Positions 1 to 64,000 of a DNA stretch of 64,000 bases are shown piece after piece; the first letter of the stretch is position 1, and each line of letters opens with the position of its first letter. The DNA comes from Hysterangium stoloniferum. Lineage: Eukaryota; Basidiomycota; Agaricomycetes; Hysterangiales; Hysterangiaceae. Position numbers and translations under genes: made by a program. Under the pieces are notes generated by a model. The model saw only the letters and a program-made list of their open reading frames with translations, ran no database searches and was not told the DNA's origin. The stretch is from contig WHVD01000099.1 in NCBI GenBank assembly GCA_015178975.1, forward strand, positions 186,001 to 250,000. The letters are read 5' to 3'.

Positions 1-1512
1 TGAATGGGAGGTTCGGAGAAGCTTCGTATAGGGATCTTTCCAGTGTACGCATATAAAGATACCAGTAATCCACCTTAGGTACTGATCTGCCCTGATCTAG
101 GATCACGTGTAAGATCTGTACATGTCATCGTGCATGGCCACTAAGTCAAGAATCCGTTCGAATAATGCTAGCCCTATACATCCTCTTCTGCTGACATCAA
201 TAGTGACAAGCTCCTCGGACCACTTGGGGAGTTGCTCCGCTAGCTGATCTATAGTACTGGTTTGGGAAAAGAAAGAATCAGTGATCATGACGCTATTCAA
301 TCTGCCTAACCAGACAGACACTTCCTTCGGCAGGTTGGGGTATCTGTCTAAGTAGTCCGTAGCTACCACATCAACTTCCTTCTCTTCAATTTGTTCTGAG
401 TAGTATTTGTCCCACTTGTCATTTGCTGGTTCAGTGAAATATACCTGACCCTAAAGGGATTCTGCAGCATTACTTGAGGTGGTGGAAATTTTAGGCCAGT
501 GTCATTTTTGTTTGCTCGAGTGGTAAGGAGTCCGAGAATTTCTGACAACTTAAAATAAGAGTTATCCTTACTTGTTCCAGCAGAATCACTCACAGGAAGC
601 CCACGTTCACCTTGTGAGGGCTCCAAGACAGTATCGGCCTCTTGAGTCATTAGAGACGGCTTTTGTGTCGTGACATTACTGGGTAGCCCTAAGCCAGGGT
701 ATTCCTTTCTAGTTCAAGGGGCACCTGAAGGTGTAGGAATTTGGGTGGTTCCACCACTGGTTAAGGTCATAATACTACTAGCTTATTGTTCACGTGGATC
801 GCAGTGAATGAGGGTCTGGCTCAGATCACCACTGTAAAGGGTCAAGTAGTTTACCACTCAATGTGCGATCATTATTGACTAACGATAGTACGAAATACAA
901 CTGACTAGTAGTTTGAGGTAGTCAAATATAGATTATGATTGACCTTTAAGGTGCAATTGGTAGATGATTACAAGAGTGGATCGACCTTATGGTATGATCC
1001 GATTGCGTAGCTAGCTGGGCCAATGGCCAAGTAGAGGAGAGAAAGTATATATTGTGAGAGAGAGAGGATATCCTAAGAAAGTGAGCTACGATGGATATTC
1101 TTACTGCATGAAGCAAGAGATAGAAGTTGAGTCAAATAATAGTAACTGACTTCGACTGTTTCAGTGTGAAGTGTAGTTACTATAGATCTAGGAAGAGAGA
1201 TAAAGTGAAGGCTTGTTTTAGACAAGACCCCAGACCAGTACTTGCATATGCAGGTGATGGTTGTCAGGGTTGAAAAGTGTCTGAGTTTTCCTCGTGTGAC
1301 TACTACTGTGACATGTGCATACTTCTTGTGGGCGAGAGTGCCCACAAGCATACATGGACTCTCGAACTAATAAAAAAGGTATGACCTGTATTTATGAGTG
1401 ATAGAAAGAGAATAAAAATATAAAACATAAGGGAAATAATGAAATTATAAAGCGGCTAAGGAGTAAGGCTTAGAGCCTTTAGCCGCACCTCCTATGTGAC
1501 CTATCCTTCACA
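1..1512 (-). mobile_element. 5' part of a chromovirus-like LTR element
   Basis: The element is on the - strand and enters the window from the left edge. A 680-bp LTR (833-1512) begins TGTAAAGG and ends CCTTCACA. Next to it at about 822-832 is a primer-binding-like GTGGTGATC, also found beside the 5' LTR of the chromovirus at 41168-54377. Gag-like reading frames lie at about 103-650; the stretch with V-W-L-G resembles the gag N-terminus at 53079-53660. The element is inserted in the chromodomain end of the left-arm chromovirus at the site CCTGG (1513-1517). The same site is uninterrupted in the right arm at 62573-62577. It looks broken, with at least one or two breaks in the visible gag. It is younger than the arm duplication. 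Confidence 0.75.
833..1512 (-). repeat. 5' LTR of the element at the left edge
   Basis: This 680-bp terminal repeat has TG/CA ends and the same type of termini as the other chromoviral LTRs here (TGTGAAG...CTTCACA). Its partner LTR lies outside the window. The flanking CCTGG on the right is the expected target-site copy. Confidence 0.75.
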
Positions 1513-1769
1513 CCTGGTTAAATGGCAATGAATTTGTAATGCCCCCACTCTTCTCAGAGCTTACAAGACTATTTATTGAATCTAATGATCATTTCACTTC
1601 CTCACGATGACAACACTGTTTATTTACTTCTAACTCTACCCTTCACTATTCATCCCCCTCAGCCTTTCACCTCAATAACCGAGCAGAGTGTGAAATTAAT
1701 ATAAAATATGTAAAATCCACTAAAGAAAATTTCATCCCCCTAACTCTTCCCTCCACATCAACCTTTCAA

Positions 1770-4742
1770 ATGGTACACTATGTCACAGGAGCAACAACCC
1801 AACCCAAATTCCCCAACTTCAAAAGAATACCGCGACCCCAGCCTATTAATACTTCTACCACGTCATCTCATACTGAAAAGGTCAAGCACTGCACGGGTAA
1901 TTCAGGGATTTCATCGTCAATATACCCTGCTGTACAGGACACCATGGTGGGAACATCCACCAATTTGGGGAACGGAACTGCTTTCACTCCATATACTCCT
2001 CCCCCCAGACCCCAATTTCCTAACTTTAAATGAATACCTCGACCCCAAACAATGGTTCCTCCTTCCCCACCACCTCGAACAGAAATTGTCGAGTGTGTGG
2101 AGGAGACCTCATCATCCACATACCCTACACGGACGGACTCTGTTTCAAAAGCTACACCCCTGCCCCCTGGTACTTGGGGGGCTCCCTTGGGAACATGGAG
2201 CAAAACCCCTCCACCTTCTCGTAGCATTTTCCCTTCCACTGAGGAGGAGATCAGGAAAAAATGGCAGTCCAAGGCTTTCTCTGCGCAGGTTCATGAGGAA
2301 TTAAAAATGCTCAAGAGGAAGAGGAGGGAGGAGTACTTAGAAGGACAGCGGAAGATGGGTGCTAGGGATAATGTCCCTTCAAGGTGGACACGACAGGAAT
2401 GGAGGAGAATGGAAGGGCACAACAATCCTTCAACCATCGCTCCCCCCTCGGGTCATAAGTGGAAGGATTTCACTGAGACGGATTGCAGCGACGGAGGCAT
2501 CCCATGTGTTTGGAGCATAGGACAGAAAAGTAGGAAAGGAAAAGATGGGGTCACATTCTACGATTGGGACAAAGTACAGAGGATCAAGCTACAAAGCATT
2601 CCATTGTGATGTGGGGAGAGAGTTGCACTACCTCCCCAACCTCCTTCCCAACATGGGCCTCAGGAATGGACCTACTGGATGGGGCCCATCGATTCTTCAT
2701 CCAATTTGGAGGATGACCAATCGTGCTACCCTGCCTATGTGTGAAGAGTGGTGGAAGTTCAGACCGTTCTATATACGAAGAAATAAGTAGAAAGGAAGAA
2801 TATTGACCTATTCGGTGCAATATAAGAGAAAGTGAGAGAAAGAGCACGAGATGACGAAGGAGTCAATGAGTGCGATGGTTCGAGTGGAGGCCTCGACTAT
2901 TACAGTTCAAGGCCAGAAGTATTCAGTAGTTCAGATAATGCTACCTATGTGGTAGCTGACACGTTACCCTGATCACCGCTCGTAGTAGACCTAGTTTGTG
3001 TCTTACGAGTGGTGGTTCTTGGGTTAAAGTGTGTCTGAGTTCTAATTGGTGCTGAGTGCACCCACAAGTATACACAATGCTTCGAACTAATGAAATATGC
3101 GATATTCGAAGAATGTGAAAGATAGTAAAATATGAATAGAATATGTAAAATATAAATGAAATAAAAGGAGTGTTTTACCACAATGAAACTGTGGTAAAAG
3201 CATACTCCTCACACTATGACAGCAAGTACCTCAGTGCTTATTGCCATGAAGGTCTTTTACTTCCTGACAACATTCACTTCTTCATGAGTGACCCTAATCA
3301 ACGATGAAAACTGCTGACTTCCATCAGAGTTTGGAGGGGTATCGCCCAGCTGACCCTGTGATGCCATCCAGCTCCACTCACCCCTCTCCACCACTGCCCA
3401 TCTCTTCCGTACCCTCACTGCAGCACTTTACACCCTTTTCAGAGCTGCCAGGAGGTCTTGAACCATCCACCAACCTGCCTTCCCTCCCCCCTATACCATT
3501 ACCCTCCCCTCCACAGGACATTCCCTCATGCCACCACCCACACCCACACCCAAGCCTCCTCCAGCACCGCAGCCAGTCACACCCCTCCACATGTCACCTG
3601 ACCCCCTTGTCACCACTTGCTCTACCCCGACGCCATTGCTCCCTGCAGTGCCAGACACCTCCCTTGTTCCCCCACCAGCGTGGAGTCCACCACCTGTCTC
3701 TCCCTGCTCACCTTGCATTTCTCTGGGGAGCCCCATTCAACAACTGAATATTACATTAATGGATGTTGATCACCCTACCTCAGAAGTCCCCACGATGTCT
3801 CCCTCAGCTATGGAAGAAGTTCTCGAGACACCTCCCTCAGCCAAAGAGGTCTCCAAGGCACCTCCCCCAGCAATGGAGGTCTTCGAGGGGCCTCCCCCTT
3901 TAAGTGAAAAGGTGAAAGGGAAGTGGAAAGCTGATGTTCAGGCTGATGAGCCCCTTGTCATTGACCCTCCTCAGCCGACCCCATTTGCAGCCCTCCGCCG
4001 CAGCTGCCCTCTCCCTCTCACTCTTGGGACACGGCTGACTTAGCTTGTTTCTTTCAAGCAGGTTGGATGTGTGTCCATTAACTACCCCTCCGACATCTTC
4101 ATGGTGGGATGCACATTAATGCGACTGGGACCAACCTTGCAGCACCTCCTTCTTAAAGGACACATTCAAGGGTATAGTGGGTCTCTCACTTTGTTGGACC
4201 ACATGAGTGCATTTTACTTATGTGTCAATGACCCTAAGGAACAGCTGCATTTAGTGGAGGATATCCAATGGGTCGAGCTTTCCATGTTTTGATCCCTGCT
4301 GGTGAACTCCTCTTGTGTTCTCCCTGAACATACACCAATTCATTTGGCTGTGGACCTAGTCGACTTGTTGGAGCAACTGTTGTCGGATCCCGACACCTCG
4401 GGAGGGTTTCCCCCTGGTGGAGATGTGAGCTGCACATCACTTCCCACTCCTACCCTGCCATCTTTACACCCTCGGCCTCCTCTCATTGCCCACATTACTG
4501 ATGCCTCTGCTGATTGTGTTCGCACCATCATTCGGCCACGCCAGAAGGCCTACAGTTGTTGGGTCTCATCAATCCAGAAGCTGGATGGGTTGACATCCAC
4601 CAGTGATGTTTCGAAGCGAGAAGACATTGCTCTTTCTTTTTGTGCCAAGCATCTAGCCTGGGGCAATGCTATCCTACACCTCGGAGGTTCATCGCAGGAC
4701 ACGTGGGGAGGAGTTCCAAGCGTCCTTCAACACCTTCTTTGA
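1770..4742 (+). pseudogene. ORF3 of left chromovirus remnant, broken
   Basis: This is a downstream reading frame of unknown function between pol and the 3' LTR, seen in three chromovirus copies here (this one, 41834-45891 and 59970-62310). Its first part is basic and Lys/Arg/Glu-rich with a W-x-D-F-x-E-x-D-C-S-D-like stretch. The middle is very rich in proline and serine. The last part holds conserved features such as a G-G-S-S-Q-x-x-W-G-G-V-P motif near the end. It has no aspartic protease, RT or integrase signature and no obvious membrane anchor. It is broken, with several breaks including a solo LTR insertion. Its role could be Gag-like or accessory; I do not recognise the family. Confidence 0.6.
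2740..3213 (+). repeat. Solo LTR, left arm only
   Basis: This 474-bp block begins TGTGAAGAGT and ends CTCCTCACA. It is flanked by CTATG at 2735-2739 and 3214-3218. The right arm has the empty site as CTACG (reverse complement at 61350-61354). The ends resemble the other chromoviral LTRs, and no internal region remains. Element orientation is uncertain. Confidence 0.85.
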
Positions 4743-4767
4743 CATAGCTCTTTGACCTGGGGGGCAC

Positions 4768-5403
4768 TGTGAGAGGTACGGTGAAATATACCCAGGAAAT
4801 ATAGTCTGGATGAGCTCATACTATATTTCCTTTATTATTTCTACCTTCTCTCTATTTTATTATACACTTATAATTAGTTCGACGACCTATGTATGCGGTA
4901 CATCGACTCTTGTGGGTGCATACATGCCAGACTTATGTATTCTAGCACCCGTAGTTAAAACTCAGACACTATTTACCCCACAACCACGACTTACCCAAGA
5001 CACCAATCCGTGTCCTGTAAGTTGTGATTGGGGTATCATCTCGACTGTCACAGACGGGCTTTAACTATCTACACAATCAGAGTTTTGAACTGCACCAGTC
5101 AAAACTCCATCTTTATCTCAATCCACGCAGACTACATCCACACTACTCTATTGCTTGACTCTCTCGTTACTCTATTTTACACTTGAGCAGTCATCTAGAA
5201 TCGTACTATACAGTCGATTCTCTTTATTCATTTTAGCTCTCTACCCTACTTTAGATAGCTACCTCATTCAACTGTATTGAACTAGGTAGTCAATAGGTGT
5301 TCGGTCTGTATTAGACTTAGACAGTCAATACATCTTAGTGTCGTACCTAAACGGTCGATATTCTTCATATATAGAATGGTTAGAACTTCCACCACTCTTC
5401 ACA
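4768..5403 (+). repeat. 3' LTR of left chromovirus remnant
   Basis: This 636-bp repeat begins TGTGAGAGGT directly after a purine-rich tract and ends CCACTCTTCACA. It matches the right-arm LTR at 58352-59803 once the solo LTR nested in that copy is set aside. It carries the empty site for that solo LTR as TAGAC at 5318-5322. Confidence 0.85.
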
Positions 5404-5796
5404 CAGGGTGTTGTCGAGATCGATCTGTTAGGTCTAGCACTCAAGAGGGATCTGCTATTTATGTGGGATCAGTGCATCCAGACACCGAGCAGGCCTTACC
5501 TACCATGGATGCACAGGATCCACGCACACAGGTGTCTACAGAAATTTTGACAGCAACGATGGCCGCAGTCCACGATAGCATGCTTAGAGGGGTGCAGGTT
5601 GCATGGGATTTGCACATGGGGCACCTGGAGACTATGCATTGTCAGTTCCTTGAAGCAAGGCCACATATCAACAGGCCACAAACTGTTCCCTGTGGTTAAG
5701 ACTCGTAACAGGGAACAGAGCCAGGCCTGGCATGAGCAACACCAAATGCCACTAGTGGAATGGCTGTCTCCACACCCAGACAGTTCCCATAGGCCC
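5404..5796 (+). other. Unclassified block shared by both arms
   Basis: This 393-bp stretch follows the chromoviral 3' LTR and also occurs at 57936-58351 in the right arm. A short open frame at about 5505-5699 begins M-D-A-Q-D-P and could be the start of a Gag-like protein of some other element, but I see no motif that proves it. It is the DNA into which the chromovirus inserted, or a fused element remnant. Confidence 0.4.
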
Positions 5797-6992
5797 TGTT
5801 ATGACCAGAAAATCCCACCGGACTCTGGGCACTAACTCGTACACACCCACACCCTAGACACACCAATTGTCAGTTTATAGGAATTCCCACCCAGACTCCA
5901 TACGTCAGACTTGTTTACATTTGACCTCATTACATCACATATCAATGTCACAACCATCACATGTCACAATATTGTCACAAACATTCAAAGGTAACCTTCA
6001 ACAACCCTTCAACTTATCGAATTCAACTCAACACAACCGAACATTATTCGACACCATCAAATCTCTTTCAACATGTCTCATTTCGACGTCATATATGATT
6101 TCATTATTAGTTCATAACATAGTCATAACGATATGAAGAAAAGCATAAAAGGGCTACAAAAGGAGTGAGGGAAGTCAGTCGAAATATCTCTATATTAGTG
6201 ATATTAGTAATCTATCTTGTCATAACTTCTTCGACAAATACTTCCATGAGTACTCACAACTGGTAATAGCCTCTTACTTCATCGACAGGGCGAATATATA
6301 CTTCGTCGAACGAGGCTTCCGAATTCGATTAGTAGAATATTATTCGACTTTATTGAAGAATATTCAATTCGTGACAATCAGTCACTGGGCTTCCCCCGGA
6401 CTCCATCTCGTCTATGTCCATCTTCATCCCACACATCAGTCACTGGACCCCTCTCAGAATCCTGTCATCACTCTAACTGCACCCCACTCCTGTTTTAGTC
6501 AAATGCCTGTCACAATTTGGACTCCACTCCCGCTCTGTTTCCCATTATGGGTTATGATTTGTCACGATTTGGACTCTGCTCCATTCTGTCCCATTCCTAA
6601 CACCAAACTTGGTCTTTACTATTCCCATTTTATGTTTTGTTAGTTTCATTTCATCATTACTGGATTTGGTATGTCATTTACTCCATGGTCTATTTAAACT
6701 GGCAGATGTTGTACATACAATCCAGTCAGAAAATCAGCTTAGATTCCCCCCAGTAATCTAATACATTTTCTGCTCTAAACCCTTACTTGAATCACACCAC
6801 TCATGCTAGTCAGAGCCCATGGGCTCCGGCACATCTATCACTCTCAACTATCTCGACTCTCAACCCACAACCTCCAACCTATGACCCCTCGACCCACAAA
6901 CCCTGCCTGGACTCCCCAGGATTCCCGTCTGCCCATCTGAAATTGGACAACACGATCTAGCGAGGGTGCAGCCTATAAGCTGAAGCCAAACT
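5797..6992 (+). repeat. Decayed family S LTR, truncated
   Basis: This block begins TGTTATGACC and resembles the family S LTRs at 8000-8817, 9233-10037 and 58438-59248 along most of its length. Shared features include 'ggagcccatgggctcc' and 'cagcctataagctgaagcc'. It lacks the last part present in the other copies, so it is a truncated LTR. It contains a different solo LTR at 5946-6376. The right arm carries the same truncated copy at 57177-57935. Confidence 0.75.
5946..6376 (+). repeat. Solo LTR nested in family S LTR
   Basis: This 431-bp block begins TGTCACAACC and ends TTCGTGACA. It is flanked by ATCAA (5941-5945) and ATCAG (6377-6381), a near-perfect 5-bp target duplication. The right arm has an uninterrupted site at 57781-57794. 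A TATA-like 'cataaaag' lies inside at about 6145, as expected of an LTR promoter on the + strand. Confidence 0.75.
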
Positions 6993-7339
6993 TGACTCTG
7001 GGCCCCCCCAGGACATGCCTTGCCATCTCCCTAAATCAGCAGTGAAGGGCATAGAGGGATGCAGGCTGGACTTGAAAGCAGTCACCACATGTGAGGATGT
7101 AGTTGAGGCACAAGGGAGCGGTGATTGCACTGAGGGGATGGAGGTTGAGGTTTGAGGAGAGGGAGGTTACTGGAGCGATGATCTAGATGAGCTGGAGCAG
7201 GGGGTGTTAGAATTACACAGTTGACCAGTCTGCGATACTTTGCACGCTGCCTTACAGTGTGGGAGGGCAGGTGTAATGCGGTGGTGGACTTTGAATCAGG
7301 CAGGTAACTGCCCTAGTCTTAGATGGAGGCCATGGGAAA
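6993..7339 (+). other. Non-coding block shared by both arms
   Basis: I see no gene here. The right arm carries the same sequence at about 56830-57176. A more distant relative of about 7120-7320 lies in the central spacer at about 30930-31090 (both contain 'gatgatctagatgag' or a close variant), so this is itself an old dispersed repeat. Confidence 0.5.
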
Positions 7340-7667
7340 GTGCCATGCAGGGTGTCGCACTGCTGTGCAAGTGCCGCGACACCTCAAAATGCCCTCAAAT
7401 ACACATTTAACTAGCATAAAATAAATATAGTTTTGTATATATTCTTCATAATATATCATGTCTACTGGGGCTCTGCTAATTTACTTTAAGACTGGGTTTT
7501 AATGTTTAAAATTGTGAATTAGCCACTTTTTTAAGAGTATATATCATTTAAAATGGTATTTTGAGTATTAACATTCAAAATATAGCTATGTTTTAGTTTG
7601 AAGCCAAAATGTATATTTGCGGCAATTGTCCACTTTTCGCGGCACCCCTCACAGCAGTGCATGGCAC
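7340..7667. mobile_element. MITE, 328 bp, left-arm copy
   Basis: This is an AT-rich non-coding element with imperfect inverted ends. It begins GTGCCATGCAGGGTGTCGC and ends CACAGCAGTGCATGGCAC. The right-arm copy is at 56502-56829. A related but CpG-rich version of the same end occurs at 35186 onward. I see no coding capacity. The superfamily is not clear from the ends alone. Confidence 0.65.
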
Positions 7668-7999
7668 CTACACAGTGAGATTCAATGTGGGAGTTTGAAA
7701 AACTTTCGAGCCTCGACAGTCAATATTTGCAAGTCCTGACCCAAAGCACACTATATCATTTGGTGACACTCTGATCAGTTTTTCTACTATCCACTGTTGA
7801 GCATTGTTTCTTTCCAGTTATTCTACACTTCTGTAAGAGTTTGGGAATCTCTTACTTTGGAAAGGTACTATCCTTCCTCTAAGATAGTTGTCTCTTTTTC
7901 TTAAGTTTTATAGCTTGCTCTTTGATTAAGTTAGGAGTACCTGGCTGATAGATCAAGACAGTGAGAAGTTACCTCTTTCACTTATACAGTGTGAGTGGC
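7668..7999 (+). other. Upstream flank of transposon T
   Basis: This non-coding DNA is shared with 56170-56501 in the right arm. It lies upstream of the T gene and may contain T's 5' terminus, which I could not define. No promoter is certain. It ends at the target site GTGGC of the solo LTR that follows. Confidence 0.4.
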
Positions 8000-8817
8000 T
8001 GTTACGACTGGACAATCCCGCCGGACTCCGGGCACTAACCCATACACCCCCACGCGCTACAAGCACCAATTGTCTGTTTATAGGATTTCCCGCCCGGACT
8101 CCATTATGTCAAGACTCATTATGTTCGACCTCATTACAACACATATCAGTCACCGGACTTCCCCTGGACTCCATCTCTGTCTATGTCCATCTTCGTCCAC
8201 GCATCAGTCACCGGACCCCGCTTAGAATCCCATCACTGCTCTAATTGAGCCCCATTCCCGTTTTAGTCAAATGACCTGTCACGATTAGGACTCCGCTCCC
8301 GCTCCATTTCCTGTTATAGGTTATGCTTTGTCACGATTTGGACTCCACTCTGTTCCGTCCCGTTCCTAACACCAAACTTGGTGTTTACTATTCCCGTTTT
8401 ATGTTTTGTTAGTTTCGTTTTCATCATTACCGGATTAGTATGTCATTCACTCCATGGTCTATATAAAATGGCAGATGTTGTACATACAATCCAGTCAGAA
8501 AATTAGCTTAGATTCCCCCCAGTAATCTAATAACATTTTCCTCTCTAAAACCTTACTTGATTCACACCACTCGCACTAGTCGGAGCCCATGGGCTCCGGC
8601 ACATCTATCTCTCTCAACCATCTTGACTCACAACCCACGACCTCCGAATTATGACCTATGACCCACAAACCCCGCCCGGACTCCCCGGGATCCCCGTCTG
8701 CCTGTTTGAAATTGGACAACACGATCTAGCGAGGGTGCAGCCTATAAGGTGAAGCCAAGTCCTACCAGATATCCCGCGGGTTTCTCCGGAAACCCAGCCT
8801 GTGTGTGTATCCTAACA
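8000..8817 (+). repeat. Family S solo LTR, left arm only
   Basis: This 818-bp LTR begins TGTTACGACT and ends ATCCTAACA. It has perfect 5-bp target copies GTGGC at 7995-7999 and 8818-8822. The uninterrupted site lies in the right arm at 56170-56174 (GCCAC on +). No internal region remains, so this is a product of LTR-LTR recombination. Confidence 0.9.
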
Positions 8818-9232
8818 GTGGCTTCCACTCTAGACTCTAAGGTGTAGGTTTAGTGTTTATCTGTTTTGGTCACTCCCACAGCAACAGATTATATTATACC
8901 AGTCAGGGAAATATATATACAATATACTGCTTACTGGACTTCCTGAAATTTACAGTATTCAGTTATTCCTCTTACATATTTCTCTAATGGTATATCATCA
9001 TAACATTTTTTTGAACTGATTCTCATGTATTATTTATATAGTTTCTGTTCCATCATTTTCACAAACTATTTGGATTTCATTCTAGGCCTGATATTGTCAA
9101 TACCAAAGACAATAAACCAAAAGTATCTATTCCTGGAAAAGGTATCCCAAGTTTCCCTTAGTGATGTCTTTATTTTACACATTATATACATACTGTATGT
9201 AGTTGTTGGACTGTACCATCATGGACCTTATC

Positions 9233-10037
9233 TGTTAGGATACACACACAGGGCGGGTCTCGTGAGAAACCCGTGGGATATCCGGTAGGACTTGGCTTCA
9301 GCTTATAGGCTGCACCCTCGCTAGATCATGTTGTCCAATTTCAAACAGGTGGACAGGAATCCCAGGGAGTCCGGGCGTGGTTCGTGGGTCGTAGGTCGTA
9401 GGTCATGAGTTGTGAGTCGAGATAGTCGAGAGGGATAGATACGCCAGAGCCCATGGGCTCCGACTAGTGCGAGCGGTGTGATTAGAGTAGGGAAAATATA
9501 TTAGATTACTGGGGGGAATCTAAGCTAATTTTCTGACTGGACTGTATGTACAACATCTGCCAGTTTAAATAGACCATGGAGTGAATGACATACTAATCTG
9601 GTAATAATGAAAATGAAACTAACAAAACATAAATGGGAATAGTAAACACCAAATTTGGTGTTAGGAACAGGACAGAACAGAGCGGAGTCCGAATCATTCG
9701 TGACAAAGCATAACCCATAACGGGAAATGGAGTGGGAGTGGAGTCCTAATCGTGACAGGTCATTTGACTAAAATGGGAATGGGGCTCGAATAGAGTGGTG
9801 ACGGGATTCAGAGTGGGATCCAGTGACTGATGCGTGGGACGAAGATGGACATAGACAGAGACGGAGTCTGGGGGAAGTCTGGTTACTGATATGTGTCGTA
9901 ATGAGGTCGAATGTAACAAGTCATGTCGTGATGGAGTCTGGGCAGGAAATCCTATAAACAGACAATTGGTGCTTGTAGTGCATGGGGGCGTACGGGTTAG
10001 TGCCCGGAGTCCGGCGGGATTTGTCCGGGTCGTAACA
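9233..10037 (-). repeat. Family S solo LTR within T, left arm only
   Basis: This 805-bp LTR is in reverse orientation. On the + strand it begins TGTTAGGATACAC and ends GTCGTAACA. Perfect target copies TTATC lie at 9228-9232 and 10038-10042. The right arm has the intact T sequence at 55760-55764 (GATAA on +). Confidence 0.9.
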
Positions 10038-10166
10038 TTATCCACCTAGGATGTTACCTGGCTATGGCCTGGATGGTATGTACAAGCTATACTCAATTAT
10101 TTAATACAGAATAATGAATTCATTATTGACGGGAAATCCTTTTGGTTATTTTTTAAATCCAAATTA

Positions 10167-11768
10167 CAGTAGGCAACAAAACCCTTACAATGTTTTGCAC
10201 CTTTTGAAAGACATGGCTATTCCTCCAGAAATAAATTCTGTAAATTGCTGAAATTATTATGTAATATACCTCAACATCATACCTTCCAGAAATGCACAGC
10301 CACAAGGCACCATGTCCTTATTTGGTAAGTCCACATCACACACAAACCAATACCTCATTGTAAGGGTTTTGTTGCACACATTTTTAAAGTTCAAAATGGA
10401 TCCTAGTCACATACCTTTGTTTATAAAGTTCAACAAAGTCATGTGACCACTCTTCCTCAATGTATATAAGATGAAAGCAACCAGTTGGAATCCCACAATC
10501 ACCCTACTCACAATGAAAAAGCTCTCCTCCAGCCAAATCCAACATGTTCTTACTCTACTTGACTCTGGCATTTCTGGAGCTCAAATATATTACCAAACTC
10601 ATCTCAGCAGTGCCACCATCAGTCATATTCACTCTGAGCATCACCCTGACCTCCCCAAATGCTCTGGTGGCCATCCTACAAAGCTTACCACAGCCAATAT
10701 TGCCTATGCTAGAAGAATAATTTGCATGGGGAAGGTTGATAATGCCACACAGGCAACCAAGAAACTTATAGACATCATCAACACTCCTATTACTTCACAA
10801 ACAGTGCATTGCCACCTCAAAACCATAGGCATGAGGGCTGTGGTAAAGAGAAAAAGGCCACTTCTCAAACCTCATTATTGGAAATCTCGATTGGAGTTTG
10901 CAGAAAGGCATTTGGAATGGACCCTGGAGGACTGGAAGAGGGTCATATGGTCTGATGAGACTAATATTAATAGGCTGGGATCAGATGGAAGGAAATATGT
11001 GTGGAAAAATGTGGGTGAGGGATTAAATGATAGGTTAGTAGAGGGAACAGTCAAGTTTGGAGGAGGAAACCTGATGATGTGGGGATGCATGGGCTGGGAT
11101 GGGGTTGGGTTTGCAACCAAAATTGATGGGAGGATGGATGCTGAGCTTTATGTGGAGATCCTGGATGATGAACTCCAGCAAACCCTTAAATATTACAACA
11201 AAACAGTGGCTGACATTGTGTTTCAACAAGACAATGACCCCAAACACACCAGCAAAAAGGGCCAGAAATGGTTCACTGACCATGATGTTACAGTCCTCAA
11301 GTGGCCTGCACAATCTCCTGACATGAATTCTATTGAACATCTGTGGAATCATGTCAAAAAGAAGCTGGGGGAGTATGAACAGTCTGCAAATAGTGTTCAT
11401 GAACTGTGGGAGAGGGTGCAGAAGGTGTGGGAAGAGATTCCAAAGGAGGAGTGTCAGAAGCTTATTGAGAGTATGCCTAGAAGACTTGCAGCAGTGATTA
11501 GAGCAAAGGGGGGCTATACTAAATACTAATTTCTTGTAATAATAGCCTCAAAATAGTGTGCAACAAAACCCTTACAATGAGCTATTGGTTTGTGTGTGAT
11601 GTGGACTTACCAAATAAGGACATGGTGCCTTGTGGCTGTGCATTTCTGGAAGGTATGATGTTGAAGTATATTACATAATATTTTCAGCAATTTACAGAAT
11701 TTATTTCTGGAGGAATAGCCATGTCTTTCAAAAAGTGCACAACATTGTAAGGGTTTTGTTGCCTACTG
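10167..11768 (+). mobile_element. Tc1-like DNA transposon, apparently complete
   Basis: This 1602-bp element is flanked by TA dinucleotides (10165-10166 and 11769-11770). Its ends are long inverted repeats of about 215 bp, starting CAGTAGGCAACAAAACCC. Within each terminal repeat the motif gcaacaaaacccttacaatg occurs twice in opposite orientation, so each end is a small inverted unit. The transposase frame is uninterrupted. The element sits in T, and the right arm keeps the single TA at 55636-55637. An open gene with well-matched long ends suggests a recent insertion. Confidence 0.95.
10513..11529 (+). CDS. Tc1-type DD34E transposase
   Basis: This is a cut-and-paste transposase. The N-terminus (KLSSSQIQHVLTLLDSGIS) begins a helix-turn-helix DNA-binding region, followed by a second one with G-H-P-T-K-L. 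The catalytic triad is visible: Asp in VIWSDETNINRLGSDG, Asp in FQQDNDPKHT, and Glu in SPDMNSIEHLWN, with 34 residues between the last two, which defines the DD34E Tc1 class. The frame stays open back to an in-frame Met at 10471. I prefer the Met at 10513 because it directly precedes the conserved N-terminal helix. It ends in A-K-G-G-Y-T-K-Y. At about 338 residues it has the usual Tc1 length, with no stop or frameshift, so it may be functional. It needs no introns and lies wholly between the inverted repeats. Confidence 0.93.
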   Translation: MKKLSSSQIQHVLTLLDSGISGAQIYYQTHLSSATISHIHSEHHPDLPKCSGGHPTKLTTANIAYARRIICMGKVDNATQATKKLIDIINTPITSQTVHCHLKTIGMRAVVKRKRPLLKPHYWKSRLEFAERHLEWTLEDWKRVIWSDETNINRLGSDGRKYVWKNVGEGLNDRLVEGTVKFGGGNLMMWGCMGWDGVGFATKIDGRMDAELYVEILDDELQQTLKYYNKTVADIVFQQDNDPKHTSKKGQKWFTDHDVTVLKWPAQSPDMNSIEHLWNHVKKKLGEYEQSANSVHELWERVQKVWEEIPKEECQKLIESMPRRLAAVIRAKGGYTKY

Positions 11769-14700
11769 TATATCAACCCATCTATATTCAATTCCCAAGC
11801 CCAATCTCACACTGTTCCTGATGATATTGCTTTCAAGCCACCAATGCCCAACATTACCATTACTACTCCCTCAATTCCTTTATCAAAATTACCACCAAAG
11901 CCCAACATTACCATTACTGCTCCCTCAGCTCCTTTCCCAAAATTAGAGAAATTATCACCATCTCCTAACTTCATATCTGGGAACCATCTCAAGGATCTAC
12001 AATCATCTATTGGACCAATGGAAAATAGAAAAGTTAAAGACTGGGATGGATGGCCCAATGGTGAATGGTCATATCAGTTTACACATTCTGAATATGAAGC
12101 CCTCAACAAATTATCTGTTCACTGGGCAACCATAGTGCTAGGTGGGGATAAACACCATGATATAAATTCTTTAACTTTAGATGGTGGAAAGCATACAAAG
12201 TGTAAATGTTTGGGTATCATACATTGCAAAAATCCTGACTGTGATATTGTCATTTGGCCTCAGACCAGAGATGCTGGTATTCAAAAGCAATTAACACATA
12301 GTTGTGACTGTGGATGGAATTTACATCATGTGACATGCAATGTACTGTCCACACTTATTCATTATAAAAATGGGATTATGTATCACAATGGTGGGACACA
12401 TCTTCACCAACGACCCACTCATAAACTCCATCTTCTTCCCAATGAATAATCTCAGCTCCACAAAATATTTCAAGAACATCCAAAAATGGGCTCACTACAA
12501 TTAGCTGTTGGCATTCCTGGATTTTCTGGTCCAGGTACATCTGTCACAGAGATATCCCCAGTTCTATTAAATGTTGATCATATTCGGTATGAGAAGAAAA
12601 TTGTTCACAAGAGAAATAAGATTATTGGAGGGACTGCAGAATCAGGATTGGAACAGTTGGCTGAGTTTGGATCTCATCATCCTGATTTCTTACATTATAG
12701 TGAGGTTGGACCAACTACAATCCTTGTACTTCAAACTTCTTGGATGGAGCTACAAATAATGCTAGATGTTGTTCAGTATGATGCTGTCTATGGATTTGTC
12801 TCTGATGCTGCACATGGCTATTGGAGAATGAGTGATTGGGTGCTTATAGTATCATCTGTATATTCTCGACATCTTTATTGTTGGGATCCAGTTCTCTTCT
12901 CAGCAGCTAATGGCACCACTTCCAATCATTATCGAATACACTTTCTAATGCTGTTTCAAAGTATTGTCTCTCAATGTCAGAAGCAGGGACACCAATTAAC
13001 TGATGAAATGTTTGCATGTGTTGTTGATTTCAGTCAAGCTCAGGCAAATGGCTTTGTGGGGGCTTTTATTCAGTTTTGGTCAACTATGGAAGGCATTACA
13101 CGAAATAATGAGGAATTAACTAAGCCAGCAAACTCACTTTTGAAAGGATGCTATCAGCATTTTCATACTGGCATCACTCGTCTCAAAAGGATTAGTGGTG
13201 TGGTACAACCCCAGCTACAGGACACTTTTGAATCACATGCTCTAGGTTTGTTAGAGACTATCAATGCAGAGGCCTTTAAAGCACATGCTGCAGCACTTAT
13301 ACGTGACTTTCCAGGTGTTAAAAACTGGATGGATTGGTGGCAGCAGGACAGACCTTCCCGAATGCTTTTTTAAGCCATTTAGAACCATGAAAGAAGATCT
13401 CTGGGAGCGACTACCAGATACTACAAATGCTGAGGAAGCCATGCATTTTAGACTTTACAGTGGGCTTGGTCATAATTTAGGACTTATGGAAGGTCTAGAG
13501 GGATTATTTTCATTTGTGAATCTTCTAGAGATGCAGGGCATTGCCAAACAATCAGGAATACCAGTGGCATATGGGACTATGAAACCTTGGACTAAGAATG
13601 CTCATCAGTTAGGATGAACTAAAGTCCACCGAAATCCAACTTCTAAAAGATTTCAAAATGATGGTCGTCCACCAGATACTGCTAAGGCACTTATTCTTGG
13701 TACTAAAGGCAAGAAAAAGAAATCTGTTTTGATTCCAGGATACCAATGGAAGGAAAACTCCTGTTGGTTGGATACTTCTCTTGAACTCATATACCAGGCA
13801 GTTGATCACCATTGGCCAGCATTACATCAAAATCTTTCACAACTGGATACTCAGTTATTACTCTCTTTTTTATACCATATTTTTGAAGAGTGTTTGATTA
13901 CTGTTGGTGAGGTATTCAATGGTCAAGAAAGTATATTGATTTCTACCAAACATGATCAGTTACGTGAACAACTCCTTCAAAAGAGGTTTATTAAAGCAAT
14001 TAATGAGCCTGATGTTCTCATGGGTTGGTTTGAGAGGGCTATTCAAGAGTTTCATAGCCATTCTTGTGATAATGCAACACTTCCATTTCTTGAAGCCCAA
14101 ATAATCCAACTCTGCTCTTGTAAAACCCAAGAAGAGGCCCATTATCAACTCACCAGCCTGCCAAAGACACGAACAATTCACTATCTTCAACTCAAACACT
14201 ACCAGATGGCAAATGGCAATTTGCAATCATGGTTATACTCACAAGTTCTTCCAAGCTCAGATCATATAGATGCTTGTTGGAAATCATGTCAAGGTGAACA
14301 GATATGCAAGAGTACACCCTCTATAATGGAAATCTGGATACACATTCCTATCATGCTTGTTTTGTCCCTGGATTATGAAGGCTTGACAGAGACATGGTGT
14401 CTGCCTAAAAAGCTCAAATTATTTCAGAATTAAAACCATCTTGAAGGTCTCCACTACAACCTTGTAGGCAAAGCCATCTATTCACCATCTGTTCAACACT
14501 TTACATCAAGGTTCCATAATGGCAATGCTATCTATGAGCATGATGGTTTACAACAGTCAGGATCCTCAGTAAAAATACAAAAAGGTACCATACCACAATA
14601 CCTTGAAGAGAAGATTCAGACAGTTTCAGGCACATCTTCATATACCAGTGCTGTTATATATGTGTTGCAAGGTGGAATTAAAGCTCAGGAAGAGTTTCAG

Positions 14701-15247
14701 AAAATACAAAAAAAATTCTTGGCTAATCACCATATTCTTTTAAACTACAATTCTTCAGCAACACTGCCTCAAGCCACTCTAAATGCTACCATCTTTTCTC
14801 TATTTCCATCAGAGAAACACTTTTGGCTTACAAACCCCAGTAGGCTTGATATTCAAGATTATATTTGTATATCACCACAAGACATTCCTCATGTGACTCT
14901 AAAGCAAATCCAAATCACATCAAATGCATCTAGTACACTCAAAAGACAAAATGGCAATCAATCTCATATATCAATCCAATCTGATGAGGATGATGAGGCA
15001 TCCTATCCCCAACAGAAGTATTCTCAAAGATACCTTCAAAGAGTAGAGTCTGATAGTGAAGGCCAGGTGGTCATTCATAAAGCAAAGCCCAAAAGACTCC
15101 CAAAATCTATGTCTATGCCTCCCTTATCTCCCATACCTGAGATTTCTGGGATAGGTTCTAATGCTTCATTTTTCACCCCCTAGCCGCAGTTAGCCATTGT
15201 TGCTTGAAGCGGGATACAAATATATCAAAATCAAAAAAAAAAAAAAA

Positions 15248-15259
15248 GGTCACGTGACC
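15248..15259. promoter_or_regulatory. 12-bp CACGTG palindrome upstream of Crinkler gene
   Basis: The sequence GGTCACGTGACC is a perfect palindrome about 50 bp upstream of the left Crinkler-type start codon, right after a run of 15 or more A. It could bind a bHLH factor, but no function is shown. The right copy has a different upstream region, so this segment is specific to the left copy. Confidence 0.35.
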
Positions 15260-15310
15260 TGTCAGGGGAGGGGTTGAGCAAGGGGTGCTGAACCTTACAC
15301 CACTACTATC

Positions 15311-18300
15311 ATGTCTACTCGATCGCAGCTCCCTCCTGGCACCCAGCGGTCGTCATCCTCGCAGTCTGCTAACCAATCGTCAACCAAGAAACTTCTTCGT
15401 ACGACTACAAGACTCACATCTGTTGAAGACGAGAGGATGCAAGATCGTGAGGTGTTGGAGGATTCTACTGTCGCTTGGATCCTCGAGGGCGTCCGGTCTG
15501 GCGCGAAAAAGTTCGATTTACCATTCGCTATCGCCCTTCTCTCTCAAATTGCTGAAACGGCGAATCCACCTCTCCTGCCCGCCCTAAACAACCGTCGCGA
15601 TGTTCGCAAGTGTATCGAGGACCACGATGAACTCTTCCACTTATTGGGCGAATGTTTACAAAAAGGATCGTTTTCGGAAATTCGGTGCCTTGGTAAGTTT
15701 CTAGTGTATTACTCTCGTGCCATTTGTCCTCATCGCTCTTATTAGAGATGCTCCAATCAGACCACAGCGAATCGCCGCACACCCCACCCGCCGGGACAGG
15801 AATAAGAAATGTAGCCAATCGTAGGTGGTGACCTTCAAATGTGGATGGTTTTGACCGGTTTTCATTAGAATTATCTCCGCGTCTCACCCTAGAAGAGACG
15901 GAAAGGAAGATTGCCGCTGCATTTGAAGACTTTGAGGACTACATTGAATATGTGGCTACTGGGAAATTGGACAGATATTTCGACTCAATCCAACGTCATG
16001 ACAAAATTATAGACCTCAACGTTCATCTACCCCTTAATCCAATTCTTCTCCTTCACGACCTCGGCAAAGATGTGGACACAGAGCGGATCAAAAAATTATT
16101 CATCGATGATACAGTGTTCGTAGGATCTGCACAATTGTAAACACAGCTAATCCTAATCTTGGACTTTCCAGCCATCTATTCGGTGTCTCTGGCTCGGGTA
16201 AAACACGGCTTTCACTTGACGGTCTTTGCTGTAATTGGGGCCTTTATATTTCGTGCAGGAACACAGGAGGACCAGCATCTGGCTCCAATGACTTCACAGT
16301 AGCGACGAACATGTTGGAAGATATGAGCACCTGGAAGACTGGAGGCAGCGATGAGCATAAGAATAACGCCAAAGCTGCAGACCGCATCTTTGCGATGTTG
16401 TTGTTTGTGCGGATCTTCGTACTGAAGGAACTTGTGAAACGGCTTCCTTTAAACATAGATCCCATGGTTGCTCGACGGCGATGGGTTCTTGTTCAAATTT
16501 TACCACCCCGTTCTGAGATGGTGGATGAGGACCTTTTCGCCAAAATCCTTGAAGTCATTCGGCGCGCTGACACTAATATCATGGTCGATCTTATCAATTC
16601 CACGAAGAAGGAATTCATGACTAAGAGGAAAGATTTGTTTCCAGCGGGAATCAGTACACCTCTCTTCGTCGTGATTGACGAGGCACAGGTGGCGGCCGAC
16701 CATCTGAAGGGATGCTTTCGCTCCAGCACTGGGCCAGATCTGCGCCCCATTCTTCATGAAATGTATAGGTTTTTTCTGTACTCTAAAATATTTACTGGGA
16801 TTATTCTTTCGGGAACAGGTCTGTCGATGAAAATGGTGGAGGAGGCCGTAGGTTCTGTTGCTGCAAAACAGAGCAATAAGATTACACGGCCCCGAGTGTT
16901 CACTGATGTTGGGCGTTTTGCGAGCGGTGATTCTTCTCAAGAGGATTATATTCGGCGATACCTCACTCTCTCTGAAAATGACTCAGATCGGCGTTTATTG
17001 GAGCGCATGCTGTACTGGCTTTCTGGGCGGTATGTCTATGATTTGACTGTACAAGATTCCTTCTCATTGTTCATATTGTAGTTACCGCCTTACAGCTAGC
17101 CTCATTGAGCTTTTCATCTGCTTCGAAAATGTCCCGCGTCACCGTGTGTTGACCTCATTCGTTAAGCACATGACTGGATTCAGACTGACTGATGCAATCG
17201 AACTGGAGGATGGTGAACCCCTCATTTCGCCTGAGTTGGCCGAGAAGATCTACTATTATCACCCAGTTTGTGAAAGGAAGCATCTTTTCAAAGAGAATAG
17301 TGAGTGTAATATATCTTGTACTAATGTATGGACTGACCGGATATTTGATAGGAGAGGACTTAATACAAAGCTTAGTTGACGTTCTTACGCGGTGGACTTT
17401 AGGAAGTGAAGCTACGACCATCGCCATCGAAGGCGGTATGCATGAGATGATTGCGTGGGGCGTAGGTTTTTTGGACAAGATGCCATACAATTGGGATTTC
17501 GATGCTGATGTGAACTACCCTGTATACATTTCGGAACCATTGGTAGTTCTCTCCCTCAGCTCGTGTTTCGAAAGGCAGGCTTGGACGACGAAGAAGGCAT
17601 GGATAGAGAAATCACTTCGCAATTCCGCTAGCAAGGCATCACTTGGATTTGTGTTTGAAGAGGCGACCCTTTTCGTGCTGATGACAATTTTTGGGGAAAA
17701 GTTCACGGCTCTGGAGGACGCCTTCCACTGTAGCGAGTCAATAGGATCGAGGAAGGTTACCTTAGTCTCGCTGAGGCGTGGAGCAAATAACATCTTGCAG
17801 AGCTCCCCAGTATCGTGGAATGCAGGGAGTTCTGATCGGTTCGGTTTCAAGGCTAAATCTCCTACGGACGTTCTCAGTTTCTTGCATAATCCAGATGGAA
17901 AGGCGTTTCTTTTTCCAGATACGCACATGGGCCCTGACTTGTTGTGTTTCCTCCAAGACGAGGAGACAATGGAGCTGATTGTTCTTGCACTGCAAGCAAA
18001 AGTTTCACCAAGCGTCAAGGCGAATATCTGGCAACGTGCGATCATTTCTGTTACGCCTGATTTCTTTTACACAGTGGTGGTAGGTATGAAATGTTATAAT
18101 CGGCATGACACTCAGGTTTATTCCAATGTTTATAGGGGAAGGGGAAACGAGTCCATATGCAATCTGCTTCAGACTCCTCAAGGCGACAGACGCCTAGATT
18201 TCTTCGTATTATTGCAACCCCTGACGATGAACAGCGAGAACGTCTGAAAGCTGAATGGAAGGGTGATTTGGCCGTTTTGCGATGGGACGTTGTGCGAGAT

Positions 18301-18399
18301 TGTATCGGTTCAATGGTGGATTTGATGAAGGTAACAATGCCCCATTCCACTACTTGCACTACACAAAGGCCATCGAAGAGAAGTAAGATTAGGCAATGA
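15311..18399 (+). pseudogene. Crinkler-type NTPase-nuclease gene, left copy
   Basis: This is a multi-exon gene for a P-loop NTPase joined to a nuclease-like domain, the architecture of fungal Crinkler-related effector proteins. A Ser/Thr-rich start (MSTRSQLPPGTQ) leads to a helical region, then Walker A GVSGSGKT (about 16187-16210) and Walker B LFVVIDEAQ (about 16662-16690). An all-helical ATPase region follows. Near the C-terminus, G-P-D-L-L plus A-L-Q-A-K (about 17930-18000) fits the D...QxK pattern of restriction-endonuclease-fold nucleases. Short introns with GT/AG ends are evident. I treat it as a fossil: it looks broken, with about one to three interruptions, and is somewhat less complete near its 3' end than the right copy. 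Family knowledge links such genes to host-directed or self/non-self toxins; that role here is inference. Confidence 0.65.
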
Positions 18400-18565
18400 A
18401 TGAAATGAAAGCGACTTTAATAAGAGTTCATCGTTAGCTAATATGTGCTGTATTATTCTATAGAAGTATAGATTGTATCAATTACTCCTTCACCTTAGTC
18501 TTATCACGTAATGAATCGTTTTTGATAGCTGGATCCTCTATATTTATATTTTGAACTGTATCAAA

Positions 18566-18696
18566 CACCTGTGTATCTTCTATTTCCGACCTAATTAGCT
18601 TGCCGCATAGCCCCCTGAGCCCTGACCTAGTTAGAATGAATAAGCTGTTTTGCCGCACCCTGCTGGATGGTCCTGCACTTCCCGGCTGCTAGACGA
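18566..18696 (+). repeat. KDZ left terminal inverted repeat
   Basis: This 131-bp repeat matches the reverse complement of 26752-26882 with only a few differences. It begins at the target copy GTATCAAA and includes CTTGCCGCATAGCCCCCTG. Confidence 0.92.
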
Positions 18697-19101
18697 ACCA
18701 GAGCGTCAAATATGCAACACGTGTCGCTTCCACGGGCGCTGTGGGCCCCCAAATTGTAACGTAACCGCACTTAGTCCATGCTTCAACATCGTCAACCAGA
18801 ACCAGCTACAGAGTGTATGAAACTAAATGCCATATAACTGTATAGAGTATTTTTATTTCACTGTTATATTTCAATCAATTAGCTACATTTGAAACCTGTC
18901 ATGAGATTTATGATTCTGAAGAACTGTGCAATCTTGCTAATGGTGAAGATTAAAGAGGAAAGAGTATAGACAGAATCAATATGAAATGCCAAGATCAAGG
19001 ATTAGCAGGGAACTGGTTGGGAAATTAAGATAATAGTGCAAATGGGTAAAAGACGGGAAAGGGATGATTGGGGGTGATGATAATTGGAAACCAAGGAAGA
19101 G

Positions 19102-20525
19102 TTATTTGACAGACATCACATAGTCAGCAGATGACTTATCATTGCCGATAGAGGATACAGTGTTGGGAAGATTTCTGGAAGAGGTATCGCTGTGAGAGGA
19201 GGCCATATTGGGAGTATCGCTGGGAGCAGTTTTGTTGGGAGAGGATGTGATATTCGGCGTATTTAGTATCCGGGCTGCTAACTCTGCCTCAGTTAATTTG
19301 ACCCATTTGCATTTGCCTTCTCGGAGTGCTTGCCATAACAGACAGACATTTTCTACACCATTAAGCCTTCCAGGATTAATAAATTGATTACACGGCCACT
19401 GGCTCAATATTACCCCCCATCGCCGGACAACTTGAGTTTCATAGTGGTCATAATTCATCTTGGCAGGACCGTCGATATGATATGCCAATTGATTGTGTTA
19501 GACATCAAAAAATAGTAATTAAAGGAATGTATACCTAAACCAACATTGATCATGTTGCGGCAGTCACCCTCCAATGCCTTGCGACTACTCTTCCCATGGA
19601 CAGATGGTCTCTTCTCTGTAAAGATATAAACATGATAAATGATAAGTATGCACTGAATGTTAATGAATCACGTACCAGAATGAACCCCAGCCAATGCATA
19701 AGCTTCAAACCTGTGCAAAAGGACGGTTAATCCATATTGAGGACATCTTTGCAAAATTGCTGGGCAATAGGACTAAAATATGATTTCGGTTCATGGGTCT
19801 GATCTAGACTGCTACGTGCTGCCACGTAGAATGTTTCAATCCCAGTGCATAAATGTGCAGCATGGATCTTATCAATACTATTTAGTTAGCTGATGAAACT
19901 ATTATCCAAATAGTGAGACGTACCTCGTGAGTGAGTGCCTGGAATGTTGCTGTAACATCGCGTAAAACAGCTTTGGGTTGCCTACACTTGATTGCATTCC
20001 GGTCTTCCCTTACATCACAAAGCTCCTCAATGAGTGCTGCATAGTCCTCATCAGATAGGCCGTTGTACCTGGCTTTCACATCTTGATAGTGTTGTTGGAT
20101 ATATTTGGGCAATGTGTAACACTGACCCAGGGGGAGATCTGTTGAAAATGTTAACTTTCGAGCTGAAAACACGCGTCTTTATCACGTACTTTTGTTAACT
20201 GCCTCCATTTCTTTCCTGGTAAATGCATTCCAAGCACTAGCACTACGCTTCTGACCCTGCATTTTACTGCCCAGTAGTAGCTGCGACTTTGTCCACTGTG
20301 TCGTTCTAAAGATATAACATATGAGTGATTCTAGAATATGCATCATTAAAAGGTAAGAACTCACCTATTATGTTCAGCGCTGATTTTCTCTGCCTGGATT
20401 AGAAGTTCCTCATGCGCTCTATTGAGATCTTTTGTCAGACCAGCTGCCCTCTCCCTTCGTCGTGCTTTCTGTTCATTAGTGAGTTTTATTCAGTTACGTT
20501 TACCTTTTGAAGCACTATTTTGCAT
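19102..20525 (-). CDS. KDZ-associated second protein, unknown function
   Basis: This is a spliced gene on the - strand, downstream of the transposase gene. Exons are separated by introns of about 50-60 nt (for example 20306-20364 and 20139-20189). The predicted protein has a charged coiled start (KARRRERAAGLTKDL), a short motif S-A-S-A-W-N-A-F, then a helical segment with DEDYAALIEEL. Later come GIETFYVAARSS, AYALAGVHSG, DCRNMINVGL and YHIDGPAKMNY-like blocks, and a Ser/Asn/Pro-rich tail. Proteins of this type often accompany KDZ transposases in mushroom genomes; a role in transposition is inference. One stop codon falls in the first exon near 20497, so this copy is probably inactive or starts downstream. 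The start at 20525 directly abuts an LTR fragment (20529-20658), so the original N-terminus may be lost. Confidence 0.6.
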
Positions 20526-20528
20526 GGG

Positions 20529-20658
20529 TGTCATATATGGTGTGTAGACGACACGTGAAGGACGTGTTTATTGATGGTTGATCGTGGTTGTCTGAGAGGA
20601 GAGACCGACAAGTGAGTATTACATAATCTTTACATAACGCTGACTGGGAACTCCAACA
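20529..20658 (-). repeat. Short copia-like LTR with polypurine tract
   Basis: On the - strand this 130-bp block begins TGTTGGAGTTCCC and ends CATATATGACA. It is preceded by AGGTTCGAGGGGGAG, which looks like the polypurine tract of a Ty1/copia element. No second LTR or pol gene was found nearby, so it is a remnant. Confidence 0.5.
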
Positions 20659-22440
20659 CTCCCCCTCGAACCTTGGAAGCTCGTACTACTATTTGCAGAT
20701 AAGTCGACCAATATCATTCCAATTGAACGACCGGGGAGCTATCTGAATGTTAGGCATCTGACTCATTGTCCCTTAACGGTATGTATTCAGCTCTCAGTTG
20801 TATTCAATTTGTGGCTAATAACTTGTAAACCTCTTTAGCATCATGTTCACTTCCTTGCTGTATGATCGGCCCTTGTTCAACATGGCCAGTATGCCGCTGT
20901 TGTCCGATTGTACCAACAAGACTAATTCTACAGGTTCCACCAGTGAATCAAATCACTCTGCAATGCCACCCCAGACCCATTTCTGCGGCAACTGCCTCTG
21001 CCCCACCAATATCGCATTGGTAATGTGTACTGGCATCCCCACACCATCCTATGTCTAACGCTTCCGATGATGTGCTAGGCAACTCATTAGTGAGTGCCGC
21101 TCCCAGAGCCTTCGCAAAGGGTCACCCGACAGCCATCCCCAGCGACGAGCGTAGCCATGGGGACCATGACAATGAAGACGAACACGGAGATACATAGTAA
21201 TGCGCATTCGGGCTCTGACTCAGAGTCGGGTTCTGGATCAAGCTTGGGGCCTGAGGGACGTTTGCCTTCCGCATCATAGTCACTTGTTCGTTTTCGCGAG
21301 TCTTTGAGCATTATCAGGACAGTTACCAACCATCCCCCACCACCTCGATCTACTCCCGAAGCATTAACGGCTATTCGCAGTGCCCGGAGTAGACGGCTCT
21401 TCGACAATGAAACCGTCTCCACAACCCGGGATGGTATTAGACTTGGGCCTCTCAAACATGGGGCCTTTGGCTGTTGGGGAACGGACGGTCATGCACGTTA
21501 TGAGGAGAATTACTGAAGGAGACGTCATGTGGAACAGACGGGGTCTGGGATGTGTTGAAAGAGACGCTAGCGGATTTTGGGGAGATGGTGAGTCTTTGGA
21601 ATTGTCTTGAGTTTGTCCAAGCCCTGATGATGCTTACGTTGATTTTCTTAAGGGGACGTCCAAATGTGTGCCTTACTTGCTATTGTGGCATCTAAAGAAC
21701 TCGGGACTGGACCGATACGATCGCGTTCGCGTTCGTACTGGGACCGGGAATAGACGAAGACACCACCGAAGCATTCGATACAATGTGTGATCTCCCAGCT
21801 GTAGGTAAGCTGGACTGCACGTGTCCCTGTCCTTGCACACGCAAAGACGACGAAGAATACGTACTCTGCAACGACGCCGTAGATGACGTACTCCTCACCG
21901 ACGAAATCGATGTACTCCTCAATGACGAGACGGACCCGGTACTCTTCAGTGTCTCACCGCTTGCGTTCCCACTCCCACCCCCACGTTAGGCGCAGAGGCC
22001 AAGCCAGACCTAGCACGTATTGAGGTGTTTAGCTGTCCGTTTGGTCCAATCGTGCTCCCACCACCTGGGCTGCCCGTCCCCACCGCACCTGCACCCGCAC
22101 CAGAACACCACCCATCTGATTCCCAGGATTCGCAAGCAACAACGCCTTCAACCCCCCAGGACTTTGCGATCACGCAGAAAGTGTCTTTCCAGGCTTCAGC
22201 TTTGCGCACTTCCTGCTCATGTGTGGAAATATGCCCCGTACGAGCTGGTTCGACATACAACCGAGGTAAGAATCCATATATATCCATCCACTGCATCCTT
22301 ACATCCACTTAACGCTCGATTCCAGACACAAACTACCATGTTCTCCGCATGCAGTCTGTGTAATGCTGCAAGCAGAATCCGAACTCCCAGGATGGCTCCC
22401 ATTTGTTCTGTGCAGGTTCTTGCTATCTGACATGACGTCG
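20659..22440. other. Unclassified GC-richer block inside KDZ element
   Basis: This block lies between the two KDZ genes and has a composition unlike its AT-rich surroundings. The + strand contains scattered open frames. One, around 20843-21058, is Cys/Ser/Thr-rich (HFCGNCLCPTN). One near 21750-21990 holds DLPAVGKLDCTCPCPC and many Asp/Glu. One at 22025-22312 is proline-rich. None matches a family I recognise, and stops separate them. Possible readings are a decayed captured host gene, or the body of the LTR element whose end lies at 20529-20658. Confidence 0.4.
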
Positions 22441-23147
22441 AGTAAAACTAAATTTTATGTTCTGCAAGGAGTGACCTCTACTACTAGCGGCTCATTGGCA
22501 TTGGACCAGTCCATGTCATCTATTATGTATCATATTTGACTGTACCAACCTCTTGCCCCTGATGTAGGCATTAGATACACAATTCGTGATACACTTGATA
22601 CAGACCAAAGCTTGTGCAACACTGAAGATATTTCCAGTATAAATGAGTCCTCTAAGCGTCACAATTGTGAGATCCTTTGGCCTTGCATCTTTGGGTCTCA
22701 TACGAAGTTCGAGACCATGGTGTGATGCTGCTGCTCTACCACATCTGATATCCCACATCCTACTAGCAAATTTTCCCACTCAGATGGCACATAAGCTGAA
22801 TTATACTGAACGCCATATATTTTGCTCGAGGTTATTTCATCAAAATATATTATGACCTTGTACATGTAGTGAAAAGCCCACACTTTACACTTGGGTGTTC
22901 ATTGCAAAGGCCATTATATACTTTCACACATCAATTCTAATATTTTAAATTGCTTCAATTTTGACTTTCTGAGATTATTGAGACAATACATAATGCACTA
23001 AAATGGTCTTATCTGAACATGAGAGGCAGAATGGCACTAAGTGTATCTTTGTACAAGCAATTAAACCAGACACAAAGCAATGTTAGTTGATAGATTTTCT
23101 GATTCAACACAATGTAATAGATGTTTAACAAGTCAAATTGGAATACA
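22441..23147 (-). other. 3' flank of KDZ transposase gene
   Basis: This AT-rich stretch lies downstream of the transposase stop codon. I see no gene in it. It may include 3' untranslated sequence. Confidence 0.4.
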
Positions 23148-26100
23148 TTAGACATTCATACTATCCAAAATATCTCCCAAATGGCATATGGTCTCATTAG
23201 CCATGTCATCTTCCATAAGCTCCATTCTGACCTCTCCCTCAATATCAGCTACCATGGTCACATCCTCACCATCACCACTGCATCCCATTATATTTCCCAA
23301 ACTGTCCACAGTACCCAGCCACCTACCAGGTGTCTTGTATCCAGTATAGCCTGGAAGGGCATATATGGCATGAAGGTGAACACGATGAACATTGTTAATA
23401 CGTTGCCTCCTAAGTTTCATCTGTAAAATCAAATAAGCAAGTTGGGGATCCTCACTCTGCAAGTTCTCCATCACTCTAAGTAGCAAATTATCTTCATCAT
23501 CTACCCATGTTGCTAACTGTTGAATTTCAACATTCAAACATATTATCTCTTCATGGGCTGCCTTGAATTTATAGTGCTTGGCTGCCATTTCTTGGTTAAG
23601 AGGGTTGGTCCAAGGCTTGTGGAGAATATCTTCCCGAGCATGCTTGAGTAGTTCAAAATCTGATAACCATGCATAGCGAGTGATGTCTGCCTTTGATAAT
23701 TGAGGCCGAGGGGGAGTTTGTTTAGGGGCAAGTTCATTATATTTTTTCAGTGTATTATTGATTGTCTTGGCCCAGCGTGTAATCGCTTTAGAGATATGTG
23801 CACGCATTTTAAAACCTGTTTATAGATAAATAAAATATAGAGGTTGGAAGTTAGAGTGACTCACAGGTTCCCATAAGGTTTGCTTTTGCCAATTCAAATA
23901 GTCGGGCAACTACAAGGGATTCCAGCTTCTCAACAATGCGAATGAATGTACAATTGTTTATGTAGTTGAGTGTCTCAACATATTCACTGCCAGTGTCCAC
24001 CCAACGTTCAACCAATCCAAGGCAGTACTCAAGGTCAGATGCAGTATTTTCAGCAAGGTGAAGTTCACGGATAATCTTCCGACGATCTTTTTCTGTAGCC
24101 AAGATATGTGCATGATCCACCAACTTCAGGGTCCCTACTGGTGTCAATGTTTCTGGGACCTGTGACATCCATGGTACAGTTGTCATTTGATGCCAGATTG
24201 CACTATCAATAGCACCATTAGCATTAGTGATCATTAAGTAATATCAACTGAATAGAGAAGTACTTACTTATACTTTTTCAATTTCTCAAGAGCCTCAACA
24301 TATGCAACACGTAGAGTGTCTTCAGAGGATTCTTTAGTAGCTTTTGCAAGGAAGGCAGCCTCCTCAGAGTGCCACATCTCAATTATTACTGAAGTATATC
24401 CAGTAGATGACTTGTAGGCTTCAATGACTGGTGTAACATCATTGATGATCTTGAGTGCCTGTTTGTAATTGTTATATAGAAAATTGCCTGACAATGTATG
24501 TAAGTGAGATGTGGCACACAAAAAGAGAAAAAACTTACTTAATTCTAAATATTTATCTTCATCCCATTGTTGAAAATGAAGATCAAGAAATTGTCCCCAA
24601 TGGAAGTGTGAAGCATGCCGAACACCCCGTGCTACTGAGTTAGATGCTGAAAAGACACGTTCACATGTTTCCATATCTTCAAGACCAACACTAGTATGGT
24701 ACATAGGATGATAGACAAGTTGGCATTTTCGTTCATGTGCATAACCATGAAATGAATTGAGTAGTAGTTGGAGATGACATTGGTGTGCCCGTTTGGAAAG
24801 AGAGCTGTTATTGACAGTGGAAGTAAATGAACATGCAATATCACATCCAACCAATAGATCATCACCAAAGGTGGTGAGAAGGTGGTTGAGTATAGCAAGA
24901 CCATACTTAGCAAGTTCCCCACTCCGGCACATTTCTGCATATGTTTGAACAAGTCCATGACAACAAGCACTTATATAAATTCCAGTCTGATCAAAAACCC
25001 GAATTGTGTCCTCACTGATAGCATGAGAAGCTTTCCAATTGTTGCTACATATGCCTTCATCATCATCAAATGGGCTGTCACTATCACCAAGCTTGTGTTT
25101 GCCTTTGGCTGACCGACAGGATCTCTTAACATCATCCTTAAATAGGTCAACATTCTCATTTCCAATGTCATAATCACTGGTGAATGTGCGGTTATCAGCA
25201 GCTGCCAATGGCATACACTTCATAGATTGGTTTCCATCCATGGCTTGAATCCGAGAAGGAATGAGGCGCACTTCATTTTCAAGCTATAGTTACTGGCATT
25301 AATACAAAGTAAATAAAGAATAGAAAATTAGATATATACATACATTGTAAGAACATGGAGGACATGCTGAAGACGCCACTGGGGTGTTGTCCGGCCTAAT
25401 GCAGTGTTCACTAGGTGTTCTACTCGTCTAAGGAGGTCTAGGTACATATCAAATGCAATAGACATTTGGGTGTGAAACACTGGAGAATATGTTACCTTGA
25501 GAAATAAGTCAGCTTGACATACACAACAAGTAAACAAATAAAGTTGGCTGACTTACATTGTTAAGGGCACATAGTACTTTGAAGAAAGCCTGGACACTGA
25601 AGGATGATTGGCATCTTCAGATTTGGTGGTATAATTCTAAACACTGTAGGGAAATGGCAACTGAGGGCATAGTAGGGGAACAGCCAAGTAATCCAGTATG
25701 TATGAGGGAAACGTTAGCTAACTCCCCAGAGTCCTGTCGAACACTATAATTTGGAAAATACTCTAAAAGTCAATACAAAAGTTATTAAATTAGTGTAGTA
25801 GTATGCAAACAGAAAATAATATATACACACGGTGTGTATCCACAGCTGTCACTGTGAAGTATGTAGGTGTCAGAAGAGAAGCATCAGGTGGATTGTTGGC
25901 CAGAGGAGCAGAGTGTCGAGAAGTGTTGGTAGAACAAGGGGGTGGCAGTGACCACAAACCTTTTGTATTGAATTTCCAACTCATGAATGCCGCCAGAAGG
26001 TGAGGTGCTTGTGCTTCCCATTCACTATGGATAATATTTATACGCTCAGAGTGTTCCTGTTTAGATCTCCTGAGCTTCGGCCTTTTAGGATTAGCATAAC

Positions 26101-26611
26101 TATTAATCAAGATAATGATTAAATATTAATGTTATAAAACATACAATGCGCTCACCGATATACTGCATTGAGCTGTGCATTATCAATTATTGAAGTGTTA
26201 CAACTCGTCTCATTGTCATCCATTTGAACCTGAATGTCAGAGTCAGAGTCCTGCACATTGTTGTCATTCACGGAATGTTCATTGTCCAAATGGCCATCTA
26301 GATAATCATGGTCATATATATCCTGCGTACCCATCTCCATGTGCGCTTCAGCAAGTTTGAGATTGGCCACTGTCATTGCTAAAGGACCAAGGTGGGTCAG
26401 TGTACACCATAAAGTCAGTATGTTACTATATGTAATAATAATAAAGTGTAATTTACTTACATTTCAACCTTTCCTGATGCTCTTGAATAAAATTAGCAGC
26501 ATTCTGGCGGATGTGCACAGTAGTAATCCTAGAAGTTACAAGACGTCCATTTGGCCCGACACTAGATACAGAGACCTTTGAAGAGAGCCCTAATTTGCAC
26601 TTCTTGCCCAT
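23148..26611 (-). CDS. KDZ (Kyakuja-Dileera-Zisupton) transposase
   Basis: This is a multi-exon DDE transposase gene. The first exon starts MGKKCKLGLSSKVSV at 26611. A following exon is acidic; later ones carry ANVSLIHTGLLGCSPTMPS and QMSIAFDMYLDLLRRVEH. The catalytic exon (about 24539-25290) shows Asp in RVFDQTGIYISACCHG, Asp in LLVGCDIACSF, NSFHGYAHERKCQL, and Glu in GLEDMETCERVFSAS. It continues QWDEDKYLEL, then a 51-nt intron (24488-24538), then NFLYNNYKQALKII. The C-terminal exons end at 23148 and hold ISKAITRWAKTINNTLKKYN and W-L-S-D-F-E-L-L. Introns have GT/AG ends. One flaw: near 25340-25370 the Cys-rich ACPPCSYN lies in a different frame from the preceding PQWRL, so this copy may carry a small indel. 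Otherwise it looks nearly whole. Confidence 0.85.
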
Positions 26612-26751
26612 GAAATGATACGAAAGCAAAGCCCAGGAATGAAATGGCGGCAGGTGGGGGACAAGCGAAGTGCAGGGAGATGCATTATGTCAGCTATGTA
26701 CAGTTGTGTACAACTAGAGGTCGCGTGGAGCATTGCAAGCGAAGGGGTGAC

Positions 26752-26882
26752 TCGTCTAGCAGCCGGGAAGTGCAGGACCATCCAGCAGGGTGCAGCAAAA
26801 CAGCTTATTCATTCTAACTAGGTCAGGGCTCAGGGGGCTATGCGGCAAGCTAATTAGGTCAGAAATAGAAGATACACAGGTG
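26752..26882 (-). repeat. KDZ right terminal inverted repeat
   Basis: This is the partner of 18566-18696. The terminus on + reads ...GATACACAGGTG and is followed by the second GTATCAAA copy. Confidence 0.92.
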
Positions 26883-26890
26883 GTATCAAA

Positions 26891-27536
26891 ATGCCGTCAC
26901 ATATTTCCCATGGTCATGTCGGAAAAATCCGAAAATCCTAATCACCGACTAGGTGCCGGCTTACCTAATCCCGGTTGCCCAGGTTCTGAGCAGACACCCA
27001 GCAGACTGGTCGTGCCTGGCAGCCAAGACATTAGGCCGGGCTCTGCACAGACCTGCCCAGCCTGATCAGGTCTGCGCAGATGCCCGGCACCCTAACGTAG
27101 GCTTTGACACATTACCTGGCCAAATTGAGTAGCGCAGTCATTGGCGCGACATGAGTGCCATGTTTTTTAAATTCCCAAGTTCATAGTGCAGGGAATAATA
27201 AGTAGTAGTTGACGTTATACTTATGGTAAAGTAGTGCGTGCTACTGTATTTTTAATTCAATAAACCGTCACCAAGATTCATCTGAGTCAGATCTCGAGAC
27301 ATCTGATCCCCTCAACATCCGCACCTGTTCTGCAAATGACTGATACCTTCTCCATCCCCACCACACGCCCAAGGGTCTCATCTTCATCCAGTTTGTTCTA
27401 CATGGGGGATGTCTTTCACTATCAAACTAACATCACTTCTGAGATTTTGTGATGCTACAGCAATAAAAAGAGTTAAAAATAGATGACTGTCTTTGCGCTA
27501 GTCTGTGCTATGAATCCTTGTTTGCATCAATGGTGA
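26891..27536. other. Spacer, no gene recognised
   Basis: The first bases (to 26903) continue the left-arm match; then the arms diverge. About 26930-27110 is GC-rich, with repeated 'cagac' and 'gcccgg' words. The rest is AT-rich and non-coding. I see no supported gene, RNA or element end. Confidence 0.4.
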
Positions 27537-28086
27537 CTATCTGAAGTGAGCTTTAATTAGATGTTCAATAGGAGTAATATACTGTAATACACACCTGTTT
27601 CTCCACATTCTTGTAGTTAGTTTGAAAGTATGCAGCTCGGGATTCTTGCTGAAATCCTTCTCCTGTCCATGTTGTGTAGTTGATGGTTGATCCTTTGTGT
27701 GTGATGTCATGATAAAGATGTGATGGTGCATGTTGCTTTGGGAAGTGGAAGTCTTTCCCATACTCAGCACTCACTACCTGTAAAATAACATGTTGGTGGA
27801 AAAACTATTCTATGAGCTGATAAAAAACATGTACTTCACAGTATATCTCATATTCACCCAAAGCAACTTGCATTCTCTCCAATTGCAGTGAGGTGATCAT
27901 ATGCAAGCCTGCAAACATTTGAAATGTTGCCAAGGCATGGACACAGTGAACAAAGGATGACTTGGGTGGAAACAATTGGACAATGCAAGGAACTGTTGTC
28001 TGTGAAATTGTCAGAATAAAAATGTCTGATGGGAGTAAGCATACCTTCAAAATATCCCAAAATGTGTTGCCTTGACCCTCAAACAA
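27537..28086 (-). pseudogene. Transposase-like gene fragment
   Basis: Two or more exon-like pieces on the - strand. One reads FHFPKQHAPSHLYHDIT, then KGSTINYTTWTGEGFQQES and QTNYKNVEKQ. The other, upstream, includes VQLFPPKSSFVHCVHALATF and LHMITSLQLERM. The F-P-K-x-H-x-x-S-H and K-G-x-T-x-N-Y-x-T pattern is one I associate with C-terminal parts of large fungal transposon proteins (CACTA/Plavaka-like or related). That assignment is tentative. Only the C-terminal part is present, with no catalytic core, so it is a relic. Confidence 0.45.
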
Positions 28087-28227
28087 GTTACATCCCTGAT
28101 CCAGTCTCTGCTCCTCTCATCTATCTGCATGCTTGATTCCTGGAACTCCCACAGGAACTCCGGAATCTACATCTCCTTGTATGCATGCATTCTGTCAGCT
28201 TGAAATATGGACACCTGAATGAGTGTA

Positions 28228-28261
28228 CAAGGGTGCAGCCTATAAGCTGAAGCCAAGTCCA
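28228..28261 (+). repeat. Family S LTR scrap
   Basis: The words 'gggtgcagcctataag' and 'ctgaagccaagtcc' match the 3' part of the family S LTRs. Too little remains to define ends. Confidence 0.5.
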
Positions 28262-28470
28262 TCTCAGCCTGTACCATACCTTTCTGGTAATTATTCTGAT
28301 ACACTGTCTTGTACTACTAATCCTCAGAACTTCCCCAGACTTATTACCCAGGGACTCCATGGGACAATTCCCAGAAGAAAGTGTGTGTTCGGAATAATTA
28401 CTGGAAACACTCCGTGAGACTTCCTCAGAGTTTATCTCTTTGTTCAGAACTTACCACTCCCCTTCTACTC

Positions 28471-28514
28471 ATTTCTTCATATATAGAATGGTCAGAACTT
28501 CCACCACTCTTCAC
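28471..28514 (+). repeat. Chromoviral LTR end scrap
   Basis: The stretch from 'cttcatatatagaatgg' to 'ccaccactcttcaca' matches the 3' terminus of the chromoviral LTR at 4768-5403. The rest of the LTR is not evident. Confidence 0.55.
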
Positions 28515-29304
28515 ACTAGTTGAGCTTCTGACAAGAGTTCTGTTCCCCCTTCCCACCTCTTAATTGAGTAGCTGGCCTTTGTTACTTTTCCACCTCTAGT
28601 TGAGTTGTTCGCTATCAATTAAAGTAACAAATATTTTAGGTTATATTGAGATTAGGAATACATATATTCTAATTTCTACCCGGTTTTGTTTTGTTTTGTT
28701 TTGTTTTATTTTATTTTATTTTGTTTTATTTTTTGTTTTGTTTATTTGTCACATGTCACATGTCACAAAGTGTGTGCATCACAAGTTACAGTGTGTGCAT
28801 GTGATGCCATGTGATGTCATGTGAATGCGAAATGGCTTAAAACATTGTTTCGTGGCCACACAATGTCAATCATGTGACATACACATGTCAAATGTAAACT
28901 TTATTTCAATTTCCTTCAAGGTTTGAACCTTCGATAAGAACTTTATTTAGTTTTCCCTTTAGTATGTATAAATATCCTAAGATGTATATAGTTAGACCCC
29001 AGTTTCAATATCTTAGGATTTCCACTAAATACAAGTGTGATATTCTCAAGTCATTAGAACTTCCATTCTCTTACTCCTTATCTTGCCCTCTCTCTTGTTT
29101 CTTTTTGTGTATTTTGGTAGCCTTGTTAGTGTTGCCCTAACAACATCTGTTGCCTGTATTTCCCCATCTGTTGCCTGTATTTCCCCATCTTTGTCTGCTG
29201 TGCATTTTTGCTTTCCATCATCTGCAGGGGATGTTGCAGGTAATTGGGTTGTTCTGGAATGGAGCTGAGGATTGCCTGTATTGGTTGAAGAATGTAAACA
29301 TCAT
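28515..29304. other. Spacer with simple repeats and possible LTR remnant
   Basis: A TTTTG/TTTTA microsatellite lies at 28683-28745. It is followed by tandem 'tcacatg' words (about 28748-28870) that recall the start of the solo LTR at 5946, and by a TATA-like 'tataaatat' near 28968. A 21-bp unit 'ctgttgcctgtatttcccca' is repeated around 29148-29190. No gene is supported. Confidence 0.35.
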
Positions 29305-29991
29305 TTAATGGTTGGAGGGGATAAATGCACCAGTTGGAGGGGCTGGTGTGCAGTGAGGTAACACAGAAGAATGTCTGGAGCCTGTAGTAACTCCTGTAAA
29401 GGGAATATAAGTATTATTAGTGAATAATTGGGATACAAACATACCTGGTGATCCAATGATATCAGAGGTCACAGAAAACTCCCTGCTGATAGATCCTTGT
29501 GTGCTACTTTCTGGAGGTAGTAGAAGCTCTCCTGTACCTACAGGCACTGATTGACCATCTTTTACTGCAAGATTAACAAAGTATGAGACTCCTGTTAATA
29601 TTTGGAAAGAGAAATACTCACCGGAAGGGTTCAAAGAACATACAATCGTTGATTCTCCAAGATCTCCCCCATTGTCCCCCTCTGGCTTCTGGCACTGTTG
29701 GAGTGTATGTGGATATCTCCACTATTTTGGAGGAGCCACTGAGGAGGTGGAAAGAGATTGCAGGATTGCATGGTGATGAGGAGCAAGAACCTGGAAAGGT
29801 GGGGGGGCAGGAGGGTGATTTTGAATAGCAGATAAAACATAGAAATCACTAGAACTAGGGGATAATGTCCCAGTGTCAGTAGAGATAAGGGTCGGGTCAA
29901 TCTTGGGTATGGGTAGGGAAGGGAAGGGTGCTGACATGCAGGGTGGTGTGTATGAAGGGTGAATCTGAGCCACTGGAGCAGCTACTACCAT
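29305..29991 (-). other. Pro/Ser-rich reading frames, unrecognised
   Basis: On the - strand, a proline/serine-rich frame (start VVAAPVAQIHPSYTPP) lies at about 29722-29991. A second frame at about 29305-29634 contains FQILTGVSYFVNLAV. They could be exons of one relic gene, as both sides show possible GT/AG joints, but I recognise no domain. Low-complexity composition makes chance open frames possible. Confidence 0.25.
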
Positions 29992-30059
29992 TCAGCTACT
30001 TTATTAACAACAAAACTAATTCATACATACCTTCAGTTGACATTTGTGCACCCTGTGTC

Positions 30060-30515
30060 TTGAATATACAGTACATACAACACCCACAGCTTTGGCACTA
30101 AAGTTGTGTGTGCACAGTTGTTCATCCTGGATGAACACCTGTGTACATGCAACACCCACAGCTGCATACGTGCAACACCTGCAGCTTCAGCGCTAAAGTT
30201 GCATGTGCACAGTTATTCATCCTAGATGAACAGCTACATACACGCAACACCTGCAGCTTTGGTGCTAAAGTTGCATGTGCACAGTTGTTCATCCTGGATG
30301 AACAGCTGCATACCTACAACACCCACAGCTTCAGTGCTAAAGTTGTGTGTGCACAGTTGTTCATCCTGGATAAACACCTGCATACATGCAACACCCACAG
30401 CTTCAGTGCTAAAGTTACGTGTGCACAGTTGTTCATCCTGGATGAACACCTGCATACCCACAACTTTGGCCCTAGAGTAAAAGTTGCATGTACACAGCTG
30501 TTCATCCTGGTCCCT
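30060..30515. repeat. Minisatellite, about 72-bp unit, 6 copies
   Basis: About six imperfect tandem copies of a 72-bp unit. Each contains the near-perfect palindrome gttcatcctggatgaac and the word gtgcacagttgttc. Because the unit length is a multiple of three, one frame stays open through all copies (24-residue repeats such as CAQLFILDEQLHT). I read that as a by-product of the period, not as a gene. Confidence 0.85.
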
Positions 30516-30597
30516 AGATGCCCTACCCTATGTGAAAGGCATCTGGTCCCTAGATGCCCTACCCTATGTAAAAGGGATCTGGTCCCTAGATGAACCC
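30508..30597. repeat. Short tandem repeat, 36-bp unit
   Basis: About two and a half copies of a 36-bp unit that begins ctggtccctagatgccctac, directly after the 72-bp array. Confidence 0.8.
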
Positions 30598-31139
30598 TAC
30601 CAGACCCATATAACCCTAATCAAAACCCAACATAACTTTCATCTCAGCATCCATTCCACCAGGAGCCACAGCCAGACAAGCCGGGGAGCTTTCCGTCACT
30701 GCACCAAACCTAGGCCTCAAGTACCTTTCGTCCCCAGAAAAAGAAGGCACAGCAGGGTGCTTCAGCACGGTCCCTTTTGCAACGCATTGAAACTCGGCCT
30801 GGGAAGGCCCTCCTATGTCTACAAAGGGGATGGTGGGGCACTGAAGGGTGCGCGACGCAGTCGGAACGATCTCATGACGTCTGGCCAAGGGCAGGTCAGA
30901 CGCATTGACTCATCCAGTTGATAGTGAGCAAGCGGAAAATATGGAGGTCGATCAAGGGAAGGGAGGTTAGTACAGTGACGATTTAGATGAGAGCCTTTTT
31001 GGAACTGCACAATTGAATCAGTCCGCTGTAAGTTGCACACTGCATTGCTGGTAGTGCGAGAGCGTGGATGGGCTATCGCCGTTGTCTTAGAAGATAAGCC
31101 TGAATAGAAAATTAATATCTATTGGAGGGTACTATAATT
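30598..31139. other. Spacer with old dispersed repeat
   Basis: I find no supported gene. The part at about 30930-31090 is distantly similar to 7120-7320 in the left arm. The frames in this stretch are short and show no domain. Confidence 0.35.
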
Positions 31140-31330
31140 TTTCCATCATTACAACGTTTCAGTCCTATCATTTGTTATTATGGGGCTTACTCTATTGCTA
31201 GCATAAATAGGTAAACCTCCCACTAGTTACAGGAGTCTTTTTCGAATTGGAGCCTTGTCCTACTCCTTCGTAAGAGCTCAAACCGAAGGATTACGCTATA
31301 TCTAAAGCCGAACCTTACATCCGTCATCAC
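31140..31330 (+). promoter_or_regulatory. Orphan Crinkler-type promoter segment
   Basis: On the + strand this segment matches the region upstream of the right Crinkler gene (about 34950-35070 read on the - strand). Shared features include 'cataaatagg' (TATA-like), 'tctttttcgaattggagcc', 'aaggattacgctat' and 'aagccgaaccttac'. The coding sequence is not behind it: after 'gaaccttac' the sequence goes elsewhere. It is a relic of another family member, in inverse orientation to the gene at 31716-34934. Confidence 0.6.
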
Positions 31331-31715
31331 CTCCAGGTAACTACAGCCCCTCTGAGTCCGCCATTTGTCCATTGTAGCATAGTGTTGAAAGGGCTTCACC
31401 TGAACACCATATCGTCGTGCGTACTATTAAACTCTTCTCTCACGCCGCCCCTTTCGATCCATGAATAAATGCCTTTCTTTTGTCATCCTGACAGGTAGGT
31501 CTCTTTATCCAGGAAATGGGTCAGGAGTGACCATGTGACGGCATTTTGATACAGTTCAAAATATATAATATAAAGGATCCAGCTATCAAAAACGATTCAT
31601 TACGTGACAAGTAAGACTAAGGTGAAGGAGTAATTGATACAATCTATACTTCTATAGAATAATACAGCACAGATTAGCTAACGATGAACTCTTATTAAAG
31701 TCGCTTTCATTTCAT

Positions 31716-34700
31716 TCATTGCCTAATCTTACTTCTCTTCGATGGCCTTTGTGTAGTGCAAGTAGTGGAATGGGGCGCTGTTACCTTCATCAAATCCGCC
31801 ATTGAACCGATACAATCTCGCACAACGTCCCATCGCAAAACGGCCAAATCACCCTTCCATTCAGCTTTCAGACGTTCTCGCTGTTCATCGTCAGGGGTTG
31901 CGATAATACGAAGAAATCTAGGTGTCTGTCGCCTTGAAGAGTCTGAAGCAGATTGCTGCTGAGCCTGGATCCCGTTGCGGAGCTTCTTGCGGTACATGTC
32001 AACTATTGGCATGTATACTTCTGGCCCGAGGATCATCTCCCAAGTCGTCGTCAAATCGTTTATAAGATTTGGGTAAGACTTTGGTGCATATCGACCCCGT
32101 TTCCCTTGCCCCTATAAACATTGGAATAAACGTTGAGTGTCATGCCAATTATAACATTTCGTACCTACCACCACTGTGTAAAAGAAATCAGGCGTAACAG
32201 ACATGATCGCACGTTTCCAGATATTCGCCTTGACGCTTGGTGAAACTTTTGCTTGCAGTGCAAGAACAATCAGCTCCATTGTCTCCTCGTCTTGGAGGAA
32301 ACACAACAAGTCAGGGCCCATGTGCGTATCTGGAAAAAGAAACGCCTTTCCATCTGGATTATGCAAGAAACTGAGAACGTCCGTAGGAGATTTAGCCTTG
32401 AAACCGAACCGATCAGAACTCCCTGCATTCCACGATACTGGGGAGCTCTGCAAGATGTTATTTGCTCCACGCCTCAGCGAGACTAAGGTAACCTTCCTCG
32501 ATCCTATTGACTCGCTACAGTGGAAGGCGTCCTCCAGAGCCGTGAACTTTTCCCCAAAAATTGTCATCAGCACGAAAAGGGTCGCCTCTTCAAACACAAA
32601 TCCAAGTGATGCCTTGCTAGCGGAATTGCGAAGTGATTTCTCTATCCATGCCTTCTTCGTCGTCCAAGCCTGCCTTTCGAAACACGAGCTGAGGGAGAGA
32701 ACTACCAATGGTTCCGAAATGTATACAGGGTAGTTCACATCAGCATCGAAATCCCAATTGTATGGCATCTTGTCCAAAAAACCTACGCCCCACGCAATCA
32801 TCTCATGCATACCGCCTTCGATGGCGATGGTCGTAGCTTCACTTCCTAAAGTCCACCGCGTAAGAACGTCAACTAAGCTTTGTATTAAGTCCTCTCCTAT
32901 CAAATATCCGGTCAGTCCATACATTAGTACAAGATATATTACACTCACTATTCTCTTTGAAAAGATGCTTCCTTTCACAAACTGGGTGATAATAGTAGAT
33001 CTTCTCGGCCAACTCAGGCGAAATGAGGGGTTCACCATCCTCCAGTTCGATTGCATCAGTCAGTCTGAATCCAGTCATGTGCTTAACGAATGAGGTCAAC
33101 ACACGGTGACGCGGGACATTTTCGAAGCAGATGAAAAGCTCAATGAGGCTAGCTGTAAGGCGGTAACTACAATATGAACAATGAGAAGGAATCTTGTACA
33201 GTCAAATCATAGACATACCGCCCAGAAAGCCAGTACAGCATGCGCTCCAATAAACGCCGATCTGAGTCATTTTCAGAGAGAGTGAGGTATCGCCGAATAT
33301 AATCCTCTTGAGAAGAATCACCGCTCGCAAAACGCCCAACATCAGTGAACACTCGGGGCCGTGTAATCTTATTGCTCTGTTTTGCAGCAACAGAACCTAC
33401 GGCCTCCTCCACCATTTTCATCGACAGACCTGTTCCCGAAAGAATAATCCCAGTAAATATTTTAGAGTACAGAAAAAACCTATACATTTCATGAAGAATG
33501 GGGCGCAGATCTGGCCCAGTGCTGGAGCGAAAGCATCCCTTCAGATGGTCGGCCGCCACCTGTGCCTCGTCAATCACGACGAAGAGAGGTGTACTGATTC
33601 CCGCTGGAAACAAATCTTTCCTCTTAGTCATGAATTCCTTCTTCGTGGAATTGATAAGATCGACCATGATATTAGTGTCAGCGCGCCGAATGACTTCAAG
33701 GATTTTGGCGAAAAGGTCCTCATCCACCATCTCAGAACGGGGTGGTAAAATTTGAACAAGAACCCATCGCCGTCGAGCAACCATGGGATCTATGTTTAAA
33801 GGAAGCCGTTTCACAAGTTCCTTCAGTACGAAGATCCGCACAAACAACAACATCGCAAAGATGCGGTCTGCAGCTTTGGCGTTATTCTTATGCTCATCGC
33901 TGCCTCCAGTCTTCCAGGTGCTCATATCTTCCAACATGTTCGTCGCTACTGTGAAGTCATTGGAGCCAGATGCTGGTCCTCCTGTGTTCCTGCACGAAAT
34001 ATAAAGGCCCCAATTACAGCAAAGACCGTCAAGTGAAAGCCGTGTTTTACCCGAGCCAGAGACACCGAATAGATGGCTGGAAAGTCCAAGATTAGGATTA
34101 GCTGTGTTTACAATTGTGCAGATCCTACGAACACTGTATCATCGATGAATAATTTTTTGATCCGCTCTGTGTCCACATCTTTGCCGAGGTCGTGAAGGAG
34201 AAGAATTGGATTAAGGGGTAGATGAACGTTGAGGTCTATAATTTTGTCATGACGTTGGATTGAGTCGAAATATCTGTCCAATTTCCCAGTAGCCACATAT
34301 TCAATGTAGTCCTCAAAGTCTTCAAATGCAGCGGCAATCTTCCTTTCCGTCTCTTCTAGGGTGAGACGCGGAGATAATTCTAATGAAAACCGGTCAAAAC
34401 CATCCACATTTGAAGGTCACCACCTACGATTGGCTACATTTCTTATTCCTGTCCCGGCGGGTGGGGTGTGCGGCGATTCGCTGTGGTCTGATTGGAGCAT
34501 CTCTAATAAGAGCGATGAGGACAAATGGCACGAGAGTAATACACTAGAAACTTACCAAGGCACCGAATTTCCGAAAACGATCCTTTTTGTAAACATTCGC
34601 CCAATAAGTGGAAGAGTTCATCGTGGTCCTCGATACACTTGCGAACATCGCGACGGTTGTTTAGGGCGGGCAGGAGAGGTGGATTCGCCGTTTCAGCAAT

Positions 34701-34934
34701 TTGAGAGAGAAGGGCGATAGCGAATGGTAAATCGAACTTTTTCGCGCCAGACCGGACGCCCTCGAGGATCCAAGCGACAGTAGAATCCTCCAACACCTCA
34801 CTATCTTGCATCCTCTCGTCTTCAACAGATGTGAGTCTTGTAGTCGTACGAAGTTTCTTGGTTGACGATTGGTTAGCAGACTGCGAGGATGACGACCGCT
34901 GGGTGCCGGGAGGGAGCTGCGATCGAGTAGACAT
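31716..34934 (-). pseudogene. Crinkler-type NTPase-nuclease gene, right copy
   Basis: This is the near-identical partner of the left copy (15311-18399) on the opposite strand; I see only a handful of differences over 3 kb. It has the same Ser/Thr-rich start at 34934, Walker A GVSGSGKT (about 34040-34060), Walker B LFVVIDEAQ (about 33560-33585), and the nuclease-like G-P-D-L-L ... A-L-Q-A-K (about 32250-32320). It continues to a fuller C-terminal exon ending at 31716. Upstream it keeps a TATA-like 'cataaatagg' (about 35065-35075). I treat it as a fossil: it is more complete than the left copy, perhaps with about one interruption, or whole if that stretch is spliced out. The family is known for NTPase-plus-nuclease effectors. 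The recipient and role are unknown. Confidence 0.65.
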
Positions 34935-35080
34935 GATAGTAGTGGTGTAAGGTTCGGCTTTGTAGATAGCGTAATCCTTCAAGTGAGCTCTTACGAAGAG
35001 GAACGAACAGAGTAGCAATAGGCTCCAATTCGAAAAAGACTACACTAACTAGTCGGGGTTCACCTATTTATGCTGGCAAT
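34935..35080 (-). promoter_or_regulatory. Promoter region of right Crinkler-type gene
   Basis: This upstream sequence is shared with the orphan copy at 31140-31330 and absent from the left gene copy. On the - strand it carries 'gcataaataggtg' (TATA-like) about 130 bp before the start codon, then 'tctttttcgaattggagcc'. Its conservation between the two copies suggests it belongs to the gene unit. Confidence 0.5.
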
Positions 35081-35185
35081 CGTAAGCTACGTCCCCTGAC
35101 AACACCTAATAAGTCTGGAACCCTTTAATTATCGAAAACTTCCAGTGTCTTCTCTTTACTCCTTACCATCTAAGGCTATAGGAAA

Positions 35186-35509
35186 GTGCCGCGCAGGGTG
35201 TCGCGCTGCCGCGCAAGTGCCGCGACATGTTTCTTTTTTTTAAAATCAGTAGATACTTCGTCAAATTTTGTATTGAAAATTACCAAAATAAAATAATATT
35301 TGACATTATATCATTAAAACATGAGCACTGTTACATCTAGTGTACAATTTCCTGCTGAAATATACCTTGTGCACCACTTTAATTGGCACATAGTTAGTTT
35401 TAGCCCTTCCTTGAGTGGTATTAATTCTCAAATAAACTTATTAAAGTCTTAAATAATAAAATATAACTTCTAAATGACATGGGTTCTAGGTTTACACGAA
35501 AAACTTGCA
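35186..35509. repeat. MITE-family end, CpG-rich version
   Basis: The stretch starting GTGCCGCGCAGGGTGTCGCG matches the MITE end at 7340 (GTGCCATGCAGGGTGTCGCA). It keeps CpGs where the MITE has TpG or CpA. The rest is AT-rich and non-coding, leading into the foldback at 35510. Confidence 0.5.
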
Positions 35510-36175
35510 TGTCGCGGCAGTTACCTTCCTAATTAGGAAGTGGCGCGCAAGTCGCGGCAGTTGTCCTTCCTAACACATCAGGAGTTACAACATTTAAGGG
35601 GGTACTAAAATATTATCTAAACCTGTTTACAAAACTTTAAGTCCTAAAATGGATTTGAACTCAGTTATTACTTCAATTTTAGATGTGATCTGAACTTGTT
35701 GTTTAGGACACACTTTTACCAGAGTTTTTATTCTAAGTCCAGACAAATGTTTACCCCTTATAAAAACCTCAAGTCTGGAACATAGGTTTAAAAATAAAAT
35801 AAAACCCTAAGCTTTGTAATGACCTTAAACTAATTGCCTGCATGGGTGGGGCAATTAGTTTAAGGTCATTACAAAACTTAGGGTTTTATTTTATTTTTAA
35901 ACCTATGTTCAAACTTGATGTTTCTATAAGGGTAAACATTTGTCTGGACTTAGAATAAAAACTCTGGTAAAAGTGTGTCCTAAACAACAAGTTCAGATCA
36001 TGTCTAAATTTGAAGTAATAACTGAGTTCATATCCATTTTAGGACTTAAAGTTTTGTAAACAGGTTTAGATAATATTTTAGTGCCACCTTAAATGTTGTA
36101 ACTCCTGATGTGTAATTAGGCCGACTGCCGCGACCTGCGTGGCACTTCCTCAATAGGAAGGTAACTGCCGTGACA
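35510..36175. mobile_element. Foldback element: 330-bp arms, 11-nt loop
   Basis: This is an almost perfect inverted repeat. The left arm is 35510-35838 and the right arm 35850-36175, around an 11-nt loop (tgcatgggtgg, 35839-35849). The outer parts of the arms contain 'gtcgcggcagttaccttcct', which ties it to the MITE family nearby. There is no coding capacity. The arms differ at only a few sites, so it is either young or kept alike by conversion. It is absent from the left arm. Confidence 0.88.
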
Positions 36176-36179
36176 CTGA

Positions 36180-36900
36180 AACAACTGTACTATATGTGAA
36201 ATGCTTTATATTATGTTATATGCTCTTAAAAGTGAATATTATCTACAAAAAAACTTTGTTATTAGGGGTTAGGGTTAGGGTTAGGATTTACCATACCTCT
36301 ATGTCTTTTCATAATTCACCCTGGGTCATTTTCTGAGTATTCTTTTAGACTGCCTCTGAAACATAGCTTCCTCACCCATTCACTCTGCTTTGTATGTACT
36401 TCTGAACTAATCAGAATTTTGGTCTATTTAGAGGCAAATGTGAGATTCTTGGGTGTCTGGTTCACTGCATTCACTAAACCCATATTACATACATGAGAGT
36501 ATAAGTATCAGATTTTGGAATTAATAGCGAAATACCTAATATTCAGTCTCTTCTGGTTCAGGAATATCACATTAATTCCAAGAGTAAGGAATGAAAGAAT
36601 ATGGACTCCACTATTTCCAATCTCATGTCACTGTAAATACACTGGTGATAACAATGAGGAGGCAGCTCAGGGGTTTACCAATGACTATATTCACTATGAT
36701 CAATATCATAATTGGTCTATATTGGTTGTCAACATGAAGGAAGGGTTAGTAACCTTGGAAATAAGCCATTTATTTGTGATGAATGTGATATGATTCAGAT
36801 TCAACTGTCATTGTGACCTCAATCAGAACTGGATGTGAACTTGGTTTGATACTTGGATAACCTCTTACATATTAAAATAACTCCTCTGTCTATATACACA
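36180..36900. repeat. Scrambled second copy of T 3' region
   Basis: Positions 36180-36606 match 37050-37470 (T's C-terminal codons and 3' flank) in the same orientation. From 36607 to about 36885 the sequence is T's PHD-finger exon in the opposite orientation (compare 38758 down to 38490). The join at 36607 falls at the same T position where the left-arm copy of T stops. It is non-functional. Confidence 0.7.
36262..36288 (+). repeat. Short interstitial telomere-like repeat
   Basis: The stretch 'ggggttagggttagggtta' contains about three to four TTAGGG units, the usual fungal telomere repeat. It lies inside the scrambled T copy and is absent from the matching position at about 37120. It is too short to be a telomere. 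Confidence 0.7.
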
Positions 36901-37352
36901 TACATGTAGAAATAGTATTTGCAATCCAATCTGAATGTGGTGTTACATCACATTGTATTTAAACTTACTTCTCTGCAGAAAAACTACCATTCCCTTTCTA
37001 TTTTGGCACATTGAATAACAACTTTACCTATGGATGACAGAGGCTCCAAAAAATGTCAAATACTATGTGTGAAATGCTCTTAAAATGCAAATTATATTTA
37101 CAGAAACTCTGTTTATTTGCATTAAAATATTTTATACCTTCCAGTCTCTTTATAATTCAACCTGGGTTGTTTTCTGAGTATTCTTTCAGATTGCTTCTCA
37201 AACAAAGCTTCCTCACACACTTCCTCGCCTTTGCACTTCAGAGCTGGTCAGGGTTTTGGTCTATTTAGAGGGAAAATATGGGATTCTTGAGTGTCTGGTT
37301 CACTGCCTTCACTAAATTTTGGCCCATGCTATATCAAAGTATGAGTAGTAAT
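36901..37352 (-). other. 3' flank of transposon T, right copy
   Basis: Non-coding sequence downstream of T's last codons. It is partly repeated at 36180-36500. I could not define T's 3' terminus. Confidence 0.4.
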
Positions 37353-40300
37353 CTATATCAGATTTTGAAATTGATAGTAAAATACCTGATATTCAGTCTC
37401 CTCTGGTTCAGGAATATCACATTCATTGCAAGAGTAGGGAACAAAAGGATATGGACTCCATTTATTCTGATAATTACCTGCATCCAATCCCCATTGTTGA
37501 AAGCTGGCAGGCCCTGCTGCTTTTGAAGTCTCAAACATTTCATGTTCAAGTAATCCAATGGCCTCTTTGTCAACATCTATAGCAGGGAAAGGTGGTCCCT
37601 GGCTATGCTGTATATGCCATGAGTGCTTCAGTAGGTCTTGAAATAGTTGTGTATGTTTAGGAAGATCCTCAAAAGGTGGGCCATCAGGGGATAATTGGGT
37701 GTAGGACTGTTTGAGGATAAGAAGAGTCATTGCATGGGCTGCAGGTACTCTTTGGATCCATTTATCCTTGTTCCTTGTACCAGAGTCTAGGTTCATATGC
37801 AGCCAATAATGTGTCATGGCAATTTGTATGGAGGAGAGATTTCCAGAAAACAATATAAGATGGTTTTTAAGGTAAGTGGATTCAGCCTTCAACTCTGAAA
37901 TAGCTTTCCCAGTGTACAGGTAGTCCAAGGCAGGACATTCTTCCCTTCTAACTTGTTTTGATGTCTTCACCAGCTTGTCAAGTAATGGAAGATGAGGTTT
38001 CAGAAGAGCATCAAATATTGGAGATGAGGGATAATGAAGGTAATCCAAGATCTTGTCATCCTCCTGTGATAATGAGCACACCAAAACCCATTTTCCCAAC
38101 TATAAAGTCAAACTTCAGTTATGTTAATAACTACAAATACCTTCAAATAGCTTACTCTAATTTTCCATCTGTGCTTCTGGTCCCTCCACAAGGAGTCAAT
38201 AACATCATGTTCTGGAATCCGTGACTCTGTTGAAGATAGATTATGATAGTGATTGTGTCACCACCATTTTACATGCCATCTTTTGGGATCAGAATCATGA
38301 TCAAGTTGAATTAGCCGCACCGGATAGTAATACTTCCCATTTTGGGCAAGGGCACCCAAACCAGGTCTACATGTGATTAACATGCACTAAGACAATTGAA
38401 GGTGAATTTGGATTTGGAAACTTACAAGAGGTGCTTGTGCAAAGGTTGAGTAGCATGGTTATTTAGCTGTTGAGCTTTGAGCTATTTAAAACACAACTGT
38501 AAGAGGTTATCCAAATATCAAACAAGTTCACATACCATTCTGATCGAGGTCGCAATGCCAGTTGAATCTGAACCATATCACATTCATCACAAATGAATGG
38601 CTTATTTCCAAGGTTACTAGCTCTTCCTTCACGTTGGCAAGCAATATGAGACCAATTATGACATTCATCACAGTGAATGTAGTCATTGGTAAACCCTTGA
38701 GCTGCTTCCTCATTACCATCACCAGTATGTCCACAGCGACATGAGATTGGAAATAATGAAGCATTAGAACCTATCCCAGAAATCTCAGGTATGGGAGATA
38801 AGGGAGGCATAGACATAGATTTTGGGAGTACTTTGGGCTTTGCTTTATGAATGACCACCTGGCCTTCACTATCAGACTCTACTCTTTGAAGGTATCTTTG
38901 AGAATACTTCTGTTGGGGATAGGATGCCTCATCATCCTCATCAGATTGGATTGATATATGAGATTGATTGCCATTTTGTCTTTTGAGTGTACTAGATGCA
39001 TTTGGAGTGATTTGAATTTGCTTTGGAGTCACAAGAGGAATGTCTTGTGGTGATATACAAATATAAGCTTGAATATCAAGCCTACTGGGGTTTGTAAGCC
39101 AAAAGTGTTTCTCTGATGGAAATAGAGAAAAGATGGTAGCATTTAGAGTGGCTTGAGGCAGTGTTGCTGAAGAATTGTAGTTTAAAAGAATATGGTGATT
39201 AGCCAAGAATTTTTTTGTATTTTCTGAAACTCTTCCTGAGCTTTAATTCCACCTTGCAACACATATATAACAGCACTGGTATATGAAGATGTGCCTGAAA
39301 CTGTCTGAATCTTCTCTTCAAGGTATTGTGATATGTATGGTACCTTTTTGTATTTTTACTGAGAATCCTGAATGTTGTAAACCATCATGCTCATAGATAG
39401 CATTGCCATTATGGAACCTTGATGTAAAGTGTTGAACAGATGGTGAATAGATGGCTTTGCCTACAAGGTTGTAGCGGAGACCTTCAAGATGGTTTTAATT
39501 CTGAAATAATTTGAGCTTTTTAGGCAAACACCATGTCTCTGTCAAGCCTTCATAATCCAGGGACAAAACAAGCATGATAGGAATGTGTATCCAGATTTCC
39601 ATTATAGAGGGTGTACTCTTGCATATCTGTTCACCTTGACATGATTTCCAACAAGCATCTATATGATCTGAGCTTGGAAGAACTTGTGAGTATAACCATG
39701 ATTGCAAATTGCCATTTGCCATCTGGTAGTGTTTGAGTTGAAGATAGTGAATTGTTCATGTCTTTGGCAGGCTGGTGAGTTGATAATGGGCCTCTTCTTG
39801 GGTTTTACAAGAGCAGAGTTGGATTATTTGGGCTTCAAGAAATGGAAGTGTTGCATTATCACAAGAATGGCTATGAAACTCTTGAATAGCCCTCTCAAAC
39901 CAACCCATGAGAACATCAGGCTCATTAATTGCTTTAATAAACCTCTTTTGAAGGAGTTGTTCACGTAACTGATCATGTTTGGTAGAAATCAATATACTTT
40001 CTTGACCATTGAATACCTCACCAACAGTAATCAAACACTCTTCAAAAATATGGTATAAAAAAGAGAGTAATAACTGAGTATCCAGTTGTGAAAGATTTTG
40101 ATGTAATGCTGGCCAATGGTGATCAACTGCCTGGTATATGAGTTCAAGAGAAGTATCCAACCAACAGGAGTTTTCCTTCCATTGGTATCCTGGAATCAAA
40201 ACAGATTTCTTTTTCTTGCCTTTAGTACCAAGAATAAGTGCCTTAGCAGTATCTGGTGGATGACCATCATTTTGAAATCTTTTAGAAGTTGGATTTCGGT

Positions 40301-41162
40301 GGACTTTAGTTCATCCTAACTGATGAGCATTCTTAGTCCAAGGTTTCATAGTCCCATATGCCACTGGTATTCCTGATTGTTTGGCAATGCCCTGCATCTC
40401 TAGAAGATTCACAAATGAAAATAATCCCTCTAGACCTTCCATAAGTCCTAAATTATGACCAAGCCCACTGTAAAGTCTAAAATGCATGGCTTCCTCAGCA
40501 TTTGTAGTATCTGGTAGTCGCTCCCAGAGATCTTCTTTCATGGTTCTAAATGGCTTAAAAAAGCATTCAGGAAGGTCTGTCCTGCTGCAACCAATCCATC
40601 CAGTTTTTAACACCTGGAAAGTCATGTATAAGTGCTGCAACATGTGCTTTAAAGGCCTCTGCATTGATAGTCTCTAACAAACCTAGAGCATGTGATTCAA
40701 AAGTGTCCTGTAGCTGGGGTTGTACCACACCACTAATCCTTTTGAGATGAGTGATGCCAGTATGAAAATGCTGATAGCATCCTTTCAAAAGTGAGTTTGC
40801 TGGCTTAGTTAATTCCTCATTATTTCGTGTAATGCCTTCCACAGTTGACCAAAACTGAATAAAAGCCTCCACAAAGCCATTTGCCTGAGCTTGACTGAAA
40901 TCAACAACACATGCAAACATTTCATCAGTTAATTGGTGTCCCTGCTTCTGACATTGAGAGGCAATACTTTGAAACATCATTAGAAAGTGTATTCAATAAT
41001 GATTGGAAGTGGTGCCATTAGCTGCTGAGAAGAGAACTGGATCCCAACAATAAAGATGTCGAGAATATACAGATGATACTATAAGCACCCAATCACTCAT
41101 TCTCCAATAGTCATGTGCAGCATCAGAGACAAATCCATAGACAGCATCATACTGAACAACAT
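37353..41162 (-). pseudogene. Transposon T gene, right copy, main part
   Basis: The - strand continuation of T after the chromovirus insertion. In order it has the DDE core (VVDFSQAQANGF near 40890), the peptidase Cys box ENSCWLDTSL (about 40150-40175), and His and Asp boxes near 39400-39440. A PHD finger follows (about 38580-38755): C-R-C, then HCDECHNWSHIAC and FICDEC, a full C4HC3 set. Next, at about 38230-38330, is a Tudor/chromo-like segment with YYYPVRLIQLD and a W-H-V-K-W-W core. The conserved tail (37353-38099) contains FSGNLSSIQIAMTHYWLHM and QQWGLDAGNYQNKW. Short introns separate the last exons. It carries the same T-run frameshift and two stops as the left copy (near 40565, 40315 and 39500). 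The fold names for the peptidase and Tudor-like parts are my inference from motifs. Confidence 0.75.
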
Positions 41163-41167
41163 CTAGC
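41163..41167. repeat. Target-site copy CTAGC, left side
   Basis: This 5-bp target duplication of the chromovirus matches 54378-54382. The unoccupied site is GCTAG at 12761-12765 in the left arm. Confidence 0.9.
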
Positions 41168-41808
41168 TGTGAAGAGTCGTTAGATTCTGACCGCTCAATA
41201 TACGAAGAATAGTGTTTATTCAACTACTATTAGAAGGTATTGACCGTTCAGTACAATACCGTAGATTGCTAGACTGACCATACTAGCAAGGAGACATGCT
41301 ACGCGTCACAAGAGCAACTGTACAGTTGCTCTTGATGGCTAAAATGAGAGAACGAAAGAGTTGACCTTTACGGTGCAACTCGTAGCTAGATGTAAAATAG
41401 ATAATCAACGAAAGGCTGAATATCTAAAGTAAGAGATAATAGCGCGAGTCGACTATAGCGTCGATGAGTGCAAAGACCTTAGAGTGGAACTCGACCTTCA
41501 CGGTTCGAGTCCAAAGTCTGTTAGTAGACTAGAGAACGCTACCTTTATAGGTAGCTGAGATGTTACCCTTGACACCTCTCACTATTCAATGTCTGGGTTG
41601 TTTACGAGGTGGTGTCTGCTGGGTAAAAAGATGTCTGACATTTAGCGCTGAGAGCACCCATAGATATACACAAGACTTCGAACTAAGAAATACGGGTATG
41701 CTCGAAAGATATAGAGAGTTAGGGAAAAAGAGTAAAAACTAAATAATAAAGTACTATAATATATGTATTATTCCACAGTCCAATCATGATATATGCATAC
41801 CCTTCACA
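41168..41808 (-). repeat. 3' LTR of the 13.2-kb chromovirus
   Basis: 641 bp with TG/CA ends (TGTGAAGAGTCG ... CCCTTCACA on +). It pairs with 53737-54377. Confidence 0.95.
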
Positions 41809-41833
41809 GTGCCCCCCAGTTCGAAGGGATGTG

Positions 41834-44800
41834 CTATACAAGGTGTCGAAGAGCGTCTGGGACGCCACCCCAAGCTGCCTGTGAGGATCCCCCTAGGTCC
41901 AAAATGATGTTTCCCCATCGTTCCCGTTTTACTCTGAAGGACTCGGCTATTCTCGCTTGAGCCAAATCACTAGAATCCCTGTGCAAGGAGTCGGCCCAGC
42001 ATCTGTAAGCCTTCTCCCTGCAACAAATGACTGCGTGCACACTAATCGGGGGAGCGGAAATCCATGCGAGAAGAGGAGCATTGGGAGGGGAGATGAAGAC
42101 ACGGGTAATGGGGCAGGAACCTGTGGCTGCATAGGGGTCTCTATGGGAGGCATCAGGACGAGGGCCTCAAGTAGATCTACAAGGCCAGCAATAGAGAGGA
42201 CGCTCGCTGAGTCTGGGGGCAGATGGTGGGGTTCCACTATGATATGCCAGAACATAGAGAGTTTAACCTCCCGAGCTGCTCATGCAAAGCTCTCCCCCTC
42301 TGCAGGATCCTTGAAGGAGAGATAGAAGTCCTTCATTATCTTGGACAATGGAGCGAGACCGCGACAACCCTTAAGGCTCCCTTGAAGGAGCGGTTGCTGA
42401 AGTACCGGCACTAGCTGTGATAGTACCCTTCCGACAGGGAACTGTTCGGAAGGGTAATTGACAGCTACTCGCGTCCAGAAAGTGGTGGAGATGGGATCAG
42501 TGGGGGAAAGCGGGCTGTCAGAGATGGGGGTGGGGATAGGGGATCGCTCTGGGAGAGGAGTGATGGCCTTCTGTATCTCCTTGGCTTTTCCACTCGTCAC
42601 TGGAACGGGGACGTCCAGTGTAAGAGGGTCCATGTAATGTATTCAGGGGATTCTCTTAGATAGCTCAATATATGCTATAGTGTCACAGAGCTTCAACAAT
42701 AAAACAAGCAAAGGTCCAGTAATTTAAATACTGATAGATTAATGAGCTGCGCTATGAAGCTTAAACAACTCAAATCAATGCTTATTTTGATTATTGAAAG
42801 GTTCAATAGAACTGTGTATGACTCTTTTAGCAAATACAAGAACTATTCCTTGAGAATAGGGGCTGGAAGCTGAATATATGCGCAGTAACTTGGCAGAGAC
42901 TTGATATAAGAGCTTCGGATTCTTGTATGCTTATTTGTAACTATTAATAGTTATTTAACAAGGTGTTAAATAATTTATTAATAGAGAAAATAAATTGTAT
43001 TGGATTATCTGAGTGCTTGTACTTGATTAATTCAATAAACTTAGGGCTGGGCCTTGAGTAATCTAGTATTGGCAGGGATTTCAGTAAGGATACTTAGATA
43101 CTTATTAGGTTTATTATCTAATTAATAAGCCTAAAGGGTAGCTGTGAGGCTGGGGAACTTAGATGATTAGCTAAGTCCAAGAGTTGCTGACAAAGATTCA
43201 AGATGCTGCAAGTGTAGGTGCTTGCAGTGAGTGTATCAGACTAAGGCTATTATTGTCCTTAGGATGATTAGATAAGCTAGTGCTGTGCTGCAAATATGTG
43301 AGAGATAAGATTGGTTTTATTGGAAACTTGGCCCTCCTTATATACATTTTGATAACTCAATGATTAGCTAACTATTTAGTTTATGAGGTCATTAGTGAGA
43401 TCATAATGACCTCATATTCTACTGATTATTTACCCTTTGTCTATCATGTGATTCTCTTCTCTGAGACAAGGGTTGTAACCTCTCGCTTGAACAGGAAGGT
43501 TCAAGGCCGCGGTCCCGGGACGGAAGCAAACGATGAGTCGGCGGAATCTAATAATGACTCGGGTAGTCACATCCGTGACTTGTGTGACATCCCGACACCG
43601 GACTGTGACTTGTGTGACATCTTGTAATTGTCACCTGCTGACAAATCATTCCCTCAATCCCAAATTTGAAGCGCCGGGCATGAATGATGACATAATGTGC
43701 TCCCCTGGAGGCTTATCTAATAAGTCACATGACTCCAAAAATGCGCAAACTAGGCTGCAGCAAGTGCCGAAAGGTAATAACTAAGTAAATAAAATATAAA
43801 TAATTAGTTAAAAATTATAATAAATTAACTAAGATATAATAGCATAATATGAGTTCATATATGCTATTATTATGCGAAGTTAAAAGGAATAGAGCCTATA
43901 TTTCACAATAAAAATATAATAAAAATACAATAAATTCGAGAAAATATTAATAAATTCAAAGAAAATTAAGAGAAAATTATGAGATAAAGCTGATGGGATA
44001 GCCTGAATATCAAAGGCATGGGGGCAGTCTTTTAGCTAGATGCTCTGGACTGCCATAACAATAACAAGGTCCTGGCAGTCCCCGATTGCACTTAAGGGTG
44101 TCTACCTCCATGGGTACAAGGAGGCTGACATGGCTCTGCACAGGCATGGGGAAGGAATGGAGTGGAGACCCTGGAGGTGGTGCATAGACAGGGGCTGTTA
44201 CTGGTGCAGGCCTACTCAGAGCAGGGATAGGATGATGCAAAGGAGGACCTGATGACACTGAAGAGCACCCTGAAGTACTGAATGCTTGGTTAGCTGCCTG
44301 ATTGGCATCAAGGTGATGTGCTGCCTCAGACCAGGCCAAGAGATCTTCATTGGAGGGGTGGTCAGAGCCCAACTCAGCAATGTGGTCCTGAAGATGCTTG
44401 TCTAGGCTTCTTCTGAACTTGATGACAATCACTTGTCCCTCTGTGTTCCTCACTTCAGTAATCAGCTCTTCAAACTGATCAGTGTAATCATCAATGGGAT
44501 GGTAGCCTTGGAAGTAACCTGCAGCAACGCAACGAATTTCATTAGGTTCTCCACGTAAAGGAATGGAGTCGACTTGGCAGTCGCGGAACGGTCATAGTAC
44601 AAAGGTTTAATGGAAAAGTCTGCGACCACAGCATCAAAGACATAGTTATGCAGGTTCCCATGAAAAAACATCTCTAGAGAATAACTGGCAGATTGAAAAT
44701 ACGGGTCTTCCGCTGGTCCCTCGGCTCTGGTTTTTTTTTTTCGGTTTGGTCCGTATTACCGAAGAAAAACATTTCTTTGAAACTGAGGCACTCAGTGTTA

Positions 44801-45891
44801 AATTATCTGAGATTTGCTTTGTGTCTATTGCTGTCGCGTTTCTAGGACTACGCCTCGATGGGTCTTGCGATTCAGTTTTAACACGTGCCTCGCTGGTTTG
44901 AGGTTTTTAAGATGGTTTCGGTGCAGCTGCATTGTGGTTTTAGACAAGTGATGATTGTCGTGGTCAAAAGACACTTACCCACCGCCCCAGTGCTTCTTGG
45001 GGTCCCCCGTATCTTTTCAATTTAAGTTTGAACTCCTGACCCCTCCATACCTTGGATGATGGTCTCCACGTTTGTCGTTGGTTGGGGTCGCTGGTTACGA
45101 AGCGAACTTTCAAGGGGAGGAGGAACCCTTCGTGACAATCCTCTCCCAGATATTGGACACTATACGCATCATTCCTATCCTTGTCTTCCTCCTCATCCTC
45201 ATCCGAGGAAAAATCGATTGGTCCCCTACGATGTCCCTTTTCTCGTGGGGGCAATGCTTGACCATCCCCTCGGGTAAGGATTATTCGTTGCAACTTAATA
45301 CACCGGAGTAATTCCCAGTCATAGAAGATGGTACCCTCCTTTTCCTTCCAGCTCTTGGCTCCTGTCATTCTAACGCAAGGCGTTCCACCCTCGCTATCAT
45401 CTGTCTCTGCAAAGTCGGCCCATTTCTCTCCCGGGGGGGGAAGGATCGGCACGGAAGCTCTGTTTCCGAAACATATTCTGTCCTCGTGCCACTGTCTCTT
45501 GGAGGGGGACTCCTTCTCTTGCTCCCCTTGCCTCCTGCTGACTTCTATACTCAGCGCGTCTTTCTCTCTTGCGGGTGAGCCTCCTTGCGTTATGTTCCTC
45601 CATAAACATTTCCTGCCTCTGCATAGTAGCAGCGACTTCTTCTGACGACAGTCCGAAAGAGTGCCCTAATGGCTTACTCCAATCAGTACCGCTATCTCCC
45701 CTCAGCTCAGCACCAAAGGAGAAAGTCGACAAGGGGGTAGGTCCTAGGGTACCCCAACTGCTCTCGACATTGTCTGTACGAGGCATGCGAGTAATGAATA
45801 CCCCACCAGTCGTGGATGTACTGGCTATCGGGGCCCACGGGACCTTCTTGAACTTAGGGAGGACTTGCTTGTTCTGCTGGAATGGGAACAT
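41834..45891 (-). pseudogene. ORF3 of 13.2-kb chromovirus
   Basis: This is the extra frame between integrase and the 3' LTR. Its first part (about 44964-45891) shares WADFAETDDSEGG-like and IFYDWELLRCIKLQ-like motifs with the left copy. Its last part (41834-42633) shares a GGSSQAAWGGVPDALRHL-like end. The block between, 42640-44960, is a nested LTR-derived insertion. Sequence identity to the other two copies is only moderate, so the frame has been kept across divergent chromovirus lineages. Function is unknown. Broken. Confidence 0.65.
42640..44960 (-). mobile_element. Nested LTR-element remnant in ORF3
   Basis: A Ty3-type Gag fragment of another lineage lies on the - strand at about 44010-44671 (RRSLDKHLQDHIAELGSDHP and a C-Y-C-Y-G-S-P-E-H knuckle-like end). 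AT-rich DNA follows, and a block at about 42640-43780 could be its 3' LTR, with a TATA-like tatataagg on - near 43340. Pol is missing. I could not define exact ends or a target duplication. Broken. Confidence 0.5.
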
Positions 45892-46250
45892 CGTAGCGCG
45901 GCCAGGTGATGAAGTTGAAGGCAGATGGAAGAGCTGTAGATAGGTGAAGGACGTGGTATGAAAGATAAAGAAAATTTATGCGAATTTACGTGTACTTTTT
46001 ATATATATATTAAATTGAAACTCCGCTCGGTTGGTCGTTAAATGAGGTTCATTAATTGTGGCCAGGTTTTGGATAAATATTTCCACTGTCAATGAGGGGT
46101 TGTCCCAACCGATCGGAAGGAGAGAAAAAATGAAAGAGAATAAATGCCAAGGAGATGGCTCACTAAACTGCTGAAATGTTTCTGGAAGGAAGTTATGAAA
46201 GAGACGGAATAATTGATAGAATAGATGCTTCCTCGAGCGCATATATGCCG

Positions 46251-48038
46251 TTAGATTTTGAACAGCACCTTGTACGCCCTCAGAAGTGCTGGAGCGTTTC
46301 TGAGATTAGTACTGTTTAGCCACAAATCCTCCTCAGGTTCATAGCCTTTCCAGCGCACCCTAAATAGCAGGCGATTTCGCTGTTTTCTATGCCCAACAAT
46401 AGCTTCGACCTCATATTCTTCATGATCCGGTTTCAACTCTCTTAGGTTCTCAAGTTGGGGTCTTGGACCGAGATTGGGAGGAGAGGGTTGATATTTTCGG
46501 AGATAGTCCCGGTTAATGACTGGATGCATCGGATACTCCGAGGGGATCTTAAGCCTAAATACTTGAGGGTTCAGTTTCTCAAGCACCTCAAACTGTCCAA
46601 TCCATCTTTGTATTAGTTTCTTCCCAGTTCCCTTGACTTCCACCAGTTCGAGGGAGTGGGGGTTTACCAATACGAGGTCTCCCTCGGAGATATCTTCTAT
46701 AGGTCTTTGCTTCTTGTTATACACTCGTGCTTGAATCTCCTGAGCTCGAGCGATCGAATCTCGCACCATCTGCCGATGATTTTCTAGTTCGAGAATCCAT
46801 TGATAGGCCATAGGGCTATCTGATAGTTCTCTAGGAACTAGGGGTTCATCACCTCCTAGAACTCGAGACATTCCTCTCGGGAGACATCCCATTAATAAGA
46901 AGGCCGGAGCGTAGTTCGTGGAACTGTGAACAGTTGAGTTGTACGTGTGGACAACCACTTCAATCCATTGGGACCAGCTCTCCTTAGCAGAAGCACAATA
47001 GGCTCGAAGCATCTGTTCTATGGTCGCATTCATATTCTCCGTTTGTCCATCCATCTGGGGATGATGAGCTGAAGATACCGTGAGGGTGGTACCATAAATC
47101 TTACAGACTTCCCGCCAGAACCTGCAGGTCCATCTCTTGTCCCGATCACAGATTATTCGAGAGGGCAATCTGAAGGGGCTGGCCACTTGTTTGACAAATA
47201 TTTGTCCGAATCCTTTAGCTGTAAGGTTTGAGAAAGTAGGTATTGTAATAGCGAAACACGTCAATTTATCAACAGCGATGAAGACTGCAGAATAAGAATC
47301 CTTCCCTGAGTCGGGTAGTCCTGTGATTAAGTCCATAGAAATTACTTCGAAGGGCCTAAAAGGTACGTCGGCAGGTCTGAGGGCTCCTTGACGACCGGTG
47401 CGATCAACTTTGGTTTTTTGGCAGATGTCACAGGTACGTGTGTACGACACACAATCTTGTAGCATTTTTGGCCAAAAGAACCGGTCTTTCATCAGGTTGA
47501 AGAACCGTTGGCCTCCGGCGTGCGCTCCCTCAAAAGGGTTATCATGTACCAACCTTAAGATAGAGTTAGTCATGGTACTGGGCACACAGACTCAACTTTT
47601 CCAGTCCGAGTCACGAAAGTACAGGAGTCTGTTTGCTCCCACAAAGTAGTGAGAAGGAGTAACAACCGCATTGGGTGAAGGGGTATCTAAAGTGTAGAGA
47701 TTCCTGAAAACAGGGTCTTTCGCGTATCCCTCTAGAAATTTCTTTATGTATCCCTCCTCGATACTGATTAGCAACTGAGGATGACGCAATGCGAAGTTCG
47801 ACTCGTCTTCCTGATCGTTTCTTACTGCATTATGAGAATCCCATTCTGACTTTTGAGTCGCTCTGAAAGGTTCCGTAGAGTCGTGTATGGTAGAGAAGAC
47901 CGCCTTCTTAGCAGGTTCATCCTTCCATAGATTTTCCTCAGTACTCTTGTCCAAAGAGGTCGAGGTGATAGCTTGTAAATCATCTCTAATGGGGCTCACA
48001 AAAGCTGGTACTCGAGGGAGTCTGGACAGTGGGTCCAC
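46251..48038 (-). pseudogene. Chromovirus integrase with chromodomain
   Basis: The zinc-binding HHCC unit includes HDNPFEGAHAGGQRF and CDICQKTK. The DDE core includes ISMDLITGLP, IICDRDKRWTCRFW and HHPQMDGQTENMN. The C-terminal chromodomain (YEVEAIVGHRKQ, VRWKGYEPEEDLW) can direct integration to modified chromatin in this group. The upstream part of integrase lies at about 47592-48038. Pol is broken, but this block is long and well preserved. Confidence 0.92.
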
Positions 48039-48059
48039 ATTGCTGTGAACTCTTCCTGC

Positions 48060-49766
48060 TCAGTGTAAGATCTCGAGACCTGGAAATGCAGCGTATATCG
48101 CCCCCCATGCGGCTAGTTGATGATTAGTGTTCTTGTACGATCTAGCCCATTGCAGAGCTGCATGGTCCGTAATGAGTAGAACATGTTCACCTTCAATAAA
48201 GGGTTGAAAGTGAACTAGTCCCTCCTTTGCTGCTAACGCTTCCCGTTCAGTAGCGGAATAGTTACGTTCAGCGCTTTTCAGCGTGCGACTCCAGTATGCA
48301 ATGACTCGCTCAACGGTAACCTCAGTCTTCTCAAAAGTGGATCCCCATGAGTCTGACCACTCAATCTCGGGCTGTTTGGTTTTATACTGATGAACAAAGG
48401 ATGGCACGTCCTGCGCACGGTCGAAAGCCAACTTGGCTTGGGCATGGATCTTAGTGTCTATTAAGTCTCCTAAAGCCATTTTCTGGACTTGTTGGAGGCA
48501 ACAGCCTAAGGCAAAATCCGAAGCGTCCATATACAGCCGATAGGGCATCCCGCTTACTGGATGTCCCAGCACTGGTGCTGATCCTAGCGCGGCTTTAACA
48601 TCCTCATAAGCTCTGACATGTTCAGTGGTCCACGCCCAGGGTGTTCCCTTCTTCAGGAGTGAGAATAAAGGGGACACCAGCCAAGAATAGAATGGTATGT
48701 ACGCCGAAAAATAAAGGACCATCCCAAGGAACCGTTGCAGTTCAGAAACCTTAGTAGGTGGGGCCAGTTCCAATATAGCACGAACTTTCTCTTGATGGGT
48801 CGAGAAACCCAACCTGGATACCTTATGACCCAACAACAAGATCGAATTATATCCGATAAAACATTTCTTGGGGGAGAGAGTGATGCCGGCCGAAGCAATA
48901 GCGCCGAGCACCTGATTTAGGTGAAGCAGATGATCGTCCCAATTTTTAGAGAATATTACTATGTCGTCGATGTAAACCAAACAAAAGATCCATAGATAGG
49001 GTGCTAAAACTGTTTGCATAACGCGCTGAAATGTGGAGGGACCGTTTCTAAGCCCAAACGGCATCCTTTTAAATTGCCACAGCCCTCTGTGAGATCTGAA
49101 GGCTGTTTTGGGCTTATCATCCTCTAACCTTTCTAATTGAGTAAATCCAGCTAATGCGTCGAAAGAAGAGAGGACGTTTGACCCTGACAACGCTTGCATG
49201 ATCTCCAATTGACGTGGTAATGGAAATTCGTCTGGAACAGTAAGATGATTGAGTTTCCGGTAGTTGATAACCACTCGTGGTTTACCATTGTGGTATACTA
49301 CGAAAGCCGGTGCCCCCCATGGACTTTTAGATGGCTCGATGACACCCTGTTCGAACCAGGTATCCATTTGCTCGTCTATAACTCTCCGATTGGCAGGGGA
49401 AGAGGGGAACATAGGCATGGAAATGGGCTGGGCGCCCTCTTTCAAAGGGATAGGGACTCTGCATTCCACTTGCCCTAAGCGTCCATCGACTCCGAAAGCC
49501 TTAACGTTCTCAGTCAAAACTGATCTGAGACGTGGCAGAATTTCCATTGGTATATCTGGTCCCAGGTTAACCAGCTTGTGGAGATCCTTTGAGGCCAATT
49601 TCTCATTATCAGCCACTGCGGCCATTTTAGGACTGGGCGGTTCAAAATCATCCGTAATCTCTGGTTCAACAGGTGGCTTAGGCCTTTCTGAAGCAGATTG
49701 ACGGTCCTCCTCAAGTTGAGAGAGACTTTCAATAAGGTGTGCAATCTTGGTCACGCCGGCTACCAT
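48060..49766 (-). pseudogene. Chromovirus reverse transcriptase and RNase H
   Basis: RT copies the element RNA, and RNase H removes it. Visible motifs are PWGAPAFVVYHNGKPRVVINY and FKRMPFGLRNGPSTFQRVM, the catalytic YIDD in FCLVYIDDIVIFS, FLGMVLYFSAYIPFYS, and an RNase H start at MPYRLYMDASDFALGC. The frame is long and continuous here. It is part of a broken pol. Confidence 0.9.
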
Positions 49767-49841
49767 TAAATCCTTCTCCTTAAGTGACTTGGGCTTATGA
49801 GCCCAATGAGTGGGGTCGTGAATTATCCCGATTGTCTCCCC

Positions 49842-51578
49842 TCATCGGATAATCTTAGGGGTTAACGACGGGTTGGCCAAAGGTACTGATGCGCTATTCC
49901 TTGAAATTGCCGTGATTGGGGTGGCTAGTATGGAGCCGTCCTCATTTTGTAATACAATTCCTACAATCCACTCCTCGCCTATCAGGTCCTCAACGAAAAT
50001 AGGCACTAATCTGGCTGACTCCAGCTCAATGGTGCAGTCTTCCAAGACTCACGTGACTCTTTCAGTACGCATGCCTTTATCGGGGAGAGAGGTGAGTTTG
50101 GATCGCTCCTTCGGAGGCTTTCCGAAAGGGGCCTTGTTGATGGTGAAGGTCAAATGTTGAGGTTCCTTAGCAGAACTGGCTGGAATAAAACCCTGTCGTC
50201 CCGGGAGAATAAGCCTAGATCCCAATGGCTGATCTCTTAGGGTACCAATTTCATAGTTAACATGGAAATCTTCTCCTAAGAGAATTGGTACCATCATTCC
50301 TCTGACAACATAAGTTTCCACCACGAATCTCAGTAAAATGCCACTGTCGTCCTCCAGGTAAATAGGAATATTAACGTATCCTATGACCTTGGCATTACCT
50401 GTGAGCTGGATTAGACGTAACTTGAGTCCCTGTTTCAACTTATACTGGCCTTGCAGCCCTTTGTAGAATTACTCCAATATAAGGGAAAGATCCACTCCCA
50501 TGTCCATTCTAACTTTAACATGTTCGGGTGAATCGGGATTTCCTACATGACCGAAAACATGGAGCGCAGTAACTCCTATGCTAGAGTAGCCGCTGGGGGG
50601 ATCCCATTTTTGATAAAGGATTGTAACATTCTCCTTCATCAATCGACTGGGACGAGGGTATTGGATTCTAGGCCTCCTACTTTCCTTGCGCAGGGACAGG
50701 CTTACATTCCTGCATTCGCTTCGACAAGGAATATGTTTTGAGGAGGAATCCAAGGCTGGATCGCTATCACCATCCTCCGAATCTGAGTCATCATACGGTA
50801 GTAAGTCGGGGGGGTTTCCAGGATCAAACGGGAATGTGTCAATGTCAGCTCCAGGTAAACAGAGCGAGTCCGAGTTGATTTGCTCATCATAACCCTGAAT
50901 CTGACAGTGGTTCTCAGTCAGGCCTTCAAGGTCCTGCTGGTGTGCGCTCAACCGATCTCCCTTTTCAAAAAAATCTGCAGTGAGTATGGATACGTAGACC
51001 TCAGACGAAAGAGTTTCACCGGTCGTTCGATTTTCCTCTCTTACTGAGTCATCTCTGACTTGGGGTGTATAAATGGGAACAATAGTCAATTCATCATCAG
51101 AGCTATTTACTTGTCCTTGTATAGATAGTCCATGAACCGCCTCATATAACCTTTGCTCCTCAGTTTCCTCCGACATATCCTGTGCAGAGCATTTATTGAT
51201 TGAGACATAATGAGACATCTTGCCCGCGTGGGGGCAGTCTATTTTAAAATGCTCCGGGCTTCCGCATATCCAACATTCCTTGGTGGGTTTGACCGAACTC
51301 TTCTTGTTACTCCTCTCGAAGAACATTTTTCCGTGACGCTTTCCCTGCTTTGGATCAGCGACATCTGGAACGGTCCTTCTCGTCGAGCCTCTCTCATTAG
51401 TCTCACTAACGAGAATATGGTTAGGTGAAGAGAAGTCGTCGGTGACTCTAAAATCCAATTCTTGACCCTCTGATAACATTACGTGCAGTTTCTGGAACCT
51501 GTAATGTTCCCGGTGTGTTTGGACCCAGGCATTAATCAGAGCTTCTTGCAGGTTATTAGCATAAGTCTGTAAACTCAT
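49842..51578 (-). pseudogene. Gag zinc knuckle and protease region
   Basis: A CCHC zinc knuckle (C-W-I-C-G-S-P-E-H-F-K-I-D-C, about 51230-51290) binds RNA in this family. Acidic linker sequence follows, then an aspartic-protease-like region (VRMDMGVDLSLI near 50490 and MMVPILLGEDF near 50285). Some sequence after this links to RT. Broken. Confidence 0.65.
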
Positions 51579-51593
51579 GATATCATCAATGGG

Positions 51594-53660
51594 TTATCCT
51601 TGAAGAAGGTAGAGCCATTCCGTAGGCAGCGTGAGAATGAGTCTGCGTGTCTCATCCCCTCTGTCCTGGTGGAACCCGTACAGGAAATGATAAAGTTTAA
51701 CTCTCCGCTGGATATAGTGGACGGGTGTCTCACGATCGTGACCAGCCTGTCGAAATTTCATGGCTTCCCATTCTAAGGCCAAGGATTCATGCCAACGAGT
51801 TCCAAGCAATCCTTCCATGATGCCCCAAAGAAACGACCCATGAGATTGACTGAATTCAGTATGATGCTCACGGTCTAGGGTGCTCCACCAGACCTTAGCG
51901 TGCCCCGTGAGTCGTCTTGGCAGACCAACTCCTAAGATCGCACTCATAGAGTCTGATATCTCCGCGAGACTCATGATGTCCATGATATAGTCCAGGGTCT
52001 TGGATTGAGCTCCGTCGTATTCAGGAAGATCAGACCATTTGATCTTAAGGTCGTTGGTGTTAAGAGTGACCTTCTTGTCCTTAGGTAAGTCATCAATAAG
52101 CGCGCTAGCTCGAGACCGCATCGGAGTTCGAAAAGGGGTATTAGGCACTCCATTGTGGCGCTCCCCATGTCCTGAGTTCCCTCCCCAGTCTGAAGTATTC
52201 GAACTCCCAGATAAATCGCTAGGGGGTCCTCCTGATGGCAAGAAAGGGTTTGAAGCGATCGGTAGAGAATGGCGGGGACCGTCTGAATTAAGCGATCCTC
52301 GACCAGCAACTGGGCCAGCTATACCCTCAGTGAATGCTGTGGAGAAGGACGGTCGACCCTTGTTGGTGACTGATCGGTTTCTGAGAGTGGTCACTTCATT
52401 CCTGAAGTTAGGGCTATTGGAGACTCTCTCAAGTGCGACACGAGAGCGGTGATCTCCCTGGGAAGACGTTAGGCCAGGTTCCATCACGATTTGTCTCTCG
52501 ATCTCTGTCGCATTCAGAAGTCGATGCGGCTGGGGTTGATGGAAGGGAGCGCAGACCTCAATCCTCTTCTCCTGAAGGCATTCTATCACCTGCATCCTCA
52601 TGTCCAGTGGAAAATCCTCCAATATTACGGGACGGTTGAGAGAATGTAGAAAATGAGTATCAGGGGACCTGTTTAGGTTGTGAATGAATGAATTGGTCGT
52701 GGAGATAGGCGAATCAGGGACCTGGATCGAGTTGTTATAGGGGAGGAGTACCTCTAAAACCATCTTATCAAGTCTTCTTTGGTTTCGCTTCAGCCGACCC
52801 CTTAAAGTGAGGTATGCCAGCGATAGGTTTGGCGTGACTCCATTGAGAGACTCCTCCAACATACGGATGTACATGTACTGGTAGTCAACCTTAGGCACAA
52901 CATGATCTCCGCCAGGCAGGACGTGCAGGATCTGCAACACATCATCATGTGTACAAAGTGCTTCAAGGAATAGAGAAAACACCTCCCGCTTGAGAATTCT
53001 TCTTCCTCCTTCCATAGTGGTTGTCACCTCGTTCGACCATTCGGGAATCGATTGGGTCAAATCCTCAAGGTTCCCTGGTCACGTGAATAAATCCCACGCC
53101 GATAAAATCGCTTGATAACACCCTAACCAGACTGCTACAGTCTCCGGTAAAATAGGGTAATCCGTACTGTACTCCTCCACGAAGGGGGTAACCTGATCCT
53201 GGGGGATTCGATCGGTGTAGTACATATCCCATTTGAAGTCGATGGGCTGAGCGTAAACCATATGACCTCTGAGGAACTGCTTAAGGATAACCTGTCTCGG
53301 AGGGAATCTGAGAACGGGCGTGGGTGCTCGATTAGGCTCAACGTTAGCTTCAGGGGTGTCCAACTGCCCGAGTGGTGAGCGTTCCTCAGGTGGATCGGGG
53401 GGAATGTTCGTTGACGATCCAGCTACTACTCCGGGGGAATCCTCCGGAGGAGCTGATCCTTGAGGAAGCTGGGGAATGTTCATAGACGATCCAGCTACTA
53501 CTCCGGGGGAATCCTCTGGAGGAGCTGATCCTTGAAAAGTCGACGAAAACTTCCTCAGGGTGATGTTACAGGGTGGTTCTAGGTTAGCAGATTTTTGACG
53601 AGGCATGGAGCCACTCGGTGTTGATGAAGGCCTAGGTGTTTGATTCTTGCCCGTAGTCAT
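51594..53660 (-). pseudogene. Chromovirus gag region
   Basis: Gag is expected to build the virus-like particle. The start (TTGKNQTPRPSSTPSGSM) is Pro/Ser-rich with a direct duplication of an SAPPEDSPGVVAGSS unit. A helical segment follows (VAVWLGCYQAILSAWDLF). The second part contains LPRRLTGHAKVWWSTLDREH, typical of the Ty3 capsid-type Gag. The zinc knuckle lies further on, at about 51240-51290. The N-terminus resembles the gag at the left window edge. Broken. Confidence 0.75.
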
Positions 53661-53736
53661 TCGCGTGTTCAGGTCTTAGTAGTCAAATAATAAATTTTTC
53701 CTAGTAGGAAAAGAACGGTCCGGCCCGGATCACCAC

Positions 53737-54377
53737 TGTGAAGAGTCGTTAGATTCTGACCGCTCAATATATGAAGAATAGTGTTTATTCAACTACTATT
53801 AGAAGGTATTGACTGTTCAGTACAATACCGTCGATTGCTAGACTGACTGTACTAGCAAGGAGACATGCTACGCGTCACAAGAGCAACTGTACAGTTGCTC
53901 TTGACAGCTAAAATGAGAGAACAAAAGAGTTGACCTTTACGGTGCAACTCGTAGCTAGATGTAAAATAGATAATCAATGAAAGGCTGAATATCTAAAGTA
54001 AGAGATAATAGTGCGAGTCGACTATAGTGTCGACGAGCGCAAAGACCTTAGAGTGGAACTCGACCTTCGCAGTTCGAGTCCAAAGTCTGTTAGTAGGCTA
54101 GAGAATGCTACCTTTATAGGTAGCTGAGATGTTACCCTTGACACCTCTCGCTATTCGACGTCTGGGTCGTTTACGAGGTGGTGTCTGCTGGGTAAAAAGA
54201 TGTCTGACATTTAGCGCTGAGAGCACCCATAGATATACACAAGACTTCGAACTAAGAAATACGGGTATGCTCGAAAGATATAGAGAGTTAGGGAAAAAGA
54301 GTAAAAACTAAATAATAAAGTACTATAATATATGTATTATTCCACAGTCCAATCATGATATATGCATACCCTTCACA
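53737..54377 (-). repeat. 5' LTR of the 13.2-kb chromovirus
   Basis: 641 bp, the partner of 41168-41808. On the - strand it is followed by GTGGTGATCCGGGCC, a primer-binding-like sequence, and then by gag. Confidence 0.95.
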
Positions 54378-54382
54378 CTAGC
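54378..54382. repeat. Target-site copy CTAGC, right side
   Basis: Second copy of the 5-bp target of the 13.2-kb chromovirus, identical to 41163-41167. Confidence 0.9.
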
Positions 54383-55960
54383 ATTATTTGTAGCTCCATC
54401 CAAGAAGTTTGAAGTACAAGGATTGTAGTTGGTCCAACCTCACTATAATGTAAGAAATCAGGATGATGAGATCCAAACTCAGCCAACTGTTCCAATCCTG
54501 ATTCTGCAGTCCCTCCAATAATCTTATTTCTCTTGTGAACAATTTTCTTCTCATACTGAATACGATCAACATTTAATAGAACTGGGGATATCTCTGTGAC
54601 AGATGTACCTGGACCAGAAAATCCAGGAATGCCAACAGCTAATTGTAGTGAACCCATTTTTGGATGTTCCTGAAATATTTTGTGGAGCTGAGATCGTTCA
54701 TTGGGAAGAAGATGGAGTTTATGAGTGGGTCGTTGGTGAAGATGTGTCCCACCATTGTGATACATAATCCCATTTTTATAAGTGTGGACAGTACATTGCA
54801 TGTCACATGATGTAAATTCCATCCACAGTCACAACTACGTGTTAATTGCTTTTGAATACCAGCATCTCTGGTCTGAGGCTAAATGACAATATCACAGTCA
54901 GGATTTTTGCAATGTATGATACCCAAACATTTACACTTTGTATGCTTTCCACCATCTAAAGTTAAAGAATTTATATCATGGTGTTTATCCCCACCTAGTA
55001 CTATGGTTGCCCAGTGAACAGATAATTGTTGAGAACTTTATATTCAGAATGTGTAAACTGATATGACCATTCACCATTGGGCCATCCATTCCAGTCTTTA
55101 ACTTTTCTATTTTCCATTGGTCCAATAGATGATTGTAGATCCTTGAGATGGTTCCCAGATATGAAGTTAGGAGATGGTGATAATTTCTCTAATTTTGGGA
55201 AAGGAGCTGAGGGAGCTGTTGGGATAACACCGTAAAACCTTATCATCACATGTTAGGCACATACGCGGTCATCGTTCCCCATGTGGTATTTAAACTGTGT
55301 AGTTACAACATTTACACCTCAGTCCATTATACACTAATACGAGACTGAGGTGAGTGTTGCTCTGCGTAATATTTCTTTTACCCTTATATTAATTGTATAT
55401 ATCAGATACATATAGGTATATACAATATAGTCTGTTATACACTAATACGAGACTGAGATACATATAGAGTTACCTTTTTACAGGAGCAGGAATGGTGATA
55501 TTGGGCTTTGGTGGTAATTTTGATAAAGGAATTGAGGGAGTAGTAATGGTAATATTGGGGATTGGTGGCTTGGAAGCAATATCATCAGGAACAGTGTGAG
55601 ATTGGGCTTGGGAATTGAATATAGATCGGTTGATATAATTTGGATTTAAAAAATAACCAAAAGGATTTCCTGTCAATAATGAATTCATTCTTCTGTATTA
55701 AATAATTGAGTATGGCTTGTACATACCGTCCAAGTTATAACCAGGTAACATCCTAGGTGGATAAGGTCCCTGATGGTACAGTCCAACAACTACATACAGT
55801 ATGTATATAATTCGTAAAATAAAGACATCACTAAGGGAAATGTGGCATACCTTTTCCAGGAATAGATATTTTTGGTTTATTGTCTTTGGTATTGACAATA
55901 TCAGGCCTAGAATGAAATCCAAATAGTTTGTGAAAATGATGGAACAGAAACTATATAAAT
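54383..55960 (-). pseudogene. Transposon T gene, right copy, 5' part
   Basis: N-terminal part of T on the - strand, cut from the rest by the chromovirus. A small exon (RPDIVNTKDNKPKVSIPGK-like, near 55850-55905) and another (GPYPPRMLPGY, near 55740-55775) precede NSLLTGNPFGYFLNPNY (from about 55688). The Pro/Ile/Thr-rich segment, interrupted by a solo LTR (55217-55482), and the zinc cluster (about 54790-54990) follow. Then comes sequence up to the DDE core (54383-54700). The left copy's stop at 12447 is not present here (near 54695 the codon is Arg). Confidence 0.7.
55217..55482. repeat. Solo LTR within T, right arm only
   Basis: A 266-bp block begins TGTTGGGATAACACC and ends CCTTTTTACA. Perfect target copies GGAGC lie at 55212-55216 and 55483-55487. 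The empty site is GCTCC at 11919-11923 in the left arm. The TGTTGGG start is typical of Ty1/copia LTRs. It contains an internal repeated word, 'atacactaatacgagactga'. Confidence 0.88.
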
Positions 55961-56501
55961 AATACATGAGAATCAGTTCAAAAAAATGTTATGATGATAT
56001 ACCATTAGAGAAATATGTAAGAGGAATAACTGAATACTGTAAATTTCAGGAAGTCCAGTAAGCAGTGTATTGTATATATATTTCCCTGACTGGTATAATA
56101 TAATCTGTTGCTATGGGAGTGACCAAAACAGATAAACACTAAACCTACACCTTAGAGTCTAGAGTGGAAGCCACTCACACTGTATAAGTGAAAGAGGTAA
56201 CTTCTCACTGTCTTGATCTATCAGCCAGGTACTCCTAACCTAATCAAAGAGCAAGCTATAAAAAATAAGAAAAAGAGACAACTATCTAAGAGGAAGGATA
56301 GTACCTTTCCAAAGTAAGAGATTCCCAAACTCTTACATAAGTGTAGAATAACTGGAAAGAAACAATGCTCAACAGTGGATAGTAGAAAAACTGATCAGAG
56401 TGTTACCAAATGATATAGTGTGCTTTGGGTCAGGACTTGCAAATATTGACTGTCGAGGCTCGAAAGTTTTTCAAACTCTGACATTGAATCTCACTGTGTA
56501 G

Positions 56502-56829
56502 GTGCCATGCACTGCTGTGAGGGGTGCTGCGAAAAGTGGACAATTGCCGCAAATATACATTTTGGCTTCAAACTAAAACATAGCTATATTTTGAATGTTA
56601 ATACTCAAAATACCATTTTAAATGATATATACTCTTAAAAAAGTGGCTAATTCACAATTTTAAACATTAAAACCCAGTCTTAAAGTAAATTAGCAGAGCC
56701 CCAGTAGACATGATATATTATGAAGAATATATACAAAACTATATTTATTTTATGCTAGTTAAATATGTGTTTGAGGGCATTTTGAGGTGTCGCAGCACTT
56801 GCACAACAGTGTGACACCCTGCATGGCAC
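56502..56829. mobile_element. MITE, 328 bp, right-arm copy
   Basis: Right-arm partner of the MITE at 7340-7667, in reverse complement. It is shared by both arms, so it was there before the duplication. Confidence 0.65.
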
Positions 56830-57176
56830 TTTCCCATGGCCTCCATCTAAGACTAGGGTAGTTACCCACCCAATTCAAAGTCCACCACCACGTTACACCT
56901 GCCCTCTCACACTGCAAGGCAGCGTGCAAAGTATCACAGACTGGTCAACTGTGTAATTCTAAGACCCCCTGCTCCAGCTCATCTAGATCATCACTCCAGT
57001 AACCTCCCTCTCCTGAAACCTCAACCTCCATCCCCTCAGTGCAATCACTGCTCCCTTGTGCCTCCTACATCCTCACATGTGGTGACTGCTTTCAAGTCCA
57101 GTGTGCATCCCTCTATGCCCTTCACTGCTGATTTAGGGAGATGGCAAGGCATGTCCTGGTGGGGCCCAGAGTCAAG

Positions 57177-57935
57177 TTTGGCTTCAGCTTATAGGCTGCA
57201 CCCTCGCTAGATCGTGTTGTCCAATTTCAGACAGGCGGACGGGAATCCCAGGGAGTCCAGGCAGGGTTTGTGGGTCAAGGGGTCGTAGGTTGGAGGTTGT
57301 GGGTTGAGAGTCGAGATAGTTGAGAGTGATAGATGTGCTGGAGCCCGTGGGCTCCAACTAGTGTGAGTGGTGTGATTCAAGTAAGGGTTTAGAGCGGAAA
57401 ATGTATTAGATTACTGGGGGGAATCTAAGCTGATTTTCTGACTGGATTGTATGTACAACATCTGCCAGTTTAAATAGACCATGGAGTGAATGACATACCA
57501 AATCCAGTAATGATGAAACAAAACTAACAAAACATAAAACGGGAATAGTAAACACCAAGTTTGGTGTTAGGAATGGGACAGAATGGAGCAGAGTCCAATT
57601 GTGACAAATCATAACCCATAATGGGAAACAGAGTGGGAGTGGAGTCCAAATTGTGACAAGTCATTTGACTAAAAAAGGAGCGGGGCACAGTTAGAGTGAT
57701 GACAGGATTCTGAGAGGGGTCCGGTGACTGATGTGTGGGATGAAGACAGACATAGACAGAGATGGAGTCCAGGGGAAGCCTGGTGACTGATATGTGACGT
57801 AATGAGGTCGAATGTGAACAAGTCTGACATATGGAGTCTGGGCAGGAATTCCTATAAAGTGACAATTGGTGTGTCTAGGGTGCGGGTGTGTACGAGTTAG
57901 TGCCTGGAGTCTGGTGGGATTTTCCAGTTATAACA
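57177..57935 (-). repeat. Decayed family S LTR, right-arm copy
   Basis: Partner of 5797-6992 without the solo LTR nested in the left copy. It is truncated at the same point (next to 'agtcaagtttggcttc'), so the truncation predates the duplication. Confidence 0.75.
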
Positions 57936-58351
57936 GGGCCTATGGGAACTGTCTGGGTGTGGAGACAGCCATTCCACTAGTGGCATTTGGTGTTGCTCAC
58001 ACCAGGCCCGGCTCTGTTCCCTGTTACGAGTCTTAACCTGTTCCCTGTTACGAGTCTTAACCACAGGGACAGTTTGTGGCCTGTTGATATGTGGCGTTGC
58101 TTCAAGGAACTGACAATGCATAGTCTCCAGGTGCCCCATGTGCAAATCCCATGCAACCTGCACCCCTCTAAGCATGCTATCGCGGACTGCGGCCATTCTC
58201 ACTGTCAAAATTTCCGTAGACACCTGTGTGCGTGGATCCTGTGCATCCATGGTAGGTAAGGCCTGCTCGGTGTCTGGATGTAGTGATCCCACATAAATAG
58301 CAGATCCCTCTTGAGTGCTAGACCTAACAGATTGATCTCAACATCACCCTG
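57936..58351 (-). other. Unclassified block, right-arm copy
   Basis: Partner of 5404-5796. It contains a local duplication of 'ctgttccctgttacgagtct' (about 58014-58058) that the left copy lacks. Confidence 0.4.
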
Positions 58352-59803
58352 TGTGAAGAGTGGTAGAAGTTCTAACCATTCTATATATGAAGAATATCGA
58401 CCGTTTAGGTACGACACTAAGATGTATTGACTGTCTATGTTAGGATATGCACACAGGGCAGGTCTCGTGAGAAACCCGTGGGATATCTGGTAGGACATGG
58501 CTTGAGCTTATAGGCTGCACCCTTGCTAGATCGTGTTGTCCAATTTTGAATGGGTGGACAGGAATCCCGGGGAGTCTGGGCGGGGGTCGTGGGTTGTAGG
58601 TCGGAGGTTGTGAGTTGTGAGTCGAGATAGTCGAGAGAGATAGATGTGCCGGAGCCCGTGGGCTCTGACTAGTGTGAGCAGTCTGATAAGAGTAGGGTTT
58701 TAGAGTGGAAAATATATTAGATTACTGGGGGGAATCTAAGCTAATTTTCTGACTGGATTGTATGTACAACATCTGCCAGTTTATATAGACTGTGGAGTGA
58801 ATAACATACCAAATCCAGTAATGATGAAATGAAACTAACAAAACATAAAATGGGAAATGTAAACACCAAGTTTGGTGTTAGGAATGGGACGGAATGGAGT
58901 GGAGTCCAAATTGTGACAAAGCATAACCCATAATGGGAAATGGAGCGGGAGCGGAGTCCTAAATCGTGACAGCTCATTTGACTAAAACGGGAATGGGGCT
59001 CAATTAGAGCGGTGATGGGATTCTAAGTGGGGACTGGTGACTGATGCGTGGGATGAAGATGGACATAGGCAGAGATGGAGTCCAGGGGAAGTCCAGTGAC
59101 TGACATGTGTCATAATGAGGTTGAACGTAGCGAGTCTTGATGTATGGAGTCTGGGCAGGAAATCCTATAAACAGACAATTGGTACTTGTAGCGTGTGGGG
59201 GCATACGGGTAGTGCCCAGAGTCCGGCGGGATTTGTCCGGTCGTAACAGTCTAAGTCTAATACAGACCAAACATGTATTGACTACCTAGTTCAATACGGT
59301 TGAATGAGGTAGCTATCTAAAGTAGAGTAGAGAGCTAAAATGAATAAAGAGAATTGACTGTATAGTACGATTATAGATGACTGCTCAAGTGTAAAATAGA
59401 GTAACAAGAGAGTCAAGTGATAGAGTAGTGTGGATGTAGTCTGCGCAGATTGAGATAAGGATGGAGTTTCGACTGGTGCAGTTCAAAATTCTGATTGTGT
59501 AGATAGTTAAAGCCTGTCTGTGACAGTCGAGATGATACCCCAATCACAACTTACAGGACATGGATTGGTGTCTTGGGTAAGTCGTGGTTGCAGGGTAAAA
59601 AGTGTCTGAGTTTTAACTACAGGTGCTAGAATACATAAGTCTGGCATGTATGCACCCACAAGTGTCGATGTACCGCATACATAGGTCGTCTAAATAATTA
59701 TAAGTGTATAATAAAATAGAGAGAAGGTAGAAATAATAAAGGAAATATAGTATGAGCTCATCCAGACTATATTTCCTGGGTATATTTCACCATACCTCTC
59801 ACA
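58352..59803 (-). repeat. 3' LTR of right chromovirus, split by a solo LTR
   Basis: The two pieces 58352-58437 and 59249-59803 correspond to the 636-bp LTR at 4768-5403. The ends on + are TGTGAAGAGTGG and CCTCTCACA. Confidence 0.85.
58438..59248 (-). repeat. Family S solo LTR, right arm only
   Basis: An 811-bp LTR. On + it begins TGTTAGGATATGC and ends GTCGTAACA. Perfect target copies GTCTA lie at 58433-58437 and 59249-59253. The left arm has the empty site TAGAC at 5318-5322. Confidence 0.9.
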
Positions 59804-59969
59804 GTGCCCCCCAGGTCAAAGAGCTATGTCAAAGAAGGTGTTGAAGGATGCTTGGAACTCCTCCCCACATGTCCTGCGACGAACCTCCGAGGTGTACGAT
59901 AGCATTGCCCCAGGCTAGATGCTTGGCACGAAAAGAAAGAGCAATGTCTTCTCGCTTTGAAACATCACT

Positions 59970-62310
59970 GGCAGATGTTCCCTTCCCCCTATACCATTAC
60001 CCCTCCCCTCTGTGGGACATTCCCTCATGCCACCACCCACACCTGCACCCAAGCCTCCTCCAGCACCGCAGCCAACCACACCCCTCCACACGTCACCTGA
60101 CCCCCTTGTCGCCACTTGCTCTACCCTGATGCCATTGCTCCCTGCAGTGTCAGACACCTCCCTTGTTCCCCCACCAGCATGGAGTCCACCACCTGTCTCT
60201 CCCTGCTCACCTTGTGTTTCTCTGGGGAGCCCCATTCAACAACTGAATATTACATTAATGGATGTTGATCACCCTACCTCAGAAGTCCCCATGACGTCTT
60301 CCTCAGCTGTGGAAGAAGTTCTCGAGACGCCTCCCTCAGCCACAGAGGTCTCCAAGGCACCTCCCCCAGCAATGGAGGTCTTCGAGGAGCCTCCCCCTTT
60401 AAGCAAAAAGGTGAAAGGGAAGCGGAAAGCTGATGTTCAGGCCGACAAGCCCCTTGTCATTGACCCTCCCTCAGCCGACCCCATTTCCAGCCCTCCGCCA
60501 CAGCTGCCCTCTCCCTCTCACTCTCGGGACACGGCTGACTTAGCTCGTTTCTTTCAAGCAGGTTGGATGTGTGTGTCCATTAACTACCCCTCTGACATCT
60601 TCATGGTGGGATGCACGTTAATGCAACTGGGACCAACCTTGCGGCACCTCCTTCTTAAAGGACACATTCAAGGGTATAGCGGGTCTCTCACGTTGTTGGA
60701 CTGCATGAGTGTGTTTTACTTATGCGTCAATGACCCTAAGGAACAGCTGCATTTAGCAGAGGATATCGAATGGGTCGAGCTTTCCATGTTTTGATCACAC
60801 TGGTCAACTCCTCTTGTGTTCTCCCTGAACATACACCAATTCATTCGGCTGTGGACCTAGTTGACTCATTGGAGCAACTGTTGTCGGATCCCGACACCTT
60901 GGGAGGGTTTCCCCCTGGCGGAGATGTGAGCTGCACATCACTTCCCACTCCTACCCTGCCATCTTTACACCCTCGGCCTCCTCTCATTGCCCGCATTACT
61001 GATGCCTCTGCTGATCGTGTTCGCGCCATCATTTGACCACGCCAGAAGGCCTACAGTTGTTGGGTCTCATCAATCCAGAAGCTGGATGGGTTGTCGGTGG
61101 ATGGTTCAAGACCTCCTGGCAGCTCTGAAAAGGGTGTAAAGCGCTGCAGTGAGGGTACGGAAGAGATGGGCAGTGGTGGAGAGGGGTGAGTGGAGCTGGA
61201 TGGCATCACAGGGTCAGCTGGGTGATACCCCCTCCAAACTCTGATGGAAGTCGGCAGTTTTCATCGTTGATTAGGGTCACTCATGAAGAAGTGAATGTTG
61301 TCAGGAAGTAAAAAACCTTCGTGGCAATCAGCACTGAGGTACTTGCTGTCGTAGGCAGGGTAGTGCGATCGGTCATCCTCTGAATTGGATGAAGAATTGA
61401 TGGGCCCCATCCAGTAGGTCTGTTCCTGAGGCCCATGTTGGAAAGGAGGTCGGGGAGGTAGTGCAACTCCGTCCCCACGTCACAATGGAATGCTTTGTAG
61501 CTTGATCCTCCATACTTTGTCCCAATCGTAGAATGTGACCCTGTCTTTTCCTTTCCTGCTTTTCTGTCCTACGCTCTGAAGGCATGGCATGCCTCTGTCG
61601 CTGCAATCCATTTCAGTGAAATCCGTCCACTTATGACCTGAGGGGGGAGTGATGGTTGAAGGATTGTTGTGTCCTTCCATTCTCCTCCATTCCTGTTGTG
61701 TCCACCTTGAAGGGACATTATCCCTAGCACCCATCTTCTGCTGTCCTTCTAAGTACTCCTCCCTCCTCTTCCTCTTGAGTGTTTTTAATTCCTCCTGAAC
61801 CTGTGCAGAGAAAGCCTTGGACTGCCATTTTTTCCTGATCTCCTCCTTGGTGGAAGGGAAAATGCTACGAGAAGGTGGAGGGGTTTTGCTCCATGTTCCC
61901 GAGGGAGCCCCCCAAGTACCAGGGGGCAGGGGTGTAGCTTTTGAAACAGAGTCTGTCTGTGTAGGGTATGAGGACGACGAGGCCTCCTCCACGCGCTCAA
62001 CAATTTCTGTTTGAGGTGGTGGGGAAGGAGGAACCATTGTTTGGGGTCGAGGTATTCATTTAAAGTTAGGAAATCGGGGTCTGGGGGGAGGAGTATATGG
62101 AGTGAAAGCAGTTCCGTTCCCCGAATTGGTGGATGTTCCCGCCGTGGTGTCCTGTACAGCGGGGTATATTGACAATGACATCCCCCAATTACCCGTGCAG
62201 TGCTCAACCTTTTCAGTACGAGACGACATGGTAGAAGTATTAATAGGCTGGGGTCGCGGTATTCTTTTGAAGTTGGGGAATTTGAGTTTGGGTTGTTGCT
62301 CCTGCAACAT
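59970..62310 (-). pseudogene. ORF3 of right chromovirus, rearranged
   Basis: Third copy of the extra frame. The N-terminal part (about 61480-62310) reads on the - strand, with SRWTQQEWRRMEGHNN and FYDWDKVWRIKLQ. The proline-rich middle part (about 59975-61090) lies in the opposite orientation. The C-terminal end lies next to the LTR. It is similar to the left copy, with many C/T and G/A differences. Broken. Function unknown. Confidence 0.6.
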
Positions 62311-62539
62311 AGTGTACCATTTGAGAGGTTGATGTGGAGGGAAGAGATAGGGGGATGAAATTTTCTTTAGCAGATTTTACGTATTTTATATTAATTTCAC
62401 ACTCTGCTCGGTTATTGAGGTGAAAGGCTGAGGGGGATGAATAGTGAAGGGTAGAGTTAGAAGTAAATCAACAGTGTTGTCATCGTGAGGAAGTGAAATG
62501 ATCATTAGATTCGATAAATAGTCTTGTAAGCTCTGAGAA

Positions 62540-63825
62540 GAGTGGGGGCATTACGAATTCATTGCTGTTTAACCAGGTATCCTCTTCCGGTCCATATCCT
62601 TTCCATCGAACTTGGAAAAGGAGTCAATTTTGATGCTTCTTGTGTCCTACTATAGCTTCTACTTTGTACTCCTCGTCGTTACGATCGAGTTCCCGAGGAT
62701 TCTCGAGTAGCTCCCTTGATCTGAATTCCTTAGGGGAAAGATGGTACTTCTTAAGATGGTCTCAGTTGATCACTGGGTGTAGTTGATATTCTGAGGGAAT
62801 GCAGAGTTGAAAGACTTGAGGATTGATCTTCTCCAAGACCTCAAATGGCCCTATTCATCTTTGTATAAGTCTCCTTCTGGGTCCTTTGGCTTCAACAAGT
62901 TCTAGAGAATGGGGATTGATCAGAACATAATCTCCTTCCAAGATATCTTCCACCAATCTCCTTTTCTTATTGTAGCTACGAGCTTGTGTTTCTTGTGCTC
63001 GCACAATCAAATCCCACGCAGCCTGTCGATGGTTTTCCAACTCTAAGATCCATGGTCAGCTAAGGGGCTATCCGATAATTCCCTAGGAACCACAGGGTCG
63101 TCCCCTCCTAGGCAATGAGACATTCCTCTTGGTAAGTATCCCATCAGCAAAAAGGCCAGCACATAGCTTGTTGAACTCTGAACCATCGAATTGTAGGTAT
63201 GAGCCACTACTTGAGACCATTTAGACGATTCCTCTTTTGAAGAAGCACAGTACACTCTGAGCATTTTCTCAATGATAGCATTGGCGTTCTCTGTTTGACC
63301 GTCAGTTTGAGGATGATGGGACAAGGATACTGCAAGGGCACTTCCGTATACCTTGCAGACCTCTCTCCAAAACCTACAGGTCCACCTCTTGTCTTGATCA
63401 CAGATTATCCTTGAAGGTAGGCCAAAAGGAGTGGCCACTTTATTCACAAAGATTCGTGTGAATCCTTCTGCAGATAGATCTGAAGTTGTGGGCTCACAAA
63501 TTAAAAAATGCGTGAGTTTATCCACAGTGACAAAGATGGCTGAATAAGCACCCTCTGCAGAAGGAGGCAATCCGGTAATCAGGTCCATCAAGACAACCTC
63601 AAACAGCCTTAAGGGTACATCCACGGGTCGAAGAGCTCCTTGTCGGGTGGAATGATTGACCTTAGTTTTCTGGCATATGTCACAGCTGCGAGCATACGCC
63701 ATGCAGTCATGCAACATCCTTGGCCAGAAGAAACGGTCCTTCATAAGCTGGAAAAGTCTGTGACCACCTGCATGAGCTCCTTCAAAGGGGTTGTCATGTA
63801 TCAATTTGAGTATAGTTGACGTCAT
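62540..63825 (-). pseudogene. Integrase region of right chromovirus
   Basis: It includes HDNPFEGAHAGGHRLF, CDICQKTK, VLMDLITGLP, IICDQDKRWTCRFW and HHPQTDGQTENAN. After it come the C-terminal part (YNKKRRLVEDILEGDYVLIN) and a chromodomain remnant. It is clearly related to the integrase at 46251-48038 but belongs to a separate copy. More pol sequence continues from 63826 to the window edge. Broken. Confidence 0.85.
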
Positions 63826-64000
63826 GCTGCTAGGAACACAGATTCAACTTTTCCAGTCCGAATCTCGAAAGAACAATAGCTTATTCTTGCCGATGAAATA
63901 GTGCGAAGGGGTGGCTACCATATTTGGGGAAATGGGATCGGCGGCATAGTGATTTCTGAAGGTGGGATCCTTCTGGTATCCATCGCGAAGTTCTTTAGCA

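Follow-up and report, generated by a model that had tools for sequence, protein, structure and literature searches.

The 64,000-nucleotide stretch of a Hysterangium stoloniferum contig analysed here (hereafter, the window) appears to hold the same segment twice, in opposite orientations. This raises the question of whether both arms belong to one molecule and, if so, which of them is the original and what each has undergone since.

Architecture of the inverted duplication

Self-alignment of the whole window revealed inverted arms that are collinear in blocks at 91–99% identity (94–98% in the outer blocks), and the giant inverted duplication of the original prediction is thus real. Its predicted extent, 1513..62577, was however too small, because the arms of the assembled contig (C554) span -21109..26916 and 31533..63554; position 1 is the start of the window, negative positions lie to its left on the same contig, and the outer left limit corresponds to contig position 164,891. 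With two collinear inverted arms and a spacer on one assembled contig, the locus has the structure of a palindromic segmental duplication, with the following parts:

1513..26916, plus -21109..-20127 left of the window, + strand: left arm (the copy), interrupted by insertions, from self-alignment
31533..63554, - strand: right arm (the source), interrupted by insertions, from self-alignment
26917..31532, unstranded: spacer between the arms, joins as assembled
26917-28071: dispersed repeat in the spacer, adjoining the left arm
30078-30601: tandem repeats in the spacer
30615-31520: part of the spacer common to the unlinked loci C42 and C201
15300..18350, + strand: Crinkler-type NTPase gene, left-arm copy, open pieces 16110-17081 and 17189-18247; its outer limits are where other copies stop matching
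31766..34946, - strand: Crinkler-type NTPase gene, right-arm copy, open pieces 32112-33059 and 33167-34138
58352..64000 in the window, on to 72004 in the right arm, - strand: LTR element B, common to both arms
11770..15173 in the left arm, 38752-41167 and 54378-55637 in the right arm, + strand: shared dispersed element of about 3.4 kb
59978..61093, unstranded: 1.1-kb inversion private to the right arm, within LTR element B, from self-alignment
34959..38751 versus 15174-15286, unstranded: 3.8-kb right-arm segment facing 113 unlike bp in the left arm

Both arms generally carry the same ordered set of elements, as predicted, except for the 1.1-kb inversion and for the replacement that sets 113 bp against 3.8 kb. 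The right arm has also lost about 100 bp at its inner end, and the left arm alone has a 128-bp deletion (opposite 31957-32084) near the 3' end of the NTPase gene, where the right arm and C42 keep these bases. CpG sites decayed about equally in both arms (86 left, 77 right).

Over most of the NTPase gene, C42 and C201 are, respectively, 98% and 94% identical to the left arm. The Crinkler N-terminal domain PF20147 was found neither in the two open pieces tested, whose sequence stops short of the N-terminus, nor in Hysterangium P0006; a homologue from Amanita rubescens that shares the NTPase part does carry it.

Ten insertions and their empty sites

A base-by-base comparison of the arms confirmed that each of the ten predicted insertions, seven in the left arm and three in the right, faces an unoccupied counterpart in the other arm. 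Of the eight LTR insertions, six have been reduced to solo LTRs. The insertions, with their target site duplications (TSDs), are:

-20126..1512, unstranded: LTR element A, left arm, LTR at 833-1512, TSD CCTGG; 1..1512 is its right end in the window
2740..3213, unstranded: solo LTR, left arm, TSD CTATG, empty site near 61352
5946..6376, unstranded: solo LTR, left arm, TSD ATCAA/ATCAG with one mismatch, empty site near 57785
8000..8817, unstranded: solo LTR, left arm, TSD GTGGC, empty site near 56170
9233..10037, unstranded: solo LTR, left arm, inverted with respect to 8000-8817, TSD TTATC, empty site near 55760
10167..11768, + strand: Tc1-type transposon, left arm, DDE_3 and HTH_Tnp_Tc3_2, TSD TA, empty site near 55637
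18566..26882, - strand: KDZ transposon, left arm, PF18758, 131-bp terminal inverted repeats, 8-bp TSD GTATCAAA, empty site 31545
41168..54377, - strand: chromovirus-type LTR element, right arm, reverse transcriptase, integrase and chromodomain, LTRs 41168-41808 and 53737-54377, TSD CTAGC, empty site 12761-12765
55218..55482, unstranded: solo LTR, right arm, TSD GGAGC, empty site near 11919
58438..59248, unstranded: solo LTR, right arm, TSD GTCTA, empty site near 5318

The target duplications, which had been claimed as proven, are exact in nine cases and show one mismatch in the tenth. For the LTR element placed at 1-1512, the insertion and its CCTGG duplication stood, but its true start is at -20126, beyond the window. 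KDZ elements produce 8-bp TSDs, and the element at 18566-26882 combines a KDZ transposase and terminal inverted repeats with a TSD of this length; behind it, the left arm resumes for 34 bp (26883-26916).

Every empty site aligns without a gap and contains the target once, with zero extra bases, the arms differing there by point changes only; base-by-base comparison found no excision footprint at any of the ten. This pattern supports an inverted duplication followed by insertions into single arms, which fits all ten sites.

Source, copy and continuity of the contig

At C42 and C201, the spacer sequence 30615-31520 is followed by right-arm sequence. Element B is whole in the right arm only, where it extends to 72004 and has CCCTG on both sides, and in the left arm it is cut at -21112. 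Because C42 and C201 join the spacer to the right arm and element B is cut in the left arm, one arm can be read as derived from the other, and these junctions show the right arm to be the source and the left arm the copy.

The left arm keeps 14 further ancestral bases at the inner junction and then ends at the edge of a repeat; at the outer junction it adjoins an LTR element (LTR about -21416..-21112). Since both its ends coincide with edges of dispersed repeats, the original junctions have been lost and no longer tell how the duplication formed. No continuation of the left arm was found behind the repeat at 26917, in searches at the inner junction, or to the left of the outer LTR element within the contig. 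Also within C554, the outer LTR has relatives at -166023 and -160506, plus a 133-bp piece at -27558.

The divergence of a few per cent between the arms, together with the presence and absence of insertions, resembles two haplotypes, and we therefore weighed an assembly artefact in which two haplotypes of a dikaryon, or a fold-back read, were joined head to head. The same contig contains another inverted repeat, contig C88 starts from its first base with near-identical inverted stretches, both left-arm ends lie at repeat edges, and 133 bp of the outer repeat (compared within C554) recur at 99% identity 6 kb away, all of which would suit such a join. Alleles, however, should remain homologous outward from it, and homology stops here at -21112 and 63554, beyond which only one side carries element B further, to 72004. 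The repeat at the inner left end, for which 40 of 3903 candidates were scored, has its best other copies at 92% identity over the first 600 bp and at 94% over part of it, reaching up to 98% only for 557 bp behind the first 600. Searches for Rpb1 and STE3 also returned one haplotype: the Rpb1 domain gave three strong loci and one 22-position scrap on a fourth contig, and all 15 STE3 matches were on contig C553. With no STE3 match on C554, the STE3 search did not place the palindrome in a mating region. We consider an assembly artefact unlikely; the marker genes, seen as one haplotype, disfavour a dikaryon join. Given this single marker haplotype and the lack of footprints at the ten empty sites, the two readings opposed to the original prediction, a dikaryon join and excision, are both disfavoured.

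The arms might also belong to a dispersed segmental family, two members of which landed near each other, instead of one being a local copy of the other, as C42 and C201 carry the NTPase gene and its flank too. Nevertheless, among the candidates scored (40 of 130 and 40 of 116) the adjoining 3.4-kb element had no match at C42 or C201, and both arms share, identically ordered, this element, element B and an older solo LTR, making this origin very improbable compared with local copying. In a test for a giant transposon, in which the inner parts of the arms were searched, these recurred in the genome only as pieces among the scored candidates.

Order of events

Element B, being shared by both arms, predates the duplication, and the dispersed element of about 3.4 kb (11770..15173) is also older. 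By total identity, the LTR pairs agree with a bracketing of the duplication in the expected order: the LTRs of element B are 94.97% identical (5.0% diverged), the arms over the same LTR 95.91% (4.1%), and the LTR pairs of element A and the chromovirus 96.0% (4.0%) and 96.7% (3.3%), respectively. The predicted ordering of events before or after the duplication thus holds by total LTR identity, though some site classes depart from it. Support for the older bracket is weak, because at non-CpG sites the divergence of the element B pair (15/592, 2.5%) does not exceed that of the arms over the B LTR (16/596, 2.7%); at CpG sites, the element A pair (10/40) is not below the arms over the B LTR (9/40). 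When pooled, the two arm-private LTR pairs are less diverged than the outer arms at both non-CpG (21/1215 versus 180/6524, p 0.039) and CpG sites (25/106 versus 141/418, p 0.047).

The inner arms (12125-18565) show one fifth of the divergence of the outer ones (33/5934 versus 180/6524 non-CpG sites). This gap may be partly due to sequence type, the outer arms being largely CpG-decayed LTR-element sequence.

Gene conversion between the arms

Within the NTPase gene, the arms share a tract with zero differences:

15447..18031, + strand: identical tract of 2,585 bp

The next longest identical run is 502 bp (13,802 aligned columns, 404 mismatches), and a run of 2,585 bp would have a chance of 2.4e-17 even if the low rate of the inner arms (55/3743) is applied. 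The edges of the tract are sharp (15446 and 18032), with adjoining sequence at 97–99% identity, and the gene ends beside it differ by about 3% between the arms. Using C42 as an outgroup, we counted 16 arm differences and 10 C42-only differences beside the tract, against 0 and 6, respectively, in the 200 bp sampled inside it (Fisher p 0.018, five sites next to a gap dropped); C42 letters were compared for these 200 bp, and elsewhere in the tract identity only. Because the tract is identical while its flanks differ by about 3% and the outgroup differs inside it, it bears the marks of arm-to-arm gene conversion, as judged from sequence comparison.

Purifying selection or a low mutation rate could also keep a gene alike, and the tract does belong to a gene family with open reading frames and contains about 150 CpGs, with 4 of 306 CpG positions changed by transition. 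Yet the sampled 200 bp contain 6 sites at which C42 departs from the arms, the divergence over most of the gene amounts to about 2% for C42 and 6% for C201, the tract extends past the open frames, and the ends of this same gene differ by about 3% between the arms, leaving constraint a scarcely credible cause. Homogenisation by short-read polishing or collapsed reads, with which the sequence alone is compatible, should not have spared the adjoining 97–99% sequence beyond such sharp ends, and we regard it as very unlikely. Gene conversion is consequently our preferred reading of the tract. A proof that it followed the chromovirus insertion was dropped, since the chromovirus LTR pair differs from the inner arms at CpG (15/66 versus 20/378, p 2.5e-5) but not at non-CpG sites (5/575 versus 33/5934, p 0.38).

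The arms had been proposed as an internal control for each other, and they do serve as such at the ten insertion sites; the identical tract indicates, however, that they exchange sequence and so are not independent witnesses everywhere.

Together, these results make it highly probable that a local segment was copied once in inverted orientation, that insertions into single arms followed and that the NTPase gene was converted between the arms, with the joins as assembled. The segment, of about 14–18 kb (the right arm minus later inserts, with or without the 3.8-kb segment), would have comprised the Crinkler-type NTPase gene together with a nest of older transposons, and its inverted copy would have been placed a few kilobases from the original, perhaps by template switching during replication or when a broken end was repaired by folding back. 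Ten elements would then have inserted, seven in the left arm and three in the right. At some point after the duplication the inverted arms would have paired, perhaps within a chromosome or between sister chromatids, and a part of the NTPase gene measuring at least 2,585 bp was copied from one arm to the other.

Other inverted repeats in the genome

On the same contig, the identities of a second inverted repeat (-65562..-36238) rise inward from 97.1 to 98.7, 99.1 and 99.97%, and C88 carries inverted copies of the NTPase gene family with equal scores, near-identical where sampled. A further candidate, IR3 (105541-124351, 98.6%), was rejected as a palindrome because its encoded sequence revealed two inverted copies of one element, which we take to be Copia-type. 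Sampling halfway between the members of inverted pairs on C420, C88 and C30 revealed no long palindromes, so these pairs have spacers or are chance pairs. We tentatively raise the possibility, though we would not expect it to hold, that palindromes are recurrent in this fungal genome outside any mating locus, with inner parts homogenised by conversion that keeps Crinkler-type pairs alike in transposon islands.

Relation to known palindromes

The kind of structure described here is already known from the willow W and mammalian Y chromosomes, and the fungal case is a good new member. In Salix purpurea, the W-chromosome palindromes W.P1 and W.P2 consist of inverted arms some 20 kb long around a few kb of spacer, and they contain one-arm LTR elements that have TSDs of their own and serve as clocks, as well as a 3-kb region with interspecific but no arm differences, read as conversion (PMC7023750); our locus resembles them in all these traits. 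Unlike the four willow arms, which lie in a sex-determining region and are on average more than 99% alike (PMC7023750), here there are two arms in a fungus, on a contig without a pheromone-receptor match and with outer blocks at 94–98%. Human and ape Y and X palindromes, as far as described in PMC3723533 and PMC8981503, likewise have large inverted arms kept alike by conversion in multi-kilobase tracts, although at more than 99% identity (99.9% for Y), whereas in our locus clear conversion is confined to part of the arms. Rozen 2003 is also cited on these palindromes.

Among fungi, accessory chromosome 14 of Zymoseptoria tritici also contains a large palindrome with edges bounded by transposon remnants, for which the consulted account in PMC3681731 mentions neither dating of the arms nor empty sites or a tract of conversion. 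In Caenorhabditis, inverted arms similarly contain paralogous genes that are kept identical, which has been explained by conversion, although the portion of PMC1803023 consulted describes arms of about 2 kb (in one example), short spacers and maintenance over species splits, unlike here. The literature searched yielded no fungal palindrome with dated one-arm insertions, which does not prove that none exists. Our analysis adds to the original prediction that the arms are not independent throughout, with an NTPase-gene tract converted from arm to arm.

Since each insertion has its empty target on the other arm, TSDs, solo-LTR formation and CpG decay can be measured at this locus without another strain, and the inverted copy falls between the insertions common to both arms and those in one arm. 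Conversion can locally erase the arm clock, a warning against dating such duplications by arm identity alone. As a fungal case on a contig without pheromone receptors, the palindrome offers a test of how far palindrome conversion reaches.

Extent of the inverted duplication

Self-alignment resolved a chain of inverted blocks that converge from both sides of the window on ca. 29 kb. The inverted arms of the original prediction were recovered, and they extend further than it stated: in the rest of contig C554, of which the window covers 186001-250000 (from an assembly of 111 Mb in 554 contigs), positions -21109 to -20127, negative positions lying left of the window, match 62574-63554. The inner limits are as follows:

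26916, inner end of the left arm
31533, inner end of the right arm
between the two, a spacer of 4.6 kb

A tandem array of 72-bp and 36-bp units occupies window positions 30078-30601 and is satellite-like, with relatives on many contigs. A separate stretch of 666 bp in the window (35510-36175) is an inverted repeat of itself at 92%.

Insertions private to one arm

When checked against the opposite arm, all ten insertions proposed from the sequence were real, with start positions correct to within one base. Target duplications were exact in nine and carried a single mismatch in the tenth, and the opposite arm held the target once, without additional bases, at every site. With 10/10 empty sites, the reading of an inverted duplication followed by one-arm insertions stands. 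The left arm took seven insertions and the right arm three (binomial p 0.34). The empty site of the Tc1 transposon (10167-11768) was checked for an excision footprint and showed none. The KDZ transposon (18566-26882) matches PF18758 with E 3.6e-65 and has terminal repeats of 131 bp and an 8-bp duplication, and the chromovirus-type element (41168-54377) encodes reverse transcriptase (RT), integrase and a chromodomain.

Source and copy

Two unlinked loci, C42:36741-38784 and C201:662371-663544, contain the spacer sequence 30615-31520 followed by right-arm sequence. At the outer end, LTR element B, which both arms share, extends to 72004 on the right, where CCCTG flanks it on either side, and breaks off on the left at -21112. 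Because the joint between spacer and right arm recurs on C42 and C201, and because element B continues only on the right, the left arm was copied from the right. At both its ends the left arm abuts another repeat (26917, a dispersed repeat; -21112, an LTR element), and these repeat edges may hide the true junctions.

The original account, right about the ten insertions, had missed other differences between the arms. The right arm alone has a 1.1-kb piece of element B in inverted orientation; the left-arm order recurs in two further C554 copies (88895-92937 and -31448 to -27558). Between two shared blocks there is unlike sequence of 113 bp in the left arm versus 3.8 kb in the right. A stretch of 128 bp present in the right arm and on C42 is missing from the left arm; the right arm has lost ca. 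100 bp at its inner end, kept by C42 and C201, the last 14 of which survive in the left arm.

Alleles of two nuclei misjoined by the assembler would be expected to stay alike outward; arm homology instead stops at defined points, beyond which element B continues on one side only. Rpb1-domain matches fell in three strong loci plus one scrap, and all 15 STE3 matches on C553, counts as in a one-haplotype assembly. Roughly four STE3 pheromone receptor genes are clustered at C553:189684-199876, likely the mating locus. On C554 outside the window, eight of the 27 open frames of at least 300 aa were scanned, and the only match outside retroelement families was a polyprenyl synthetase gene piece (PF00348; L021, C554:43742-44944).

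A homogenised tract

From 15447 to 18031 (2,585 bp) the two arms are identical, the longest identical run elsewhere between them being 502 bp; adjoining this tract, they differ at 20/694 bp. With C42 as outgroup, and five sites beside an alignment gap, left-private in the raw tally, excluded, 4 changes in the spacer-side flank were private to the left arm, 12 to the right arm and 10 to C42; the 200 bp sampled from the tract had 6 changes private to C42 and no difference between the arms. Across most of the gene containing the tract, identity to the left arm is 98% for C42 and 94% for C201. The same kind of test has been applied to the willow palindromes (PMC7023750).

The inner arms have diverged less than the outer arms, transversions included (12/5934 vs 42/6524 non-CpG sites), which suggests earlier conversion around the tract, an effect confounded with sequence type.

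The gene, encoding a predicted NTPase, is multicopy, with at least 49 matching stretches in the genome (best 40 of 95 candidates scored). Its named protein matches come from Hysterangium and Amanita, which makes a mushroom-forming basidiomycete the most likely host; its product has a conserved GxSGSGKT stretch, which we take to be the P-loop. One of the basidiomycete proteins matched by an open piece of it, from Amanita rubescens, bears a Crinkler N-terminal domain; this domain was not found in the open pieces of the window. On these matches we call the gene putatively Crinkler-type.

CpG decay and the order of events

Outer-arm differences are enriched at CpG (141/418 CpG sites vs 180/6524 other sites), and this decay is nearly equal between arms (86 and 77 in all), as would be expected from CpG methylation of repeats.

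Identity and divergence of LTR pairs and arms
Comparison; identity; non-CpG divergence; CpG divergence
LTR pair of element B (shared); 94.97%; 2.53%; 36%
Arms over the same LTR of B; 95.91%; 2.68%; 22.5%
LTR pair of element A (left arm only, -20126 to 1512); 96.0%; 2.50%; 25%
LTR pair of the chromovirus (right arm only); 96.7%; 0.87%; 23%

Pooled, the two private pairs are slightly less diverged than the outer arms (p 0.039 and 0.047). The proposed ordering of events as before or after the duplication is borne out by total LTR identity, on a small number of sites, and not in each site class.

Other inverted repeats

A second inverted repeat lies at -65562 to -36238 (C554:120438-149762; L029 and L030), with a 2.6-kb spacer and identity climbing inward from 97.1 through 98.7 and 99.1 to 99.97% (innermost, 1 mismatch in 3,887 bp). 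A search with 3,087 bp of its inner block returned, beyond the two arms, only pieces among the matches listed (best 40 of 3478 candidates). C88 carries inverted copies separated by 79 kb (1-1500 and 80500-82000; L036 and L037), the first beginning at base 1 of the contig; aligned over 1.36 kb, they show a single indel and no mismatch. Relatives of the NTPase gene also lie here, equally scored in the two orientations. A dispersed 3.4-kb element shared by the arms (11770-15173 in the left) forms inverted pairs at C420:2521-5848/24110-27435 and C30:229384-232417/237356-240431, with near-equal scores and symmetric coordinates; no long palindromes were seen at their sampled midpoints.

In all, the finding is sound; two points are added to it, the direction of copying from right arm to left and the homogenisation of part of the arms. 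It belongs to a class already known, palindromes with arm-to-arm conversion; the present palindrome is in a fungal host, on a contig other than that of the pheromone receptors.
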